DNA from: Paraprevotella sp. | Lineage (GTDB): Bacteria; Bacteroidota; Bacteroidia; Bacteroidales; Bacteroidaceae | Assembly: GCA_017937925.1 (NCBI GenBank) | Contig: JAGBCQ010000012.1 | Coordinates: 248,001-312,000 of the forward strand | DNA length: 64,000 nt | Direction of reading: 5' to 3' | Shown: positions 1-64,000 of the stretch, one piece after another | Position numbering within the stretch: position 1 is the stretch's first letter | Layout: each line of letters opens with the position of its first letter | Notes under the pieces: generated by a model | Database searches by the model: none | What the model was told of the DNA's origin: nothing | Seen by the model: the letters and a program-made list of their open reading frames with translations, nothing else | Position numbers and translations under genes: made by a program

Positions 1-283
1 CCTCTATAGGAGTTTCATCTAAAATTAGTTCCGCAATAGGCACTTTAATGGGATTTTCTGTGGACAAAAGTACAAAAGTCGGGAGTTCTACCGAGCCCGT
101 CATTACCGCCTTTCCGTTCTCACACACAGCGCTATCCAACACATCACCCGTACCGGTAGCACATAAATAAACTTTCTCTACATTCTCGTCGTCGGTGGTA
201 TATGTCACCTTGTAACCGTTCTGCGTACATGATACTGCCAAAACTGCTCCCAACGAAATTCCTAACCATGTTTTCATTTTCAT
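1..283 (-). CDS. Partial lipoprotein, DUF4369-like N-terminus
   Basis: The reverse strand is open from an ATG at 283 to the window edge (94 codons visible), so the C-terminus is missing. The first residues are basic and hydrophobic and end in a lipobox, LAVSC, so the product is probably an outer- or inner-membrane lipoprotein. The visible part after the lipobox (a 'VYLCATGTGDVLDSA' type strand pattern followed by 'PTFVLLSTENPIKVPIAELILDE') resembles the DUF4369 domain that sits before a thioredoxin/AhpC-TSA domain in many Bacteroidales lipoproteins. The thioredoxin part, if present, lies outside the window. There is a second in-frame ATG at 277; I chose 283 because it gives the longer basic n-region, and no Shine-Dalgarno decides between them. 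Function is inferred only from the N-terminal look. Confidence 0.6.
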   Translation of the reverse strand, partial: MKMKTWLGISLGAVLAVSCTQNGYKVTYTTDDENVEKVYLCATGTGDVLDSAVCENGKAVMTGSVELPTFVLLSTENPIKVPIAELILDETPIE

Positions 284-312
284 AATCTTATTTGTTAAAA
301 TAATAGTTGAGG

Positions 313-342
313 TAAAGGTACAAATTCTTTTCTGTTACCCAA
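313..342 (-). promoter_or_regulatory. Bacteroidetes-type promoter for the partial lipoprotein
   Basis: On the reverse strand a -33 TTGG (339-342) is followed after about 18-19 bases by TACCTTTA (313-320), close to the TAnnTTTG -7 consensus of Bacteroidetes. The lipoprotein ATG lies about 30 bases downstream. Confidence 0.45.
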
Positions 343-468
343 CCGAGAGCTATCTTTTTTATGATTTTTTTGCTGATAAAGTAGCAATAGCAAAACTATG
401 CAACCTGATTTTTGTTGTAAGAAAACACCACGAAGAGGTAAAAAAGGGACACCGCTGTTTCAGCGTAA

Positions 469-702
469 GACCGTTACCCAAAGGGGTACTATGGCTTCTC
501 AACACGTATCCGTGCGAATCTGTCACTTGGTCAGCGCATCATGTACGACCTTCCCGACGTGTCCAATTGGTGGTTTCAGGATGTTTCACTCTATTATGAA
601 TTAGGAGCATGCGATACGGACTTCTGTACATTCTTCGGCGACCGCAGTATCAAATTTAAAGACATATTAAGTCTATCTGCCGGAATCAAGTTACATTTTT
701 AA
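469..702 (+). pseudogene. Remnant of an outer-membrane protein gene (C-terminal end)
   Basis: The frame is open from just after a TAA at 466-468 to a TAA at 700-702, with no good start codon. It encodes a protein-like stretch ending in 'DILSLSAGIKLHF', which has the alternating aromatic/hydrophobic pattern and terminal Phe of an outer-membrane beta-barrel C-terminus. Upstream of 469 the frame is closed by stops, so the N-terminal part is gone. The adjacent lipoprotein promoter at 313-342 faces away from it. I read it as the tail of a deleted porin or OmpA/DUF-type barrel gene. It could instead be a short active gene using another start, but none is visible. The family is not identified. Confidence 0.45.
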
Positions 703-770
703 CTTTCATTGTTTGTCCTCATACTCAAAAACAAGTATCTTTCGGCACGCAAAATCCTTTAATTGAGGTA

Positions 771-801
771 TTGTGGGAAAGTCCGTAAAATCGGATATTT
801 G
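771..801 (+). promoter_or_regulatory. Likely promoter of eno
   Basis: A -33 TTG at 771-773 is followed 20 bases later by GATATTTG (794-801), a 7-of-8 match to TAnnTTTG. The eno ATG lies 38 bases after the box. Confidence 0.4.
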
Positions 802-820
802 TATCATCAAAGTTATGTAG

Positions 821-2104
<1,284 letters not shown>

Positions 2105-2113
2105 TATAAAAAC

Positions 2114-2147
2114 AGACAAAGGAGAAGTTTAATCTTCCCCTTTGTCT
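2114..2147. terminator. Hairpin between eno and pflA
   Basis: AGACAAAGGAGAAG (2114-2127) pairs with CTTCCCCTTTGTCT (2134-2147) with one mismatch and a six-base loop. It sits 10 bases after the eno stop and overlaps the last pflA codons. It may terminate eno; the downstream T-tract is poor. Confidence 0.55.
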
Positions 2148-2851
2148 ATTTGCCTTTTCCGAATCTCCTTAATACGCTCGGACGAGAGCGGTTCAACGCC
2201 CTCCAAGGGATAGTTCAGTCCCAAATCTTTGTATTTGAACACTCCCATAGTGTGATATGGCAACCATTCAATCTTACTTACCACTTTGTAACGACTCACG
2301 TATTCAAAAAGTTCGTCCAACAAGCGGTCGTCATCCGTCAGTCCCGGCACCACGACATGACGTATCCACGTCTCAATGCCCCGTTGTTCCAATTCATCCA
2401 GAAAGCGCAAGGTATTACGCCCTTCGCTACCGCACACCTTCTTACACAACTCCGGTTGCAAAGCCTTGATATCCAATAAAACCAAATCCGTAAAGTCAAG
2501 GACTGACAACGTCTTTTCATTCAGTACCGAGCCGGCAGTGTCTATAGCTGTATGTACTCCTGCCTCACGACATAGACGGAAAAACTCACGACAAAAATCG
2601 GGTTGCATCAATGGCTCACCACCCGTCAATGTCACACCACCACTCTTGATAAAGCTTTTGTAACGCATCACCTCGTCGAACAGTTGCCGTGGCGTCCACT
2701 GATACTTCACATCGGCATCAACGCACCACGTGTCCGGGTTGTGACAATACGCACACCGTAATGGGCAACCTTGCAGGAAGGTCACAAAACGAATTCCGGG
2801 ACCGTCAACGGTCCCGAAACTCTCTAAAGAATGTATTTTGCCTATAATCAT
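2129..2851 (-). CDS. pflA: Pyruvate formate-lyase activating enzyme (radical SAM)
   Basis: This 240-residue radical SAM enzyme installs the glycyl radical on pyruvate formate-lyase under anaerobic conditions. The cluster motif CPLRCAYC (CX3CX2C) is near residues 30-37 and follows the typical 'SLESFGTVDGPGIRFVTFLQGC' opening. 'TLTGGEPLMQ' (SAM-binding GGE) comes next. Length matches PflA (about 245). I set the start at 2851, giving 'MIIGKIHSLES'. The frame stays open to an ATG at 2920, but the extra residues would be a meaningless 'VTVTVNVTVIVIV' string encoded by the hexamer array upstream. pflA lies 132 bases downstream of pflB on the same strand, so the enzyme and its activator are probably co-expressed. 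Confidence 0.95.
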   Translation of the reverse strand: MIIGKIHSLESFGTVDGPGIRFVTFLQGCPLRCAYCHNPDTWCVDADVKYQWTPRQLFDEVMRYKSFIKSGGVTLTGGEPLMQPDFCREFFRLCREAGVHTAIDTAGSVLNEKTLSVLDFTDLVLLDIKALQPELCKKVCGSEGRNTLRFLDELEQRGIETWIRHVVVPGLTDDDRLLDELFEYVSRYKVVSKIEWLPYHTMGVFKYKDLGLNYPLEGVEPLSSERIKEIRKRQIDKGED

Positions 2852-2972
2852 AGTAACTTTAACATTAACGATAACGATAACGATAACGGTAACATTAACG
2901 GTAACGGTAACGGTAACCAAACACTAACTGTTAAAGTCAACCTTAAAGTTAACGTTAAAGTTATCGTTAAGT
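2852..2972 (-). repeat. Degenerate GTTAnn hexamer array before pflA
   Basis: Read on the reverse strand toward pflA, this gap is made almost entirely of six-base units GTTACC, GTTATC, GTTAAT and GTTAAA, ending directly at the pflA ATG. The period is clean for about 70 bases nearest pflA and more degraded toward pflB. Since the unit is six bases and contains no stop in one frame, it creates an artificial N-terminal extension of pflA. Related arrays lie before gpsA and pgi. Confidence 0.85.
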
Positions 2973-2983
2973 TGCGTTATTTC

Positions 2984-5224
2984 TTACAACGAATGGTTGA
3001 TTGTACGTGAAATCACATCAAGTTGCTGTTCACGAGTCAACTTCACGAAGTTCACGGCATAGCCGGACACACGGATAGTCAACTGCGGATACTTCTCAGG
3101 ATGTTCCATTGCGTCAACAAGCAACTCTTTGTCAAATACGTTCACGTTCAAGTGTTGACCACCGTCCGGAGTAAAGTAACCATCCAACAAGTTCACCAAG
3201 TTATTCACTTGAATCTCTCTCTCCTTACCCAAAGTTGCAGGTGAGATTGCAAATGTATAAGAAATACCATCGTGTGCATGGTGGAACGGCAACTTAGCCA
3301 CTGAAGCCAAAGCAGCTACAGCACCCTTCACGTCGCGTCCGTTCATTGGGTTAGCACCCGGTGCGAACGGTGTTCCGCCCTGACGACCATCAGGCGTAGA
3401 ACCGGTTTTCTTTCCATACACCACGTTGCTGGTAATTGTAAGGATTGACTGTGTCGGGATAGCGTTACGATAGGTTTCATGCTGGCGCAAGAAGTTCATG
3501 AATTTCTCTGTAATCTCCACTGCGATAGCGTCAGTACGATCGTCATTGTTACCGAATGGCACATAGTCACCTTCACGCTCAAAGCCTACTGCCAAGCCAC
3601 GCTCATCACGGATAACGCGCACCTTACAGTCGCGAATAGCAGCCAAAGAGTCTGCCACGATAGACAAACCGGCGATACCTGTAGCACGGATGCGCTGAAC
3701 ATCACCGTCATGCAATGCCATTTCGTATGCCTCATAGTCATACTTATCGTGCATATAGTGGATAATCTTCAAGGCATTGATATAAACTTTAGCCAACCAA
3801 CGCATCATCTGTTCGTACTTCTCCATCACCTCATTATAGTCGAGATACTCGCTTGTGATAGGTTCGAACTTAGGAGTTACCTGAACGCCACTCATCTCGT
3901 CGCGACCACCATTGATAGCATACAACAAGCACTTAGCCAAGTTGGCACGCGCACCGAAGAACTGCATTTGCTTACCAATCTTCATCGGAGAAACGCAACA
4001 AGCGATGCCATAATCATCACCGTAATCAACACGCATCAAGTCATCGTTCTCATATTGGATAGCGGAAGTATCGATAGACACCTTAGCACAGAACTTCTTC
4101 CAGTTCTCAGGCAATTGTTCAGCCCAAAGCACTGTCAAGTTCGGTTCCGGTGCAGGACCAAGGTTGTACAATGTATGCAAGTAACGGAAACAAGTCTTCG
4201 TAACGAGTGTACGACCGTCCAAGCCCATACCACCCAATGACTCAGTTACCCAAACAGGGTCGCCGGAGAATAAATCATTATACTCAGGAGTACGCAAGAA
4301 ACGCACGATGCGCAACTTGATAATCATTTGGTCCACCAACTCTTGAGCCTCCTCTTCGGTTAACTTGCCCTCTTTAATATCCTTTTCAATATAGATATCA
4401 AGGAACGTAGCGGTACGACCTATTGACATGGCAGCACCGTCCTGGTCTTTTACAGCTGCCAAATAAGCCAAATATACGAACTGAACAGCCTCACGAGCAT
4501 CCTTAGCCGGACGTGACACATCGAAACCATAGCTCGCACACATTTTCTCGAAGTCTTTCAAAGCACGGATTTGCTCAGTCACCTCCTCACGGTTACGGAT
4601 AATCTCGTCGTTCAACTCTTGAATATCCAAACGTTGTTGATAAACTTTCTTGTCCTCAATCAAACGTGCTGTACCATAAAGTGCCACACGACGGTAGTCA
4701 CCGATGATACGACCACGACCGTAAGCGTCAGGCAGACCGGTAATGATAGCCGAACGACGTGCAGCCACCATTTCGTCGGTATAAGCCGAGAACACACCTT
4801 CGTTATGAGTCTTGCGATATTTGGTAAAGATTTCCTTTGTCATGGGGTCAAGGTGATAACCGTAAGCCTCCAAGCTGTTCTCTACCATACGGATACCACC
4901 CTTCGGGAAGATACCACGCTTCAGCGGAGCGTCGGTTTGCAGACCAACCACTACTTCATTATCCTTGTCAATATATCCGGGTCCGTAAGTCGTGATGCTC
5001 TGCGGCAACTTTGTTTCAGTGTCGTAAACGCCCTTCTCACGTTCCACTTTAAACATCTCGGTCAGTTTATTCCACACCTTACGTGTTTTCTCAGACGACG
5101 GTTTCAAGAAAGAGTCGTCGCCAGTGTACGGAGTGTAGTTGTGTTGAATGAAATTACGCACGTTAATTTCCTTTCTCCACTGTTCGCCCTTAAAGCCGGC
5201 CCAGCTGTCATAATTCATTTCCAT
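2984..5224 (-). CDS. pflB: Formate C-acetyltransferase (pyruvate formate-lyase)
   Basis: This 746-residue glycyl radical enzyme cleaves pyruvate with CoA to acetyl-CoA and formate, a main energy step in fermenting anaerobes. The catalytic Cys-Cys pair is visible in '[14 protein letters not shown]' and the glycyl radical loop near the C-terminus is 'RVSGYAVNF' (Gly within the last 25 residues). Length is typical (about 740-760). The ATG at 5224 is preceded by AAGGTG six bases upstream, an unusually good Shine-Dalgarno for this genome, so I prefer it over the ATG at 5218. pflA follows downstream. A -7 box and an 18-base inverted repeat upstream suggest regulated expression. Confidence 0.97.
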
Positions 5225-5284
5225 ATTACACCTTATTATATATAGTACTACATTCTTATTTTATAAAACTCGCATAATCTTGCA

Positions 5285-5292
5285 CAAAGATA
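5285..5292 (-). promoter_or_regulatory. -7 box of the pflB promoter
   Basis: The reverse strand reads TATCTTTG, an exact TAnnTTTG match, about 60 bases before the pflB start. The -33 region is weak, which fits a promoter needing an activator. Confidence 0.5.
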
Positions 5293-5314
5293 CGAAGAAT
5301 ATACGATACGCCCC

Positions 5315-5332
5315 ATACTTATTTCTAAGTAT
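5315..5332. promoter_or_regulatory. Inverted repeat upstream of pflB promoter (possible operator)
   Basis: ATACTTA-tttc-TAAGTAT is a perfect 7-4-7 inverted repeat located just upstream of the pflB -7/-33 region. Position and symmetry suit a dimeric regulator, for example a CRP/FNR-family protein. The half-site does not match the E. coli FNR consensus, so the regulator is unknown. Confidence 0.35.
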
Positions 5333-5489
5333 TTTTATGGTTTAACAAAAATCCTGCTCCGCCAAGATGAATAAGAATTATTTGTACACAGTTTATGTGA
5401 ACAACACCCCACTAAAGAGCCCCCTCGTTGCGATGTGTTGTCGGGGTAACAAATGTATCTTACACACAATTGCATCATTCCGCAATCCC

Positions 5490-5565
5490 GTCATCCAGAG
5501 CGAAGCGAAGAATCTACTACATAAGTGCAAAAGAGATAGTTCCTCCATACTGTCGTCAGAATGAC
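5490..5565. repeat. 76-bp intergenic repeat, copy 1
   Basis: The element begins GTCATCC and ends GAATGAC, near inverted ends, and carries internal 'GAGCGAAGCGAAG' and 'AATCT' blocks. A second element of the same length with the same ends lies at 12060-12135. It lies in the 470-base gap between pflB and the metallophosphatase gene, where I see no real gene; the short frame across it is a by-product. Similar 'GTCAT...GAAGAATCT...GAATGAC' elements are familiar in Bacteroidetes intergenic DNA. Confidence 0.6.
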
Positions 5566-5642
5566 GTCCCTTTACGGATGGCTTTAACGTTAATCTTTAT
5601 TAAATAATCCTTTACAGATTAACAAGTTTTATAGATTTTAGG

Positions 5643-5651
5643 TACATTTGC
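5643..5651 (+). promoter_or_regulatory. -7 box before the metallophosphatase operon
   Basis: TACATTTGC is an exact TAnnTTTG box followed by C, 45 bases before the ATG at 5696. It probably drives the 5696-12015 operon. No clear -33 element is seen. Confidence 0.5.
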
Positions 5652-5695
5652 CCGATTAACCTATTAAAATATTATTAACCAATCATTATAAGCTT

Positions 5696-7087
5696 ATGAA
5701 GAAGAAACTTCTCAACATGTGCTTAGGGCTGTTATTCTGCGGCTCTGCCATGGCTCAAATGGCGATTACCTTCGATGGTTTAGACGTTGAAACTCTAACC
5801 CAAGCAGACGGTAGTCAGTTGATTCAGTTACCAGATGGTACAGACTTAAACAATTTAGGTGACAAAATGACGATTAAAGTTGATGGTGTTGCAGTAGACC
5901 CTGCGAGCATTACTCCAAACCCAACAACTACCTTTATCACTGACAGCGAAATTGAAACATTCGTTTATGATGGCAAAGCCTACTCTTTCCGCTTTACAGC
6001 CGGTCAGTACTTCACAGTAGTAATGTTCTCTGACCCGCACGTGGCAGAAGGTACTGGTATAAGCGTTGCTGATATGCAAGATAAAGCTAATAATATGATT
6101 AACTATAAATACACATTTGATGAACTTCCGGGATATGAAGGGAGTGCAGACCTCGTGTTCTGTTTAGGTGATATGGATAAAGACAATGAAGAAAGCGGAA
6201 CTAATTTTAAAAATGCGATAGCTCCATTTAACAATAATAACATTCCATTCATCACTATTACAGGAAATCACGACTTGGTTCCAGACATCTATTGGGACGA
6301 CAATGAAGATTATGGATATACATATAGTGGCGGAGCGAACAATAATACGGCTTTATCACTTGTAAAAAGTCAATACGCAACTGCTGCAACAAATGGAGGT
6401 TTCACTGTAGATCGTATATATGACACCGAATGTGACGCAGATTTCGTAATTGAACATTTTGCTTTCAAATATAAAGGTGTTCGTTTCTATTGTGCTAACA
6501 ACTATTGGTTCCAAAAGTCTCATGATATAGGTTCAATTTTTAGCGCTAGCAAAACAACGTATGCTGCCGACGGAACCATCAATGCATTAAAGGCATACTT
6601 AAATAAACAAAACACAGACGGTACATTATACAAAGAAGATCCCGCTGTATGGGTTTCTCACTTCCCATTCTATTCTGAAGCTAATGATTACAACGACTCT
6701 AAAGATCGTTGGTGGTTGGACCAAAATAACGCGGCTGCAGACAGAGACCCTGTATGTTTATGGCCTACCGATGCTACATCTTCTGAATTCTACAATAATG
6801 GAGTAGCCGTTACTTATACATCATCAGAAGGTAAAGCACTTGCAGAGAAGAAAAGGAAAGCATTGGCAGACATTATTGTTCAAACCAAGAATCCACGCCA
6901 CTTCTCCGGACATTCACATAAAAATGACGGTCAAACAGTAACAGCGAACAACGGAAGCACATTCCGCGACCATACCATTCAGCCTATTACAAATACAGGC
7001 GTATCAAATAGCCTAGAGGGTAACACATTCGCTGTTCTTTGCAAATCAGGTGTCGGCATTATTGCTGTTAAACGTGTTACATTCTAA
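5696..7087 (+). CDS. Secreted calcineurin-like metallophosphatase
   Basis: This 463-residue protein has a signal peptide ending near residue 20 ('CGSAMAQ'). The metallophosphoesterase motifs appear in order: DPH (about residue 112), GDMD (157), GNHD (192), VSHFPF (about 320) and GHSH (405). These are the residues that bind the dinuclear metal centre, so the enzyme is probably an active phosphoesterase in the periplasm or at the surface. Residues 21-95 form a separate N-terminal domain of unknown type. The natural substrate (nucleotide, phosphorylated glycan or lipid) cannot be read from sequence. It is followed 19 bases later by the 1572-residue surface protein and appears to be the first gene of a three-gene operon. 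It lacks the C-terminal 'GIYIVNGKK' tail of its neighbour. Confidence 0.85.
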   Translation: MKKKLLNMCLGLLFCGSAMAQMAITFDGLDVETLTQADGSQLIQLPDGTDLNNLGDKMTIKVDGVAVDPASITPNPTTTFITDSEIETFVYDGKAYSFRFTAGQYFTVVMFSDPHVAEGTGISVADMQDKANNMINYKYTFDELPGYEGSADLVFCLGDMDKDNEESGTNFKNAIAPFNNNNIPFITITGNHDLVPDIYWDDNEDYGYTYSGGANNNTALSLVKSQYATAATNGGFTVDRIYDTECDADFVIEHFAFKYKGVRFYCANNYWFQKSHDIGSIFSASKTTYAADGTINALKAYLNKQNTDGTLYKEDPAVWVSHFPFYSEANDYNDSKDRWWLDQNNAAADRDPVCLWPTDATSSEFYNNGVAVTYTSSEGKALAEKKRKALADIIVQTKNPRHFSGHSHKNDGQTVTANNGSTFRDHTIQPITNTGVSNSLEGNTFAVLCKSGVGIIAVKRVTF

Positions 7088-7106
7088 ACCTTAAAACGAA
7101 AAGAAT

Positions 7107-10100
7107 ATGAAAAAGATATATAATAAACTTTGCGCAATAGCTTTTGCGCTGTTGGGAGCGACTTCGCTTTCAGCACAAACAGATGTGACAAGCACATATC
7201 TGACCAATGCGGACTTCTCCTCTACTGACGGATGGACTGCGGACATCTCTGACTCTTATAGAGAGATTGGTAATGGTCTGATTGGAACTTATTCCGTGTA
7301 TTCAAGTGCTGGTTCTGCGGCAACTGCAGATGGCACTCATTTAAGCAGCGAATATTGCTTTGGATTCGAAATGAGATGGGGTGGTCATGCTGCATACACG
7401 CAAGAAACTAAGACTGCACTTATTGCCGGTCTATACACTCTAACATATGATGTACAAAACACCAATAGCAATACAACTTTAGGTGGATACGGCAACTTAT
7501 TCTATGTAAAAGTCGGTGATGCGACCTACACAGACACAAAGTCTGAATGGAAAGCCGGTGCCACTTCATGGACTACTCACTCCATCACATTTGCAGTAAC
7601 CACAGAGGCGACAGCAACCATTTCCCTTGGATATGGATTTGGAGTAACAAACAACGGTGGCGGTAACACTCCAACACTTTATGTCAGTCATTTGAAATTG
7701 ACACATCAGTCTTTGGATGATGTGTCTGCAGAGAACCCTGCCGACATGTCTTCACTCATTGTCAACCCTTCATTCGAAACTAGCGACTTAACAGGTTGGA
7801 CATGCAACACATCTTCTGACACCGGTGTTAAACCAAATAGCAATGGAACTTACACAACTTCTGGTGTGGATGGTAGCTATTTATTCAATACATGGTGGAA
7901 AGGTGTGCCTTTAACACAAACTGTTGCAAACCTTCCTAATGGAAATTACACGCTTAATGTTTTAGTGGCATCAGGCGACGGTAGCGGTTCTACTCCTGAC
8001 ATATACCTGTTAGCTAATGGTGAACACAGTGATGTTTACACTATTTCTGATGGTGATAATAGCAAATTCCATGACATCTCATACGATTTTAAGGTAACTA
8101 ACGGACAAGCTACTATTGGTGTTGTCGGTGGTGATGACAACGGTGCATACAATGCTGAAGGTCACTGGTGGTACAAAGCGGATAACTTCCGTTTGACTTA
8201 CAAAGGTGCGGACGTTACCCTTTTGCAAGAGGCCTTTGCAGCAAACTATGCTAAATTAGAGGCATTGACTACAAATGACATTCCTACAGCATTTGCGACT
8301 CAAATAACGAACTTAAAAAGCACATATGCAACTACACCATCTTCAAAAGCTGATTTGAATACTGCTAACGCAGAGATTCAGGCTATCGTTGATTTGCATC
8401 CTTCAATGGTTGCTGCCTACACTGATCTGCAGAGTTTGATTACATTATGTACTAATTATGCTTCCGAAGATTATTCGAACGTAGAAAATGAAGCCCAACG
8501 CACAGCATTGACTACAGCCATCGCTACAGCTACAACTAATGGGAACAATGCAACTTCTGTTGCGGAACTGACAAGTGCATATAATACATTGGAGGCTGCG
8601 CGCCAAACATTCGTATTGGTTGCATATCCAACATCTGGCAACAGCTATGAAATGACATTCAAGATTGCTAACCCTTCATTCGAAACGGGTGATTTGACAG
8701 GGTGGACCATTGTACAATATTCATCAGATACCGGCGTAAAAGCGAATTCAAATGCGACATACGCCACTACAGGTACACATGGCAACTACTTGTTCAATAC
8801 CTATTGGCAAGGCGTGCCCATCAAGCAAACTTTGACAAACTTGCCAAGTGGTACATACACCATGACCGCTGCCGTAGCGTCAGATGGTTGTACTGTTTAT
8901 TTAACAGCAGATAGTGAGCATAGTGCGGGTATAACAACCAGCGACAAAACTGTTTTTCTTGATACTCAAATAGAATTTATTTGTACTGATGGCGAGGTAA
9001 CTATTGGCGCTGTTGGTGGTGCAGATGGTAACGCTGCTGATCATAAGGCATTTACAGAAGATGGATATTGGTGGTATAAAGCCGACAACTTCCGTTTAAC
9101 TCGTACGTTCGATGCTACGACTATGCAAACCTCCTTGACTGCTTTGAAAACTACAGCTGCTAGTCTTTTGGAACAAGCAATGGAGCCAAGCAAGAAAACT
9201 GCTCTGCAGTCTGCATACGACAAAGCCGACACATCATCAGAGAATCCTTTTGATTTAAGTGCTTGGGCTGCTGAATTGGAAACTACTATTGCTGCTGCAC
9301 AAAGTTCTGCTAACGATTACTCTAAGATTCAGGAATATATCAATAAGACAAAAGTATTCGTAGATGAGAGCGAAGTAGCAACATATCAGAACAAGTACAA
9401 TAACCGTGAATACACTAGCGAAGATGTTGAACCGGTACGTCGAGAATTGAATGTAATGCGTTTCAATGCGGCTTCTGAAGTATTTACTCAAAAAATTGAG
9501 GTTACAGGATGGACAGGTGATTTAGCAAATACATTAAGAAACGACCAACATTGGAGCGGTAATACGGTTTCATACTATGATGCAAACTCATGGGTAAATA
9601 ACTTCGTTGGATTAAAGCACACATTAACAACAACTATCACCCTGCCACAAGGTAGTTATGTATTAAAGGCTGCTGGCCGTAGCTCAAGCGACGCTACACT
9701 CCGTTTGAATATCAAAAACGGTGACACAACCATTGAGACTGTAGAATATACCGGTAAAGGCGACCAAGGTTACGGTATTGACACAAGCGGTGCGGCTAAC
9801 TTCTCTGCAGAAGGTATATATGCAAATCCGGAGAAAGATGGCAATGGAAACGTGCTTTCATACATAGGTCGTGGCTGGGAATGGGAGTTCGCTAAGTTCG
9901 AATTAAATGCAGAAACAACTGTTACATTGCTTGTAGAAGTTGACTACAACGACATCCAAAACCGTTTCGGTTCATTCTCAGACATCACTCTTTGGATGGA
10001 TGATGATACATACCTCTCAGTAAACGGTGGCGCGATTGATGCACCTTTAGCACAAGCTAAAGCACTTAACACATTACCAATGGGTAACTCCGAAATGTCA

Positions 10101-11825
10101 GCATTAACCTCAGCTATTGCCTTAGGAGAAGCTGAAATTACAACTGCCGACCAACTTAACGAAGCACTTGCTGCTCTTGAAACAGCCGTAGCTAATGCTA
10201 ATACATGGCGTACAGCTTACAACGAAGCTAAGGCTCCGTTAATTACTGAGATGGAACTGTTTGAAAGCGACTATAACGACAATAACGTTGAGTGGTCAAA
10301 CAAGTGTGCGAAAGGACAACTTTACACTACTACTTGGCAAGCGTACATCACAGCCATTCAAGAAGCTGCTGTAGCAAAAGACGTAGTTACAGATGGATAT
10401 GATTTTGCGACACATACCACAGCTCTTGCAAATGCACGTACAGCCGTTGACGCTTCTATCGCTGTTTACGCTAATCTAAAGGCTGAAATCGGTTATGCTA
10501 ACAACTACGATTTGGTAGTTTCAAGCAACCAATCCGACTACACCGCAGCCATCAACACAGCTCAAGCTGTTTGGGATGGTGGAACTAAGGAAGACCCGTC
10601 TGCCGAAATCCTTGCTATGCAGAACTTCAAAGTTTTGGATTATAACTACGTGACTGAGACCTATCCGGGTGTAGCAACACTTAGCGAATGGAGCGGCAAT
10701 TGGACGAGCCAACTAGAAAGTCAACATTATGACGGCTTAGGCAATACAGGTGATAAATATTACGATAATAATGTTAATGGCGACTTTGCCAATAGTCAAA
10801 CTTTCCCACTCCCGGCCGGAACATACGTATTCAGTGGTATTGGTCGTGCATCAAGCAATGGTGGTGCCACTTCATACATCAAAGTAGATGATAAACAGGT
10901 TAACTTCCCACAAAAGGGCGATACCGGTTATGGTATCAACACAAGTGGTGTGGCCGACTTTACTAATGAAGCTACATACGCAAACAACGATAATGGTCGC
11001 GGATGGGAATATCGTTTCATTGAATTCACATTAACTGAAGAGACTGAAGTAACCTTGTCTTATGGTATTTCTTGTACAGGCAGCTGGGGTAGTGTCTTCG
11101 CTCCTCAACTCCGTGCTAAGAAATTTACAATGACCGATAAGGCTGACATCGAAAACGAGACAAAAGAAGGTTATATGGTTTCTTACGACCGTGAATTTAC
11201 AACTGACACATGGACTACTGTCATTGTTCCGTTCGATTACGAATTGCCGGGAGGTGTAACAGCCGAAAAATTGAACTTCATCGCGTTCAACGGTCCGGAC
11301 AACAATTGGATTTCATTCGAGGAAGTTACTACACTCGCAGCTAACACTCCGTACATCTTGAAGAACAATAGTGCAACTGATGCATTGTTCGCTAACTTAG
11401 GCATCAAGACTGTTTACTCAACAGCAAGCACGAACAGTGTTGAAGTAAGCGGTGCAACAATGAAGGGTACTTACAAGGAAATCACTGCCGCAGAATTGGT
11501 AGCACAAGAAGGAGGCGATAAAGACATCATCTTCATCAATACGAAAGGTGAAGGTAGGTACATCGACAACGCACAACCTGCTGATATCACATTCCCTGCA
11601 GGACGTGCCTACATCGTAGTTGCCGGAAGTACATTCGACATCGCTAACAATGTAGCACCACGCTTTACAATCTTCCACGGAGATGATGACATTACCTCAA
11701 TCGAAGAAACGCTCAACCAAAAGAATGAGGAAGAAGTGATTTACGATTTGGCAGGTCGTCGCATCGTGAAGCCGACTAAGGCCGGTATCTACATCGTGAA
11801 CGGCAAGAAGATGGTGATTAAATAA
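7107..11825 (+). CDS. Large secreted modular surface protein with carbohydrate-binding-like modules
   Basis: This 1572-residue protein has a signal peptide ending 'ATSLSAQ'. Two copies of one module, each opening 'NPSFET..LTGWT' and ending 'WWYKADNFRLT', span about 212-370 and 515-665 and resemble CBM4/9 or DUF642-type beta-sandwich carbohydrate-binding domains. A second pair, with 'RGWEW(E/R)F' and 'GDxGYGI(D/N)TSG', spans about 791-971 and 1191-1341. Alpha-helical FIVAR-like spacers lie between them. The last 40 residues ('IYDLAGRRI...GIYIVNGKKMVIK') form the short conserved tail seen in many Bacteroidales secreted proteins and probably act in export or anchoring, as in type IX secretion sorting domains. 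No catalytic domain is recognised. It sits between the metallophosphatase and a small peptide gene in one operon. A role in binding host or dietary glycan is inference. Confidence 0.8.
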   Translation: MKKIYNKLCAIAFALLGATSLSAQTDVTSTYLTNADFSSTDGWTADISDSYREIGNGLIGTYSVYSSAGSAATADGTHLSSEYCFGFEMRWGGHAAYTQETKTALIAGLYTLTYDVQNTNSNTTLGGYGNLFYVKVGDATYTDTKSEWKAGATSWTTHSITFAVTTEATATISLGYGFGVTNNGGGNTPTLYVSHLKLTHQSLDDVSAENPADMSSLIVNPSFETSDLTGWTCNTSSDTGVKPNSNGTYTTSGVDGSYLFNTWWKGVPLTQTVANLPNGNYTLNVLVASGDGSGSTPDIYLLANGEHSDVYTISDGDNSKFHDISYDFKVTNGQATIGVVGGDDNGAYNAEGHWWYKADNFRLTYKGADVTLLQEAFAANYAKLEALTTNDIPTAFATQITNLKSTYATTPSSKADLNTANAEIQAIVDLHPSMVAAYTDLQSLITLCTNYASEDYSNVENEAQRTALTTAIATATTNGNNATSVAELTSAYNTLEAARQTFVLVAYPTSGNSYEMTFKIANPSFETGDLTGWTIVQYSSDTGVKANSNATYATTGTHGNYLFNTYWQGVPIKQTLTNLPSGTYTMTAAVASDGCTVYLTADSEHSAGITTSDKTVFLDTQIEFICTDGEVTIGAVGGADGNAADHKAFTEDGYWWYKADNFRLTRTFDATTMQTSLTALKTTAASLLEQAMEPSKKTALQSAYDKADTSSENPFDLSAWAAELETTIAAAQSSANDYSKIQEYINKTKVFVDESEVATYQNKYNNREYTSEDVEPVRRELNVMRFNAASEVFTQKIEVTGWTGDLANTLRNDQHWSGNTVSYYDANSWVNNFVGLKHTLTTTITLPQGSYVLKAAGRSSSDATLRLNIKNGDTTIETVEYTGKGDQGYGIDTSGAANFSAEGIYANPEKDGNGNVLSYIGRGWEWEFAKFELNAETTVTLLVEVDYNDIQNRFGSFSDITLWMDDDTYLSVNGGAIDAPLAQAKALNTLPMGNSEMSALTSAIALGEAEITTADQLNEALAALETAVANANTWRTAYNEAKAPLITEMELFESDYNDNNVEWSNKCAKGQLYTTTWQAYITAIQEAAVAKDVVTDGYDFATHTTALANARTAVDASIAVYANLKAEIGYANNYDLVVSSNQSDYTAAINTAQAVWDGGTKEDPSAEILAMQNFKVLDYNYVTETYPGVATLSEWSGNWTSQLESQHYDGLGNTGDKYYDNNVNGDFANSQTFPLPAGTYVFSGIGRASSNGGATSYIKVDDKQVNFPQKGDTGYGINTSGVADFTNEATYANNDNGRGWEYRFIEFTLTEETEVTLSYGISCTGSWGSVFAPQLRAKKFTMTDKADIENETKEGYMVSYDREFTTDTWTTVIVPFDYELPGGVTAEKLNFIAFNGPDNNWISFEEVTTLAANTPYILKNNSATDALFANLGIKTVYSTASTNSVEVSGATMKGTYKEITAAELVAQEGGDKDIIFINTKGEGRYIDNAQPADITFPAGRAYIVVAGSTFDIANNVAPRFTIFHGDDDITSIEETLNQKNEEEVIYDLAGRRIVKPTKAGIYIVNGKKMVIK

Positions 11826-11832
11826 TCAGAGT

Positions 11833-12015
11833 ATGAACATACAAAAACTGAATATAATGATGAAGAAAGAATATAAAAAGCCGGAAGTTCTGGTGCAAGA
11901 ACTTGCCATGCAGCAGATGTTCGCCAGTTCAATAGAGGTAACCGGTCCTGCTGAACCCGGTACCGACGAAGTTGGCGTAAACGCAGAGAATGACTTCAAC
12001 GACCTATTGTGGTAA
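11833..12015 (+). CDS. Small acidic peptide of the KKEY..P/LW family
   Basis: This 60-codon frame starts 7 bases after the large surface-protein gene. A likelier start is the ATG at 11860, giving 51 residues beginning MKKEYKKPEV, which lines up with the paralogue at 44212-44376. Both share KKEY, a Pro three residues later, a hydrophobic stretch ending in Met and Ser, then a 'PG..E', 'NA.N' and terminal 'LLW/ELW' signature. There is no signal peptide or membrane segment, and the C-terminal half is strongly acidic. The function is unknown. The recurrent position as the last gene after giant 'GIYI.NGKK' proteins suggests a partner role, or a ribosomally made peptide precursor; neither is shown. 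Confidence 0.75.
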   Translation: MNIQKLNIMMKKEYKKPEVLVQELAMQQMFASSIEVTGPAEPGTDEVGVNAENDFNDLLW

Positions 12016-12059
12016 ATCATTTATGGGGCTTGTGTCAAACATTCAAACATTGCTATTTT

Positions 12060-12135
12060 GTCATCCCTAAGGAGCAAAGCAACGAGGGATCTCATTGTAA
12101 CAAAGGAGAGATTCTTCACAGCAGTTCAGAATGAC
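12060..12135. repeat. 76-bp intergenic repeat, copy 2
   Basis: The element starts GTCATCC and ends TTCAGAATGAC and is exactly the same length as copy 1 at 5490-5565. The interior shares GAGC(A/G)AAGC and GAGAT blocks but differs by several substitutions and shifts. It lies 45 bases after the small peptide gene. Confidence 0.6.
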
Positions 12136-12191
12136 ATTCCCAAAAGATAGCAAAGTCCATTTTGACACACTCTCATAAACACCCTGATATT

Positions 12192-12225
12192 ATCCCCTCA
12201 CCTTTCGCGGTGAGGGGATTTTTAT
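12192..12225 (+). terminator. Rho-independent terminator after the peptide operon
   Basis: ATCCCCTCACC (12192-12202) and GGTGAGGGGAT (12209-12219) form a perfect 11-bp stem with a six-base loop followed by a T-rich run. It ends the 5696-12015 operon. Confidence 0.8.
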
Positions 12226-12285
12226 TGCCAAAAAATCGCGTTTTAAGGTTTACTGATAATCAGCAACTTACAAGGAGCAAAATTT

Positions 12286-12339
12286 CGGACGTCCGGCGTC
12301 GTAACGACGGACTGTTCTCGTCGCGACGCCGGACGTCCG
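12286..12339. repeat. GC-rich perfect inverted repeat, possible REP-like element
   Basis: A 16-base arm at 12286-12301 (CGGACGTCCGGCGTCG) is matched perfectly by its reverse complement at 12324-12339, and the 22-base loop contains further CGACG/CGTCG pairing. The GC content is far above the AT-rich surroundings. There is no T-tract, so it is not a classic terminator. It lies in the 550-base gap between the peptide operon and hipB, where no real gene is visible. Confidence 0.75.
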
Positions 12340-12511
12340 TCATTTTAATGACCTCAGTAGGTCGTTTCCATAAACTAATGATTGCGCCGAAACAAATCAC
12401 CGCCATCTTTTTGCGATTTCCTGCTGACCTCTGCTAGGAAAGAAGTATCTCCTACGACACATATCAAGTAAAAAAAACAGCACGATTATTAGGTCTTGTC
12501 AATATAAAACG

Positions 12512-12523
12512 TTACATTTGTAA
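12512..12523 (+). promoter_or_regulatory. hipB promoter -7 box inside an inverted repeat
   Basis: TTACATTTGTAA is a 5-2-5 inverted repeat that contains the -7 box TACATTTG. It lies 41 bases before the hipB ATG. This is where an autorepressing HipB-type antitoxin would be expected to bind; the operator assignment is inference. Confidence 0.4.
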
Positions 12524-12563
12524 AGAATAAAATAGTATTTGTTAATTGTAATATTTACGCAAT

Positions 12564-12881
12564 ATGAACAATATATTATCTTTTAATATATCTACTCCTG
12601 ACGATGTCGCCAATCAGATAGCTTCAAGAGTTAAGAGCAGACGTTTGGAGTTGAATCTTACTCAAGAAGGATTTGCCACACGTGCAGGATTAAAGTTCGC
12701 CACATACCGACGATTTGAACAGACCGGCGAAATCTCACTACGAGGTTTACTTCAAATTGGATTTGCATTAAACGCTCTTTCGGACTTTGACGCGCTATTC
12801 ACTCAAGAACAATACCGGTCTATTGATGAAGTGCTGAACAATAAAGCAATAACTAGAAAACGAGGAAAGAAAAATGAATAA
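12564..12881 (+). CDS. hipB: HipB-like XRE-family antitoxin/transcriptional regulator
   Basis: This 105-residue protein has an XRE helix-turn-helix at about residues 18-75 ('VKSRRLELNLTQEGFATRAGLKFATYRRFEQTG'). It overlaps the downstream HipA-like gene by 8 bases, the usual antitoxin-first arrangement. By family, it would neutralise the HipA kinase and repress the operon through a palindrome in the promoter, and such a palindrome overlaps the -7 box upstream. The C-terminal tail is basic ('ITRKRGKKNE'). Confidence 0.8.
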   Translation: MNNILSFNISTPDDVANQIASRVKSRRLELNLTQEGFATRAGLKFATYRRFEQTGEISLRGLLQIGFALNALSDFDALFTQEQYRSIDEVLNNKAITRKRGKKNE

Positions 12882-13965
12882 CATTAAACAGATTGAAGTG
12901 ATATATTACAATCACTTGGTGGGGCGTTTAGCACTGACTAAGGAAGGACTATGCGCTTTTGAATACTCCTCAGAATGGCTTTCATCCGGTTTCTCCATAT
13001 CACCGTTTGAGCTACCTCTCCGAAATGGTGTTTTTATAGCAAAGCCTCACCCTTTTGATGGTGGCTTCGGTGTCTTTAACGATTGTTTGCCGGACGGTTG
13101 GGGACTACTCATTCTTGATAGACACCTGCAACGACAAGGTATCCTGCCACGCACATTAACCATCCTTGACCGTTTGGCTTTAGTTGGCTCTAACGGACGT
13201 GGCGCATTGGAGTTTCGACCGGACAAAAGTGTTATAGGTCCTCAAGAATACGCTGATTTTGAGAATTTGTCATTAGAAGCTGAAAAGATTTTTGATAATG
13301 ACGATTACATGGGGAAAGGCATTGAAGAGTTCCAATATCGTGGAGGCTCACCGGGCGGCGCCCGCCCCAAAATATTCACTCATTATAATGGGAAAGAGTG
13401 GTTAGTAAAATTCCGAGCAAAACATGACCCCAAGAATATAGGAATCAATGAATATAAATACTCCTTACTCGCCAAAAAGTGCGGGATTGAAATGCCCGAG
13501 ACACGGCTCTTTGAGAATAAGTTCTTCGGTGTGGAACGTTTCGACCGCAGTCCCAAAGGGAAACTACACGTGATAAGCATAGCCGGTCTCATCAATGCGG
13601 ATTATCGCATACCATGTATTGACTACACACAAATCTTTCAGGTATGTGCCATACTCACTCACAACATTGCCGAGTTGTGGAAAATATTTCGTTTGATGGT
13701 CTTCAACTATCTGATAGAGAATAAAGACGATCATGCGAAGAATTTCGCCTTTATTTACGACAACGGTGATTGGAGATTCTCTCCTGCTTATGATTTATTA
13801 CCTAGTGACGGCATGAATGGTTTTCATACGACCTCTATCAACAATAGCATTGAACCGACAAAAGAGGACATTATCACTGTAGCGACCAAAGCAGGACTAA
13901 ACAAAAAAGAAGCAGAAAAAACTTTTGAAAATATTCGTGACATTATACAAAAACAGAGTTTTTAG
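12874..13965 (+). CDS. hipA: HipA-family serine/threonine kinase toxin
   Basis: This 363-residue protein has the N-terminal HipA subdomain ('FELPLRNGVF...FGVFNDCLPDGWG') and the C-terminal kinase core. Key motifs are the ATP/phosphate-loop-like 'GGSPGGARPKIF' (about 158-169), the catalytic 'NKDDHAKNFAF' (about 283-293) and the metal-binding 'SPAYDLLPS' (about 302-310), so it looks catalytically intact. It is shorter than E. coli HipA (440). HipA kinases phosphorylate aminoacyl-tRNA synthetases and slow growth. It is notable, but possibly coincidental, that lysS, an aminoacyl-tRNA synthetase gene, is the next gene. Confidence 0.88.
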   Translation: MNNIKQIEVIYYNHLVGRLALTKEGLCAFEYSSEWLSSGFSISPFELPLRNGVFIAKPHPFDGGFGVFNDCLPDGWGLLILDRHLQRQGILPRTLTILDRLALVGSNGRGALEFRPDKSVIGPQEYADFENLSLEAEKIFDNDDYMGKGIEEFQYRGGSPGGARPKIFTHYNGKEWLVKFRAKHDPKNIGINEYKYSLLAKKCGIEMPETRLFENKFFGVERFDRSPKGKLHVISIAGLINADYRIPCIDYTQIFQVCAILTHNIAELWKIFRLMVFNYLIENKDDHAKNFAFIYDNGDWRFSPAYDLLPSDGMNGFHTTSINNSIEPTKEDIITVATKAGLNKKEAEKTFENIRDIIQKQSF

Positions 13966-13994
13966 TTCCTACAATGAAATAAACGGGCACTTCA

Positions 13995-14026
13995 TTGGTA
14001 AGGCAGAAAAACTTTCGTAAATTTGT
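13995..14026 (+). promoter_or_regulatory. lysS promoter
   Basis: A -33 TTGG (13995-13998) and the -7 box TAAATTTGT (14018-14026) are separated by about 20 bases, ending 28 bases before the lysS ATG. It follows the 3' end of hipA directly. Confidence 0.55.
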
Positions 14027-14054
14027 CCCCAAATATCTTAATTTATAGAATAAA

Positions 14055-15779
14055 ATGAATGTATTAGAACTGAGCGAACAAGAGATTGTGAGAAGAAACA
14101 ATCTGAATGAGCTTCGCGCCATGGGCATAGAACCCTACCCTGCAGCAGCATATCCTACCAACGCTTTTTCAACTGACATACGTGCTGAGTTCGACGACAC
14201 GGCAGAACCGCGCCAAGTGTGCGTTGCCGGACGTATGATGAGCCGCCGCATCATGGGTAAAGCCTCTTTCATCGAATTGCAAGACTCTAAAGGACGCATC
14301 CAAGTGTATATCACTCGCGATGACATCTGTCCTGAGGAGAACAAGGATATGTATAACACGGTGTTCAAAAAGTTACTCGACTTGGGCGACTTCGTGGGTA
14401 TCAAAGGATTCGTATTCCGCACGCAAACAGGCGAAATCAGTATTCACGCACAAGAGTTGACTGTATTGGCGAAGAGCATCAAACCGCTTCCCGTAGTGAA
14501 GATGAAGGACGGCGAGGTGTACGACTCTTTCGACGACCCCGAGTTGCGCTACCGCCAACGCTACGTCGATTTGATTGTAAATGGTGGCGTAAAAGACACG
14601 TTCATGAAGCGTACCACCATCATCAAAACCATGCGTGCCGTAATGGACGAGGCCGGTTACACTGAGGTGGAGACCCCCATCCTGCAAAGCATTGCCGGTG
14701 GAGCAAGCGCACGCCCGTTCATCACTCACCACAACTCTTTGGATATCGAGTTGTATATGCGTATTGCTACCGAGTTGTACTTGAAACGTCTGATTGTAGG
14801 CGGTTTTGAGGGTGTATATGAAATCGGTAAGAACTTCCGTAACGAAGGTATGGACAAGACTCACAACCCGGAGTTCACTTGCATGGAACTGTATGTTCAA
14901 TATAAGGACTATAACTGGATGATGGAGTTTACCGAAAAGATGTTGGAACGCATCTGTATTGCTGTCAACGGCTGTACAGAGACCGAAATCGACGGCAAGA
15001 CCATCAGTTTCAAGGCGCCCTACCGCCGTCTGCCTATCCTTGAGGCTATCAAGGAGAAGACCGGTTACGACCTTGACGGCAAGAGCGAGGAAGAAATCCG
15101 TGAGATATGCAAGGCGTTGAACATGGAGATTGACGACACCATGGGTAAGGGTAAGTTGATTGACGAGATATTCGGCGAGTTCTGCGAGGGTACGTTTATC
15201 CAACCTACTTTCATCACCGACTACCCTGTCGAGATGAGTCCGCTCACCAAGATGCACCGTAGCAAACCGGGATTGACCGAACGCTTCGAGTTGATGGTAA
15301 ACGGTAAGGAGTTGGCGAATGCTTATTCGGAGTTGAACGACCCGATAGACCAAGAAGAACGCTTCAAGGAGCAAATGAAATTGGCTGACAAGGGCGACGA
15401 CGAGGCGATGATTATCGATCAAGACTTCTTGCGCGCACTGCAATATGGTATGCCTCCTACTTCAGGTATCGGCATCGGTATCGACCGTTTGGTGATGTTG
15501 ATGACCGGCAATGCCTTTATTCAAGAGGTTCTGTTCTTCCCACAGATGCGTCCGGAGAAGAAGACTCCGAAAGATGCTCCTGCCATGTACGCTGCCATCG
15601 GTATCGACGAGGCGTTGGTGCCTATCCTTCAAAAGGCGGGCTACAATCTTGTCAGCGACATGAAGGACGTGAATCCGCAAAAGTTGCAACAACAAATAGG
15701 CGATGTCATCAAGAAGTATAAACTGGACATTGAGAAACCGTCGGTGAACGACGTAGCGGCTTGGGTGGAGAAGTTGTAA
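14055..15779 (+). CDS. lysS: Lysyl-tRNA synthetase, class II
   Basis: This 574-residue enzyme charges tRNA-Lys in the cytoplasm. It has an N-terminal OB-fold anticodon-binding domain at about residues 55-165 ('[24 protein letters not shown]'). The class II catalytic core follows, with motif 1 around '[17 protein letters not shown]', motif 2 '[15 protein letters not shown]' and motif 3 '[14 protein letters not shown]'. It carries a C-terminal extension of about 70 residues after '[10 protein letters not shown]', a helical segment common in Bacteroidetes LysRS and absent from E. coli LysS (505 residues). It heads a likely lysS-gpsA-pgi-HAD cluster. Confidence 0.97.
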
Positions 15780-15782
15780 AAA

Positions 15783-15867
15783 ATAACATTAACGATAACG
15801 ATAACTTTAACTAGGCTACGCACGGATAATTCGTTTAAGTTTAAGTTAAAGTTAAAGTCAAAATTAA
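15783..15867 (+). repeat. Hexamer array with inverted halves before gpsA
   Basis: The first half (about 15783-15812) reads TAAC-ATTAACGATAACGATAAC-TTTAAC and is a near copy of the opposite-strand form of the pflA array. The second half (about 15832-15860) is GTTTAA/GTTAAA units in the opposite orientation, so ACTTTAAC and GTTAAAGT can pair across a GC-richer spacer. It ends about 10 bases before the gpsA ATG. Confidence 0.8.
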
Positions 15868-15877
15868 AATTAGAAAT

Positions 15878-16873
15878 ATGGGACATTGTGGAACCATAGC
15901 CATCATGGGAGGAGGTAGCTGGGCTACCGCCATCGCCAAGATGATGTTAGAGCGAAACGATTCCATTCACTGGTACATGCGCCGTGACGACCGTATTGAG
16001 GAATTCCGCAGATTGGGACATAATCCGGCTTACCTTACCAGCGTACATTTCGATGTGAACCGCATCACGTTCTCATCGGACATCAATAAGATAGTAGAAG
16101 AGGCGGACACTCTGATTTTCGTTACGCCCTCGCCCTATCTGAAAAGTCACCTCAAGAAGTTAAAAGTCAAACTCCGCGACAAATTCATCGTGACCGCCAT
16201 CAAGGGTATCGTACCCGACGAGAACCTGGTTTGTTCGGAGTATTTCCACCAAGTGTATGGCGTTCCTGAAGACAATTTGGCCGTATTGGGCGGTCCGAGT
16301 CATGCCGAAGAAGTGGCATTGGGACGACTGACTTACCTCACAATCGGTTGTACCGACCTTGAAAAGGCTCAAAACTTTGCGGACATGATATCCAGCGAAT
16401 ACGTCAAGACTAAAATCAGCGACGACGTCATCGGCATAGAATACGCTTCGGTACTGAAGAACGTGTATGCCATCGCATCGGGTATCTGTAACGGTCTGAA
16501 ATATGGTGACAACTTCCAGTCTGTACTGATGGCGAATGCCGTACAGGAAATGAACCGTTTGCTGACCACTGTCTATCCCATAGAGCGCAACGTCGTGGAC
16601 TCCGTCTATTTGGGTGACTTGCTCGTAACGGGCTATTCGCGTTTCAGTCGTAACCGCGTGTTCGGTAGTATGATTGGAAAGGGCTACAGCGTAAAGAGTG
16701 CGCAGATAGAAATGGAAATGATTGCCGAAGGCTACTACGGTACGAAGTGTATGAAGGACATCAACAAACGTCTGCACGTGAATATGCCGATATTGGATGC
16801 CGTCTATAACATCTTGTACGAACGTATCTCACCAAGTGTCGAGATTAAGTTGCTGACGGATTCATTCAGATAA
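15878..16873 (+). CDS. gpsA: NAD(P)H-dependent glycerol-3-phosphate dehydrogenase
   Basis: This 331-residue enzyme reduces dihydroxyacetone phosphate to sn-glycerol-3-phosphate for phospholipid synthesis. The N-terminal Rossmann motif 'IAIMGGGSWATAIAKMM' is followed by 'VTPSPYLKSHLKKL', 'TAIKGIVPDENLVCSEYF' and the family signature 'GGPSHAEEVALGRLT'. The catalytic Lys lies in 'ASVLKNVYAIASGICNGLKYGDN'. Length is normal. It is downstream of lysS and upstream of pgi, each gap carrying a hexamer array. Confidence 0.95.
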   Translation: MGHCGTIAIMGGGSWATAIAKMMLERNDSIHWYMRRDDRIEEFRRLGHNPAYLTSVHFDVNRITFSSDINKIVEEADTLIFVTPSPYLKSHLKKLKVKLRDKFIVTAIKGIVPDENLVCSEYFHQVYGVPEDNLAVLGGPSHAEEVALGRLTYLTIGCTDLEKAQNFADMISSEYVKTKISDDVIGIEYASVLKNVYAIASGICNGLKYGDNFQSVLMANAVQEMNRLLTTVYPIERNVVDSVYLGDLLVTGYSRFSRNRVFGSMIGKGYSVKSAQIEMEMIAEGYYGTKCMKDINKRLHVNMPILDAVYNILYERISPSVEIKLLTDSFR

Positions 16874-16883
16874 AGGGAGAAGA

Positions 16884-16915
16884 CCCACCCCCGACCCCTC
16901 CACAAGGGAGGGGAG
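16884..16915. repeat. CCCCTCC...GGAGGGG hairpin repeat
   Basis: CCCCTCC (16895-16901) and GGAGGGG (16907-16913) form a 7-bp GC stem with a five-base loop, preceded by CCCACCCCCGA. This 'CCCACCCC(C)GACCCCTCC..GGGAGGGGAGG' type is a familiar scattered intergenic element in Bacteroidetes. It could act as an RNA hairpin between gpsA and pgi. Confidence 0.55.
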
Positions 16916-16950
16916 GAAAGAGAGAGCGAGCGAAGCTATGCTCCCCAACA

Positions 16951-16995
16951 GTTAAGGTTTAAGTTAAGGTTAAGGTTAAAGTTTAAGTTAAAATA
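16951..16995 (+). repeat. GTTAAN hexamer array before pgi
   Basis: This is a run of GTTAAG/GTTTAA/GTTAAA units ending seven bases before the pgi ATG. It has the same theme and orientation as the gene-proximal part of the gpsA and pflA arrays. Confidence 0.8.
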
Positions 16996-17001
16996 AAAAC
17001 A

Positions 17002-18351
17002 ATGAAAAATATTCAATTAGACATCACAAAAGCTGCTCAGTTTCTGAGTGCAGAAGCTATCGCAGCATACGAACCACAAGTAAAAGCCGCCCAAGAGGCG
17101 TTGGAAAACGGCACTTGCCCCGGCAGTGACTTCCTAGGTTGGTTGCACCTACCCTCTTCTATCACACCGGAGTTTATCGCTGAGTTGAACGCTTGCGCAC
17201 AAGTGTTGCGCGAGAACTGCGAAGTAGTGGTTGTTGCCGGTATCGGTGGCAGTTACTTAGGCGCACGCACTGTTATCGAAGCATTGAGCAACAGTTTTCA
17301 ATGGTTATTGAACGACCAGAAGAATCCTGTCATCCTCTATGCAGGTAACAACATCGGCGAAGACTATCTGTTCGAAATGTGCGAATACTTGAAAGATAAG
17401 AAATTCGGTGTCATCAATATTTCCAAGAGTGGTACTACCACAGAGACAGCTTTGGCATTCCGCCTATTGAAAAAACAGTGCGAGGACCAACGCGGTAAGG
17501 AAATGGCACAAAAAGTTATCGTTGCAGTGACCGACGCCAAGAAGGGTGCCGCACGTACTACCGCCGATAAGGAAGGTTATACCAGCTTTATCATCCCCGA
17601 CAATGTGGGCGGACGTTTCTCCGTACTCACTCCGGTAGGTTTATTGCCTATTGCTGTTGCAGGATTCGACATCGCTCAGTTGGTAGCAGGTGCTGCCGAT
17701 ATGGAGAAAGCTACTGCTATGGACGTTCCTTTCATGGAGAACCCCTCAGCAGTATATGCTGCTTGCCGTAACGCCTTGTACGCTGACGGTAAGAAGATTG
17801 AAATCTTAGTAAATTATCAGCCTAAGTTGCACTACTTGAACGAATGGTGGAAACAGTTGTTCGGCGAATCAGAAGGTAAGGATTTGAAAGGTATCTTCCC
17901 TGCTGCAGTCGATTTTACTACCGACCTTCACTCTATGGGTCAATGGGTTCAAGACGGTGAGCGTACCATCTTTGAAACTGTCATCAGTATTGAGCAACCG
18001 AACCACAAGGTGCTGTTCCCAACCGACGAGGAGAACTTGGACGGCTTGAACTTCTTGGCCGGCAAGCGCGTGGACGAGGTGAACAAAATGGCAGAGTTAG
18101 GTACTCAATTGGCGCACGTCGATGGCGGCGTTCCTAACATGCGTCTGAGCGTACCGCAACTCAACGAGTACTACTTGGGACAAATCATCTACTTCTTTGA
18201 GAAAGCTTGCGGTATCAGTGGTAACCTGTTGAACGTAAACACCTTCAACCAACCGGGAGTAGAAGCATACAAGAAAAATATGTTCGCTCTGTTGAACAAA
18301 CCGGGCTACGAAAAGGAAAGCGAAGCTATCCGCGCACGCTTAAATCAATAA
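17002..18351 (+). CDS. pgi: Glucose-6-phosphate isomerase
   Basis: This 449-residue cytoplasmic enzyme interconverts glucose-6-phosphate and fructose-6-phosphate. Two SIS-type domains are visible: '[19 protein letters not shown]' (about 76-94), '[18 protein letters not shown]' (about 144-161) and '[16 protein letters not shown]' with the conserved Arg. The active-site Glu/His region '[16 protein letters not shown]' and the C-terminal 'NQPGVEAYK' Lys are present. It is the short bacterial form (about 450 residues), as in Firmicutes and Bacteroidetes. Confidence 0.96.
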
Positions 18352-18356
18352 GCCCC

Positions 18357-19097
18357 ATGTACGAGAGCGCAATACAGACATACTTACAGACACACGGCTT
18401 TGGGGCGATGAGCCTCAAAGCCGTGCTGTTTGATATGGACGGCGTTCTGTTCGACTCCATGCCGAACCATGCCTATGCTTGGAGCCATGCCATGACACAG
18501 TTCGGTTTGGAAATGAGTGCAGAGGAAGCCTATATGCACGAAGGTCGCACAGGTAGCGGTACCATCAACATCCTGGCTCAGCGCCAGTGGGGACGTGACG
18601 CAACAGAGGACGAGAAGCAAACCATCTACAAAGCCAAGTCGGAACTGTTCAACCAAAGACCGGAAGCCACCCAAATGCCCTATGCCCACGAGGTGCTGAA
18701 AAAAGTCAAGTCATGCGGATTGACGCCTATCGTGGTGACAGGCTCAGGACAAGTCAGTCTTATCGACCGCCTGAATTTGAACTTTCCCAATATTTTCAAT
18801 AAGGAACTGATGGTAACGAGCTTTGACGTGAAATACGGTAAGCCCAATCCGGAACCTTACCTGATGGGGATGCAGAAAGGAGGCATCAAACAACACGAAG
18901 GTATTGTTGTGGAGAACGCACCATTAGGGGTGCAGGCAGCAAAAGCCGCCGGACTGCTGACCATTGCCGTCAACACCGGTCCGTTACCCGACAAAGTACT
19001 ATTGGAGGCAGGAGCCGATTTACTGTTTCCCTCCATGCAAGCCTTGTACGAGCAATGGGACGAACTCATGAAGGCACTAAAGAATACTGTTGTATAA
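18357..19097 (+). CDS. HAD-superfamily phosphatase, beta-phosphoglucomutase-like
   Basis: This 246-residue cytoplasmic enzyme has the HAD motifs DMDGVLFDS (nucleophile Asp and acid/base Asp, about 25-33), VVTGSG (motif II), KYGKPNPEPY (motif III Lys) and VENAPLGVQAA (motif IV). The cap insertion of subclass I lies between motifs I and II. It begins five bases after pgi and is probably co-translated with it. A possible substrate is a sugar phosphate, but the exact one is not readable. An internal ATG at 18408 would remove 17 residues; I keep the upstream start because it is tightly spaced to pgi. Confidence 0.88.
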   Translation: MYESAIQTYLQTHGFGAMSLKAVLFDMDGVLFDSMPNHAYAWSHAMTQFGLEMSAEEAYMHEGRTGSGTINILAQRQWGRDATEDEKQTIYKAKSELFNQRPEATQMPYAHEVLKKVKSCGLTPIVVTGSGQVSLIDRLNLNFPNIFNKELMVTSFDVKYGKPNPEPYLMGMQKGGIKQHEGIVVENAPLGVQAAKAAGLLTIAVNTGPLPDKVLLEAGADLLFPSMQALYEQWDELMKALKNTVV

Positions 19098-19109
19098 ACA
19101 AAAAAGACT

Positions 19110-19793
19110 ATGAAGATACTGTTGGTTGAAGACGAAAAGGAATTGCGCGACACCGTGAAGACCTTTCTGATGAAAGAAAAATTCGTTGTGGAATGTGCTG
19201 AGGACTACCCTACCGCCGTGAGCAAAATCAACGATTACGACTACGATTGTATCCTTTTGGACATCATGTTGCCGGGAGGAAGCGGATTGTCTGTCCTTGC
19301 CAAACTCAAGAAGTTGCGCAAACAAGACAGTGTCATCATTATCTCTGCAAAGAACTCTATCGAGGACAAGGTGGAGGGATTGGAACTCGGTGCCGACGAC
19401 TACCTTGCCAAACCTTTTCATCTGGCAGAGTTGAACGCCCGCATCAAATCCTTGTTACGCCGTAAAAAAGCAGGTGGCGACACCAGCATCATTCTAGGCA
19501 ACCTCACCCTATACCCCGACACCCGTAAAGTAACGATAGAAGATAAGGAACTTGAACTGAACCGCAAGGAGTTCGACCTACTCTATTACTTCGTAAGCAA
19601 TCCGAACCGCCTCATCAATCGTACCGCATTGGCAGAATCAGTATGGGGCGACCACATAGACCAAGCGGATAGTCTGGATTTTATCTACTCGCAAGTAAAG
19701 AATCTGCGTAAGAAAATGAAAACGGCAGGCTCACAAGCGGAAATAAAGTCCGTTTACGGATTAGGTTACAAACTGACAATAGAAACAACTTAA
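19110..19793 (+). CDS. OmpR/PhoB-family response regulator
   Basis: This 227-residue DNA-binding regulator has an N-terminal receiver domain with the acidic pocket 'VEDEKE', phospho-acceptor Asp51 in 'CILLDIMLPGG', 'IISAKNSIEDK' and Lys in 'DDYLAKPFHL'. The C-terminal winged helix runs from about 130 to 225 ('LTLYPDTRKVTIEDKELELNRKEFDLLYYFVSNPNRLINR'). The paired kinase gene follows after 13 bases. The target genes are unknown; the PepSY-like gene just downstream is the obvious candidate. Confidence 0.93.
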   Translation: MKILLVEDEKELRDTVKTFLMKEKFVVECAEDYPTAVSKINDYDYDCILLDIMLPGGSGLSVLAKLKKLRKQDSVIIISAKNSIEDKVEGLELGADDYLAKPFHLAELNARIKSLLRRKKAGGDTSIILGNLTLYPDTRKVTIEDKELELNRKEFDLLYYFVSNPNRLINRTALAESVWGDHIDQADSLDFIYSQVKNLRKKMKTAGSQAEIKSVYGLGYKLTIETT

Positions 19794-19806
19794 TACGTCC
19801 CGACTC

Positions 19807-21081
19807 ATGAAACTGCTACGCTACACCCACTTCAATATTTCCCTTTCATTGTTCGTATTATTGAGCATCTGGGGAGGATTGTTCTACTATACGGTCATCA
19901 ACGAAGTGATGGACGAGACGGATGATGCGCTCGCCAACTACAGAGACATCATCGTGGGTAAAGCTTTGGCCGACTCTACGTTACTGAATGCGACTGACAA
20001 CATCATTCACAGCTATAGTTTCAGAAGACTTACGACCGATGAAGCCGCCGATTACAAGACACGTTTCTACGACTCAACCATGTACTTGGAGACAGAGGAT
20101 GAGTTTGAACCTGTCAGAGTGATGAAATCGTGTTTCCTCGCATCGGACATGAACTACTACGAATTGGAGTTGCGCCTCTCAACGTTGGAACGTGACGACT
20201 TGATTCAACGCATCCTTTATTATCTTATCGCGCTGTATGCCGTCCTATTATGCTGCGTTTTGTTCAGCACGCGTCTGATACTGCAAACCATATTCCGCCC
20301 CATTCACTTGTTGTTGGAATGGTTGGAGTCGCTGACATTGGGACAACCGGCACCTTACTTGGACAAGAACCCACGCATCCGTGAATTCCGAACGCTGAAT
20401 CGCGCAGCCATTGAGATGCATGAGCGTGTGGAACAGACTTACGAAGAGCAAAAACAATTCATTGAGAATGCCTCGCACGAGCTGCAAACACCACTCGCCA
20501 TTATTCGTGGAAAATTGGAATTGCTATCGGACAACGAGAATTTGACTGAATCGGAACTTGAGACGATAGATGACATTTATAACAGTGTGAACCGTGCCGT
20601 GAAACTCAACAAGTCATTGCTTCTTCTTTCCCGGATACAGAATGCCCAATATTCGGAATGTAGTGATGTCAACCTCAATATGCACACCAAAGAGATTCTT
20701 ACATTCTTGCCGGACCTGTATGAGGATAAACAACTGCGTTACACCCTGAACGAAGCAGGCGAATGTCAAGCGAATATGAACGAACATTTGGCGCATATCC
20801 TGCTGAACAATCTCATAAAAAATGCGTTTGTACACACACCTGAGCAGGGACAGATTGACATCAACATCACTTCCAATTCAGTGGAAATTGTAAACGATGG
20901 TACCGAAGCACTAGACGAAAATGAAATGTACAAACGCTTCTACAAAGGAAAAACCTTGCACAACGGTTCAACTGGGCTTGGGCTACCTATCGTCAAGTCT
21001 ATCTGCGAGTTATACCATTTTAAACTCCAATATCGTTACGACGGAAGACATCACTTCGTGTTAAACGTTGTTAAAGAATAG
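19807..21081 (+). CDS. Membrane sensor histidine kinase
   Basis: This 424-residue protein has two membrane segments, at about 13-32 and 137-160, flanking a roughly 100-residue periplasmic sensor region with no recognised fold. A HAMP-like linker is followed by the H-box 'IENASHELQTPLAII' with phospho-accepting His224. The N-box 'LLNNLIKNAFVHTPEQG' and G-box 'GSTGLGLPIVKSI' complete the ATPase domain. It partners the response regulator encoded immediately upstream. The signal is unknown. Confidence 0.92.
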   Translation: MKLLRYTHFNISLSLFVLLSIWGGLFYYTVINEVMDETDDALANYRDIIVGKALADSTLLNATDNIIHSYSFRRLTTDEAADYKTRFYDSTMYLETEDEFEPVRVMKSCFLASDMNYYELELRLSTLERDDLIQRILYYLIALYAVLLCCVLFSTRLILQTIFRPIHLLLEWLESLTLGQPAPYLDKNPRIREFRTLNRAAIEMHERVEQTYEEQKQFIENASHELQTPLAIIRGKLELLSDNENLTESELETIDDIYNSVNRAVKLNKSLLLLSRIQNAQYSECSDVNLNMHTKEILTFLPDLYEDKQLRYTLNEAGECQANMNEHLAHILLNNLIKNAFVHTPEQGQIDINITSNSVEIVNDGTEALDENEMYKRFYKGKTLHNGSTGLGLPIVKSICELYHFKLQYRYDGRHHFVLNVVKE

Positions 21082-21169
21082 GACAAGAGCGAAAATTCCC
21101 AATTCTTTCCAGATTCTACTTTTTACTTTGCGCATAGATTCAATTATTAACCATTTAAAACGTAGAATT

Positions 21170-21610
21170 ATGAAAAAGATTTTAGTAGCATTAGTATTAG
21201 GGTTCTCTATCATCAGTATAGCTTGCGCAGACAACGAAAGAATCAGTCGTAACCTTGGCGATTTGCCGGCAGACGCTCGCACCGTAATCAACAAGGAGTT
21301 TGCCAACACTAAAGTGTCCTACATCAAGATAGACAAAGACTTGTTCAAGTCAACAACCTACGAAGTACAATTCGTAAACGGTACGGAGATTACTTTCGAC
21401 AGCAAAGGCAACTGGATTGAGGTTGATTGCCAAAGAAGCGAAGTTCCTGCCGCTTTCGTTCCTGCACAAATCAAAAAGCAAGTGAACGATATGTTCCCGG
21501 GCGAGAAAGTAACTAAGATTGAAAAAGAGTCACGCTACTACGATGTAGAGTTGGGTAACGACATCGACATCAAGTTTGACAAGAACTTCAAGATTAAGAA
21601 AGTGGATTAA
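21170..21610 (+). CDS. Periplasmic PepSY-like (DUF2874-type) protein
   Basis: I set the start at the ATG at 21170, giving 146 residues with a clear signal peptide ('MKKILVALVLGFSIISIACA'). An upstream in-frame ATG at 21068 lies inside the kinase gene and would hide the signal. The mature part has two similar halves, each 'P....I.KEF....V..I.KD...Y.V.F..G.EI.FD..G.W', typical of the PepSY-like/BLIP fold. Proteins of this kind are often encoded beside two-component systems in Bacteroidales and may modulate the sensor or an envelope protease. That role is inference from context. It is followed by a strong terminator. Confidence 0.78.
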   Translation: MKKILVALVLGFSIISIACADNERISRNLGDLPADARTVINKEFANTKVSYIKIDKDLFKSTTYEVQFVNGTEITFDSKGNWIEVDCQRSEVPAAFVPAQIKKQVNDMFPGEKVTKIEKESRYYDVELGNDIDIKFDKNFKIKKVD

Positions 21611-21632
21611 ACAATAACCTACAGAAAAGTTT

Positions 21633-21662
21633 AACGCCTTGCAATCGCAAGGCGTTTTTATT
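21633..21662 (+). terminator. Rho-independent terminator after the PepSY-like gene
   Basis: AACGCCTTGC (21633-21642) pairs with GCAAGGCGTT (21646-21655) across a three-base loop, followed by TTTTATTATAT. It ends the regulator-kinase-PepSY unit and may serve both strands. Confidence 0.85.
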
Positions 21663-21674
21663 ATATACTTAACA

Positions 21675-23129
21675 TCACATATTGAAGTCTTTTTTCTCAT
21701 ATCCCCAACCATCCTTACTGGTCCATCTGTCAAAACTTGAATGATAGCTAGTCCATTTATGACCGCAACGATTACAGTGAAAACTTATTTTTGTCGTGAC
21801 CTTCTGCCTATAAGAATCAGTTGTATGTTTACCTATTTCCTGACCATCATAATACACTGTTTCTGATTCTGATTTAGTAAGTTCTACTCTACCCCGTTTT
21901 TTATCGTAATCGATCATTCCGATACTTTTATTTGAGCCACATTGCGGACAACGACGACGAGCACACGCAAAATAAAAGAATGTAATGAACGAAATAAACA
22001 TCATGAAAGCTTTTGAGAACCAACCATTGTCACCCATATAAACATACCAAGAGTTGGCATAGACAAAAATCGGGAAGAAAATCAGTACCGTAGTCCACTC
22101 ATAACTTGTGCAAGGCATATCCCTGCTCTCGTGCCATTTCTCGTAGATGATACCAAAAGGTATAGCGAAAAGAACACCATTGAAGAATAATGAGATGAGA
22201 CCACAAACAGCTGATCTGAACAACTCCCACAATCCTAACCATCCATCAGCAAAGAACCAGTCAGGCAAGAAACCACCTATCCAGTCAAATACTGAAGCCA
22301 ATCCATCACGCAACTGCTGTAGCCAACTTCCTTCATAAACAGGTGGATTGTCCTTCCATACATCACCTAAAAAAATATACAAACAAATACCGATTAACAA
22401 GCCATAAATTCCTTTAAAGAAATCTTCCACAATTTTCCATTCTTCATAATCAAGCAAAGACAGCAGAAAATTTATTATCGTGTATAGATAAAAGAAGACC
22501 AATGCCTTCAAAGAAAAAGGCGCTACGTATATATCAAATAAATGTAATAAATCAGTTCCGAATACTATCCAACAAATCAAGAGAGAGCCTCCAATACAAA
22601 TGGATTGCTTAACCACCACATTTTCTGTTATAAAATCAATTATTTCATAACGTCTTATATACTTCAAGTCGGAGAGGAAAAACCGCAAGTCTGAGAGGCG
22701 AATCCTCTCAGAGTCGTCGGAGAAATAGGATAAGAAACGGTGAAAAGGAATAATGCGTAACAAGTTAGGAGGTATTGTAGCAACAAAAACAACCCAAGCA
22801 GCATGCCCATCCTTAGGACAAATCATATCTCCTATATCTATCTTAAAAAGAGTAAATGAGATGATTCCTCCTAAAAGAATAGTAATCCAATCACTTAACA
22901 AACCATTCTTATTCTCTTTGTCAGCATCACGAAAGTTGATAGCCCATCCTACAATCAAACCTATTACAATTCCCGGAAAGGCTAAATCAAAAAGCCAATA
23001 CGTCAGTATGCCACCTATCAAAGCACCCAAAATACCCAAATAACCACGAACTAATGCTCCCAATAAACTCATCAAGAGTATTATAATGCTAAACCCGGCT
23101 AACAAATAACCTAAAATTGCGACTAACAT
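21675..23129 (-). CDS. Polytopic membrane protein with C-terminal zinc-ribbon motifs
   Basis: This 484-residue protein of unknown function has about nine or ten hydrophobic segments over the first 385 residues; the first ('LVAILGYLLAGFSIIILLMSLLGALVRGYLGILGALIGGILTY' region) is rich in Gly/Leu/Ile. The C-terminal 95 residues are soluble, with two CxxC pairs, 'CPQCGS' and 'CNRCGHKW', spaced about 55 residues apart, consistent with a zinc ribbon. It lies between the PepSY terminator and rmuC and is transcribed in the same direction as rmuC with a 26-base gap. I do not recognise a family. Confidence 0.65.
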   Translation of the reverse strand: MLVAILGYLLAGFSIIILLMSLLGALVRGYLGILGALIGGILTYWLFDLAFPGIVIGLIVGWAINFRDADKENKNGLLSDWITILLGGIISFTLFKIDIGDMICPKDGHAAWVVFVATIPPNLLRIIPFHRFLSYFSDDSERIRLSDLRFFLSDLKYIRRYEIIDFITENVVVKQSICIGGSLLICWIVFGTDLLHLFDIYVAPFSLKALVFFYLYTIINFLLSLLDYEEWKIVEDFFKGIYGLLIGICLYIFLGDVWKDNPPVYEGSWLQQLRDGLASVFDWIGGFLPDWFFADGWLGLWELFRSAVCGLISLFFNGVLFAIPFGIIYEKWHESRDMPCTSYEWTTVLIFFPIFVYANSWYVYMGDNGWFSKAFMMFISFITFFYFACARRRCPQCGSNKSIGMIDYDKKRGRVELTKSESETVYYDGQEIGKHTTDSYRQKVTTKISFHCNRCGHKWTSYHSSFDRWTSKDGWGYEKKDFNM

Positions 23130-23155
23130 ATCTTTATTACTTATAAAAAACTTAA

Positions 23156-24541
23156 TTACTCCAACCCTTTCAACTCCTCTTTCACTTCGGGAAGGACCTT
23201 ATTTGCTTTGCTCGTCTTCGCTCCCAAAGCCACCAACTTCTGAGAAGCGGCTGCTATGCTTTGACGACCGGTATATAATTTATCGGAAGCCTTTCCGAAA
23301 ATGGTGGTCGCCTCGTTCAACTTCTTACCAACATCCTCAAAGTGTCCTACAAAATCAGCCACCCTGTCAAGCAACTTACGTGCCTCATCAAAGATGGCCT
23401 CTTGATTCTGCGCCTGCATCATCTGCGTCCACGCAATCTGTATGATACGGAGCGCTGCCACCAAGTTCTGTTCACCGGTAATAAATACATTCTTAGCGAA
23501 TGCCTCACGCCATAACTCCGGTGCCTCAGCGAAAGCCAACTGCAATGCACCTTCGTTCGGCACGAACATGATGACATAATTCAGTGATTGGCGCGGTGCC
23601 TTAATATAAGAACTATAATCCTTGCGCGCCAATTCCTCAACATGAGCACGCACGCTCTTGACATGACGCATAAGTGCCTCACTCTTCTCTTCCTCCGTCT
23701 CGGCATTCTGATAATCCACAAAAGCAGTCAATGATACCTTGGAGTCAATGACGGCGTCCTTACCATCGGGATAATGTAGAATCGTATCGGGTATCATACG
23801 CTTGCCGGACTCCTCATTCAGTATCACATTACCCTTCTTATCTCTAAGTGTTACTTGTGTTTCGTAATGTATGCCCTCTTTCAGCCCTTGACTTTCGAGG
23901 AGTTTTGACAGAATCATCTCACCCCAATTGCCTTGCATCTTGTTCTCGTTACGCAAAGCGTTGGCAAGTTTATCAGCTTCTTCACCAATCTCACGGGTGC
24001 GCTTCATCACCTCTTCTATAGCCTTTTCCAACGATGCCGTATTCTTATTATGTGTGTCACGACTGTTGTCCATAGCCGTTCGCATCTCCTTGATGGTTTC
24101 TTTCAAGGGGTCGATGATGGCCGTCATCTGAACGTTGTTCTGTTGGGAGAGTTCCTTACTGCGCTGACCCAATATCTCATTTGTAGCATTCTTCAGTTGC
24201 TCTTGTACGAGTTTTAATTGCTTTTGAAATTGACTGTCACGCTCCTCATTCTCACGTTGCATACGTTCTTGCAACAGTTCCAATTCCTTGTCTGCCACCT
24301 GTTTGGCCGCAGTCAGTCGCTTATTATCCTCCACCAACTCCGCTATCTGACGGTCTTTGCTTCCGATGGTTGTCTCACACTGCGCCTTCATCACATTGTA
24401 GTCCTCCTCACGACGCTGCTTTTCCTGCTCATTCATTTGCAACAAGACACGCATGGACGACAGTTGACCTTTTGCCCAAAGGTACACAATAACACCGGCG
24501 CACAATGCACCACCCAAAGTACATAACAGAATGTTCATCAT
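23156..24541 (-). CDS. rmuC: DNA recombination protein RmuC
   Basis: This 461-residue protein has an N-terminal membrane anchor (about residues 3-21) and a long coiled coil rich in Glu/Lys/Gln (about 22-200). The RmuC domain follows at about 200-400, with the conserved 'MQGNWGEMILSKLLESQGLKEGIHYETQ', 'PDTILHYPDGKDAVIDSKVSLTAFVDY', 'YVIMFVPNEGAL' and 'VLRIIQIAW'-type segments. The 'IDSKV' motif belongs to a PD-(D/E)xK-like fold. RmuC limits recombination at inverted repeats and is implicated in DNA-protein crosslink handling. It is transcribed divergently from the amino-acid symporter. Confidence 0.93.
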   Translation of the reverse strand: MMNILLCTLGGALCAGVIVYLWAKGQLSSMRVLLQMNEQEKQRREEDYNVMKAQCETTIGSKDRQIAELVEDNKRLTAAKQVADKELELLQERMQRENEERDSQFQKQLKLVQEQLKNATNEILGQRSKELSQQNNVQMTAIIDPLKETIKEMRTAMDNSRDTHNKNTASLEKAIEEVMKRTREIGEEADKLANALRNENKMQGNWGEMILSKLLESQGLKEGIHYETQVTLRDKKGNVILNEESGKRMIPDTILHYPDGKDAVIDSKVSLTAFVDYQNAETEEEKSEALMRHVKSVRAHVEELARKDYSSYIKAPRQSLNYVIMFVPNEGALQLAFAEAPELWREAFAKNVFITGEQNLVAALRIIQIAWTQMMQAQNQEAIFDEARKLLDRVADFVGHFEDVGKKLNEATTIFGKASDKLYTGRQSIAAASQKLVALGAKTSKANKVLPEVKEELKGLE

Positions 24542-24564
24542 AGTCTTTTTCTATCAAAATTTAA

Positions 24565-24596
24565 CAAAAGTACACTTTTCTGCTTATAATCCCAAA
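24565..24596 (-). promoter_or_regulatory. rmuC promoter
   Basis: On the reverse strand TTTG (24593-24596), a 20-base spacer and TACTTTTG (24565-24572) give a full -33/-7 Bacteroidetes promoter. It overlaps the divergent symporter promoter region. Confidence 0.6.
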
Positions 24597-24605
24597 GGAA
24601 GTTCG

Positions 24606-24613
24606 TACTTTTG
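24606..24613 (+). promoter_or_regulatory. -7 box of the AGCS symporter promoter
   Basis: TACTTTTG followed by C is an exact -7 box, 34 bases before the ATG at 24648. Confidence 0.5.
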
Positions 24614-24647
24614 CAATACAAACAACCACACGACACAAACTAAGATA

Positions 24648-26003
24648 ATGACAGAACAAATCGGAAGCATCGTACAAACATGTAGTGACTTCCTATGGGG
24701 ATGGCCTATGGTCATCGTACTATTAGGAACACATCTTTTTCTTACTTTTCGTCTCAAGTTCCCGCAACGCAAACTACTGAAGGGCATCAAACTGTCCGTC
24801 ACACCGGACAAATCAGCCAGTGGCGACGTGAGTCAGTTCGGTGCATTGGCAACTGCACTTGCCGCCACTATTGGAACGGGCAACATTATCGGTGTAGCTA
24901 CTGCCATTACCTTAGGTGGTCCGGGCGCTGTATTTTGGTGCTGGTTGACGGGAGTGTTCGGTATCGCTACAAAATATGCAGAAGGACTGCTCGCTGTAAA
25001 ATACAGAACACAGACGCCACAAGGCAAAATGATTGGCGGTCCGATGTTCGCATTGGAAAAAGGGTTGGGCATGAAATGGCTCGCTATCCTATTCTGCATC
25101 TTTACGGTAATCGCTTCTTTCGGTATCGGCAACATGGTGCAGAGCAATGCCATCTCCTTACTATGTTATGAATCGTATGGAATACCACCAATCTATTCCG
25201 GCATCATCATCGCGCTGTGTGCCGCCCTCGTTGTTATTTGTGGTGTGAAAGGTATCGCCAAAGTATGCACAACCTTTGTACCACTCATGGCTTTGTTGTA
25301 TGTAGGTGGATGTCTATACATACTTTTTGTAAATGGTTCATACGTTTGGGAAGCCATCAAACTTATCGTTGTCTCAGCCTTCAGTCCCGAAGCGGCAGGA
25401 GGTGGTTTCGTCGGGGGCAGTATTATCATGACAGCACGCTATGGTATTGCACGCGGCTTGTTCAGCAATGAAAGTGGTATGGGTTCCGCTCCCATCGTGG
25501 CGGCAGCAGCCCAAACACGCAACCCTGTAAGACAGGCTTTGGTATCGTCCACAGGTACATTCTGGGACACCGTCGTGATTTGCGCTATTACGGGATTGGT
25601 ACTTGTATCAAGCATCTTAGCATACCCCGACATTACTTATAATGACGGTGCGGCACTGACAAAAGTGGCTTTTGACAAGATTCCTCACATTGGCACTCCC
25701 CTTCTCACGTTCGGCATCATCACTTTCGCCTTCTCTACCATTCTCGGTTGGTGTTACTACGGTGAAAAGGCAATGGAATATCTGGGCGGTCAACGATGGA
25801 CACTCGTTTATCGTGGCATCTACATTTTCTGCGTGTTCATTGGCGCCACGATACAATTGGCCGTCGTTTGGAATCTTGCAGACCTGACCAATGCGCTCAT
25901 GGCCATCCCCAATTTGATTTCATTGATATGTTTGTCGGGTGTCGTTGCCAAAGAGACACAAAAGTATCTTTGGGAGGACCGCCTGGATGAAGAGACAGAA
26001 TAA
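24648..26003 (+). CDS. Sodium:alanine/glycine symporter (AGCS family)
   Basis: I start at the ATG at 24648 ('MTEQIGSIVQTCSDFLWGWPM'), giving 451 residues; the open frame reaches back to 24531, but the extra residues lie upstream of and across the promoter. The protein is an integral inner-membrane Na+/amino-acid symporter with about ten or eleven helices. AGCS signatures are 'LAATIGTGNIIGVATAITLGGPGAVFWCW', 'FGIATKYAEGLLAVKYR', 'GGPMFALEKGLG' and 'RGLFSNESGMGSAPIVAAAA'. Substrate is probably alanine or glycine by family. It is a single gene ending at a bidirectional terminator. Confidence 0.93.
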   Translation: MTEQIGSIVQTCSDFLWGWPMVIVLLGTHLFLTFRLKFPQRKLLKGIKLSVTPDKSASGDVSQFGALATALAATIGTGNIIGVATAITLGGPGAVFWCWLTGVFGIATKYAEGLLAVKYRTQTPQGKMIGGPMFALEKGLGMKWLAILFCIFTVIASFGIGNMVQSNAISLLCYESYGIPPIYSGIIIALCAALVVICGVKGIAKVCTTFVPLMALLYVGGCLYILFVNGSYVWEAIKLIVVSAFSPEAAGGGFVGGSIIMTARYGIARGLFSNESGMGSAPIVAAAAQTRNPVRQALVSSTGTFWDTVVICAITGLVLVSSILAYPDITYNDGAALTKVAFDKIPHIGTPLLTFGIITFAFSTILGWCYYGEKAMEYLGGQRWTLVYRGIYIFCVFIGATIQLAVVWNLADLTNALMAIPNLISLICLSGVVAKETQKYLWEDRLDEETE

Positions 26004-26004
26004 A

Positions 26005-26036
26005 TTAAAAAAGCGTGTGGTCACACGCTTTTTTAA
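26005..26036. terminator. Bidirectional terminator between AGCS and the GH43-like gene
   Basis: AAAAAAGCGTGTG and CACACGCTTTTTT form a near-perfect stem with a two-base loop, flanked by A- and T-runs, so it works in both directions for the two convergent genes. Confidence 0.85.
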
Positions 26037-26050
26037 TTTATATTGGAATA

Positions 26051-29000
26051 TTATTCTTTGACTACTTTTTGATGATTGACAATATAAATACCTTTCTTTA
26101 AGGTCGGTGGCAAATCTCCGTTATTGTCCGTCATTCCGCACTGCACACCGGAAAGGTTGTATATCGGTTGTTCCTCCTCAAACGCAGAGGTCCGGACATC
26201 CTCTATATCCGTTATCAAACCTAACGAATAAATCTCGAAGTTGTCAAAGCAACACCAGTTGGATGAATGTATGGTCGCCAAATCGCGTAACAAACCGAAC
26301 TTGATGCGTTTCGTATCAACATATATCAACAAGTAATTGGCATAGTTGGTAGCATCGGCAGAGAAGAGCGTATTGGCTGCCGCCATAGTATTGGCAAAGC
26401 CATGAAGATTTCCCGCACCCGTATATGGCAAGTTATACAAAGACTGTACCTCAACCGTATCTTTGTTGGCGAACATCTTATAATTAATCTGTTCAACACC
26501 CTCTTGACAATCGCGCCCTGTATAGTCATTCTCACCATTGCGCTCAAAGGCTTGACATTTTACCAAATAATATCCCTCATCCAAATTTCTTCTGGTCTGT
26601 GTAATAAACGCACTGTAATCCACAGCACGGAATGCAAAGAATTCTGCTACCCCACTGTTATGACCCGTCGTTCCTGACACTAGGGTCCATCCCGTATTGC
26701 TGGTATTGAACGTTCCGTTGGTCACGGTCACTTTCTCGCCTGCTGCTTGTAAAGTTTCGAAATATTGGGTCAACGCAGCCTCAAGCTGGTCGGCTGTTGC
26801 CATCAAGATGGTCGGGTCATTGCTTTCCCTCACTGTCAACGCATTGATAATAGATGTTGTCAACGCACCGTTATTCAAGGCCGCATCCACCACACCTGCT
26901 TTTGTTTCGTCGGTCGAGAAATTGGTTTTCTCTGCCCGATATAAAGATTTCTCATACTGATAACGTGCGCGCAACTGACGGAAATCCTCTTGTAGTGTCT
27001 GCGCCAATGCCTTCAAATCGGTATTCGCCCCATTATCTGTACTGATGTCGGTAACGGCTTTTTGTATGAGTGCGGCGAGTTGCTCACTTTTTACCTTTTC
27101 ATTCAAAGTTGTACCGTCGGCTATCAATGCCTTTAGGTCGCTCCATGCCTGCAAGAGTTGGTATTCCGTTTCATTGATATGCAAGAACGAGCCATGCTGA
27201 GGTGACAAATGTCCTGTCATACTTGGTGATGCCTGTAGGTTGCGCAACATGGCATCGGCTGTCTTGAAATGATAACCCACATCGCCACTATAATTTACAT
27301 AACCGATGTTCCATACGTCATCATTGATACGACGGAACACACTGGAAGCCTCAAACCCACCCACATGGACAAACGAAGAAACAGGAGCGCTCCATACGGG
27401 ATTCAAAAGATCCTTAGTAGTAATATCCTGAATGGTTCCTGCCTCATAATCGCGGTAAGACATGTGCCACAAACTGTCTGTCTCCAAGAATACAAGGTCG
27501 GCATCCAGCACGTTGTTCACCTTGTTTGCTCCATACAACATTTGGAACGATTCGATACCTGTAAAATCCTCGTTGGCCTTAGATATATAGAAATGGTCAC
27601 AATCGCCATTGTCGGTATTTCCCACTGCATAATATATATAAGGTGTACCGTCGATGAACGTAATCTGAGGCGCCCACACACGACTCACCTTATTGGCGGT
27701 CAGTAATGCTGTTCCCGCATTATTATAGATGTCCTTCGGTGGATTGGCGGTCAAATACTTTTTCAAGTCACAACGGGTATAGGTCCAATTGATCATGTCA
27801 TAACTCTTGAACATACCAATGGAATAGTTCCACAACATACTCGTTCCATTATCGAGCGACCCATAAAGGTCGGTCGTAACGATATAATAACAACCACGCT
27901 TTTTATCCTTGGCCATAAAAGCGTCACGACACCACGGCAACTTTGTACCGATGCCGTCAATGATGGCAGAGCCTCTATTCAATTCGTTAAACACCAAACC
28001 TTTATCTTCCTCTTTTCCTAAAGCATAAGTAATGGTTTGCGAAACCAATGTACCGACTCCTGTTTGAGGTACCAAATTCGGCATGTGACAATACAAATAA
28101 CCGTATGCATTGTCGTCGGGAGCGACTCGAACCGTCAAAGGTTTTTCAAACAAGGGGTATTCATTCCCATCGTAAGTAATCGTACCTTGCAATGTTCCGA
28201 CTTCTGTCAGAGTTTCACCACGTTCTGTGACTGTAAACACCCCTTCATCAAAATTCAACCGTCCTTTTCCTTTTGGTTCATCAAATGGGATATAACTCCA
28301 TTCTACCTCCCCATAGGAACACGTTGTCGGTAGGCGTAATTCATTATGTATAAAGGTAGCGGCCTGAGACAAAATCAAATCCTCACGGTCTATCCTGAGC
28401 GCATTGGCAATATCCATCACCAATGATTGTGATTGGGGACGCGCCTCGTAAAGGGCTGTTACTTGTTCAGCCGTTAAAGCACTATCGTAAACCTTAAAGT
28501 TATCCATCAGCGTGTTAATCATATAAGCATCGCCACTGAACGGAGAACGTCCTAAATAATTACCGGTAAGCGTTGCTGCAAAATCAGAGGGTTTCAATGT
28601 TAGCGATGCCGTTCCTTTTGCCACTCCATCCAAATAGAATGTTGCGACACCGGAGGCTTGTGTCACCGTGATAGTATGCCATTCATCAGTAATCAGTCCA
28701 CTTCCGGAACGAACACTTTGGGCTGTTCCGTCTTTTATTTCATAATACCAATTAGCATTCCCGGCTGCATTGACCATACCTAAATACGTGCCTGTACCAT
28801 TGGTAAAAGCCCATGCCCATGAGAACCGGTTGAGGGCATTGACAGCATCAACGCAAAGATCTATACTTATAGTATAATCTCCTGTCAAACGACTCAAAAC
28901 GCCACTGCCTACACTCGTACCTAATTCCAGATAACCATTTTTATTACCGGTGGACAACACACGATTACCGTCATCGGTAGGCAACACCATCGCATTGTTG

Positions 29001-29155
29001 TGCAAAGTATAAGGATAGTTTCCACTTTCATCAACCGCCTCTGTCTGTTCGAACGTATATGATAAAATAGGGGTCACTTCTTGCGCCTTTGCGACAATAG
29101 ATAATGATGAAATAACAAGGGCAACGAGGCCCATCATCCAATTTTTGTTTTTCAT
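26051..29155 (-). CDS. Secreted multidomain protein: LamG-like plus GH43-like beta-propeller
   Basis: This 1034-residue protein has a signal peptide ending 'SIVAKAQ'. A LamG/concanavalin-like domain spans about 28-240 ('YTISIDLCVD...EWHTITVTQASGVATFYLDG...YLGRSPFSGD'). A five-bladed beta-propeller resembling glycoside hydrolase family 43 spans about 385-640, with 'CRDAFMAKDKKRGCYYIVTTD', 'WAPQITFIDGTPYIYYAVG' and 'DADLVFLETDSLWHMSYRDYE'. It is followed by an alpha-helical spacer, a carbohydrate-binding-like module (about 805-970) and a C-terminal 'IYNLSGVQ...KKGIYIVNHQKVVKE' tail. A role in plant or host glycan breakdown is likely. The catalytic Asp/Glu set cannot be confirmed by eye, and the exact specificity is unknown. 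It is a stand-alone gene, not in a SusCD cluster. Confidence 0.78.
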   Translation of the reverse strand: MKNKNWMMGLVALVISSLSIVAKAQEVTPILSYTFEQTEAVDESGNYPYTLHNNAMVLPTDDGNRVLSTGNKNGYLELGTSVGSGVLSRLTGDYTISIDLCVDAVNALNRFSWAWAFTNGTGTYLGMVNAAGNANWYYEIKDGTAQSVRSGSGLITDEWHTITVTQASGVATFYLDGVAKGTASLTLKPSDFAATLTGNYLGRSPFSGDAYMINTLMDNFKVYDSALTAEQVTALYEARPQSQSLVMDIANALRIDREDLILSQAATFIHNELRLPTTCSYGEVEWSYIPFDEPKGKGRLNFDEGVFTVTERGETLTEVGTLQGTITYDGNEYPLFEKPLTVRVAPDDNAYGYLYCHMPNLVPQTGVGTLVSQTITYALGKEEDKGLVFNELNRGSAIIDGIGTKLPWCRDAFMAKDKKRGCYYIVTTDLYGSLDNGTSMLWNYSIGMFKSYDMINWTYTRCDLKKYLTANPPKDIYNNAGTALLTANKVSRVWAPQITFIDGTPYIYYAVGNTDNGDCDHFYISKANEDFTGIESFQMLYGANKVNNVLDADLVFLETDSLWHMSYRDYEAGTIQDITTKDLLNPVWSAPVSSFVHVGGFEASSVFRRINDDVWNIGYVNYSGDVGYHFKTADAMLRNLQASPSMTGHLSPQHGSFLHINETEYQLLQAWSDLKALIADGTTLNEKVKSEQLAALIQKAVTDISTDNGANTDLKALAQTLQEDFRQLRARYQYEKSLYRAEKTNFSTDETKAGVVDAALNNGALTTSIINALTVRESNDPTILMATADQLEAALTQYFETLQAAGEKVTVTNGTFNTSNTGWTLVSGTTGHNSGVAEFFAFRAVDYSAFITQTRRNLDEGYYLVKCQAFERNGENDYTGRDCQEGVEQINYKMFANKDTVEVQSLYNLPYTGAGNLHGFANTMAAANTLFSADATNYANYLLIYVDTKRIKFGLLRDLATIHSSNWCCFDNFEIYSLGLITDIEDVRTSAFEEEQPIYNLSGVQCGMTDNNGDLPPTLKKGIYIVNHQKVVKE

Positions 29156-29190
29156 TTTGCGTCTGATTTAAGTTTGTTCATTTTACGGCA

Positions 29191-29198
29191 CAAATTTA
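29191..29198 (-). promoter_or_regulatory. -7 box of the GH43-like gene
   Basis: The reverse strand reads TAAATTTG, an exact TAnnTTTG box, 35 bases before the start at 29155. Confidence 0.45.
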
Positions 29199-29260
29199 AA
29201 AGAATGATGCATGAATCGCAAATAAGGAAGTACAAAATTGCCATTCTCAACCTTTTTTTG

Positions 29261-29268
29261 TTCCTTTG
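29261..29268 (+). promoter_or_regulatory. Variant -7 box TTCCTTTG before the lipoprotein gene
   Basis: TTCCTTTG sits in a 17-base string, seven T then GTTCCTTTGC (29253-29269), that recurs exactly on the other strand before the patatin gene near 45484-45500. The ATG is at 29291. Confidence 0.3.
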
Positions 29269-29290
29269 CCTTATAATCATATCATAACCT

Positions 29291-29830
29291 ATGAGAAAAC
29301 AACTTAGACTATTAGGAGTAATGTGCATCACTGCACTTTTGTGTTATGCCTGTGGCAACAAGCAGACGGAACAAGCGAGCGGATACAGTCAGTTTGAAAA
29401 ACCGGACACTACAAGTAGTGTTCAACGCATGAAAGACTATCACTACAGCGCGACAATCGAAAATGGTAGCGAACAATACACTTATGACATCACACGTAAG
29501 GTGGACGACACGCAACCTACAATAATGACTGACGAAAAAATCGTCTATGCGGATAATTATATCAATTTGAAAGTGAAGAAAGGTGAGACAGACATCCTAA
29601 ACAAGACTTTTACCAAAGCTTTGTTCAAGTCATATCTTGACCAAGAGTTTTATGATATGTCTATCCTTGAAGGTATGGCGTTCAACAAAACGGAAGAGAA
29701 GAACTTATGCTTTGTGGCAAGTGTCAGCCATCCGGACACCGACCTTTTCGTGTTGTTCTCCATCAAAATAGCTCCCGACGGTTCCTATGTCATCGACGAA
29801 GAGGACAACCTTGAAATGAATGAAGATTAA
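29291..29830 (+). CDS. Lipoprotein, DUF4738-like
   Basis: This 179-residue protein has a lipoprotein signal with lipobox 'LCYACG' (Cys about residue 21). The mature part is predicted mainly beta, with 'YHYSATIENGSEQYTYDITRKVDDTQPTI..D.....Y.DN.I.L.V' and a C-terminal acidic tail 'DEEDNLEMNED'. The pattern resembles the DUF4738 family of Bacteroidetes lipoproteins, whose function is not known. It is monocistronic: it has its own promoter-like box and a strong terminator, and is convergent with luxS. Confidence 0.7.
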   Translation: MRKQLRLLGVMCITALLCYACGNKQTEQASGYSQFEKPDTTSSVQRMKDYHYSATIENGSEQYTYDITRKVDDTQPTIMTDEKIVYADNYINLKVKKGETDILNKTFTKALFKSYLDQEFYDMSILEGMAFNKTEEKNLCFVASVSHPDTDLFVLFSIKIAPDGSYVIDEEDNLEMNED

Positions 29831-29834
29831 AAAA

Positions 29835-29873
29835 AAGAACCGCAAGTCACACAAACTTACGGTTCTTCTTTTT
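29835..29873. terminator. Terminator between the lipoprotein gene and luxS
   Basis: AAGAACCGCAAGT and ACTTACGGTTCTT pair with a small mismatch, flanked by A-run and T-run, so it can serve both convergent genes. Confidence 0.8.
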
Positions 29874-29887
29874 ATCGTTACCATCTA

Positions 29888-30367
29888 TCAGGCGGGATAT
29901 ACCAAATTACATTCTTCCATACATTCCAATACCTCATGCAGATATTTTGCTGCTTCCCACTTTGCCATAGGCAAATCCTGTAATAGGTAATTGCCACAAT
30001 CGCGTGCCGTCGCTCCGGGTATCTCTCCCTCATAGTCAGCGATAAAACGGTAAGTTTCTTTCATCAACTCCACAACATCCGCAGAGGTCAAGTCACCTTT
30101 CAATAACAGATAATTACCAGTAAGACATCCCATCGGTCCCCAATACACAACCTTGTCAGCCCATGTGGGATGGTTGCGTAGGAAAGTAGCCGCCAAATGC
30201 TCAATAGTATGTAACGCTCCCTGTCCCAACGCCGGTTCTCTGTTAGGTTCCTTCATACGAACATCAAATGTCGTCACTACGTCGCCACCAACTTCGTCCT
30301 TGCGAGAAACAAATATACCACGTGACAAACGGGTATGGTCTATCGTAAAACTTGCAATCTTCTTCAT
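29888..30367 (-). CDS. luxS: S-ribosylhomocysteine lyase
   Basis: This 159-residue metalloenzyme converts S-ribosylhomocysteine to homocysteine and DPD, the autoinducer-2 precursor. The zinc ligands are visible in '[12 protein letters not shown]' (HxxEH) and '[11 protein letters not shown]', and the catalytic Cys in '[10 protein letters not shown]'. Length is normal. It lies 19 bases downstream of mtnN on the same strand, completing the two-step recycling of S-adenosylhomocysteine. Whether the organism uses AI-2 as a signal cannot be read from here. Confidence 0.96.
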
Positions 30368-30386
30368 ACGTCCAACTTTTATTTCA

Positions 30387-31082
30387 TTATAACTTTTCGG
30401 GCAAACTTTCCAGGAACGTGCGGACTACTCCGAAAGAGCGGTCGGCCATAGTCTCCCAGAAGTTTTCGTACTGTTGCCAATGCTCATCGGCTCCGGGTGT
30501 ATCGCTGATGATACGGAAACTGATAAAGGGCACGTCATAGATATGACACACTTGTGCAATAGCACCGGACTCCATATCAACCGCCAATCCTTGTGGAAAC
30601 TTGCCTTTTATCTCGTCTAATTCAGTACGATCGGTAATAAACTTATCACCACTGCAAATCAATCCCGCATGGATGCGCGTTTCTGTTTGCAAACTGCCTG
30701 CTAACGCACATAGCTCCTCACTACATTCAAACATCGGTGGCATACCTTGAACCTGTCCATAGGCATTGCCCATGCCACACCACACGTCATGATAGACCAC
30801 TTGTGAGGAAGCAACAACTTCCATAACACCCACAGACGTATCTATCCCGCCTGCCACACCGGAACTGATGATTACATCCGGTTGCAACCGACTAATCATG
30901 CGCACCGCTCCCACTGCTGCATTCACTTTGCCAATGCCGCACTCCATGATATACATGATATTCTCTCCCAACCGGCCTACGGTATATTCCAACTGACCGT
31001 CACTTTCGGTACGCAAGTCGGAAAGGAGACGTGAAAGTTGCTCACGCTCCGAACTCATGGCAGCTATAATTCCTATTTTCAT
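30387..31082 (-). CDS. mtnN: 5'-methylthioadenosine/S-adenosylhomocysteine nucleosidase
   Basis: This 231-residue enzyme hydrolyses S-adenosylhomocysteine and methylthioadenosine to release adenine. Family motifs are '[14 protein letters not shown]' (catalytic Glu near residue 14), '[10 protein letters not shown]', and '[28 protein letters not shown]' with the ribose-binding Met-Glu pair and the catalytic Asp. It is the first gene of the mtnN-luxS operon. Confidence 0.95.
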
Positions 31083-31104
31083 TTTTACTGATTGTTTTCA
31101 CACA

Positions 31105-31112
31105 CAAAGATA
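31105..31112 (-). promoter_or_regulatory. -7 box of the mtnN-luxS promoter
   Basis: The reverse strand reads TATCTTTG, an exact -7 box, 22 bases before the mtnN ATG. Confidence 0.5.
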
Positions 31113-31235
31113 AACGTTTTCTTTCATTTAACGATATTTTCTATGGTAAAAGGAGGATGATTCATCTGCATCATGTGTAGTAACAGTGCCTCTTTAGAGT
31201 TAAACAATCTTAAACATCCTTAATTACCCCCCGAA

Positions 31236-31267
31236 TTGTGTTAAAGATTTTTAATATGCTATCTTTA
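31236..31267 (+). promoter_or_regulatory. Promoter of the giant surface operon
   Basis: TTG at 31236-31238, a 21-base spacer and TATCTTTA at 31260-31267 (7 of 8 to consensus). The transcript would have a leader of roughly 50 bases before the ATG at 31327. Confidence 0.45.
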
Positions 31268-31326
31268 CCAACAACTATTGCTTTGCAATAGAGTGACGAG
31301 ATACAAACAATTAAAACCATATAGAT

Positions 31327-34300
31327 ATGAAACAAAAATTAAGACTTTGCCATTGGGTGATTCTATCCGTTGGGATGTGGTTTTGGATGGGAATACAAGC
31401 CAAAGCACAAGAATCTACATTCGTTTTCGAAGCCACCAATGCAGGTGATTTTGCAGTTGCCCATTCGGGTACGGATTTCAGTACATACGAGCAGACAACG
31501 CTCAAGGTTACCGGTCCGCTCAACGGCGATGACATCAACCGTATAAGGAATGCGGTAAGCACTCACTTTACGGAATTGGACCTCGGCGAGGCGAAGATTA
31601 CGTCCGAAGGACAGTATACCGGCAACAACAACACTTACGAAATGCAGGAAGACACTATCGGACAATATATGTTTTCGCGCCTTGCGAATTTGAACCACAT
31701 TGTTTTTCCTGCAGGGCTCAAGTGCATTGGCAATTATGCTTTCTATTGTCCTTCCTCTCCTAGTTGTCTGTTGTCGGTTGAATTGCCGGCTTCTGTCAGA
31801 TCCATCGGACAGATGGCATTCAGTTACAACCGCTTGACAGAAGGTGTGACCTTGAACGAAGGATTGGAAAAAATAGGATCTAGTGCTTTCGCTTATTCCA
31901 CATTGAAGTCTATCGAAATCCCCGGCAGTGTCACTTCTGCAGACGGAGCATTAAACTCAGCAAGTTCCCTTTCTGCCGTCACAATAGGTATGAAGAAGGT
32001 GCCGGGAAATCTAATTTCAAGCAGTGTATCATCCGGTGGTTCTGTCGTTACGGCGATATTTACCGAGGGAGTGGAAGAAATCGGCGACGAACTGTTCTAT
32101 AAAAGTTCTGCAAATTACAACCCTCTCAGCAGTGTCACTTTCCCATCGACGCTTAAGAAAATCGGTTCCAAAGCATTCAGCCACGCAGGTAAGTTGACCA
32201 ACATCGTGCTGCCGGCTTCATTGGACACCATCGGGGCCGGAGCTTTTGAATATTGCCAATTTGCGGAGCTACAACTTCCTTCCGGTTTAAAATACATCGG
32301 AGAAGAAGCATTCAGTAACAGTGCACTTACCCATATAACCATTCCCGACTCTGTGGAATACATTGGGGAAAGAGCTTGGTATTATTGTAGAAATCTGACT
32401 ACTATCACATTGTCTAAATCTCTTGAAAATATACCATCTCAACTTTTTTATAACTGTAGCAATCTGACTACTGTGAATTTGGGTGAACTCACCCAACTGG
32501 AATCCATTGGTGCATACGCCTTTTATAATTGTACTGCCCTTACAGGCATAGAGTTACCGAGCAACCTGTCTTCCATCCAATCAAATGCATTCTATAATTG
32601 CAGCAACATCACTTCTATTGTCATACCAGATGGAGTGACATTGTTAGGGGATGGCGCATTCGGCCATTGCAGCAGCATGGAACAAGTAACTTTGCCTTCT
32701 GCTTTGAACAGCATCAGCAATAACACGTTTTATTATTGTTCCAAACTTTCGTCCATCAATCTGCCTGAAAACCTTACTTCAATAGGGAGCAGCGCATTCA
32801 GTAACACAGCCCTGACTTCTGTTGACATTCCGGACAATGTCACAACTATAGGCAACAGCGCATTCGCAAGTTGCAGCAAATTGAATAGTGTAAACCTTCC
32901 TGCCGGATTACAAGAAATATTGGCAAGTACATTCAAAGGTTGTTCCTCGCTGTCTGCCATAGAGATACCGGCTTCGGTGACAAGTATCGGCAACCAAGCA
33001 TTTCAAAATTGCGACAAATTGTTACCCACCTTTGCTTCTGGTTCACAACTCCGGTCCATTGGCTACAACGCTTTTTATAATTGCTACACAATGACCGGCA
33101 TTGCCCTCCCGAATACGGTGGAGGAAATCGGCTCAAGTGCTTTTTCGGCTTGTAATGCACTGAAGACCGCCAATCTGCCAACTTCTTTGAAAGCAATACC
33201 GGAAGGGATGTTCTCCAGTTGCAGCCAACTAAGCAACATAACTATCCCTGCATCAGTAAAGTCCTTAGGTGCCAATGCGTTTAATGGTTGTAGCACTATC
33301 ACAGAAATGGCAATACCGGAAGGTATCACCGCTTTACCTGATGGATTCTTCAAAAACTGTTACAAATTATCAAGTGTCACCCTGCCTTCCACACTCACCT
33401 CTATTGGTAATAGTACATTCATGGGTTGTACAGCATTGGAGACAATTGATTTGCCTGACAACCTGACAACGATAGGTGACAATGCTTTCAGAGGTTGTAG
33501 CATGTTGCATGAATTAGAATTATCAAACAATATAACATCAATAGGTAATAGTGCGTTCAGAAATTGTAGTGCATTGGTCAGCATCATCCTTTCCGAAGGC
33601 TGGACCAGTATACCCAACGAATTGTTCTATGGTTGTACATCACTGCAACACGTGACTTTGCCGAATGGAATTACCGCATTACCGGCATATCTGTTCTATG
33701 GTTGTACATCCTTGCAGTCAGTTGACATGCGTGATGGCATTATCTCCTTCGGTTCATACTGTTTCAGCGGATGTACTTCGTTAAGGGATTTTGACCTCCC
33801 TTCATCATTGAAGACCATCAATGATAACGTTTTCCAGAATTGTGCTACACTAACCCGTATGAACATACCGGAGGGAGCAACCAACATCGGCAAATATGCT
33901 TTTGAAGGTTGTATCAATTTGACGAGTGCCACTTTACCGTCAACACTCACATCGGTAGGCACTTATGCGTTCTCTGAATGCAGTTCTTTGACAAACGCAC
34001 AACTACCGGAGAGTATTAAGATTATACCAAGCCACCTTTTCTCTAATTGTAAAGCACTGAAAACAGTCACTGCAGCAAGTGATTTAACGGGAGTCGGTTC
34101 TTACGCATTCTATAATTGTGCTGAGCTTGAGTCCTTCAACATCCCTGCTACCGTAACAAATATTGAGGGGCATGCATTCTATGGATGTAGTTCAATATAT
34201 GGATTAGATCTTCCTGTGGCTTTGACTAATCTTGGTCAAGGCGCATTCTATGGCTGCGCAAAGTTGGATAGTCTGACCATACCTCAGGGTATCACCTCTG

Positions 34301-36360
34301 TACCTTCATCGCTATGCCAAAATTGTTCATCCATGGTATACGTCGGATTCGCATCAGAAGTGACGGAAATAAACAGCAAGGCTTTTTCGGGTTGTATTTC
34401 ATTGAAGGATATTGAATTGACGGAGGGACTGAAGACCATTGCATACGATGCCTTCAGATACACAGCACTCAGCGACGTAAAATTGCCATCAACAGTAACA
34501 AGTCTTTCATCCAATTCATTTGGAGACTGCGACAACATCATAACTTTCAGAGTCAACGAGGGATGTACGTCCATCTGTACAACAGGTTCACCTTCAGCAT
34601 GGAATGGATGCGACAACCTGACGGTACTTTATCTGCCTTCCACCGTGACAAACATGTATTACGCCACATTCACTGACATTCCTAATATCAAGGAAGTACA
34701 CATCAAGGCGACAACTCCGCCGTCGCCTGCAGTGGGTAGTTATAATTTCGGAAAATCAGGTTGTACCTTGTATGTTCCGGAAGGCTGTGCTGCAACCTAT
34801 AAGGCACACAACTACTGGAATAACCGTTGGGATGCCATTGTAGAAGAGGCGTATGGACTGGCTTCCATCTCGGACGAAGAATGGAACATTCTGAAACAAC
34901 TCCCTACCCTCACCGGTGGCGAGAACTGGACAAGAAAATGGGCGTTGGGTGCTACGAAAGCAGAAACAGAACTGCCCGAGGGAGTGACCGTCAGCAACGG
35001 ACACGTAGTGAGCCTCAGCCTCTGTGGTAACAACCTCACGGGACGCATACCGTACGTTGTCTTCGGTATGCCTTATTTAAGAAGTCTTGACTTGTCGGGC
35101 AACCGACTCAGCGGTGACATTGGCGCTGACGATCCTACACAAATCGTTATTTGCGACTCAGTACGCATGCTGGACATTTCGAGCAACCAACTCACAGGCG
35201 ACCTTTACGATGTGATGACATTTGCTCCGAATCTGACCATGTTGTATGCCAACAAGAACAAGATACGCGACATCAGTCAGCCATTACCTGTTTACACTCT
35301 TGAATACTATGGTCAGGACTTGACCGATAGTTATACGGTGAACTACTCAGAGTTCTTCAACCTGAAAGGAGATGCTCAGACTGCTGTGCCTACTATCCTT
35401 ACCTACAACAACAAACAGAACAGTACCGAGTCTGAGAATATAGACGGCTACAACACTTACATGTATGTTTATTTGTCGGATGTTGGTATCAAGACATCCG
35501 GAAACAACTGGTATATGACGTTGAACCAAAGACTGACAAGCAACAGCACTACGAGTTATTACTCTTACGAATCATGGTGTGATGGGTGGTATACCTATCC
35601 GTCGGGTACAACCATGCCTGCCGGTATAGGAAGTTCTTATTGGGACGAACGTCACAAATTCAATATCGTGATGGACTATGCCATGGGGGATGTAAACTTT
35701 GATACTCAGGTGGACGTGTCGGACATGCAGAGGACACTGAACACCGCACTGGACGAAACTTATTACAGCAGATATTCTCCTTTCAACTTCTATGCAGCAA
35801 ACATTATCGCGACTGACGCTATCATCAACGTGCAGGATGTGGTGGCAAACATCAACCTCATCCTCAACCAAGAAGTGCCGGTTGCCATGAAGCGCAACAT
35901 GAAGCGCAACAGCGAAGAGGAACAAACGGTTGAAGCAGCGTTGTATGTGGAGAACGGACAACTGATTTTGAACACATCGCGCCCCATCGCAGCCCTTGAT
36001 ATCTGCCTGACAGACCGCAATGTTAAATGGTCGTCTGCCATGAACCTGTTCAGCAAGTCTGAACGCAACGGACGCACCATCTTCTACTCTATGTTCGGAG
36101 ATGAACTGCCTGCCGGTGTAACCGTACTGGCAGAGACCAACGGACAACTGACCAATGCCATGCTTGTGGACCTTGATGCCAATAAGGTAGCCGTACGTTT
36201 GGAAAAGGGAGATCTGAACAGCATTGAGAATCTACCGGTTGACACGAACCACAACGATGCCATCTACGACCTGCAAGGCCGCCGTTACGACAAGACAATG
36301 CGCCGCCATTTGCAACCCGGCATCTACATCATCAATGGTAAAAAAGTGGCCATTCAATAA
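31327..36360 (+). CDS. BspA-like leucine-rich repeat surface protein with dockerin-like module
   Basis: This 1677-residue protein has a signal peptide ending 'IQAKAQ'. From about residue 95 to 1150 it consists of some 45 tandem LRR_5 (BspA/Treponema-type) repeats of about 23 residues, with the theme 'L..I.LP..LTSIG..AF..C..'. A plant-type LRR patch follows at about 1235-1320 ('LDLSGNRLSGDIG'). At about 1453-1520 two calcium-loop-like segments, 'GDVNFDTQVDVSDMQ' and 'IIATDAIINVQDVVANINLIL', form a dockerin type I-like module. The last 40 residues end 'IYDLQGRR...GIYIINGKKVAIQ'. BspA-like proteins bind host matrix proteins or other bacteria. The next gene starts 43 bases downstream and encodes a protein with a cohesin-like N-terminus. 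Confidence 0.88.
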   Translation: MKQKLRLCHWVILSVGMWFWMGIQAKAQESTFVFEATNAGDFAVAHSGTDFSTYEQTTLKVTGPLNGDDINRIRNAVSTHFTELDLGEAKITSEGQYTGNNNTYEMQEDTIGQYMFSRLANLNHIVFPAGLKCIGNYAFYCPSSPSCLLSVELPASVRSIGQMAFSYNRLTEGVTLNEGLEKIGSSAFAYSTLKSIEIPGSVTSADGALNSASSLSAVTIGMKKVPGNLISSSVSSGGSVVTAIFTEGVEEIGDELFYKSSANYNPLSSVTFPSTLKKIGSKAFSHAGKLTNIVLPASLDTIGAGAFEYCQFAELQLPSGLKYIGEEAFSNSALTHITIPDSVEYIGERAWYYCRNLTTITLSKSLENIPSQLFYNCSNLTTVNLGELTQLESIGAYAFYNCTALTGIELPSNLSSIQSNAFYNCSNITSIVIPDGVTLLGDGAFGHCSSMEQVTLPSALNSISNNTFYYCSKLSSINLPENLTSIGSSAFSNTALTSVDIPDNVTTIGNSAFASCSKLNSVNLPAGLQEILASTFKGCSSLSAIEIPASVTSIGNQAFQNCDKLLPTFASGSQLRSIGYNAFYNCYTMTGIALPNTVEEIGSSAFSACNALKTANLPTSLKAIPEGMFSSCSQLSNITIPASVKSLGANAFNGCSTITEMAIPEGITALPDGFFKNCYKLSSVTLPSTLTSIGNSTFMGCTALETIDLPDNLTTIGDNAFRGCSMLHELELSNNITSIGNSAFRNCSALVSIILSEGWTSIPNELFYGCTSLQHVTLPNGITALPAYLFYGCTSLQSVDMRDGIISFGSYCFSGCTSLRDFDLPSSLKTINDNVFQNCATLTRMNIPEGATNIGKYAFEGCINLTSATLPSTLTSVGTYAFSECSSLTNAQLPESIKIIPSHLFSNCKALKTVTAASDLTGVGSYAFYNCAELESFNIPATVTNIEGHAFYGCSSIYGLDLPVALTNLGQGAFYGCAKLDSLTIPQGITSVPSSLCQNCSSMVYVGFASEVTEINSKAFSGCISLKDIELTEGLKTIAYDAFRYTALSDVKLPSTVTSLSSNSFGDCDNIITFRVNEGCTSICTTGSPSAWNGCDNLTVLYLPSTVTNMYYATFTDIPNIKEVHIKATTPPSPAVGSYNFGKSGCTLYVPEGCAATYKAHNYWNNRWDAIVEEAYGLASISDEEWNILKQLPTLTGGENWTRKWALGATKAETELPEGVTVSNGHVVSLSLCGNNLTGRIPYVVFGMPYLRSLDLSGNRLSGDIGADDPTQIVICDSVRMLDISSNQLTGDLYDVMTFAPNLTMLYANKNKIRDISQPLPVYTLEYYGQDLTDSYTVNYSEFFNLKGDAQTAVPTILTYNNKQNSTESENIDGYNTYMYVYLSDVGIKTSGNNWYMTLNQRLTSNSTTSYYSYESWCDGWYTYPSGTTMPAGIGSSYWDERHKFNIVMDYAMGDVNFDTQVDVSDMQRTLNTALDETYYSRYSPFNFYAANIIATDAIINVQDVVANINLILNQEVPVAMKRNMKRNSEEEQTVEAALYVENGQLILNTSRPIAALDICLTDRNVKWSSAMNLFSKSERNGRTIFYSMFGDELPAGVTVLAETNGQLTNAMLVDLDANKVAVRLEKGDLNSIENLPVDTNHNDAIYDLQGRRYDKTMRRHLQPGIYIINGKKVAIQ

Positions 36361-36403
36361 GTGCAGCCCACGATAACTGGAAAATAAAAACAAAACATAC
36401 GAT

Positions 36404-39400
36404 ATGAAACAGTTCAAATTACTTAGGCTCATGGCAGTGATGTTGCTGCTGTCCCTAAAAGCAACGGCGCAAGACGTGAACAAGTTCTACCCGGGCAACG
36501 TGAGTTGCATGAAGGGGTTGTCCATCGACTTGCCACTCTACATGGAGAACACGAACCCCAACATCGTGGCACTGCAGTTTGACATTGTCACTCCGCAAGG
36601 AGCAACGTTGTCCACTTCAAGTTCAGAAAACAAGGTGGATGCCACACGTACAGTGGATCACCGCATCAACATCCGCAAATTGTCAACTTCGGGCGACAAT
36701 CGCTATCGCCTCATTCTGCTCTCGCCCACCAACAAACCTTTCAGGGCCAACAAAGGCATATTGGGAACGGTAAAGATGACGATTGCCGACGCAGCGGCAT
36801 TGGAAGAAGAAGAGACCTATCCGCTTACGGTATCGAGCGTCATCCTCAGCGACTCGTTGGGTAACAACGTGATGACCGCCTATGAAAACGGCTCTTTGAA
36901 CATTGGTGCCAACCCCGACTTCGTGGTGGAAAACGTACGCCTTACCGGCAATACTACCGTCAATCCGAAGGACTCCATTGCTATTACATGGAGCGTCAGA
37001 AACAGCGGTTCGGCAGCCGCCAATGGGGGATTCCGCGAAAGTGTCCATCTGGTTTCTACCACTACCGGCGAACAAATCAATTTGGGAACGGTGTACCACA
37101 ACAATGTGATACTCGCAAGTGGAGCAACACATAATGTGACGTCAAAATTCCTCGTGCCCCGCATTGTGGGATTGGACGGATTGTTCCGCATCAAGGTGAC
37201 ACTCACCCCCAATAGCGATTCAGGTGAGCGCAAGGAATACCAATCCAACAACACCACCCTCAGCAGCGAGTCCGAGAACTACACGATGAACAAAGTGCTG
37301 TACCTCACTCAACGCGATGCCATCACCGAAACTGATGCCTCCAGCCGTTATGCCTACTATGTGGAGCGAAGCGGTAGTCGCGCAGAGGAAATGACATTCC
37401 CCGTCACATTGACAGGAGGTGACTCACGCCTATCACTCAGTGCCAATGAGATTATCCTCAAGAAAAACAGTTATTCGGAATATGTATACCTCTATGTAGC
37501 AGGAAATAATTCTCTTGAGGGGGACGTAAACTTCACCGTCGGCATACCGGCCACTCATAACTATCAGGCATTGGAACGCCCCGGAAAGCTCATTGACGAT
37601 GAAATTCCCGATCTGAAAATTGCACCCTCACAAGAATCAATCACCGAGGGCAGCATCTTCTCTTTTACCGTTACAGCATCTCGCGCTGCAGAGGAAGATG
37701 TGACCATCCGATTGGGCAACAATGCCACCACTCGTTTCGGTATTCCATCGTCTATCATACTGCCGAAAGGAGAATGTTCGGTCGATGTAGAGGTGCAAGC
37801 TTACGATGACAATGATGTACAGGAGGAATATACTTACGTTTTGTTCCATGCATCGGCAGACAACTACGGAAGTGGCGATTGCACCATTGAATTGGTGGAC
37901 AACGACATGCCGCAGTTGACACTGGACATGACACCCGATATCATCAGCGAAAGTGCCGGTCCTCGCGCCATCAGCGCATGTCTGAGACGAGACGTAGCAC
38001 ACTCCGGTTCCAAACTGACGGTGAAAGTCACCACAACCAATGAAAGCCGCTTGTACAGCAACACCAAGACCATCACCATGAACCCGGGTGTACAAGAAGC
38101 GAATTTCTCTTTCGCAGCAGTGGACAATGCCTTGAAGGACGGCGACGAAGACATTACCGTTACAGCTACCGTCTATATTTCTTCCTGCCGTTGCTCAGCC
38201 AACGGCTCATTGGGAGGTATGGTAATCAAAAACGTAACAATTCTAGACAACGATGGTCCTGCCATCACATTGGAAGCTGCCAAGAGCAACATGCTGGAAG
38301 GCAGTACAAACAACAAATTCACGGTGAAACGCAACGACAGTCCGACAAACAGTCTGACCGTAGCGCTCTCCTCTACCGGCAGCGACCTCGTGTTCCCTTC
38401 CACGGTCACCATTCCTGCCGGGCAGACATCGGCTGACTTCTATGTGGAACTGCAACGCAACAGCATACAGGGAGATTCACGCACCATCACCTTCACAGCC
38501 GAAACCAACGGCTACGCCAAAGGTACCTGCTGGGTGATGTCGACCGACCAAACCCTGCCTGATGTTTATGCTTACGGCGTGACTGTAAGCGGTGATGTGT
38601 ACGCCACTCTTGAATCGGACGTATCGCTGACGGTTCGCAACATCGGTTATGACGTACTGCCGGCCAAGACTCCTGTAGTGCTGACTTGTGGGGCGAACAG
38701 AGTCAAGACTGTGCTGTATACAGAAAACGACATCGCCGCAGGAGACGAAGCCACAGTCAGTGGGAAAATAATCCTTTCCGATGCCGCAGGAACATTCAAA
38801 TTGAGCGCTACGGTCAATGACGACCGCGGAGTGAAGGAACTGAACTATTCGGACAACACATCGGAACAGATTGATTTAGTCGTCAATCCGCTCATCAGCG
38901 CCACCAGCGTAAGCACAAACAAAGCTGTATACGCTACCGGAGAGAAGGTGATCATCACCGGAAAGACAACAGGTATGGTCTTCCGTGAGGCAGACATTGA
39001 GGTCTATCTTGTCAATGGCGGCAACAGATATACTGTAAACGGAAAGACAGACAGTAACGGTGAATTTGAAGTGGAGTGGGCTCCTGCCGGCAACGTAGCA
39101 GGTGTGTTCAGCGTAGGTGCGTGTATGCCAAAAGAGAACCTTAAGAAGGAGTACACCAGCATCGGCATCTATGGTTTACGCCGTGCTTCAACAAAATATC
39201 TGACTCATGAGTTTAAAGTTTCTGAGGTGAAGGAAGGATTCATTGATGTTTACAACCACGGTAATGCTAAACTTACTGACATTACTGTCGAGGCCATCGA
39301 TATGCCGGACAATATCACTTGCGAATTTGAAGGACTGGCAACATTGGCTGCCGGTACTACAGGACGCATCGTCTACAGAATGACCGGTCTGGAAGCGTCG

Positions 39401-42400
39401 AAATCGTATGACGCTTGGCAGATTTTCAAGGCGCACATTACCTCGGCCGAGGGAGCTGTGCTTGATGTTCCTCTCCATTATGCTGTATACAAGAGTATCC
39501 CACAACTTAAGGCAAGCACAAATACCATCAACACCACCATGATAATGGACACTGTGCGTTACCATGAGTTCACCATCCGCAACGAAGGACTGCTGGAAAC
39601 CGGTGCAATCAATGTGGACTTGGGCGACATCTACTGGTTGTCTACTGCCACGCCCCAAAAGATGGCTTCGCTCAAAACCGGCGAAGAGGCTACGGTAGTA
39701 CTGCAATTTAAACCAGACGAACGTACCCCGCTGAACAGCATCTACACCGGTAACATCTATTTGGCGTGTGAGAACGGCGGTGGAGTATCGGTCAATCTGA
39801 AAGTGGAATGTGTATCTGATAAAACCGGAACATTGGTGATTGACGTATGGGATGAGTTTACCGCCAACACTCCTAAAGCGCCTCATGTAGAAGGAGCTAC
39901 GGTAAACTTATTGCATCCTGTAACACAGAAACTGATGCGTCAATATGTGACAGGTGCCGACGGACTTGCCACGTTCGACGAACTGCCTGAAGGAAAGTAC
40001 CTCGTAAAGGTGACACACCCGAAACACTCATCATGGTCGCAGAACATCATCGTGAGTCCGGGACGCGAGACACGTCAACGCGCTTTCATACAGTATAGCG
40101 CTGTGACAATCAAGATGGAGTATGTGAAGACTGAGATTGAGGACGAGTACGACATCGTGACTACGGTGACATACGAAACTCACGTTCCTAAACCGGTCGT
40201 ACTGTTAGACATACCTAAGAAACTCATTCTTGACTCGATTCAGACTCCTTATGTATTCTATGCTACAATGACAAATGTGGGCTTGATTACAGCGAAAGAC
40301 GCAACTTTCGAAATGAATGGAGAGCATAACGGATATATGTTTACGCCGCTCATCGAAGGTCCATGGCAGATTCTGCCTAAACAGTCGATTGTTATTCCTG
40401 TGGAAATCACAAAAATTGGTGATGTAGCAGAAGTAAGCCCCAACCTGGCCCGTGTTAAGAAACGCGCAAGTGCTTTTGAATGCGGAAAAGAGGCTTTGGG
40501 TAACTTCTTCCATGATTGTGGTGCAAGCGGCGGACCTCTCTCTAGCAACCATATAAAAGCTTCGATGCAGACCAGCGACGCTTGCAATTATATGTCTAGC
40601 GGTGGAGGTGGAGGTAGCAGTGATGACACTACAGCCGGTGCGCCTTCAGGAGGAGGTGATGGGTCGTCAATGCAATCCAGTAGTGGTGGTAACACTTCTT
40701 CAGGAGGCAATTTCAGTTATGTTTCTTGCGACCCTGACCTCAAATGCTGCGGCGAGGATTATATTGATGAGCTCACCGGCATCAGTGGCGGTAAGGATGC
40801 AGCAAAAGCTATTCCCGGTCTTCTTCCGCCATGTTCAAAGGCTCATTGTATGCAACATGTCAAAAGCGCAATGAAACGCATAGTGCTCAGGAATTCAAGT
40901 GAGGCAGTGGAAGTGGACTGGGAGGCACTTGACAGTTTGGATTTGTCTGAACAAATGAAAGTGTATCGTTCAATGACAGAATTCCTGAATGGGGTATATG
41001 CCGACGACAGAGAGGCAAAACCTGTAACATCGGACATGGTGGAGGAAATTAAGCACAATTTATCCTTGCCTGACGGACAGCCTTCATATCTCAAAGCGGC
41101 ATACATCGCTATGGCTCCGGCTATAGATTACTCTTATCACTCAAAACTATATGTACACCACGTTCTTGGCAGTTGGGATTTGCCAACTTGCGAATATGAA
41201 GAGATAAAGAAATTGGTGGAAACCATACGAATGAATGTGAACCTCAGCGATGACGAGATGCAGGGAATGAAGCCTGCAGCCTTGACTGATGAGCAGTATG
41301 AGGCGCTGTTGGTGCGCCTGGAAGGGGATGTGCTTGACTATGACTTCCTTGACGAATGTGCACAGCGCATGAGCAAGGACGTGATGGCGGCACAGCGAAA
41401 AGGCTATGCGAGTCTGGACGAAATGACAAAAACGGAGGCTGACAAGGCTGTGGAACAGATGCAGGATGGAGTGAACTCTGTTTGTGCAACGGTGAAATTG
41501 GAAATCGGCCAGCGCATGACCATGACGCGTGAGGCAGTGCGAGGCATCCTGACAGTAGAAAACGGCTCTACATCGGCGGCAATGAGAAATATTCGCCTCA
41601 ACTTCGTGGTAACCGACCCATACGGCAATGTTGCCACATCGCGCATCATGGAAATCCACACAGAGAGCAAGACCGGATTTACCGGAGCAGACGACTACGA
41701 AAGCGGATGGGATTTGGCTGCCGGCGCCAAGGGCGTGGCAAACTTCCTGTTCATCCCGACGAAGTATGCCGCTCCAACAGTGCCGTTGCAGTATACGTTT
41801 GCCGGAACCATCACGTTCATTGACCCGTTCACCGGATTGGAGATGACTCGTGAGTTGGAAACTGAGCGCCTGACAGTGAATCCAAGTCCGAACCTTGAAT
41901 TGGTTTACTTCATGCAACGTGACATTCTCGGTGACGACCCATTAACAGAAGAGGTGGAACCAATGGTGCCATCGCAGTTCTCACTTCTGATCAACAACCA
42001 CGGTTATGGCGATGCTACAAAAGTGAAGATGGTAACCCAACAACCTAAAATTGTTGAAAACGAAAAGGGACTTCTCGTTGACTTTGAAATCCTGAGTTCA
42101 CAACTGAACGGTGGAGAGAAAACATTGGCAATGGGTACAGCAGTAGCTACCGACTTCGGTACCATCCCCGCTCAATCGCACGTTTATGCTCAGTGGTGGA
42201 TGACCAGTACGCTGACGGGACACTTCACCAGTTACGATGTCAAGGCCAACCATGTAACCTCATTTGATAATCCCGACTTGTCGTTGCTCGATTCTGTACA
42301 CATCCATGAACTGATTCATCAAGTGGAAATTCCGGGTGCGAACACCACCCCACCGCTCATCGGTTTCATGGCAAACGACACAGAAGATACCTATGACTAC

Positions 42401-44215
42401 CCCGACAAACTATATATGTCAAACGGAACAGTGCACGACATCTACGAGGCAGAGAGTGTGTCTTTGAAGATGAACAGTTCAACTGAATATGTGCTCACCG
42501 TAGGTAGCAGTGCGACAGGATGGAATTATGGCAACATTGCCGACCCTACCGGCGGACGTAGAAAACTGCAAAGCGTGGTGCGCAAGAGCGACGGCGCCAA
42601 CATCCCACTCGCCAATTTCTGGCTGACGGACAGAACATTGGTGGACAAGGGAGAACCGGTATACGAGAACCTGTTGCACTTTGCAGACTCTATGTCCATC
42701 CATGGCGAAACTTACACGTTGACATTCGAGGAACGACCGGCTATGGAACTCGAAGTCAGGGAGTACTCCGGTATCAATCAGGAAACCACATTCATTCGTG
42801 AGAAGATAGACACTGTGACTGTGGCGTTCAATAAACCTATTGACGAAGCAACATTTACTATTGACGACCTTTCATTGATGTTCGAAGGCGAATACCAAGA
42901 CCTTTCAACTGTAGAAATCGTCAGAGTGAACGACCAGACCTACAAGATTGCCATCGGACAACTAACCGACTTAGACGGATTATACAGCCTGACCGTACAA
43001 ACAACTACCATCAACGATACCGAAGGATTCTACGGAACTGCTAGCAAGATGGCAAGTTGGATTCAAGTAAGCGATGGTATGGCTAACCTCACTATGGAAG
43101 TTTCTCCTGAAGGTGCCGGTATCGTCACTCCGGGCAACAGCAAGCAACCATTCGATGGTGATGTGGCTTTGACTGCTACTCCTAACGAGGGATACAAGTT
43201 CTTGCAGTGGGTATGTGAAGAAGAGATTCTCAGCGAAGAACCGAACTACACCTTCCACATGTACGGCAAGAAGACGGTAAAAGCTGTATTCTCTCCTATA
43301 TTATATAATGTAACCATCAACTGCGACGAGGAACGCGGTACCGTGACAGGTGGAAGTACCGGCCCATACGGATACAACGAGGTATTGACGCTCAAGGCTA
43401 CTGCCAACAGCGGTTACTTCTTCGCCGGGTGGAAGAAGGATGATGTTATCATCTCTTACGACGAAGAAATTATAGTGACCATCGCAAGCGAAGTGACTTA
43501 CACCGCATGCTTTGAACCTCTTGAATTGGTGACAGTTACGCTGGACGAGAACGCATCAGACAACACCTCCATCTTTGAGAATACTTACGGAAAACGTTAT
43601 GAAATCACGCTCAACCGTAAACTCAGCGCATGGCAGTGGAACACCTTCTGCGTACCGTTTGATATCTCCGAACAACAGATCAACAAGACTTGGGGCTATG
43701 CCACCAGCATTGTGGAACTGACTGAAGTGAAGAATGGAACATTGATCTTTGACGGTGTATACAACATCAAGGCAGGTGTGCCCTACCTCATCAAACCGGA
43801 ACGCACTGTCACGGCACCATCGTTCACGTTCAACAACGATATCAACGTGAGCCTGACACCGCGCGAAGAACAAATCTCGATGGACGGATATGACTACGTA
43901 GGTATCTACTCGCCACATGCATGGAGCAACATCCGTAGCGAGTACTACTACGGAGTGAAGGCGGGCAACATCATCAAGGCGAAGCCGACCACTGCCCCAC
44001 TCAAGGGAATGAGAGGCTATTTCCTTGTGCCCGAAGGTATGCCGGTGAATATCCGCATCTTTGAAGATATTACCGACATGGGCGACAGCATTGATGAGCA
44101 ACCCATTGAAGATATACGAATTTACAACATGCTGGGTATCTACCTCGGAAACGATGTGGAGCGACTCGCACCCGGTATTTATATTATTAACGGAGAAAAG
44201 ACTATTATCAGATGA
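36404..44215 (+). CDS. Giant secreted adhesin-like multidomain protein
   Basis: This 2603-residue protein has a signal peptide ending 'LKATAQ'. Residues about 25-170 look cohesin-like ('G..IDLPLYMENTNPNIVALQFDIVTPQG ... GILGTVKMTIAD ... GSLNIG'). CARDB-like domains follow at about 172-300 and 722-830. Three or four Calx-beta repeats lie at about 385-720, each ending 'VDND' or 'LDND'. A SpaA/CarboxypepD-like domain is at about 1141-1220, a Gly/Ser linker at about 1397-1440 followed by Cys-containing 'CDPDLKCCGEDY', and a helical region to about 1640. Two InlB B-type (Listeria-Bacteroides) repeats are at about 2225-2370 ('GYKFLQWVCEEE', 'GYFFAGWKKDD'), and the tail ends 'GIYIINGEKTIIR'. No catalytic domain is recognised. 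It is probably a surface adhesin or scaffold co-expressed with the preceding LRR protein. Confidence 0.8.
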   Translation: MKQFKLLRLMAVMLLLSLKATAQDVNKFYPGNVSCMKGLSIDLPLYMENTNPNIVALQFDIVTPQGATLSTSSSENKVDATRTVDHRINIRKLSTSGDNRYRLILLSPTNKPFRANKGILGTVKMTIADAAALEEEETYPLTVSSVILSDSLGNNVMTAYENGSLNIGANPDFVVENVRLTGNTTVNPKDSIAITWSVRNSGSAAANGGFRESVHLVSTTTGEQINLGTVYHNNVILASGATHNVTSKFLVPRIVGLDGLFRIKVTLTPNSDSGERKEYQSNNTTLSSESENYTMNKVLYLTQRDAITETDASSRYAYYVERSGSRAEEMTFPVTLTGGDSRLSLSANEIILKKNSYSEYVYLYVAGNNSLEGDVNFTVGIPATHNYQALERPGKLIDDEIPDLKIAPSQESITEGSIFSFTVTASRAAEEDVTIRLGNNATTRFGIPSSIILPKGECSVDVEVQAYDDNDVQEEYTYVLFHASADNYGSGDCTIELVDNDMPQLTLDMTPDIISESAGPRAISACLRRDVAHSGSKLTVKVTTTNESRLYSNTKTITMNPGVQEANFSFAAVDNALKDGDEDITVTATVYISSCRCSANGSLGGMVIKNVTILDNDGPAITLEAAKSNMLEGSTNNKFTVKRNDSPTNSLTVALSSTGSDLVFPSTVTIPAGQTSADFYVELQRNSIQGDSRTITFTAETNGYAKGTCWVMSTDQTLPDVYAYGVTVSGDVYATLESDVSLTVRNIGYDVLPAKTPVVLTCGANRVKTVLYTENDIAAGDEATVSGKIILSDAAGTFKLSATVNDDRGVKELNYSDNTSEQIDLVVNPLISATSVSTNKAVYATGEKVIITGKTTGMVFREADIEVYLVNGGNRYTVNGKTDSNGEFEVEWAPAGNVAGVFSVGACMPKENLKKEYTSIGIYGLRRASTKYLTHEFKVSEVKEGFIDVYNHGNAKLTDITVEAIDMPDNITCEFEGLATLAAGTTGRIVYRMTGLEASKSYDAWQIFKAHITSAEGAVLDVPLHYAVYKSIPQLKASTNTINTTMIMDTVRYHEFTIRNEGLLETGAINVDLGDIYWLSTATPQKMASLKTGEEATVVLQFKPDERTPLNSIYTGNIYLACENGGGVSVNLKVECVSDKTGTLVIDVWDEFTANTPKAPHVEGATVNLLHPVTQKLMRQYVTGADGLATFDELPEGKYLVKVTHPKHSSWSQNIIVSPGRETRQRAFIQYSAVTIKMEYVKTEIEDEYDIVTTVTYETHVPKPVVLLDIPKKLILDSIQTPYVFYATMTNVGLITAKDATFEMNGEHNGYMFTPLIEGPWQILPKQSIVIPVEITKIGDVAEVSPNLARVKKRASAFECGKEALGNFFHDCGASGGPLSSNHIKASMQTSDACNYMSSGGGGGSSDDTTAGAPSGGGDGSSMQSSSGGNTSSGGNFSYVSCDPDLKCCGEDYIDELTGISGGKDAAKAIPGLLPPCSKAHCMQHVKSAMKRIVLRNSSEAVEVDWEALDSLDLSEQMKVYRSMTEFLNGVYADDREAKPVTSDMVEEIKHNLSLPDGQPSYLKAAYIAMAPAIDYSYHSKLYVHHVLGSWDLPTCEYEEIKKLVETIRMNVNLSDDEMQGMKPAALTDEQYEALLVRLEGDVLDYDFLDECAQRMSKDVMAAQRKGYASLDEMTKTEADKAVEQMQDGVNSVCATVKLEIGQRMTMTREAVRGILTVENGSTSAAMRNIRLNFVVTDPYGNVATSRIMEIHTESKTGFTGADDYESGWDLAAGAKGVANFLFIPTKYAAPTVPLQYTFAGTITFIDPFTGLEMTRELETERLTVNPSPNLELVYFMQRDILGDDPLTEEVEPMVPSQFSLLINNHGYGDATKVKMVTQQPKIVENEKGLLVDFEILSSQLNGGEKTLAMGTAVATDFGTIPAQSHVYAQWWMTSTLTGHFTSYDVKANHVTSFDNPDLSLLDSVHIHELIHQVEIPGANTTPPLIGFMANDTEDTYDYPDKLYMSNGTVHDIYEAESVSLKMNSSTEYVLTVGSSATGWNYGNIADPTGGRRKLQSVVRKSDGANIPLANFWLTDRTLVDKGEPVYENLLHFADSMSIHGETYTLTFEERPAMELEVREYSGINQETTFIREKIDTVTVAFNKPIDEATFTIDDLSLMFEGEYQDLSTVEIVRVNDQTYKIAIGQLTDLDGLYSLTVQTTTINDTEGFYGTASKMASWIQVSDGMANLTMEVSPEGAGIVTPGNSKQPFDGDVALTATPNEGYKFLQWVCEEEILSEEPNYTFHMYGKKTVKAVFSPILYNVTINCDEERGTVTGGSTGPYGYNEVLTLKATANSGYFFAGWKKDDVIISYDEEIIVTIASEVTYTACFEPLELVTVTLDENASDNTSIFENTYGKRYEITLNRKLSAWQWNTFCVPFDISEQQINKTWGYATSIVELTEVKNGTLIFDGVYNIKAGVPYLIKPERTVTAPSFTFNNDINVSLTPREEQISMDGYDYVGIYSPHAWSNIRSEYYYGVKAGNIIKAKPTTAPLKGMRGYFLVPEGMPVNIRIFEDITDMGDSIDEQPIEDIRIYNMLGIYLGNDVERLAPGIYIINGEKTIIR

Positions 44216-44376
44216 AAAAGAAAGAATATATAATACCGCAAATAGTTGTCATGGAGATGGCGGACGACATCATGGTGCTTTCCGCATCGGATATCCCCGT
44301 TGGTGAGAATCCGGACCCCGGATATGAGGAAGACCCCAATGCGATAAATAAAGACATGAATTGGGAGTTATGGTAA
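44212..44376 (+). CDS. Small acidic peptide of the KKEY..P/LW family, second copy
   Basis: This 54-residue peptide starts at an ATGA overlap with the giant gene's stop codon, which implies translational coupling. It begins MKKKEYIIPQ, has a hydrophobic middle with Met and Ser residues, then an acidic 'DPGYEEDPNAI' stretch, and ends in 'NWELW'. It aligns with the peptide at 11833-12015 through KKEY, Pro, 'PG..E', 'NA' and final LW, although the preceding genes are different. There is no secretion signal. A terminator follows 17 bases after the stop, so the operon ends here. The function is unknown. Confidence 0.8.
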   Translation: MKKKEYIIPQIVVMEMADDIMVLSASDIPVGENPDPGYEEDPNAINKDMNWELW

Positions 44377-44393
44377 AACCATCATATAATCAT

Positions 44394-44427
44394 AAAAAGC
44401 TGCGTTCCGAAGGACGCAGCTTTTTTA
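44394..44427 (+). terminator. Terminator of the giant surface operon
   Basis: AAAAGCTGCGT and a matching ACGCAGCTTTT pair across a short TCCGAAGG loop, followed by TTTTTT. A strong intrinsic terminator. Confidence 0.85.
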
Positions 44428-44468
44428 TATATGGAGTGCCATAAGTAATTGGCACCTTTTCTCGTTGG

Positions 44469-45464
44469 TCATCGTTGTTCGTATCTGTCGAGAGCCTCGC
44501 TCATCAATGCCCTGCCCTTTTCTGCTATTTCCTGCGCTTTGGCATAATCGGCAATCTCGCCATAGGCATCGAAAGACATCTGTACCAAGATATCTGGCGG
44601 ACAAAGTTGTAACATCAGTTCCGTGTTTCGATGGTTCTGCAAACTGAAAGTGCGGTCCAACAAATCGTAATAGGTGTCACCATAGTCCAAAGCCGTATCT
44701 TCATCGTATAATTTCTGATAACCGACAATATCTTTTACCAACGACAAGCCGTGACTCCCGACATACTTCAAACGCTCAACCAATCCCAATTCGTTCTTCC
44801 CACGAATTTCCTCTATGAGTTCCTTCATCTCTAAGCGTTTGGCTATATGGAAACGCTCGTCCTCTCGCTGAGCCCGATGCTCACTCTCCAAGATAGCCTT
44901 TATTTCTGCCACATTCACATCGTTGACATCAAATGCAATCAGAATATCATCGGAATGGCGCTCCACTTTATCTACCGGCAAACAATTGACTATGCCTCCG
45001 TCTATCAACGTGGACAATCCGTATTTGACAGGACGTAACAAAGAAGGAATGGATATGGACGCTCTAATAGCGGTAAAAAGTTTTCCACGCTCGAAGAGCA
45101 CTTCTTCACCGGTATATAAATCAGTGGCAACGGCACGATATGGTATCGGCAAATCTTCGATATTCACATCCGGGACAATTTCCATTATGGCATGGATTAT
45201 CTTCTCACCTTTTACAAAATGATTCTTACCGATAGAAAGGTCCATCAACGAGAATACCTTCCACGTGTCCAATGAATACAACCATTCTTTGAAATCCGCC
45301 AACCTACCGGCAGCATATATACCACCGACCAAAGAACCTATAGACGAACCGGCGACCGACGTAATCCGATAACCTCTCGCCTCCAGTTCCTCTATGGCTC
45401 CGATATAGGCGAACCCTCTCGGTCCCCCACTTGACAATGCCAATGCCACATCTTTCTTCTTCAT
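44469..45464 (-). CDS. Patatin-like phospholipase
   Basis: This 331-residue protein of the patatin/RssA class has the oxyanion loop 'SSGGPRGFAYIGAIEEL' (about 11-27), the nucleophile elbow 'GSSIG' (Ser about residue 41) and the catalytic 'DGG' in 'STLIDGGIVNCLPV'. The Ser-Asp dyad is therefore complete, and lipid acyl hydrolase activity is expected. There is no signal peptide, so it is probably cytoplasmic or membrane-associated. The C-terminal 130 residues are helical and charged. It is convergent with the giant operon and separated from the heparinase-like gene by 133 bases. Confidence 0.88.
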   Translation of the reverse strand: MKKKDVALALSSGGPRGFAYIGAIEELEARGYRITSVAGSSIGSLVGGIYAAGRLADFKEWLYSLDTWKVFSLMDLSIGKNHFVKGEKIIHAIMEIVPDVNIEDLPIPYRAVATDLYTGEEVLFERGKLFTAIRASISIPSLLRPVKYGLSTLIDGGIVNCLPVDKVERHSDDILIAFDVNDVNVAEIKAILESEHRAQREDERFHIAKRLEMKELIEEIRGKNELGLVERLKYVGSHGLSLVKDIVGYQKLYDEDTALDYGDTYYDLLDRTFSLQNHRNTELMLQLCPPDILVQMSFDAYGEIADYAKAQEIAEKGRALMSEALDRYEQR

Positions 45465-45483
45465 AATGCGATGTTATCTATAG

Positions 45484-45500
45484 CAAAGGAACAAAAAAAA
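45484..45500 (-). promoter_or_regulatory. Putative promoter of the patatin gene
   Basis: The reverse strand carries a T-run then GTTCCTTTGC, identical over 17 bases to the sequence before the lipoprotein gene at 29253-29269. Both lie about 20 bases before an ATG. Confidence 0.3.
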
Positions 45501-45597
45501 CAGAGATTACCACAGATTCACCTGTTTTTTTAACGGACTTTATAAGACACCAATATTTTTATTATGACATTAACTAAGCGACTTAATTACAGATAAG

Positions 45598-47925
45598 TTA
45601 TTTGCTTATAATAATTTTACCCTCTGATACTACAGCATAACGGGCATTGACTTTTATTTTACCCCATCTCATTTTCGTTTTCTCAGGAGCAGAGAATATG
45701 TAATCAGTACGACCGTTTTTCAGTACCACTTTAATACCTACCGCATCTTTGCCTGTAGGAGTAAAGAAAGTTACATCCGCTATTTCTGATGGATGATTCT
45801 TACTACTAGGTTCGAATACGGCAACGAACGGATGACTCCACGCTTCTCCCTTTTGACGCGCAACAAAAGTGAGCACTGGTTGTTCATCTACCTTATAAGG
45901 TATATAGTCACCCAAACGTTCATACTCCAAATTCGCAGGCGATAAAGATTGGAACACTTCACGATTATGCGAACCGCCCATCCACATTGTCATATCAACG
46001 TGATGCTTTTCTCCTGGCCATTTCATGGAGAAGCTTGCCTTAACCGGCAAATCCGTCTTGGCAGACTCTTTATGATGTATATAAGAATAAGCGTATAAAT
46101 GACCTCCGGCAAAAGCTAATTCGTTAGTTGGTTTCAACCCAAGCGGTTTTCCGTCGACAGAAGTCAAATCCATCGTTTGTCCCAGATTATGATAAAAATA
46201 ATCATGAAACTTGTCTTTTCCATCTTGTCGGCGACTGCGAAAAATGTCAATATAGTAACCAGAATAAGAAGTTTTCACTATTCCATTGGTGCGTAATTGA
46301 ATAGCCTGTGTTTCAGGCTCAATAAATCTCACCTGACTGCAAGTAGTCATGGATTCACTATGTAGCATCTCTACTTCAAAGGCATGTTGCGACATCATCA
46401 CTGGATAACTTGAAACGCCATCTACACAAACAGTGTTGTGCGCAGGGAACTGTGAATAATATTCAGAGTAGTCTAATCCGCTGTAAAGATTACGACCTAT
46501 ACCGGCATCAGGGGCTAACACATAACCATGACCATAAAGTTCCATTGATATACCATTGGCATGTTGGTGATTTCCTAACGAAGCGTTCAACGATATCATC
46601 AAGTCGCGGTCTTGGTCCATTCCTGTACGCTGTACCAACCACGAAACATTAGGAGAATAGAAAGTAGGTGATACAAAACGATTGATGCTTTCCTTCGATG
46701 ACTCCGGTTTGATGGCCGCAAGCAAAGAATCTGCCCTATTAAGTAATACCTTGTCACCATGTTGCTCAGCATAAGCACGTAACAACTCTATTGGCTTACT
46801 TTTCAGATATCCCGGATGAGTATCTCCAAAACCACATATCATACGGTTAGGGAAGAGATACTGTGGCTGTGCAAAAACAGCCTCAACAATGACAGGAATT
46901 TGTTTAAAAAGGTCAATGCCTGCCTCAATATCCATTTTATTGGCCAATACGATAAAGTCTGACACAACACCCGTACTGTAACCCGGTGATTCGCACCATA
47001 TTGATGTATTAGAATCAAAACCGTATTCAGCCAACTTACTTATTCCCCACTGTCGAATACTATTTTCGTTTACTACCACGTTGAGGTAGTGTTCACGCCC
47101 CTTTCCGTCAGAATAATCTTTATCCGATTGCAGTACTAAAGCGATACGCATCAAATAGGTCGCTTGAATCAAGTTCCAATTGTTGTGAGGCACCCCACCG
47201 GCTATGATATTTTCTGCCCATTTCTTTAATGCTGCATCATAAATATCGCGATTCTCAAGAAACGGCTCATAGTCACTTAACAATGGATACATCTCAGTAA
47301 TCTCGTTTATTACATCTTCGTGTATTACCTCAAATGTTGTCATTCCAACAAGGGTTTGTTGGTGACCATAGTTCAAGTCTATAGGAATATTTCGGCAAAA
47401 GATTCCCTTCAAAAAAGTGTCAAAAACACCGAATGCCATTAGTGCATAGCTCTCATCACCGCTATCTTTATACAAACGGGCAGCATCACGTGCTACACCC
47501 ATTATTTGTCTATTTATGGAAGCAATATTACATCCCGTCTTGGATGGATGCGTTTTTTCCATCATACGGCTTTTCTTGTTAATGAATGTAACACTCCCCT
47601 GCTCGTCATCGTCATAAGGCAACAGTTTATCTAACGGAGGACGATCGTAATCAGTAGCCATGCTACGCGAGCCATTATATTTTACTGTAGGCCATTTAGC
47701 ACGCTCCCCACCTGGATGACTGAATGTTTCTCCGTGAACAAATACATCCGATGCACATGTTCTCCAATACATTTGCAATCGACTTAGTAGCCAGTCACTT
47801 TTACTTTCACAACTATCTTTATAAGCATCTGTACGACTCTTCAAACGTGTACGTTCTGCTAAAGTCAGTTGAGCCGATGCAGATAAAGTAAGAAAAAACG
47901 AAACCAATAATACATAAATTCTCAT
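45598..47925 (-). CDS. Heparinase II/III-like polysaccharide lyase family protein
   Basis: I start at the ATG at 47925 ('MRIYVLLVSFFLTLSASAQ'), which gives 775 residues and an immediate signal peptide; an upstream ATG at 47958 would add 11 basic residues. The first 400 residues form an (alpha/alpha) toroid of the alginate-lyase type, with 'VPHNNWNLIQATYLMRIALVL' and 'IWCESPGYSTGVVSDF' (Asn/His and Tyr typical of lyase active sites). The C-terminal beta-sandwich begins at about 430 with 'LGNHQHANGISMELYGHGYVLAPDAG' and 'YYSQFPAHNTVCVDG'. The protein is probably periplasmic and acts on an acidic polysaccharide. No sulfatase or SusCD genes are nearby to suggest the substrate. Confidence 0.82.
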   Translation of the reverse strand: MRIYVLLVSFFLTLSASAQLTLAERTRLKSRTDAYKDSCESKSDWLLSRLQMYWRTCASDVFVHGETFSHPGGERAKWPTVKYNGSRSMATDYDRPPLDKLLPYDDDEQGSVTFINKKSRMMEKTHPSKTGCNIASINRQIMGVARDAARLYKDSGDESYALMAFGVFDTFLKGIFCRNIPIDLNYGHQQTLVGMTTFEVIHEDVINEITEMYPLLSDYEPFLENRDIYDAALKKWAENIIAGGVPHNNWNLIQATYLMRIALVLQSDKDYSDGKGREHYLNVVVNENSIRQWGISKLAEYGFDSNTSIWCESPGYSTGVVSDFIVLANKMDIEAGIDLFKQIPVIVEAVFAQPQYLFPNRMICGFGDTHPGYLKSKPIELLRAYAEQHGDKVLLNRADSLLAAIKPESSKESINRFVSPTFYSPNVSWLVQRTGMDQDRDLMISLNASLGNHQHANGISMELYGHGYVLAPDAGIGRNLYSGLDYSEYYSQFPAHNTVCVDGVSSYPVMMSQHAFEVEMLHSESMTTCSQVRFIEPETQAIQLRTNGIVKTSYSGYYIDIFRSRRQDGKDKFHDYFYHNLGQTMDLTSVDGKPLGLKPTNELAFAGGHLYAYSYIHHKESAKTDLPVKASFSMKWPGEKHHVDMTMWMGGSHNREVFQSLSPANLEYERLGDYIPYKVDEQPVLTFVARQKGEAWSHPFVAVFEPSSKNHPSEIADVTFFTPTGKDAVGIKVVLKNGRTDYIFSAPEKTKMRWGKIKVNARYAVVSEGKIIISK

Positions 47926-47965
47926 CGTTACTTGTTTTTTAGTTTTACGATTGAACAATTAAAAT

Positions 47966-47977
47966 ACGTATATACGT
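47966..47977. promoter_or_regulatory. Palindrome upstream of the heparinase-like gene
   Basis: ACGTATATACGT is a perfect 12-base palindrome 41 bases before the ATG at 47925, set in AT-rich DNA. It could be an operator. The rest of the 488-base gap (47926-48413) holds a short peptide frame and the hsd promoter; the reverse-strand frame at 47997-48182 has no gene-like features. Confidence 0.3.
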
Positions 47978-48185
47978 TATTCTTTTCGTAATAGAATTAA
48001 GATAATTCATCAATAAACATGTCATTCATGACCATCGTGCCTATATCAGAGGAAGAAATCAAACGGTGACAAATTATAACCCGTTGAAACAACAAACCGA
48101 GAATTGTAAAAAAACGAATTTGGATTCGGATATAAATAAAGGGGGCAGTAGAAAAAAAGCAAGCTTGTAGCAAATCTGTCACATT

Positions 48186-48299
48186 TTATTGATATGGGTA
48201 GGCATTGTAATACACAATATATTCCGTACGCTATAAGCTAGAAGTCCTTTCCTTGACAAATGGGTCTGGATGGTTATTGTATTCCTTAAATAATGCCAT
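48186..48299 (-). other. Short reverse-strand frame with in-frame amber codon, possible gene remnant
   Basis: An ATG at 48299 opens 22 residues starting MALFKEYNNHPDPFVKERT and closes at TAG (48231-48233). The same frame then continues protein-like ('RTEYIVYYNAYPYQ') to a TAA at 48186-48188. A -7-like TACCTTTA (48310-48317, reverse strand) lies only about ten bases before the ATG. It may be the broken start of a lost gene. It is too short for a firm call. Confidence 0.2.
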
Positions 48300-48378
48300 G
48301 TTTTTCTTTTAAAGGTACAAAAAAGAACGATATGGACAAAATCCAACTATAGAATTCTTTATTTTAGAATATATTTAA

Positions 48379-48387
48379 TACTTTTGC
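48379..48387 (+). promoter_or_regulatory. -7 box of the hsd operon
   Basis: TACTTTTGC is an exact -7 box, 26 bases before the ATG of the XRE regulator gene at 48414. It probably drives the regulator and perhaps the whole defence operon. Confidence 0.5.
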
Positions 48388-48413
48388 GTTAGAACTAAAT
48401 ATATTTTGAAATA

Positions 48414-48614
48414 ATGGCAAATCTTAATCGTATCAAAGTAGTACTTGTTGAACAGCAAAAGACAGGTAAATGGTTGGCAGAACAAATGGGAAAATCCGCT
48501 TGTACAGTCAGCAAATGGTGTAGCAACTCCAGTCAGCCAGATTTGGCGACATTGGATAAAATTGCTACATTATTAAATGTGGATAGACGAGATTTGATTG
48601 CACCTTCTAAATAA
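48414..48614 (+). CDS. XRE/Cro-type regulator of the restriction locus
   Basis: This 66-residue protein is almost all helix-turn-helix ('GKWLAEQMGKSACTVSKWCSNSSQPDLATLDKIATLLNVDRRDL'). Its size and position at the head of a type I restriction-modification locus resemble controller (C) proteins, which delay restriction until methylation is established. Control of the hsd operon is inference from position. Confidence 0.82.
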   Translation: MANLNRIKVVLVEQQKTGKWLAEQMGKSACTVSKWCSNSSQPDLATLDKIATLLNVDRRDLIAPSK

Positions 48615-48686
48615 ATATAGTCAACCCAAATCCCTTTATGTAAATATAAAGAAATCACAGAGGTAACTATATCTGAAATTAATAAT

Positions 48687-49451
48687 ATGGAACTAATCAA
48701 ACTATATAAATATTTGGATGCAGATGGAGGGTTGGCGATGTTGTCAAATGGCAATATCCAGTTTACTAATGCAACCAAATTGAATGACCCGTTTGATTGC
48801 CATCCCAGTTTGATTGATTTCTCGCAAGTGCCCATAGAAAGATCAAGAGCCTGGGGCAAGGAAGCTATCATGGATTTAGAATCTAATCGTTTCGAACGGA
48901 ATAGAGATAATACATGGTTATGTAGCCTTTCCAAGAACTATGATTCTTTATTAATGTGGAGTTATTATAACTGCCACAAAGGTATTTGCATTGGAATCGA
49001 TATGGAGAAAGCAGATAAATATCTTTCTCGTATATGGGGTTCCATCATTTTAGGCTATATAAAGTTTGAAGTCCAATACAAAGACATTGTTGAGAAACCT
49101 GATTTCTTTAAAAGAAAACAAGATTTGTGGAGTTATCAGTTGTCAACCAAAGCAAAGGCCTGGGAACATGAACAGGAAGTACGTTTGGTAATTATTGATC
49201 CTTCAAGAATCTTTCCACATTATGTGCCAAAAGAATTTCAAAAGAAAGAAATTATTGATTACAAGGAAATAAGATTCATTCCTAAACTTGGTGATGAATG
49301 TTATGATTCGATTTATTTGGGAGTGAATATTAATGATGAGAAACGGACAGAAATCATAAAGGCAGCTAAGAACCTGAATCCAGACATCAAGATATACCAA
49401 ATGAAAGTAGATGCAAACGCTTTCAAGTTACAAACAGAACAAATCATTTGA
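48687..49451 (+). CDS. DUF2971-family protein
   Basis: This 254-residue protein has the DUF2971 pattern: N-terminal 'LYKYLDADGGLAMLSNGNIQFTNATKLNDPFDC', central 'LCSLSKNYDSLLMWSYYNCHKGICIGID', and a later 'WEHEQEVRLV' segment. The family is often found in mobile and defence contexts; its biochemical role is not established. It lies between the XRE regulator and hsdM, and its stop codon is only 7 bases before the hsdM start, so it is part of the operon. Confidence 0.75.
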   Translation: MELIKLYKYLDADGGLAMLSNGNIQFTNATKLNDPFDCHPSLIDFSQVPIERSRAWGKEAIMDLESNRFERNRDNTWLCSLSKNYDSLLMWSYYNCHKGICIGIDMEKADKYLSRIWGSIILGYIKFEVQYKDIVEKPDFFKRKQDLWSYQLSTKAKAWEHEQEVRLVIIDPSRIFPHYVPKEFQKKEIIDYKEIRFIPKLGDECYDSIYLGVNINDEKRTEIIKAAKNLNPDIKIYQMKVDANAFKLQTEQII

Positions 49452-49458
49452 AAAGATT

Positions 49459-51264
49459 ATGACCAATATAAAGAAACTCGAAACCGAATTATGGGAGTCG
49501 GCCGATTTGCTCCGACAAGGTAGTAAACTTACCAGCAGCCAATATTGTATGCCGGTACTTGCCTTGTTATTCCTTCGCTATGCCTATAGCCGATTCAAGA
49601 TGGTAGAAGCCGAAATCTTACAAAACAGACCATCAAGAGGAGGACGAGTGATGCCCGTCGAACCGAGTGACTTTGAAGCCAAGAGTGCCTTATATCTTCC
49701 TCGCGAAGCACAATACGACTATTTAGTGAATCTTCCCGAAAACATTGCTGATGCCGGATTGAAGACCAAGGACGGCCAAGATATCAACTCTTTGGGCGAA
49801 GCCGTGAACTATGCCATGCAATTGGTAGAGAGTCAGAGCGAACAACTTACGGGTATTTTACCTAAAAGCTATACTATGTTTGCCGACGACTTGCTCAGCG
49901 ATTTGCTTCGTATCTTCAACAACAAGACCATCGACGAGGTGGGTGGTGATGTAATTGGTCGTATCTACGAATATTTCCTCTCAAAATTTGCCAAGGCAGT
50001 AGCTTCTGACGATGGCGTATTCTTCACGCCGAAGTCATTAGTAAAGATGCTGGTCAATGTATTGGAGCCTACATCGGGCATTATGCTCGACCCAGCTTGT
50101 GGTTCGGGCGGTATGTTTGTGCAGACGGGTGATTTTGTGAATCATGCAGGATTGAACGCCAATACCCAAATGACTTTCTACGGTCAGGAAAAAGTGGAAT
50201 ACAATGCCCAACTTTGTTTGATGAACATGGCTGTTCATGGATTGAATGGAAAGATTGTATCTGGCGATGAAGCCAATTCTTTCTATCACGATACCCACAA
50301 CTTGGAAGGTAAGTGCGACTATGTGATGGCTAATCCTCCGTTTAATGTCGATAAAGTAAAGTCTGAATCAGCATGGGCAGCCGGTCGTTTGCCTTTTGGC
50401 TTGCCGGGTGTAAATGCCAAGAGTAAGGAGATAGGCAATGCCAACTACCTTTGGATCAGTTATTTCTATGCCTACCTGAACGACCACGGGCGTGCAGGCT
50501 TCGTTATGGCAAGTTCAGCTACGGATAGTGCCAACAAAGACCGTGACATTCGTGAAAAATTGGTTCGTACAGGCGATGTGGATGTGATGGTGAGTGTAGG
50601 CAATAACTTTTTCTATACTCTTTCACTTCCTTGTTCGTTGTGGTTTTTTGATAAGAATAAACGTGCAGAAAATAGAGATAAAGTACTCTTTATTGATGCA
50701 CGCAATTACTACACGGTAGTTGACCGTACACTTAATGAATGGACCGAATGGCAGCTTCGCAATTTGCAAGCCATCGTACACCTATATCGTGGTGAAACAG
50801 AGAAATACCAAGCATTACTCAACGATTATAGACAAGTATTGGGCGATATTACGGTAGCATCTGCCCAAGCAGCACTCGACAAGCAGAAATCCGAAGCTAA
50901 GGAAGCCATTGCTAATGCCTCCCGCAAGGACAAGAAACGCATCGAGGCAGAAATGAAAGCCATTGAAGATGCGTTAGAAGATACTTTGGAAACCGCACGC
51001 CAATACGAATGGCTGACCGAGAAATTTGGCGAAGGAGAATACAAGGATGTACTTGGCCTTTGTAAGATTGCCACTATTCAAGAGATTGAGGGAAAGAACT
51101 ATTCGCTTACTCCGGGTGCTTACGTGGGTGTCGCAGAAGTCGAAGATGATGGCGTGGATTTCCACGAACGTATGAACGAAATTCATGCAGAACTCAAATG
51201 CTTGAACGACGAAGCCAACGTGCTGATGTGTGAGATATTAAAAGGTTGGGAGGTATTGAAATGA
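49459..51264 (+). CDS. hsdM: Type I restriction-modification methyltransferase subunit
   Basis: I start at the ATG at 49459 ('MTNIKKLETELWESADLLRQ'), just after the DUF2971 stop, giving 601 residues; an earlier ATG at 49411 lies inside that gene. HsdM N-terminal helices ('SSQYCMPVLALLFLRYAYSRF') precede the N6-adenine methyltransferase core. The SAM motif I 'DPACGSGGMFVQ' is at about 212 and the catalytic 'NPPFNVDK' at about 293. A long helical C-terminal region has a Lys/Glu-rich coiled coil at about 470-520. It overlaps the fic start by 4 bases. Confidence 0.96.
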   Translation: MTNIKKLETELWESADLLRQGSKLTSSQYCMPVLALLFLRYAYSRFKMVEAEILQNRPSRGGRVMPVEPSDFEAKSALYLPREAQYDYLVNLPENIADAGLKTKDGQDINSLGEAVNYAMQLVESQSEQLTGILPKSYTMFADDLLSDLLRIFNNKTIDEVGGDVIGRIYEYFLSKFAKAVASDDGVFFTPKSLVKMLVNVLEPTSGIMLDPACGSGGMFVQTGDFVNHAGLNANTQMTFYGQEKVEYNAQLCLMNMAVHGLNGKIVSGDEANSFYHDTHNLEGKCDYVMANPPFNVDKVKSESAWAAGRLPFGLPGVNAKSKEIGNANYLWISYFYAYLNDHGRAGFVMASSATDSANKDRDIREKLVRTGDVDVMVSVGNNFFYTLSLPCSLWFFDKNKRAENRDKVLFIDARNYYTVVDRTLNEWTEWQLRNLQAIVHLYRGETEKYQALLNDYRQVLGDITVASAQAALDKQKSEAKEAIANASRKDKKRIEAEMKAIEDALEDTLETARQYEWLTEKFGEGEYKDVLGLCKIATIQEIEGKNYSLTPGAYVGVAEVEDDGVDFHERMNEIHAELKCLNDEANVLMCEILKGWEVLK

Positions 51265-52304
51265 GTAAAGAAAGTCCATACGAAAAATTAATGGCTCTAT
51301 TGGATGAGTATCATCGTCTGGGCATTGCTGAGCAGATAGACTATCAGAAGTTCTATCTCTACTCTCTGATTACGCATTCCACCGCCATCGAGGGAAGTAC
51401 CGTAACGGAAATAGAGAATCAATTGCTATTTGATGAAGGTATCTCTGCCAAAGGAAGAAGTATTCAGGAGCAAATGATGAATCTTGATTTGAAGAACGCA
51501 TACGAACATTCCATGCAGTTGGCACGCCAACATACCGACTTCTCCGTAGAGATGCTGAAAGGATTGTCGGCATTGGTCATGAAGAATACCGGTAGCGAAT
51601 ACCATACCATGCAAGGTACATTTGATTCTTCTAAAGGCGACCTCCGTTTGTTGGGCGTAACAGCTGGTGTGGGGGGCAGTTCGTATATGAATTATCAAAA
51701 GGTACCGGCCAAATTAGAAGAATTCTGCCAACAACTGAACGAGCGAAGAAAGACATTGTTGCTGAGCAATGATGTTATTGAAAAATATCTATTGAGTTTC
51801 TATGCTCATTTCCAGTTAGTAACCATCCATCCGTGGGTAGATGGCAATGGTCGTATGTCACGATTGGTGATGAACCATTTACAATACGAATTTGGCCTGA
51901 TACCATCAAAAATCGTCAAAGAAGACAAAGCCGAATATATTCAGTCATTGGTAGATGCTCGTGAGCAAGAAACGTTGGCTCCTTATCGGGTGTTTATGGT
52001 AGAAGAGCATATCCGTAATTTGACCCGAGAAATAGAATCATTCAAGAAATCGCAACTTGCTGACCCGATAAATCCGTCATTTGACCCGATAAAATCATCT
52101 TCTGACCCGATAAAAGATAAACTTTATCAGGCCATAGTGAAGGACAATACATTGAACTATGCTGCATATGCTGCTATGATTGGTGTATCCGAAGCTACCG
52201 TAAAACGTCGTTTGGGTGAATTGAAGAAGGAAGGTATCATTACACGTGTTGGTAGTAATAAGAATGGACATTGGGAGATTGTAGGAAAGGAGGATGAAGT
52301 ATGA
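51261..52304 (+). CDS. Fic-domain protein inside the hsd operon
   Basis: Starting at the ATGA overlap with hsdM (51261, preceded by GGGAGG) gives 347 residues. The Fic motif is 'HPWVDGNGRMSR' (about 190-201), with Trp in place of the usual Phe but the His, Asn and Arg residues kept. An inhibitory motif 'STAIEG' at about 40-45 fits [ST]xxxE[GN], so this is a self-inhibited class II Fic AMP-transferase. A short linker carries three DPI(K/N) repeats, and the C-terminus is a winged helix ('YAAYAAMIGVSEATVKRRLGELKKEGIITRVG'). Fic genes often sit between hsdM and hsdS; the target is unknown. Confidence 0.88.
   Translation: MSKESPYEKLMALLDEYHRLGIAEQIDYQKFYLYSLITHSTAIEGSTVTEIENQLLFDEGISAKGRSIQEQMMNLDLKNAYEHSMQLARQHTDFSVEMLKGLSALVMKNTGSEYHTMQGTFDSSKGDLRLLGVTAGVGGSSYMNYQKVPAKLEEFCQQLNERRKTLLLSNDVIEKYLLSFYAHFQLVTIHPWVDGNGRMSRLVMNHLQYEFGLIPSKIVKEDKAEYIQSLVDAREQETLAPYRVFMVEEHIRNLTREIESFKKSQLADPINPSFDPIKSSSDPIKDKLYQAIVKDNTLNYAAYAAMIGVSEATVKRRLGELKKEGIITRVGSNKNGHWEIVGKEDEV
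52061..52114 (+). repeat. 21-bp period repeat within the Fic gene
   Basis: TGACCCGATAAA occurs at 52061, 52082 and 52103, exactly 21 bases apart, with a related TGACCCGAGAAA at 52021. It encodes a seven-residue DPI(N/K) linker repeat between the Fic domain and the winged helix. Confidence 0.8.
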
Positions 52305-53458
52305 GAAAAAAAGTTTGTATAGGCGATTTGGGTACTATCGTAACAGGTAATACACCACCAAGGAATAGACCTGAATTATATGGGAATCATACTCCTTTTA
52401 TTAAAGCTACAGATATATCAGAATCAGAAAAGTATACTTATAATCCCGAAGAATGTTATTCAGAAGAAGGATATAATAAGTATATTAAAAGCTTGATACC
52501 AAAAGGTTCTACATGTGTAGTAACAATTGGCTCAATTGGTAAAAAAATGACAATGGCTCATTGTGATTTGTTCATTAATCAAGCAATGAATGCCATTATC
52601 CCAAATGCTTGTTTTGATAGTGAGTATGTCTACTACGCAGTTAAGAATGTTTTAGGAAATATAAAGACACTTGATTCAGGTACTGCATCAGGACGAGAAA
52701 ATGTTTCCAAATCAGCATTTTCAAAAATGGAGATTTGGGTTGAAGAAGAGTTGCCTATTCAACAACGAATCGCAACCATCCTTTCCCGTTACGATTCCTT
52801 GATAGAAAACTATCAAAAGCAAATAAAGCTATTAGAGGAATTCGCTCAACGTCTCTATAAGGAATGGTTCATTGACCTCCGTTTCCCAGGTCACGAAAAC
52901 ACCAAGATTGTGGATGGTGTACCTGAGGGGTGGGTGAAGAAAACATTAGATTCATTTTGTAATGTATTTACAGGAAAGAAAAATGCTAATCAAGGAGTAT
53001 CTAATGGCAAATATAAGTTTTTTACTTGTGGTGATACACCACTATTGATAAATAGTTATATTTATGATGGCCCTGCTATTATTATATCAGGAAATGGTTC
53101 TTATACAGGAAGAACAACTTTTTACGAAGGGAAATTTGACTTATATCAAAGGACCTATGCATGTAGCATGAAAGATATGCAGGATGAAAATTTAATCTAT
53201 GGGTTGTTTGAATTAGTAAAATGTGAATTAACCAATAAGATTTCAGGAGGTACACATGGTGCGGCAATTCCTTATATTGTAATGTCTGATGTGGCCAAGT
53301 TTGATTTTTTATATGAAGAAAATATTATGCGAAGATTTTCATTGAAAATGCAAAATATTCTTTCCCAATCCTTGAATTTAATAAATCAAATTCACCACAT
53401 AACTGAAGCTCGTGATCGCTTGCTTCCCAAGTTGATGAGTGGAGAAATAAAAGTGTAA
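52301..53458 (+). CDS. hsdS: Type I restriction-modification specificity subunit
   Basis: This 385-residue protein determines the DNA target of the HsdMRS complex. It has two target-recognition domains, about 1-145 ('VCIGDLGTIVTGNTPP...FIKATDIS') and about 205-345 ('GWVKKTLDSFCNVFTGKKNANQG'), each followed by a conserved helical spacer ('LPIQQRIATILSRYDSLIENYQKQIKLLEEFAQRLYKEWF' and 'QSLNLINQIHHITEARDRLLPKLMSGEI'). The second spacer is more diverged. It overlaps the fic stop by 4 bases. The recognition domains are more AT-rich than hsdM, as usual for exchanged specificity genes. No recombinase or spare hsdS copies are visible nearby. Confidence 0.93.
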   Translation: MRKKVCIGDLGTIVTGNTPPRNRPELYGNHTPFIKATDISESEKYTYNPEECYSEEGYNKYIKSLIPKGSTCVVTIGSIGKKMTMAHCDLFINQAMNAIIPNACFDSEYVYYAVKNVLGNIKTLDSGTASGRENVSKSAFSKMEIWVEEELPIQQRIATILSRYDSLIENYQKQIKLLEEFAQRLYKEWFIDLRFPGHENTKIVDGVPEGWVKKTLDSFCNVFTGKKNANQGVSNGKYKFFTCGDTPLLINSYIYDGPAIIISGNGSYTGRTTFYEGKFDLYQRTYACSMKDMQDENLIYGLFELVKCELTNKISGGTHGAAIPYIVMSDVAKFDFLYEENIMRRFSLKMQNILSQSLNLINQIHHITEARDRLLPKLMSGEIKV

Positions 53459-53476
53459 TTATATTAGTTTATATAT

Positions 53477-55159
53477 ATGAAACTAACAACGAATAATCAG
53501 AAATTGATAGACGAATGTATTCGTCTAGACTTGAGTGAAAATGATAATTTCACACAAGTGAATGAATATTTTGAGTTTTTTGCTTCGTCTATGGTCCTTA
53601 AAGATTATGACCTTTCTGATGATGATATATTTAATGGGATAACAGGCAAAGGAAATGATGGAGGAATCGATGGCTTTTATTTGTTTGTGAATGGAGAATT
53701 AGTTACGGAAGATTTAGTAGAAGATATAAATATTCCACGTGCTTGTCCAATAGATTTGATTATAGTGCAGGCAAAGTATGTTTCATCATTTGGTGAAGAT
53801 GCAATATTGAAATGGAAAACAGCATCTTCAAACTTATTGGAGATGAAACCCTTAGACCAATATAAGAAGAGATATACAGAAAAGGTTATTGAGAATTTTA
53901 CTTTATTTGGTAAAATTATAAAAAAGTCGATTCGCTTACAATGTAAGTTACGTATTTCATATTATTATACTACATTAGGCCTAAGAAATGAAATACATCC
54001 AAATGTGATAGCACAGAAAGATGAATTAATTGGTATTGTTAATTCTATATATCCATCCGCAAATGTTACTGTTCATTTTTGGGATGCTGATCAGTTAATG
54101 GATACCTATAATAGATTGCCAAAAACATCTGTGAATATTTCTTTTGCTGATCAACCGATATCTTTAGGAGCATCTGATATGGTGGCATTAGTTAATCTTG
54201 GAACATATTATAATTTCATAACAGATGAATCTGGAAATCTTAATAAAAGATTCTTCGAGGCTAATGTTAGAGACTATCAAGGGACTAACTCTGTAAATAA
54301 GTCAATAGCAGAAACCCTTTATGCACCTGGTAATGAAGATTTTTGGTGGCTAAATAATGGTGTTACTATTTTGGTGTCCAGTTTGTCGCGTGTTACCAGT
54401 AAAGAAATCGTTATAGAAAATCCCGAAATAGTTAATGGACTTCAAACATCTAGAGAGATTTATAACTATTTTACAGGTAATGAAGATATGCTAGCTGCAG
54501 AAAAAAGAAATATTCTTGTAAGAATTATAAAGCCTGCAGATGAGGACTCTCGTGATAAAATAATTTTTGCGACAAATAACCAAACAAATATTCCACAATA
54601 TTCTTTACGCGTAACAGACAACATTCATATACAAATAGAGCTTTATTTTAAAAGTAAGGGCTTATATTATGATAGACGAAAGAATTATTATAAGAATTTG
54701 CGTAAAAAGCCATCAGATATTATAGGAGTATCTTTTCTTGCACAATGTTTGATTTCAATAATTCTGAAGAAACCTGATTACGCACGAGCTCGTCCTTCAA
54801 CATTATTAGCGGATGAAGCTATTTACAACCATTTATATAGCGGAGAACAAGATCTAGAAGTTTACTATAAAGCAGCTATGATTGGCAAGATTGTAAAAAC
54901 TACTTTAAATACTTCTCAATTATCAAAATCAGCTAAAAATGATATCCTTTTTTATGTAATCTATGTTGTAGTTGCAAAAATGTTAGGTAAAACAGATATA
55001 AAGTTTGATGATCTATTAACTATTGATTTAACACTAGTGGATAGTGTTGCTGTAAATGATGCGATAATTATAGTTTATAGTAAATATACAGAAAAAGGAG
55101 CTTCTGGTAGTGTTGCCAAATCCTCGTCTTTTATTAAAGATATAATCGATACATTATAA
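53477..55159 (+). CDS. AIPR-family (abortive phage infection) protein with nuclease-like N-terminus
   Basis: This 560-residue protein has an AIPR core with 'VRDYQGTNSVNKSIAETL', 'NEDFWWLNNGVTILVSS', 'IENPEIVNGLQTSREIY' and 'IIFATNNQTNIPQYSLRV'. The N-terminal part has 'GKGNDGGIDGFY' (about 55-66) and 'LIIVQAKY' (about 96-102), which fits a PD-(D/E)xK-type nuclease site (Asp ... Gln-x-Lys). The family is linked to abortive infection and is often next to restriction systems. The gene sits between hsdS and hsdR with gaps of 18 and 17 bases, and is visibly more AT-rich than hsdM and hsdR, suggesting later insertion. Confidence 0.85.
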   Translation: MKLTTNNQKLIDECIRLDLSENDNFTQVNEYFEFFASSMVLKDYDLSDDDIFNGITGKGNDGGIDGFYLFVNGELVTEDLVEDINIPRACPIDLIIVQAKYVSSFGEDAILKWKTASSNLLEMKPLDQYKKRYTEKVIENFTLFGKIIKKSIRLQCKLRISYYYTTLGLRNEIHPNVIAQKDELIGIVNSIYPSANVTVHFWDADQLMDTYNRLPKTSVNISFADQPISLGASDMVALVNLGTYYNFITDESGNLNKRFFEANVRDYQGTNSVNKSIAETLYAPGNEDFWWLNNGVTILVSSLSRVTSKEIVIENPEIVNGLQTSREIYNYFTGNEDMLAAEKRNILVRIIKPADEDSRDKIIFATNNQTNIPQYSLRVTDNIHIQIELYFKSKGLYYDRRKNYYKNLRKKPSDIIGVSFLAQCLISIILKKPDYARARPSTLLADEAIYNHLYSGEQDLEVYYKAAMIGKIVKTTLNTSQLSKSAKNDILFYVIYVVVAKMLGKTDIKFDDLLTIDLTLVDSVAVNDAIIIVYSKYTEKGASGSVAKSSSFIKDIIDTL

Positions 55160-55176
55160 TTATAAATTAATTTACT

Positions 55177-58100
55177 ATGTCAAAAGACTACAGCGAAGAC
55201 CAACTGATACAGAAAAGTGCAGCCGATTTGTTGGAAAAAGAACTTGGTTGGACCAGTGTGGTAGCATGGGATGCAGAGGTGCTTGGTGAAACTGGCACCT
55301 TGGGCAGAAAGAGCTATCATGAAGTGTTGCTTGTGCGTCATTTCAGCAAGGCGTTGAAGATGCTGAATCCGTGGATGACGGAGAAGCAGTTGGCCGAAGC
55401 GGTAGAACGGATGACAGAACGCATGAGCAGCCAAACATTGATGCAAATCAACGAGGAGAAATATCAGTACATCAAGGATGGCATACCCGTAACCCGTACC
55501 AAACCGAATGGCGAAACAGAAGAGGTAAAGGCTAAAGTTATAGACTTTGCCTCACCGCAAAAGAATGAATTCATATGTGTACGAGAACTATGGGTATATG
55601 GTGCTTTGTACCGAAGAAGGGCTGATATCGTAGGTTTTGTAAATGGCATTCCCTTGCTCTTTATGGAGCTGAAGAACCACGATGTGGAGGTTGTGGATGC
55701 ATTCAATAAAAACTATCGGGACTATCTGGATACCATACCGCAACTGTTCCACCACAATGCATTCATCATGTTTAGCAACGGATTGGAAGCACGAGTGGGT
55801 ACCATTGATTCGAAGTGGGAGTTCTTCCACGAATGGAAACGACTCAACGAATCGGAAACCGGGTGCATCGAACTGCCTACCATGTTGCGTGGTATCTGCA
55901 AGAAAGAAAACTTCCTCGACCTGTTGGAGAACTTCATTCTATACGACCACTCGGACGGGCGTACGGTTAAGATTATGGCTCGCAACCACCAATATTTGGG
56001 AGTAAACCAGGCGGTAGAGATGTACAAGAACCGCGAGTATGTCAATGGCAAGTTAGGCGTATTCTGGCACACGCAAGGTAGTGGAAAAAGTTATTCCATG
56101 GTGTTCTTGGCACAAAAGATTCGACGTAAGTTTGCCGGCTCGCCAACCATTGTGGTATTGACCGACCGCGAAGAATTGAATAAGCAAATTAGCGGAACAT
56201 TTGAGAATTGCGGCATGTTGGGCAAAGTTAAGGCAGAAATGTTTATCGCCCAAAGTGGTGAGGACCTGATAACCAAACTGAAAGGGAATCCATCATTTAT
56301 CTTCTCGTTGATTCAGAAGTTTAACCGACCAGATGCAGAACCTATTTATCCCGACCACGACATTGTGGTAATCAGTGATGAAGCGCATCGCACACAGAAT
56401 GGAATCTTTGCTGATAACCTGATGCACCTGTTGCCTACGGCCAGCCGAATAGGATTCACGGGTACTCCTTTACTCTCCAACGACAATATCACAGCTCGTA
56501 CCTTTGGTGGATATGTCAGTATTTACGACTTCAAGCGTGCGGTGGAAGATAAAGCTACTGTACCATTATATTATGAGAATCGGGGTGAGCGTTTGCAGGA
56601 TTTGCAGAACCCTGAAATAAATGAAGAGATAGCAGCGGCCTTGGAACAGGCAGGCGATATGGATGCTTCGCAATTGGCAAAATTGGAACGGGAGTTTGCC
56701 AAGGAAGTGCATCTGCTTACGGCCAAGAAGCGTTTGCGTATCGTAGCCAAAGACTTTGTGCATCATTATAGTGACCTTTGGACATCAGGAAAGGCCATGA
56801 TGGTGAGCTACAATAAAGTGACATGCGTACGGATGTACGAGTATGTGCAGGAATATTGGCAAAAAGAAATAGCCGCATTGGAAAAACAGATTGCCGCATC
56901 CACATCCCAACAGGAGGTGCAGGAACTGAACCGCAAGCTCACATGGATGCAAGAAACGGAGATGGCAGTAGTGGTATCGCAAGAACAGAACGAGATACAG
57001 ACCTTCCAGAAATGGGGATTGGATATACTGCCACATCGTAAAAAGATGGAAGATCGGGAGCTTGACAAAGAATTCAGGGATAAGGACAACAAAGTGAGGG
57101 TAGTATTCGTCTGTGCCATGTGGCTTACGGGTTTTGATGTGAAAACACTATCGTGCCTGTACATCGACAAGCCAATGAAAGCACATACACTGATGCAGAC
57201 CATTGCCCGTGCCAATCGTGTGGCAGAAGGTAAGACCAATGGACTCATCATTGACTACATAGGTATCGTAAAGGCTCTTCGTCAGGCATTAGCCGACTAT
57301 ACTGCAAATCCTGAAGGAGGGGAAGGCGGAAATGACCCTACCATAGATAAGCAAGAACTGATAAAACATGTACACGAGGCGATAGCGGCCGCTACTGCTT
57401 TCTTAAAAGAGCATGAATTTGAATTACAGAATCTAATAGAAGCGGATAATTTCTATAAGTTATTCTTATTGAAAGAAGCTGCCAATGCTATGTGCGAAAC
57501 GGCAGAGGTAAGAAAGACTTATTGTACTTATGCTACTACCTTGCTAAAACTTTGGAAATACTTGGACCGTGAAGACATTACAGCAGAAATGAAGCAGCAT
57601 AAAGATGCCATAGAGGCTATTTTCAAGGAATTGCAGAAGAAACGGAAACATGCGGACATCACAGATTTGAGTGTAGCCATCAATGACATTGTGAATGAAC
57701 ATATACAGATAGATGTTACCACGTTGAAAGATGATACAGCAGCTCGCCGTTTCGACATCAGTGGCATTAACTTCGATTTGCTCAGACGGGAGTTTGCCAA
57801 AAGCAAGGAAAGGAACTTGATACTAAAAGATATTCAAGAGTTGTTGCAGGAGCGCATCGCACAAATGTTGGCACAAAATCCTTCGCGCATCAACTTTTAT
57901 GAGAAATATCAAAGCATCATCAACGAATATAATCAGGAACAAAACCGCGTGAACATCGAAAGGACTTTTGAGGAGTTGATGCAACTGTCACACCAACTCA
58001 CGGAAGAAGAGAAACGCTACGTCCGCGAAGGATTTGAAAATGATGAGCAACTCTCGATATACGATGTACTGATGAAAGAAAATCTTTCGAAAGAAGATAT

Positions 58101-58326
58101 CAAGAAACTGAAAAAGGTCGCAGTGGAGCTATTGGCAAAGATTAAAAACCTGATAGAGACAATGGATCATCCTTTTGATAAGCAAGAAACAAAAGCGACA
58201 ATCATCATTGCCATCCGTAATACGCTCTGGAGCGATTTACCAGAAAGCTATTCTGATGAAAGCATCAACTACTATAGAGATGCCGTATATAACTATGTCA
58301 GCCAGCGGTATGGGGGGATTGCATAA
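55177..58326 (+). CDS. hsdR: Type I restriction endonuclease subunit R
   Basis: This 1049-residue ATP-dependent translocase-nuclease has an N-terminal nuclease domain with the PD-(D/E)xK site 'RADIVGFVNGIPLLFMELKN'. The SF2 helicase core has Walker A 'HTQGSGKSYSM' (about 300), 'DEAHRTQNG' (about 402), 'GFTGTPLL', and motifs 'GFDVKTLSCLYIDKPMKAHTLMQTIARANRV' for motif VI. The helical C-terminus contacts HsdM. Length is normal. It is the last of the three core subunits; all motifs are intact, so the system is probably active. Confidence 0.95.
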   Translation: MSKDYSEDQLIQKSAADLLEKELGWTSVVAWDAEVLGETGTLGRKSYHEVLLVRHFSKALKMLNPWMTEKQLAEAVERMTERMSSQTLMQINEEKYQYIKDGIPVTRTKPNGETEEVKAKVIDFASPQKNEFICVRELWVYGALYRRRADIVGFVNGIPLLFMELKNHDVEVVDAFNKNYRDYLDTIPQLFHHNAFIMFSNGLEARVGTIDSKWEFFHEWKRLNESETGCIELPTMLRGICKKENFLDLLENFILYDHSDGRTVKIMARNHQYLGVNQAVEMYKNREYVNGKLGVFWHTQGSGKSYSMVFLAQKIRRKFAGSPTIVVLTDREELNKQISGTFENCGMLGKVKAEMFIAQSGEDLITKLKGNPSFIFSLIQKFNRPDAEPIYPDHDIVVISDEAHRTQNGIFADNLMHLLPTASRIGFTGTPLLSNDNITARTFGGYVSIYDFKRAVEDKATVPLYYENRGERLQDLQNPEINEEIAAALEQAGDMDASQLAKLEREFAKEVHLLTAKKRLRIVAKDFVHHYSDLWTSGKAMMVSYNKVTCVRMYEYVQEYWQKEIAALEKQIAASTSQQEVQELNRKLTWMQETEMAVVVSQEQNEIQTFQKWGLDILPHRKKMEDRELDKEFRDKDNKVRVVFVCAMWLTGFDVKTLSCLYIDKPMKAHTLMQTIARANRVAEGKTNGLIIDYIGIVKALRQALADYTANPEGGEGGNDPTIDKQELIKHVHEAIAAATAFLKEHEFELQNLIEADNFYKLFLLKEAANAMCETAEVRKTYCTYATTLLKLWKYLDREDITAEMKQHKDAIEAIFKELQKKRKHADITDLSVAINDIVNEHIQIDVTTLKDDTAARRFDISGINFDLLRREFAKSKERNLILKDIQELLQERIAQMLAQNPSRINFYEKYQSIINEYNQEQNRVNIERTFEELMQLSHQLTEEEKRYVREGFENDEQLSIYDVLMKENLSKEDIKKLKKVAVELLAKIKNLIETMDHPFDKQETKATIIIAIRNTLWSDLPESYSDESINYYRDAVYNYVSQRYGGIA

Positions 58327-58356
58327 ATAAAGGAACTTTATAATATTGGTTTTATA

Positions 58357-59589
58357 ATGAAAGAAAAGATAAACACAATAAAAATAGGTACAGATTATGA
58401 AAATCGTGTATTTAAACTTTTCTCTTCGTTTTTGCAAAAAGATGAACTTTCTTTTGTATCCCAAAAGTATTCAAGGATATTTCAGCATAAAAGCTATAAA
58501 TGCGTAGGACTTGACAGAACCATTGATTTCGATATTACAATAGAAACATACAATCCTTATTCTAAAGAAAATGAATGGAGTTCTCTTGTTATAGTTGAAT
58601 GTAAATGCCTAACACATAACGTTGATATTTCAGATTTGGACGAATTTGAAACTAAAATGAACAAGGTCTCAAGTTCAGGAATAAAGGGTATAATGGTCAC
58701 GACAAGAGGTTTCACGAAAAAAAGCATCGAACAAGCTCAGAAAGCTCATATTGCTTTAATGGTCCTCTCTGAAGAGCAATATAATTGGATTGTAACTCGT
58801 GACATCAATAAACCTGAGCATCAAATGCAAGTATTGCTTGGAAACGAGCAATCCGGATTAGTGCCTACAGCATATAGTAATGGATTATTTGTGCCATTGT
58901 ATGAATGTCTTGACAATATGGGTATATCTATAACGGAACAAAATATTGTCAACATTCCATGGCTGGATAAAAAACACATTAAAGAAAAAGCTAATGAATT
59001 ATATCAGAGATGTGGCATTTCATCTAATGATATTGCAGGAGAAGTTCTTGCGCAACAGTATCCAGAGTTTAGTATTGAATTTGCTGATTTCCCCCAAGGG
59101 GTTTTAGGCTCTATAGCATATTCCAAGAAGGTTATCAATATATCGAATGAAATACAAACTGATGTACATAGGAGAAACTTCACATTAGCTCATGAATTGG
59201 GACATTTATATCTCCATCAATCTTTCTTGGAATCATTTAATAGCGAATTACTTGACTATGATGAGAAAGGTGTTTTAAGTTTACCTGATGAGATTATCAA
59301 ACGTATGGAGATACAAGCAAATTATTTTGCATCATATCTATTGATTCCTCAAGAAATATTTAAAAATGAAGTCGTTCGGTTATTCAATATTTATTCTATA
59401 TCTAAAGGAAGGTTATATTTAGATTCCCAACCTTGTAATAAATGTGCTGTTTTGGCAATACTTGGAACATTATCTACTAAATTTAATGTATCGAAAGAAG
59501 CGATAAAAATACGTTTGAAAAATGAAGGATTATTAATCATTGATGATAGAGAACCTCAAAGAATTAATCAAATTATTACAAACTATTGA
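58357..59589 (+). CDS. Mrr-like nuclease fused to ImmA/IrrE metallopeptidase
   Basis: This is a 410-residue fusion. Residues about 1-130 look like a restriction-endonuclease (Mrr/PD-(D/E)xK) domain: 'TIDFDITIETYNP' and 'SLVIVECKCLTHNVDISDLDEFETKM' with E-C-K at about 82-84, then 'GIKGIMVTTRGFTKKSIEQAQ'. Residues about 225-395 are an ImmA/IrrE-type zinc peptidase with 'TLAHELGHLYLHQ' (HExxH at about 279-283) and 'IQANYFASYLLIP' (the third-ligand helix). ImmA proteases cleave repressors in mobile elements. It lies 30 bases after hsdR and is AT-rich. I know of each family separately; the pairing and its trigger are unexplained. Confidence 0.8.
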   Translation: MKEKINTIKIGTDYENRVFKLFSSFLQKDELSFVSQKYSRIFQHKSYKCVGLDRTIDFDITIETYNPYSKENEWSSLVIVECKCLTHNVDISDLDEFETKMNKVSSSGIKGIMVTTRGFTKKSIEQAQKAHIALMVLSEEQYNWIVTRDINKPEHQMQVLLGNEQSGLVPTAYSNGLFVPLYECLDNMGISITEQNIVNIPWLDKKHIKEKANELYQRCGISSNDIAGEVLAQQYPEFSIEFADFPQGVLGSIAYSKKVINISNEIQTDVHRRNFTLAHELGHLYLHQSFLESFNSELLDYDEKGVLSLPDEIIKRMEIQANYFASYLLIPQEIFKNEVVRLFNIYSISKGRLYLDSQPCNKCAVLAILGTLSTKFNVSKEAIKIRLKNEGLLIIDDREPQRINQIITNY

Positions 59590-59620
59590 AAAGACTTTTA
59601 ATAAAATCCCCTCCATAAAT

Positions 59621-59713
59621 ATGACCAAGAAACAAGCGATACAATTATTTGAAGGACGTAAGGTGCGTATTGTTTGGGATGATGAACCTAGAAGAGGGCT
59701 AATCAAACCATGA
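59621..59713 (+). pseudogene. Fragment of a BRO/antirepressor-like gene
   Basis: The ATG at 59621 opens a 30-residue frame, MTKKQAIQLFEGRKVRIVWDD then EPRRGLIKP and a stop. The first 21 residues match the start seen in BRO-N type proteins of Bacteroidetes ('KQAI.LFE.KKVR..WDDE'), which normally continue with 'EEWYFS..DVV'. The remainder is absent, so it looks truncated. It lies between the Mrr-ImmA fusion and the RhuM-family gene. The frame also extends upstream to an ATG at 59543 inside the fusion gene. Confidence 0.45.
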
Positions 59714-59746
59714 CAAATCACCACCTGTTGATAATGAAAAGAACTT

Positions 59747-60772
59747 ATGGCAAATCGTAAAGAAATAAGAAATAGTACAGCAGAGTTTCTAATCTTTCAA
59801 ATTGAAGGGAAGGAACAAGGTGTTGAAGTCTATTATAAAGATAAGACAGTTTGGTGTACCCAGAAAGCTATGGGTATGCTGTTTGATTGCTCTACAGATA
59901 ACATCGGACTTCATCTAAAGAATATCTTTGCTTCTGGGGAACTTGAGAAGGATTCAGTTACCGAGAAAATCTCGGCAACTGCTTCCGATGGCAAGAAATA
60001 TATGACGCAGTTCTATAATCTCGATGCGGTTATTAGTGTAGGTTATCGTGTAAACAGTATCCGTGCAACTCAATTCCGTCAATGGGCAACGAGCGTATTG
60101 CGAGAGTTCGCTATACGTGGATATGTTTTGGATAAGAAGAGAATGGAGAACGGTTCGTTCCTTGGCGAAGATTATTTTGAGCATCTGTTAGCTGAGATAC
60201 GGGAGATACGTCTCTCTGAACGACGGTTCTACCAGAAACTGACAGATATCTATGCCACTGCCGTTGACTACAATCGGGATGCACCGACCACACGATTATT
60301 CTTCAAGATGATGCAAAACAAGATGCATTATGCTGTTCACGGACGTACAGCCGCAGAACTGATTGTAGAACGAGCTGATGCAGAGCAGGAACACATGGGG
60401 TTGACTTCGTGGGAGAATGCTCCAGATGGTAAAATCGTAAAGACAGACGTGGCAGTTGCCAAAAACTATCTTAAAGAGGTTGAACTGGCAGATATGGGAC
60501 AGTTGGTGAATGGTGTGCTTGAATTGGCCGAAAGAATGGCAAAACGTCATATTCCAATGACAATGGAGGATTGGGCCAAACAGATTGACACCATTTTGGC
60601 TGCTGGTGGTAACGTAGTTCTGCAAACGACAGGAGAAGTAACTGCCGAACAAGCGAAAGAACATGCTGAAACGGAGTTTGAAAAGTATCGAATCATACAA
60701 GATCGCCTATTCCAAAGTGACTTCGATAGGTTTATGGATGCTCTTCCTTTTGAAGAAGAGCCCAAAGAATAA
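59747..60772 (+). CDS. RhuM-family protein
   Basis: This 341-residue protein resembles the Salmonella SPI-3 RhuM family: 'VEVYYKDKTVWCTQKAMGMLFDCSTDNIGLHLKNIFASGEL', 'YNLDAVISVGYRVNSIRATQFRQWATSVLREFAIRGYVLDKKRM' and a C-terminal 'FFKMMQNKMHYAVHGRTAAELI'. RhuM genes are commonly found next to type I restriction loci, as here. The N-terminal half has a DNA-binding look, but the activity is not known. It ends the operon, 38 bases before a terminator. Confidence 0.85.
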   Translation: MANRKEIRNSTAEFLIFQIEGKEQGVEVYYKDKTVWCTQKAMGMLFDCSTDNIGLHLKNIFASGELEKDSVTEKISATASDGKKYMTQFYNLDAVISVGYRVNSIRATQFRQWATSVLREFAIRGYVLDKKRMENGSFLGEDYFEHLLAEIREIRLSERRFYQKLTDIYATAVDYNRDAPTTRLFFKMMQNKMHYAVHGRTAAELIVERADAEQEHMGLTSWENAPDGKIVKTDVAVAKNYLKEVELADMGQLVNGVLELAERMAKRHIPMTMEDWAKQIDTILAAGGNVVLQTTGEVTAEQAKEHAETEFEKYRIIQDRLFQSDFDRFMDALPFEEEPKE

Positions 60773-60810
60773 ATTTCAACATACGAGCATAATTGAAGAA
60801 AAATTGCATA

Positions 60811-60847
60811 AAAACAGCGTGTAACTATTTTGGTCACACGCTGTTTT
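60811..60847. terminator. Terminator after the RhuM-family gene
   Basis: AAAACAGCGTGT and a matching CACACGCTGTTTT pair across an 11-12 base loop, with flanking A- and T-runs. The right arm shares GGTCACACGCT with the terminator at 26005-26036. The rest of the gap to 61059 has no recognisable gene apart from the C-terminal extension frame at 60990-61059. Confidence 0.75.
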
Positions 60848-60989
60848 TATATTTATTCAAATCCTTGAATTACTTCACTTCCTCAAATCTAAATACCACT
60901 ATGCATCAGCTATTTACGAATACGCGTAAACGATAAGAGGATGTAAAAGAGGCTGTTAAGCCTAACAAATATAGAAATCCACAACTTAG

Positions 60990-61059
60990 TTATTTGTGTT
61001 TCTTGCCAAGCACCTTTTCTTCCAACTCTGGCAGATGCTCTAAGATATTCTCGTCTATA
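60990..61059 (-). other. Out-of-frame continuation of the nuclease gene (possible frameshift)
   Basis: Just past the stop of the 61060-62817 gene, the frame displaced by one base is open and reads 'LIDIDENILEHLPELEEKVLGKKHK' to a TAA at 60990-60992. The overlap with the annotated 3' end passes through an A-rich run encoding 'LKKK'. The continuation looks like real protein. It may be the original C-terminus, lost from the frame by a one-base change, or a separate tiny frame. Confidence 0.35.
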
Positions 61060-62817
61060 TCAATTAACACTAGTGATTTTCTTTTTAAGTCCTAATGCGT
61101 TTAATGATTCATTAAACATTTTCTGTCTCTCTAATTTCGATATTTTATAGTGTTCCATCATAAATGTATCAAAATCTGCAAAAGGATTAAAAGACCAATG
61201 GATTCCATCTTTCTCATATTTGGCCGCTTTACTATAATAATTATCAAATATGGTATGGAAACCAAATCTAGCAAAGGCTTGTCTATACCATATTAGTGTG
61301 TTTATGGACATTACAACAAGCGGATGACACATTTGATTTGGTAGCTCTTTATCAATTAAATCCTTATACCAAGAGTTGATGATACCTGATATACCAGGAA
61401 TGACAAGATGAGTATCTTCCAATACTAGCACTGGGTAATACGCCACTTCGTCTGGTATGTTTTTATCAAGCTCAAAAACATCATCGTCTATAAGTTTCAT
61501 TTGATTAACAAGCTGCTTTACTCCCAAATCTTCAGGTTTCTTTTTCTCCTTACGCGATTTATCAGTGTTCTTGGTTGACTGATAGAGTTTTTGTTTCAAC
61601 AAATCCTGCAGTTCTATAATGTCAGATTTATCTTTTACCTCACCTTTAATTCTGATTGCTTTACACTCAAAGAGTATTATGTTATAATCTTCTCTAACAT
61701 AGAAATCTGGTTGCTCGTCAATCTCTGTAGGGGCATTCAATTCTTCTACATCGTATTTAGTAGGCAAAAAGAACGACGTATGCTTTGAAAGAGCAGCAAG
61801 AGCTGCAGGTTGAAACAATCGTCGCTCAACAAATTCTTTATTATAAAATGCAAAAGCATTCTTGAATCCATCCTTTATATCAAAGAATAGACTGCTGTAT
61901 AGTCTCTCTAGTAACAAGTGAAGACTATAAATCAGATATTTACCACTATCAATTTTCACCAGAGGGTGTGAACGGAAAGTTCTATAATCTACATTATTAT
62001 CTCTTGATTCCGCATCTTCTGCATCATACGGTATAGTAGCCGTTATGTCTATACAGAGATTATCCAGCACAGACTTACTTATAAGATGATCTTCATCTTG
62101 CAACTGATTATAGTCAAAGATAGGACATGCTTTTACACCACTCTTTAAATATCCCATTGATAGCGACACTAATGACATCCAAGTTTTGGAATACTCATCA
62201 ATTGAATTAATCCCCATCTTTTGCATGAATACTTCATATGCATTAGCACATTTAGGGTGATTCTCTAAGAAATCCACTAGTTTCTTATAGTGTGTAATCT
62301 GACGAACAAAAGAATCACTCTGATTTTGATTAATTATATCATTCTGCACGTAGTAGTTGGCGAACAACAGTGTTGCTAAATCTAATTGACCAACATGGGA
62401 AAAAGCCATCAAATTTTCATTAAGCATCAGCACAGAACGAAACAAATCATATTCAAAATCTTCTTTTTGTCCTTCATTCTTGTACTCTTGTACGGGAATA
62501 GAAAAGGCCACTCGCATCAACTCTAATGCTGTTTTCACTGTACAATAGCATACTCTATCCTGCCCTGTTGTATTAAGATATTTAGATATTTTTTCATTTA
62601 GACCAGGAATGTGTTTCTTGCTTACCTCTGAGAAAAAAGTATTATTATCGTCTGGAATAAAGGCTGCATTGCTGTAATTATTGCATAGGACATGACAGCA
62701 ACGAACAATATACTCACGGCTATATTTCTTCAGTATTGTTCGCACGTCCAAATCTTTTTCCTTTGGAAATAAGTCGTGGAATTCTAGTATTTTTTGTATT
62801 GTATATTCCATTTTCAT
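61060..62817 (-). CDS. Unrecognised protein with PD-(D/E)xK nuclease-like motif
   Basis: This 585-residue protein is not assigned to a family by eye. The first 330 residues are helical and charged, with no clear motif. At about 365-385 'EQPDFYVREDYNIILFECKA' has the PD...ExK layout of a restriction-endonuclease-like active site, and a helix with Lys/Glu follows. Its start overlaps the upstream gene's stop (TAATG), so the two are translationally coupled. The context is the right end of the defence island, on the opposite strand to the hsd operon. A one-base frame change near the 3' end may have altered the C-terminus. Confidence 0.6.
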   Translation of the reverse strand: MKMEYTIQKILEFHDLFPKEKDLDVRTILKKYSREYIVRCCHVLCNNYSNAAFIPDDNNTFFSEVSKKHIPGLNEKISKYLNTTGQDRVCYCTVKTALELMRVAFSIPVQEYKNEGQKEDFEYDLFRSVLMLNENLMAFSHVGQLDLATLLFANYYVQNDIINQNQSDSFVRQITHYKKLVDFLENHPKCANAYEVFMQKMGINSIDEYSKTWMSLVSLSMGYLKSGVKACPIFDYNQLQDEDHLISKSVLDNLCIDITATIPYDAEDAESRDNNVDYRTFRSHPLVKIDSGKYLIYSLHLLLERLYSSLFFDIKDGFKNAFAFYNKEFVERRLFQPAALAALSKHTSFFLPTKYDVEELNAPTEIDEQPDFYVREDYNIILFECKAIRIKGEVKDKSDIIELQDLLKQKLYQSTKNTDKSRKEKKKPEDLGVKQLVNQMKLIDDDVFELDKNIPDEVAYYPVLVLEDTHLVIPGISGIINSWYKDLIDKELPNQMCHPLVVMSINTLIWYRQAFARFGFHTIFDNYYSKAAKYEKDGIHWSFNPFADFDTFMMEHYKISKLERQKMFNESLNALGLKKKITSVN

Positions 62818-64000
62818 TATGAATTAGCGAGACGGACTCCTATTTCAAATCCGTTTCTGACATCATTCTTTATATGTCCTTTTTCCATATAAGTCTGCCA
62901 AGCACTTAAACCTGCCCAGTCGGGCCAAATTTTTGTCATAATACCAGCTATTTGATTTGCATAATATCTTATATCGTCTTTAATTTCTTCTGATACCGAA
63001 CATCGTTCTATTCTATATGGCAGGTTATTCACCCACTCTTCTAACTTGACATGTGCTTCTTTACTTATCCCCTTATTCAATAAGACATCTCTTATAATAC
63101 GAAGATATGTATGAGTACTCTCATCAAAGACATAAGACACCTTACTTATTATGTCTTTAATTATGGTTTGATTAACTTTTGAACCTTGCTTGGTAGCCGT
63201 ATAGATTAAAGCCTGACCAGCATCACGGACTAATGAACTAGATTCTGAGAATATTGCTTTATTCACGTAACTTTTGATAGTAGTCTTGTTCCATATGCCC
63301 CAATAAACAAGGTGAGTCATAATTGTTAATACTGGATATCCGTATTTACGGTATCGTTCAATTACGTTTTTAAAAGACAGCCAGATATCATTCTCTTTTG
63401 ACGGAAGACCCTCTACTTGGCTATAATAGTTCAAATAGGAGAAAATCCTCTCTACATGAGAACGAAAGCCTCCAAAGAAACTGTCTGAATCATCCTTTTT
63501 GAATGCATCTTCATTTTCTGTAAGAATTTTTATTACTTTGTTCAAGAATAGCGAGTGTTGTTCCTCTGTAAAACGAGGGAAGCCTATTTGAAGACGGAAT
63601 AATTTATTCGAGATTTTATCTATGAAGGCAGAAGAATTCTCATTTGTGAAGTCTGTAGCCAAAAACGAATCTAACTCAGAAGCCGCTATGGATTTCATCG
63701 TATTTTCCTCTGCAGGAAACTCATAAAAAGATTCTAATTTATCATCAGATAAAGGCGGTATTGTTCTCCATACATTAATGCACGTATCTAAAACAGAAGA
63801 AGTTAAATCATCTTTCTTTGTCCGTTTTAAAATTCTGAGTCTTTTGTAAGCTGCTTGTCGCTCTTTAATTACATCAGACGATAAACCTGTCATGGCGATG
63901 TTACCAGCCTCTATAGAATAATCAATTTCATCTTTCAACAAATTGGGCATTTTAAAATCTTCTTCTCTAACGCCTGATTGCAAAATTGGTTGTTCCAAAG
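62817..64000 (-). CDS. Unrecognised helical protein, N-terminus outside the window
   Basis: At least 394 residues are visible; the frame is open to the window edge, and the first Met-like codon near 63998 is only an internal TTG, so the real start lies beyond 64000. The visible part is almost all alpha-helical, with repeated 30-40 residue helix pairs reminiscent of HEAT/ARM-like or STAND C-terminal arrays. No Walker or catalytic motif is visible in this part; an ATPase domain could lie in the missing N-terminus. It ends at the TAATG junction with the PD-(D/E)xK-type gene, forming a two-gene operon. Confidence 0.55.
   Translation of the reverse strand, partial: LEQPILQSGVREEDFKMPNLLKDEIDYSIEAGNIAMTGLSSDVIKERQAAYKRLRILKRTKKDDLTSSVLDTCINVWRTIPPLSDDKLESFYEFPAEENTMKSIAASELDSFLATDFTNENSSAFIDKISNKLFRLQIGFPRFTEEQHSLFLNKVIKILTENEDAFKKDDSDSFFGGFRSHVERIFSYLNYYSQVEGLPSKENDIWLSFKNVIERYRKYGYPVLTIMTHLVYWGIWNKTTIKSYVNKAIFSESSSLVRDAGQALIYTATKQGSKVNQTIIKDIISKVSYVFDESTHTYLRIIRDVLLNKGISKEAHVKLEEWVNNLPYRIERCSVSEEIKDDIRYYANQIAGIMTKIWPDWAGLSAWQTYMEKGHIKNDVRNGFEIGVRLANS

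Follow-up and report, generated by a model that had tools for sequence, protein, structure and literature searches.

What role could a small acidic peptide have as the last gene behind a giant surface-protein gene? The question is raised twice by one window of Paraprevotella sp. DNA, the whole 64,000-nucleotide stretch that was analysed (GCA_017937925.1, contig JAGBCQ010000012.1, positions 248,001 to 312,000), in which peptide 1 (11833..12015, + strand) and peptide 2 (44212..44376, + strand) each come directly after a gene for a giant secreted protein. We propose, with a probability of roughly three in four, that both are candidate precursors of LPP-type RiPPs (LPP, linear polyphosphorylated peptide), which a single operon would mature in trans and which would be expressed together with surface proteins.

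Both ORFs lie where a sequence-only reading of the window had placed them, and both are real genes. A direct protein search with one peptide against the other reached only E 0.013. A leave-out profile, built from 35 homologues with the window's genome and one near relative (G003) excluded, picked exactly peptides 1 and 2 among the 1072 ORFs of the window (E 7.2e-12 and 2e-7, respectively), the best value against reversed ORFs being 0.83; the likeness between the two that had been read by eye exceeds chance. A pN/pS ratio of 0.27 indicates purifying selection. Constraint between orthologues is no weaker in the presumed variable 'core' (0.21) than in the leader (0.37), unlike in a fast-evolving bacteriocin. 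Searches of the peptides against Pfam and NCBIfam gave nothing above cut-off, a plasmid search returned nothing relevant, no signal peptide was apparent by eye, and AlphaFold2 predicted no fold (mean pLDDT 68.7, pTM 0.20, with values above 80 for the first 20 residues only).

The true start of peptide 1 is probably at 11860 (MKKEY) rather than at 11833, because the usual N-terminus of the family is MKK or MEKK. The gap between cargo gene and peptide would then be 34 nt, and not the 7 nt first described, whereas the other half of that description, an ATGA overlap between the start of peptide 2 and the stop of its cargo gene, stands. Read from 11860, peptide 1 runs MKKEYKKPEV...MFASS, followed by an acidic part ending LLW; peptide 2 runs MKKKEYIIPQIVV...MVLSAS, followed by an acidic part ending WELW.

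The protein encoded directly before peptide 1 (7107..11825, + strand) has 1572 aa and a short T9SS-type C-terminal signal; its gene is probably co-transcribed with that of a calcineurin-like phosphoesterase (5696..7087, + strand) located 19 nt upstream, as judged from spacing. Directly before peptide 2 lies the gene for a 2603-aa protein with CARDB and InlB-type repeats and again a short T9SS-type C-terminal signal (36404..44215, + strand). The gene 43 nt ahead of it, for a BspA-type leucine-rich-repeat (LRR) protein with the same signal (31327..36360, + strand), is probably the first of the peptide 2 operon, again by spacing. The ends of the two giant proteins read KAGIYIVNGKKMVIK and LAPGIYIINGEKTIIR, which bears out the shared 'GIYI.NGKK/GEK' tail claimed for them; besides the LRR gene, one further window gene, on the minus strand (26051..29155), has the tail and no peptide behind it. 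Each peptide is also the last gene before a likely terminator, as had been stated: a terminator-like hairpin with a T-run follows peptide 1 at 12192..12219 (+ strand; found by a pattern scan, in which shuffles average 0.9 such sites) and peptide 2 at about 44395..44424 (+ strand; folding energy -24.4 kcal/mol, z -7.1), the latter not listed by the pattern scan.

The family extends well beyond the two window peptides, with matches in 18/18 genomes of the genus examined and candidate precursors in 117 of 151 family genomes, 1 to 24 in each (5 to 19 in the 12 Paraprevotella genomes counted); the profile derives from Paraprevotella and misses distant precursors. The conserved half follows KKxYxxPxV...M[LIMF][AC]xS. 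The other half is variable and acidic with Trp near its end, and the 'PG..E...NA' segment once taken for a family feature has been abandoned. Across 47 aligned peptides, Tyr and Pro are invariant, and Lys, Ser, and Trp are conserved in at least 90%. Within a set of 156 distinct peptides, chosen with an [YF]xxP requirement, Ser occupies Tyr+19 in 130, L/I/M/F Tyr+16 in 151, A/C Tyr+17 in 121, and Val Tyr+5 in 51 (otherwise mostly other hydrophobic residues), while Trp falls within the last 8 residues in 134. The spacing in peptide 2 is atypical, with Ser at Tyr+18 and +20 and none at +19. This conserved N-terminal half looks like a RiPP leader. In the PDB, the peptide profile matched a single entry, weakly: the crystal structure of a lasso leader together with its RRE (6jx3, E 0.43). 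The 47 peptides matched five NCBIfam families weakly, four of them RiPP precursors (best E 0.021). Direct matches of the peptides to RiPP leaders are weak.

Away from the window precursors, the same genome carries an operon (C25:13704-15330) for an HprK-like kinase, a signal-peptidase-like protease, and a PqqD-type protein (RRE). The order kinase-peptidase-RRE recurs in 8/8 genus loci fetched, in the best 30 of a family search, and in 78 of the best 80 of a contig scan. The RRE matches PF05402 (E 3e-15; over cut-off in 15/18 genus genomes), has TfuB1 as its best PDB match (E 2e-4), and carries Asn35 and Asp73, invariant in 8/8, which are equated as putative counterparts with N33 and D70 of LppB. 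For the kinase, PEPCK/HprK-related similarity in Pfam/NCBIfam is weak and under cut-offs; GKSGTGKST and residues H142, K163, D182, and D183 are invariant in 8/8, and these four are equated with the His-Lys-Asp-Asp motif given in PMC9266682. Matches of the peptidase to the NCBIfam models sigpep_I_bact (3e-5) and sigpep_I_arch (1.5e-4) and to the S26 family of Pfam (1.4e-4) are likewise all under cut-off; S35, H73, and D88 are invariant in 8/8, and a later Asp, at the place expected for the catalytic one, is present in 7/8. Searches against solved structures gave no useful match for kinase or peptidase. A PF14907 nucleotidyltransferase is encoded elsewhere in the genome (C20) and not beside the operon; it was found in 14/18 genus genomes and not in 4/18 (2 of the best 11), and no N or D gene was seen adjoining the Paraprevotella maturation operon.

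The closest known counterpart is the LPP class, described from the lppAKBSDN genes of Paenibacillus alginolyticus and called restricted to Bacillota, with its role unknown; its leaders read YxxPxVLxHQxIxFETxxS, cleavage occurs after the T, and Ser3 of the core is phosphorylated (Popov et al., 2026; PMC13381572). At the sequence level, the present system likewise combines a YxxPx[V]-to-Ser precursor (Ser 18 residues after Tyr in LPP, usually 19 here), a discrete PqqD-type RRE, an HprK-like kinase, and a signal-peptidase-I-like leader peptidase with Ser/His; the LPP enzyme is of the archaeal type and has Ser-His-Asp. The PF14907 nucleotidyltransferase and MsbA-like ABC exporter of LPP also accompany clustered versions here (in genomes lacking SprA, PF14907 in 3/3 and ABC_tran in 3/3 proteins scanned), and capsule loci, recognised by eye, occur in 4 of the 8 such clusters read. 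Unlike in LPP, the hosts are Bacteroidota, the leader ends in M[LIMF][AC]xS rather than FETxxS, and the Paraprevotella precursors are scattered, mostly behind T9SS cargo, with the three-gene operon elsewhere.

Paeninodin-type phosphorylated lasso peptides (PadeA/K/B1/B2/C) also combine an RRE protein, a [YW]xxP leader, and an HprK-like kinase, and a kinase and nucleotidyltransferase are known with phosphorylated lasso peptides (PMC9266682). Together with the YxxP leader and a PqqD protein whose closest models are those of lasso systems (NCBIfam lasso_PqqD_Strm at 5e-8, under its cut-off; TfuB1), this raises the idea that the peptides are lasso precursors, which we consider highly improbable: the peptidase is signal-peptidase-like, a different type, the leader has YxxP and not WxxP, and no gene beside the operon was recognised as a macrolactam synthetase C or B2 protease. 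Pfam models for synthetase C or transglutaminase-like B2 matched none of 5 proteins at L204 or 4 neighbours at L259, and neither was recognised by eye among the ORFs listed for L242-L249 and L345-L351. The HPr-rel-A system (TIGR04352/TIGR04353) resembles the present one in pairing an HprK-related kinase with a PqqD-family protein, but scores here fall far under its cut-offs (17.0 bits against a required 200, and 20.4 against 35).

Peptide and kinase are distributed together. Among 151 family genomes, 114 have both, 3 the peptide only, 12 the kinase and no detected peptide, and 22 neither (Fisher 6e-15); in an order sample of 198 genomes the corresponding counts are 7, 1, 22, and 168 (Fisher 5e-6), so that a detected kinase is missing from 3/117 peptide-bearing genomes in the former and 1/8 in the latter. 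Split by SprA, by which alone T9SS status was judged, the counts are 100, 2, 4, and 6 in SprA-positive (Fisher 2e-6) and 14, 1, 8, and 16 in SprA-negative genomes (Fisher 2e-4); peptide presence follows the maturation machinery with T9SS status held fixed. Shared ancestry is not corrected for in these Fisher values, and the operon does not adjoin the precursors in the window's genome, both of which leave room for unprocessed regulatory small proteins with which the kinase operon co-varies only through common descent. We judge this unlikely, given the leader-type motif with its conserved Ser and the clustering in other genera and families: of the 34 peptides in SprA-negative genomes, 12 have a kinase gene no more than 20 kb away, against 0.54 expected (22 are not near one), and at one locus (L345) genes for the peptide, kinase, peptidase, RRE, a nucleotidyltransferase-like, and an exporter-like protein are contiguous. 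A PqqD gene was not seen in 2 of 7 order-level kinase regions read widely (L347 and L351). Among the three roles that the sequence-only reading had offered, it is the precursor with an N-terminal leader that the motif, the co-occurrence with the kinase, and the L345 cluster favour.

The tie to secreted-protein genes also holds. As to type A T9SS cargo, a C-terminal sorting domain was found through weak matches, and the translocon, judged by SprA_N, is present in the genome (E 8e-230). Of 28 cargo tails, TIGR04183 matched 14 (best 2e-4) and PF18962 matched 6 (best 0.0027), all weakly, and the tail of the 7107-11825 protein alone had no NCBIfam match; among solved structures, the profile of the tails finds gingipain CTDs (E 0.025), and AlphaFold2 is confident only over the last ~25-30 residues of a cargo tail. 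The short C-terminal T9SS signals of Prevotella intermedia (PMC11969387) are similar in being short, with an invariant Gly, GxY or GxN, and a basic end; that paper covers cargo only, and 'downstream' and 'small protein' are absent from its text. When homologues were examined for their position, 74 of 79 distinct genus peptides read followed a gene with a T9SS tail, and 24 of 28 in other genera of the family followed a secreted-protein gene (L165, with no readable peptide ORF, is left out of that count). The genus exceptions comprise a contig end (L038), two peptides with no likely gene close upstream (L042 and L077), one 189 nt from a heavy-metal-domain-like gene, so read by eye (L059), and one separated from the tail gene by a dockerin-like gene (L070); those in the other genera are L141 (contig end), L150, L153, and L166. 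At L014, the tail ahead of the peptide lies in a reading frame that a stop interrupts.

The suspected role tied to these proteins holds as a genetic linkage, but its version as a dedicated cytoplasmic helper, which would serve T9SS cargo in unprocessed form as a chaperone or in secretion, is disfavoured and, in our estimate, unlikely. It would account for the 74/79 linkage and for the correlation of peptide with SprA (both, peptide only, SprA only, and neither in 102, 15, 10, and 24 of 151 genomes, p 2e-10; 100, 14, 4, and 8 among kinase-bearing genomes, p 8e-5). The idea is weakened because relatives exist in SprA-negative genomes, some beside a kinase/peptidase/PqqD cluster and many preceding genes for large lipoproteins of fimbrillin-like appearance. 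Moreover, SprA-positive genomes without the kinase also lack peptides in 6/8 cases, most cargo genes have none behind them (6 of 20 tail matches in the window's genome do), and the peptide has no apparent signal peptide, whereas cargo is handled in the periplasm and outer membrane.

Many divergent peptide paralogues occur per genome. RiPPs are often antagonistic, and such paralogues could suit small toxin, immunity, or bacteriocin-like peptides riding on surface-protein operons; this is very improbable indeed, as both peptide halves are under purifying selection, no transporter or immunity gene was noticed beside the two window peptides, and the tie to cargo genes would be left unexplained. 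A cis-acting leader peptide or attenuator was dropped because operon position varies, the peptides ending operons here and beginning fimbrillin-like loci, and because selection acts on the protein.

For the LPP-type reading, the evidence in hand comprises gene reality, purifying selection, cargo linkage, and co-occurrence and clustering with the machinery. By analogy with LPP biochemistry, the N-terminal half (KKxYxxPxV...) would be the leader bound by the small PqqD-family protein, the HprK-like kinase would phosphorylate the conserved Ser, usually at Tyr+19, and the soluble signal-peptidase-like Ser/His protease would cut just before it, near hydrophobic-[AC]-x-Ser, releasing an acidic peptide of ~30 residues, usually with Trp near its end. 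Some dozen scattered precursors would share one operon (C25:13704-15330) acting in trans, and the usual position of the precursor gene behind a T9SS cargo gene would let peptide and surface protein be made together; export and a job at the surface are guesses. More tentatively, and with more doubt than confidence, we envisage a cargo-coupled RiPP system, in which about a dozen T9SS surface proteins would each be paired with a dedicated phosphopeptide precursor encoded by the following gene, the whole set being matured in trans by one operon. Each finished peptide would work at the cell surface together with its partner, for example by decorating the glycan anchor or the protein.

If the LPP-type assignment is true, LPPs or a sister class would be common in gut Bacteroidota, beyond Bacillota, and many T9SS cargo operons would gain an unexpected component. 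The purpose of LPPs would become testable in an organism for which an effect of T9SS-dependent proteins is established; according to PMC9477747, deletion mutants show that two such proteins are needed for host trypsin degradation by Paraprevotella clara. The cargo-coupled form, if true, would place an LPP-type system in a phylum other than Bacillota and connect RiPPs directly to type IX secretion.

The two small open reading frames that the sequence-only reading placed behind giant secreted-protein genes are present as described (11833..12015 and 44212..44376, both on the forward strand), and the proposed terminators were recovered as a hairpin and T-run 3' of each. Peptide 2 comprises 54 residues and overlaps the stop codon of its giant gene through ATGA. 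Peptide 1 has 60 residues if begun at 11833; because MKK or MEKK is the usual N-terminus in the family, 11860 is the likely start. A direct search of the source genome with peptide 2 matched peptide 1 at an E value of 0.013 only. Their claimed likeness was nonetheless borne out by a leave-out profile, trained on 35 of 47 aligned homologues with the source genome and a near relative excluded, which picked exactly these two from 1072 ORFs in the window (E 7.2e-12 and 2e-7; best score among reversed ORFs, 0.83). Across ten chosen pairs of similar peptides, one of them identical, pN/pS was 0.27 overall, 0.37 in the leader (the conserved N-terminal half) and 0.21 in the rest; these low values indicate that the ORFs are selected as proteins. 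Past the terminator of peptide 1, a HipA-type kinase gene and the small gene before it (12564-13965, forward strand) resemble a HipBA toxin-antitoxin pair.

Homologues exist well beyond the window, with 160 matches distributed over 18/18 genus genomes (E up to 1). Among 79 distinct genus peptides read (E < 1, YxxP-type motif; best loci plus stretches picked down the list), 73 start no more than 100 nt from where a gene with a GIYI/GVNI-type C-terminal tail ends; in a 74th, at locus L014, a stop interrupts the frame that encodes the preceding tail, and five have no directly preceding tail gene. Distances run from -4 to 80 nt, with a median of 25 (74 distances, a dockerin-like case included). 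In other genera of the family, a tail was found at most 253 nt before the peptide in 24 of 28 cases (one by eye). The suspected link to such secreted-protein genes thus holds for 74/79 genus and 24/28 other-genera peptides. The source genome contains 12 peptides at E 0.01 or better, 11 of them behind a tail gene (the exception is at L042); conversely, a peptide follows 6 of its 20 strict-tail-pattern matches and is lacking behind 14. A LamG and GH43 protein in the window (26051-29155, reverse strand) bears the same tail with no peptide behind it. At L070, the peptide follows a gene that ends in dockerin-like repeats, itself located behind a T9SS-tail gene, and stretches of 7-20 kb at L067, L068 and L069 hold several tail genes, each with a near-alike peptide of its own behind it (MKKTYQKP...NVWE).

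The tails look like T9SS signals: TIGR04183 was matched by 14/28 and PF18962 by 6/28, all weakly, a tail profile matched gingipain CTD structures (E 0.025), and the T9SS marker SprA is present in the source genome. The tails also agree with the 'short CTDs' described for Prevotella intermedia in the available text of PMC11969387; trypsin degradation by P. clara, according to the portion available of PMC9477747, needs T9SS-dependent proteins.

No family model fits the peptides. Four of the five NCBIfam families touched by 47 peptides are RiPP precursors (weakly; best E 0.021), and the sole PDB match of the peptide profile, also weak (E 0.43), was a structure of the TfuA lasso leader together with its RRE. 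Since these weak matches lean towards RiPP leaders, a leader-binding, PqqD-type RRE was sought in the genomes. PF05402 scored above cut-off in 15/18 genus genomes, with some match in 11/11 of the more complete ones. In the source genome, the gene order is HprK-like kinase, signal-peptidase-like protease and, last, PqqD (contig C25:13704-15330; L204), an order shared by 7/7 other genus loci fetched. All of the 30 top-scoring kinase loci from the family search keep the set, as do 78 of the top 80 from a genome-contig scan. At order level, short flanks held all three genes in 3/9 kinase loci; wider regions held them in 5/7 (L345, L346, L348, L349 and L350), with no PqqD gene seen in L347 and L351. 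Invariant residues fit the predicted functions of the kinase (P-loop, H/K/D/D), protease (Ser, His, Asp) and RRE (Asn35, Asp73), the last having TfuB1 as its best PDB match.

This gene set recalls the linear polyphosphorylated peptides (LPP; Popov et al., 2026). In the text available of that paper (PMC13381572), LPP clusters encode a signal-peptidase-I-like peptidase, a discrete RRE, an HprK-like kinase, an NTP transferase and an MsbA-like exporter; the peptidase, with the RRE required, cleaves after T-1, and the kinase adds several phosphates to Ser3. The LPP precursor motif given there, YxxPxVLxHQxIxFETxxS, compares with YxxPxV...M[LIMF][AC]xS here, where Ser lies at Tyr+19 in 130/156 peptides. 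By analogy, cleavage would occur immediately before [AC]xS, and the conserved Ser, usually Tyr+19, would be the phosphate site. As far as the available LPP text goes, nucleotidyltransferase and exporter belong to the LPP cluster, whereas none adjoins the Paraprevotella operon. A PF14907 nucleotidyltransferase gene does occur in the source genome (L352:8448-9575) and a presumed P. clara genome (L353:7376-8497), in a common neighbourhood containing, by eye, a cytidylyltransferase and a CDP-alcohol phosphatidyltransferase; it is a possible supplier of further phosphopeptide decoration. The Paraprevotella peptides and operon probably work like an LPP system (probability roughly three in four), and they may belong to the LPP clade proper.

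Co-occurrence was compared in 151 family genomes, 90% complete or more, the source genome counted among the 151; all p values ignore ancestry. Peptide and kinase occurred together in 114 genomes, peptide only in 3, kinase only in 12 and neither in 22 (Fisher 6e-15); the corresponding counts for peptide and SprA were 102/15/10/24 (2e-10). The peptide-kinase link persists within SprA+ (100/2/4/6, 2e-6) and SprA- genomes (14/1/8/16, 2e-4), and in an order sample of 198 (7/1/22/168, 5e-6). SprA matters too among kinase-bearing genomes (100/14/4/8, 8e-5), as expected if precursors sit mainly in cargo operons.

Fifteen SprA- genomes contain peptides; 12 were searched and 11 counted, G221 being set aside as its peptides sit behind tails like SprA+ ones. 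Here, 12/34 peptides, against 0.54 expected, have a kinase gene no more than 20 kb away, and these come from 6/11 genomes; several share one cluster and so are not independent, and one, in G311, is doubtful, as the long frame that holds it contains a stop. Eight regions picked for peptide-kinase closeness (L242-L249) contain a PqqD gene (7/8), a signal-peptidase-like gene (4/8), nucleotidyltransferases (PF14907 in 3/3 scanned) and ABC exporters (3/3 scanned). Their YxxP peptides often immediately precede large lipoprotein genes, read as fimbrillin-like, with no Pfam fimbrillin match in three scanned. Wza/Wzc-like capsule genes were seen by eye in 4/8.

In G066, from another family, a dozen peptide matches include many paralogues (KKKYVKPDFEVI..L..LL..S) not behind T9SS-tail genes (peptide loci L103, L111, L114, L116, L118, L121, L123, L125 and L127); one cluster (L346) holds kinase, peptidase, PqqD and an apparent nucleotidyltransferase and exporter. 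In G032, likewise from another family, L345 carries on one strand a peptide, kinase, peptidase, PqqD and, by eye, nucleotidyltransferase-like and exporter-like genes, and, 12 kb away, another peptide lies behind a gene whose tail looks T9SS-like by eye. This genome unites the machinery-cluster and tail-gene contexts.

The available LPP text (PMC13381572) calls LPP restricted to Bacillota, with 'Bacteroid' absent from its main text, and its network includes some non-Bacillota hits. The terms 'signal peptidase' and 'YxxP' are absent from the available part of a Bacteroidales RiPP survey (PMC10352776), as are 'Bacteroid' and 'kinase' from two RRE papers (PMC12710340, PMC7470986), and no account of such peptides behind T9SS cargo was found among the open-access papers that literature searches listed.
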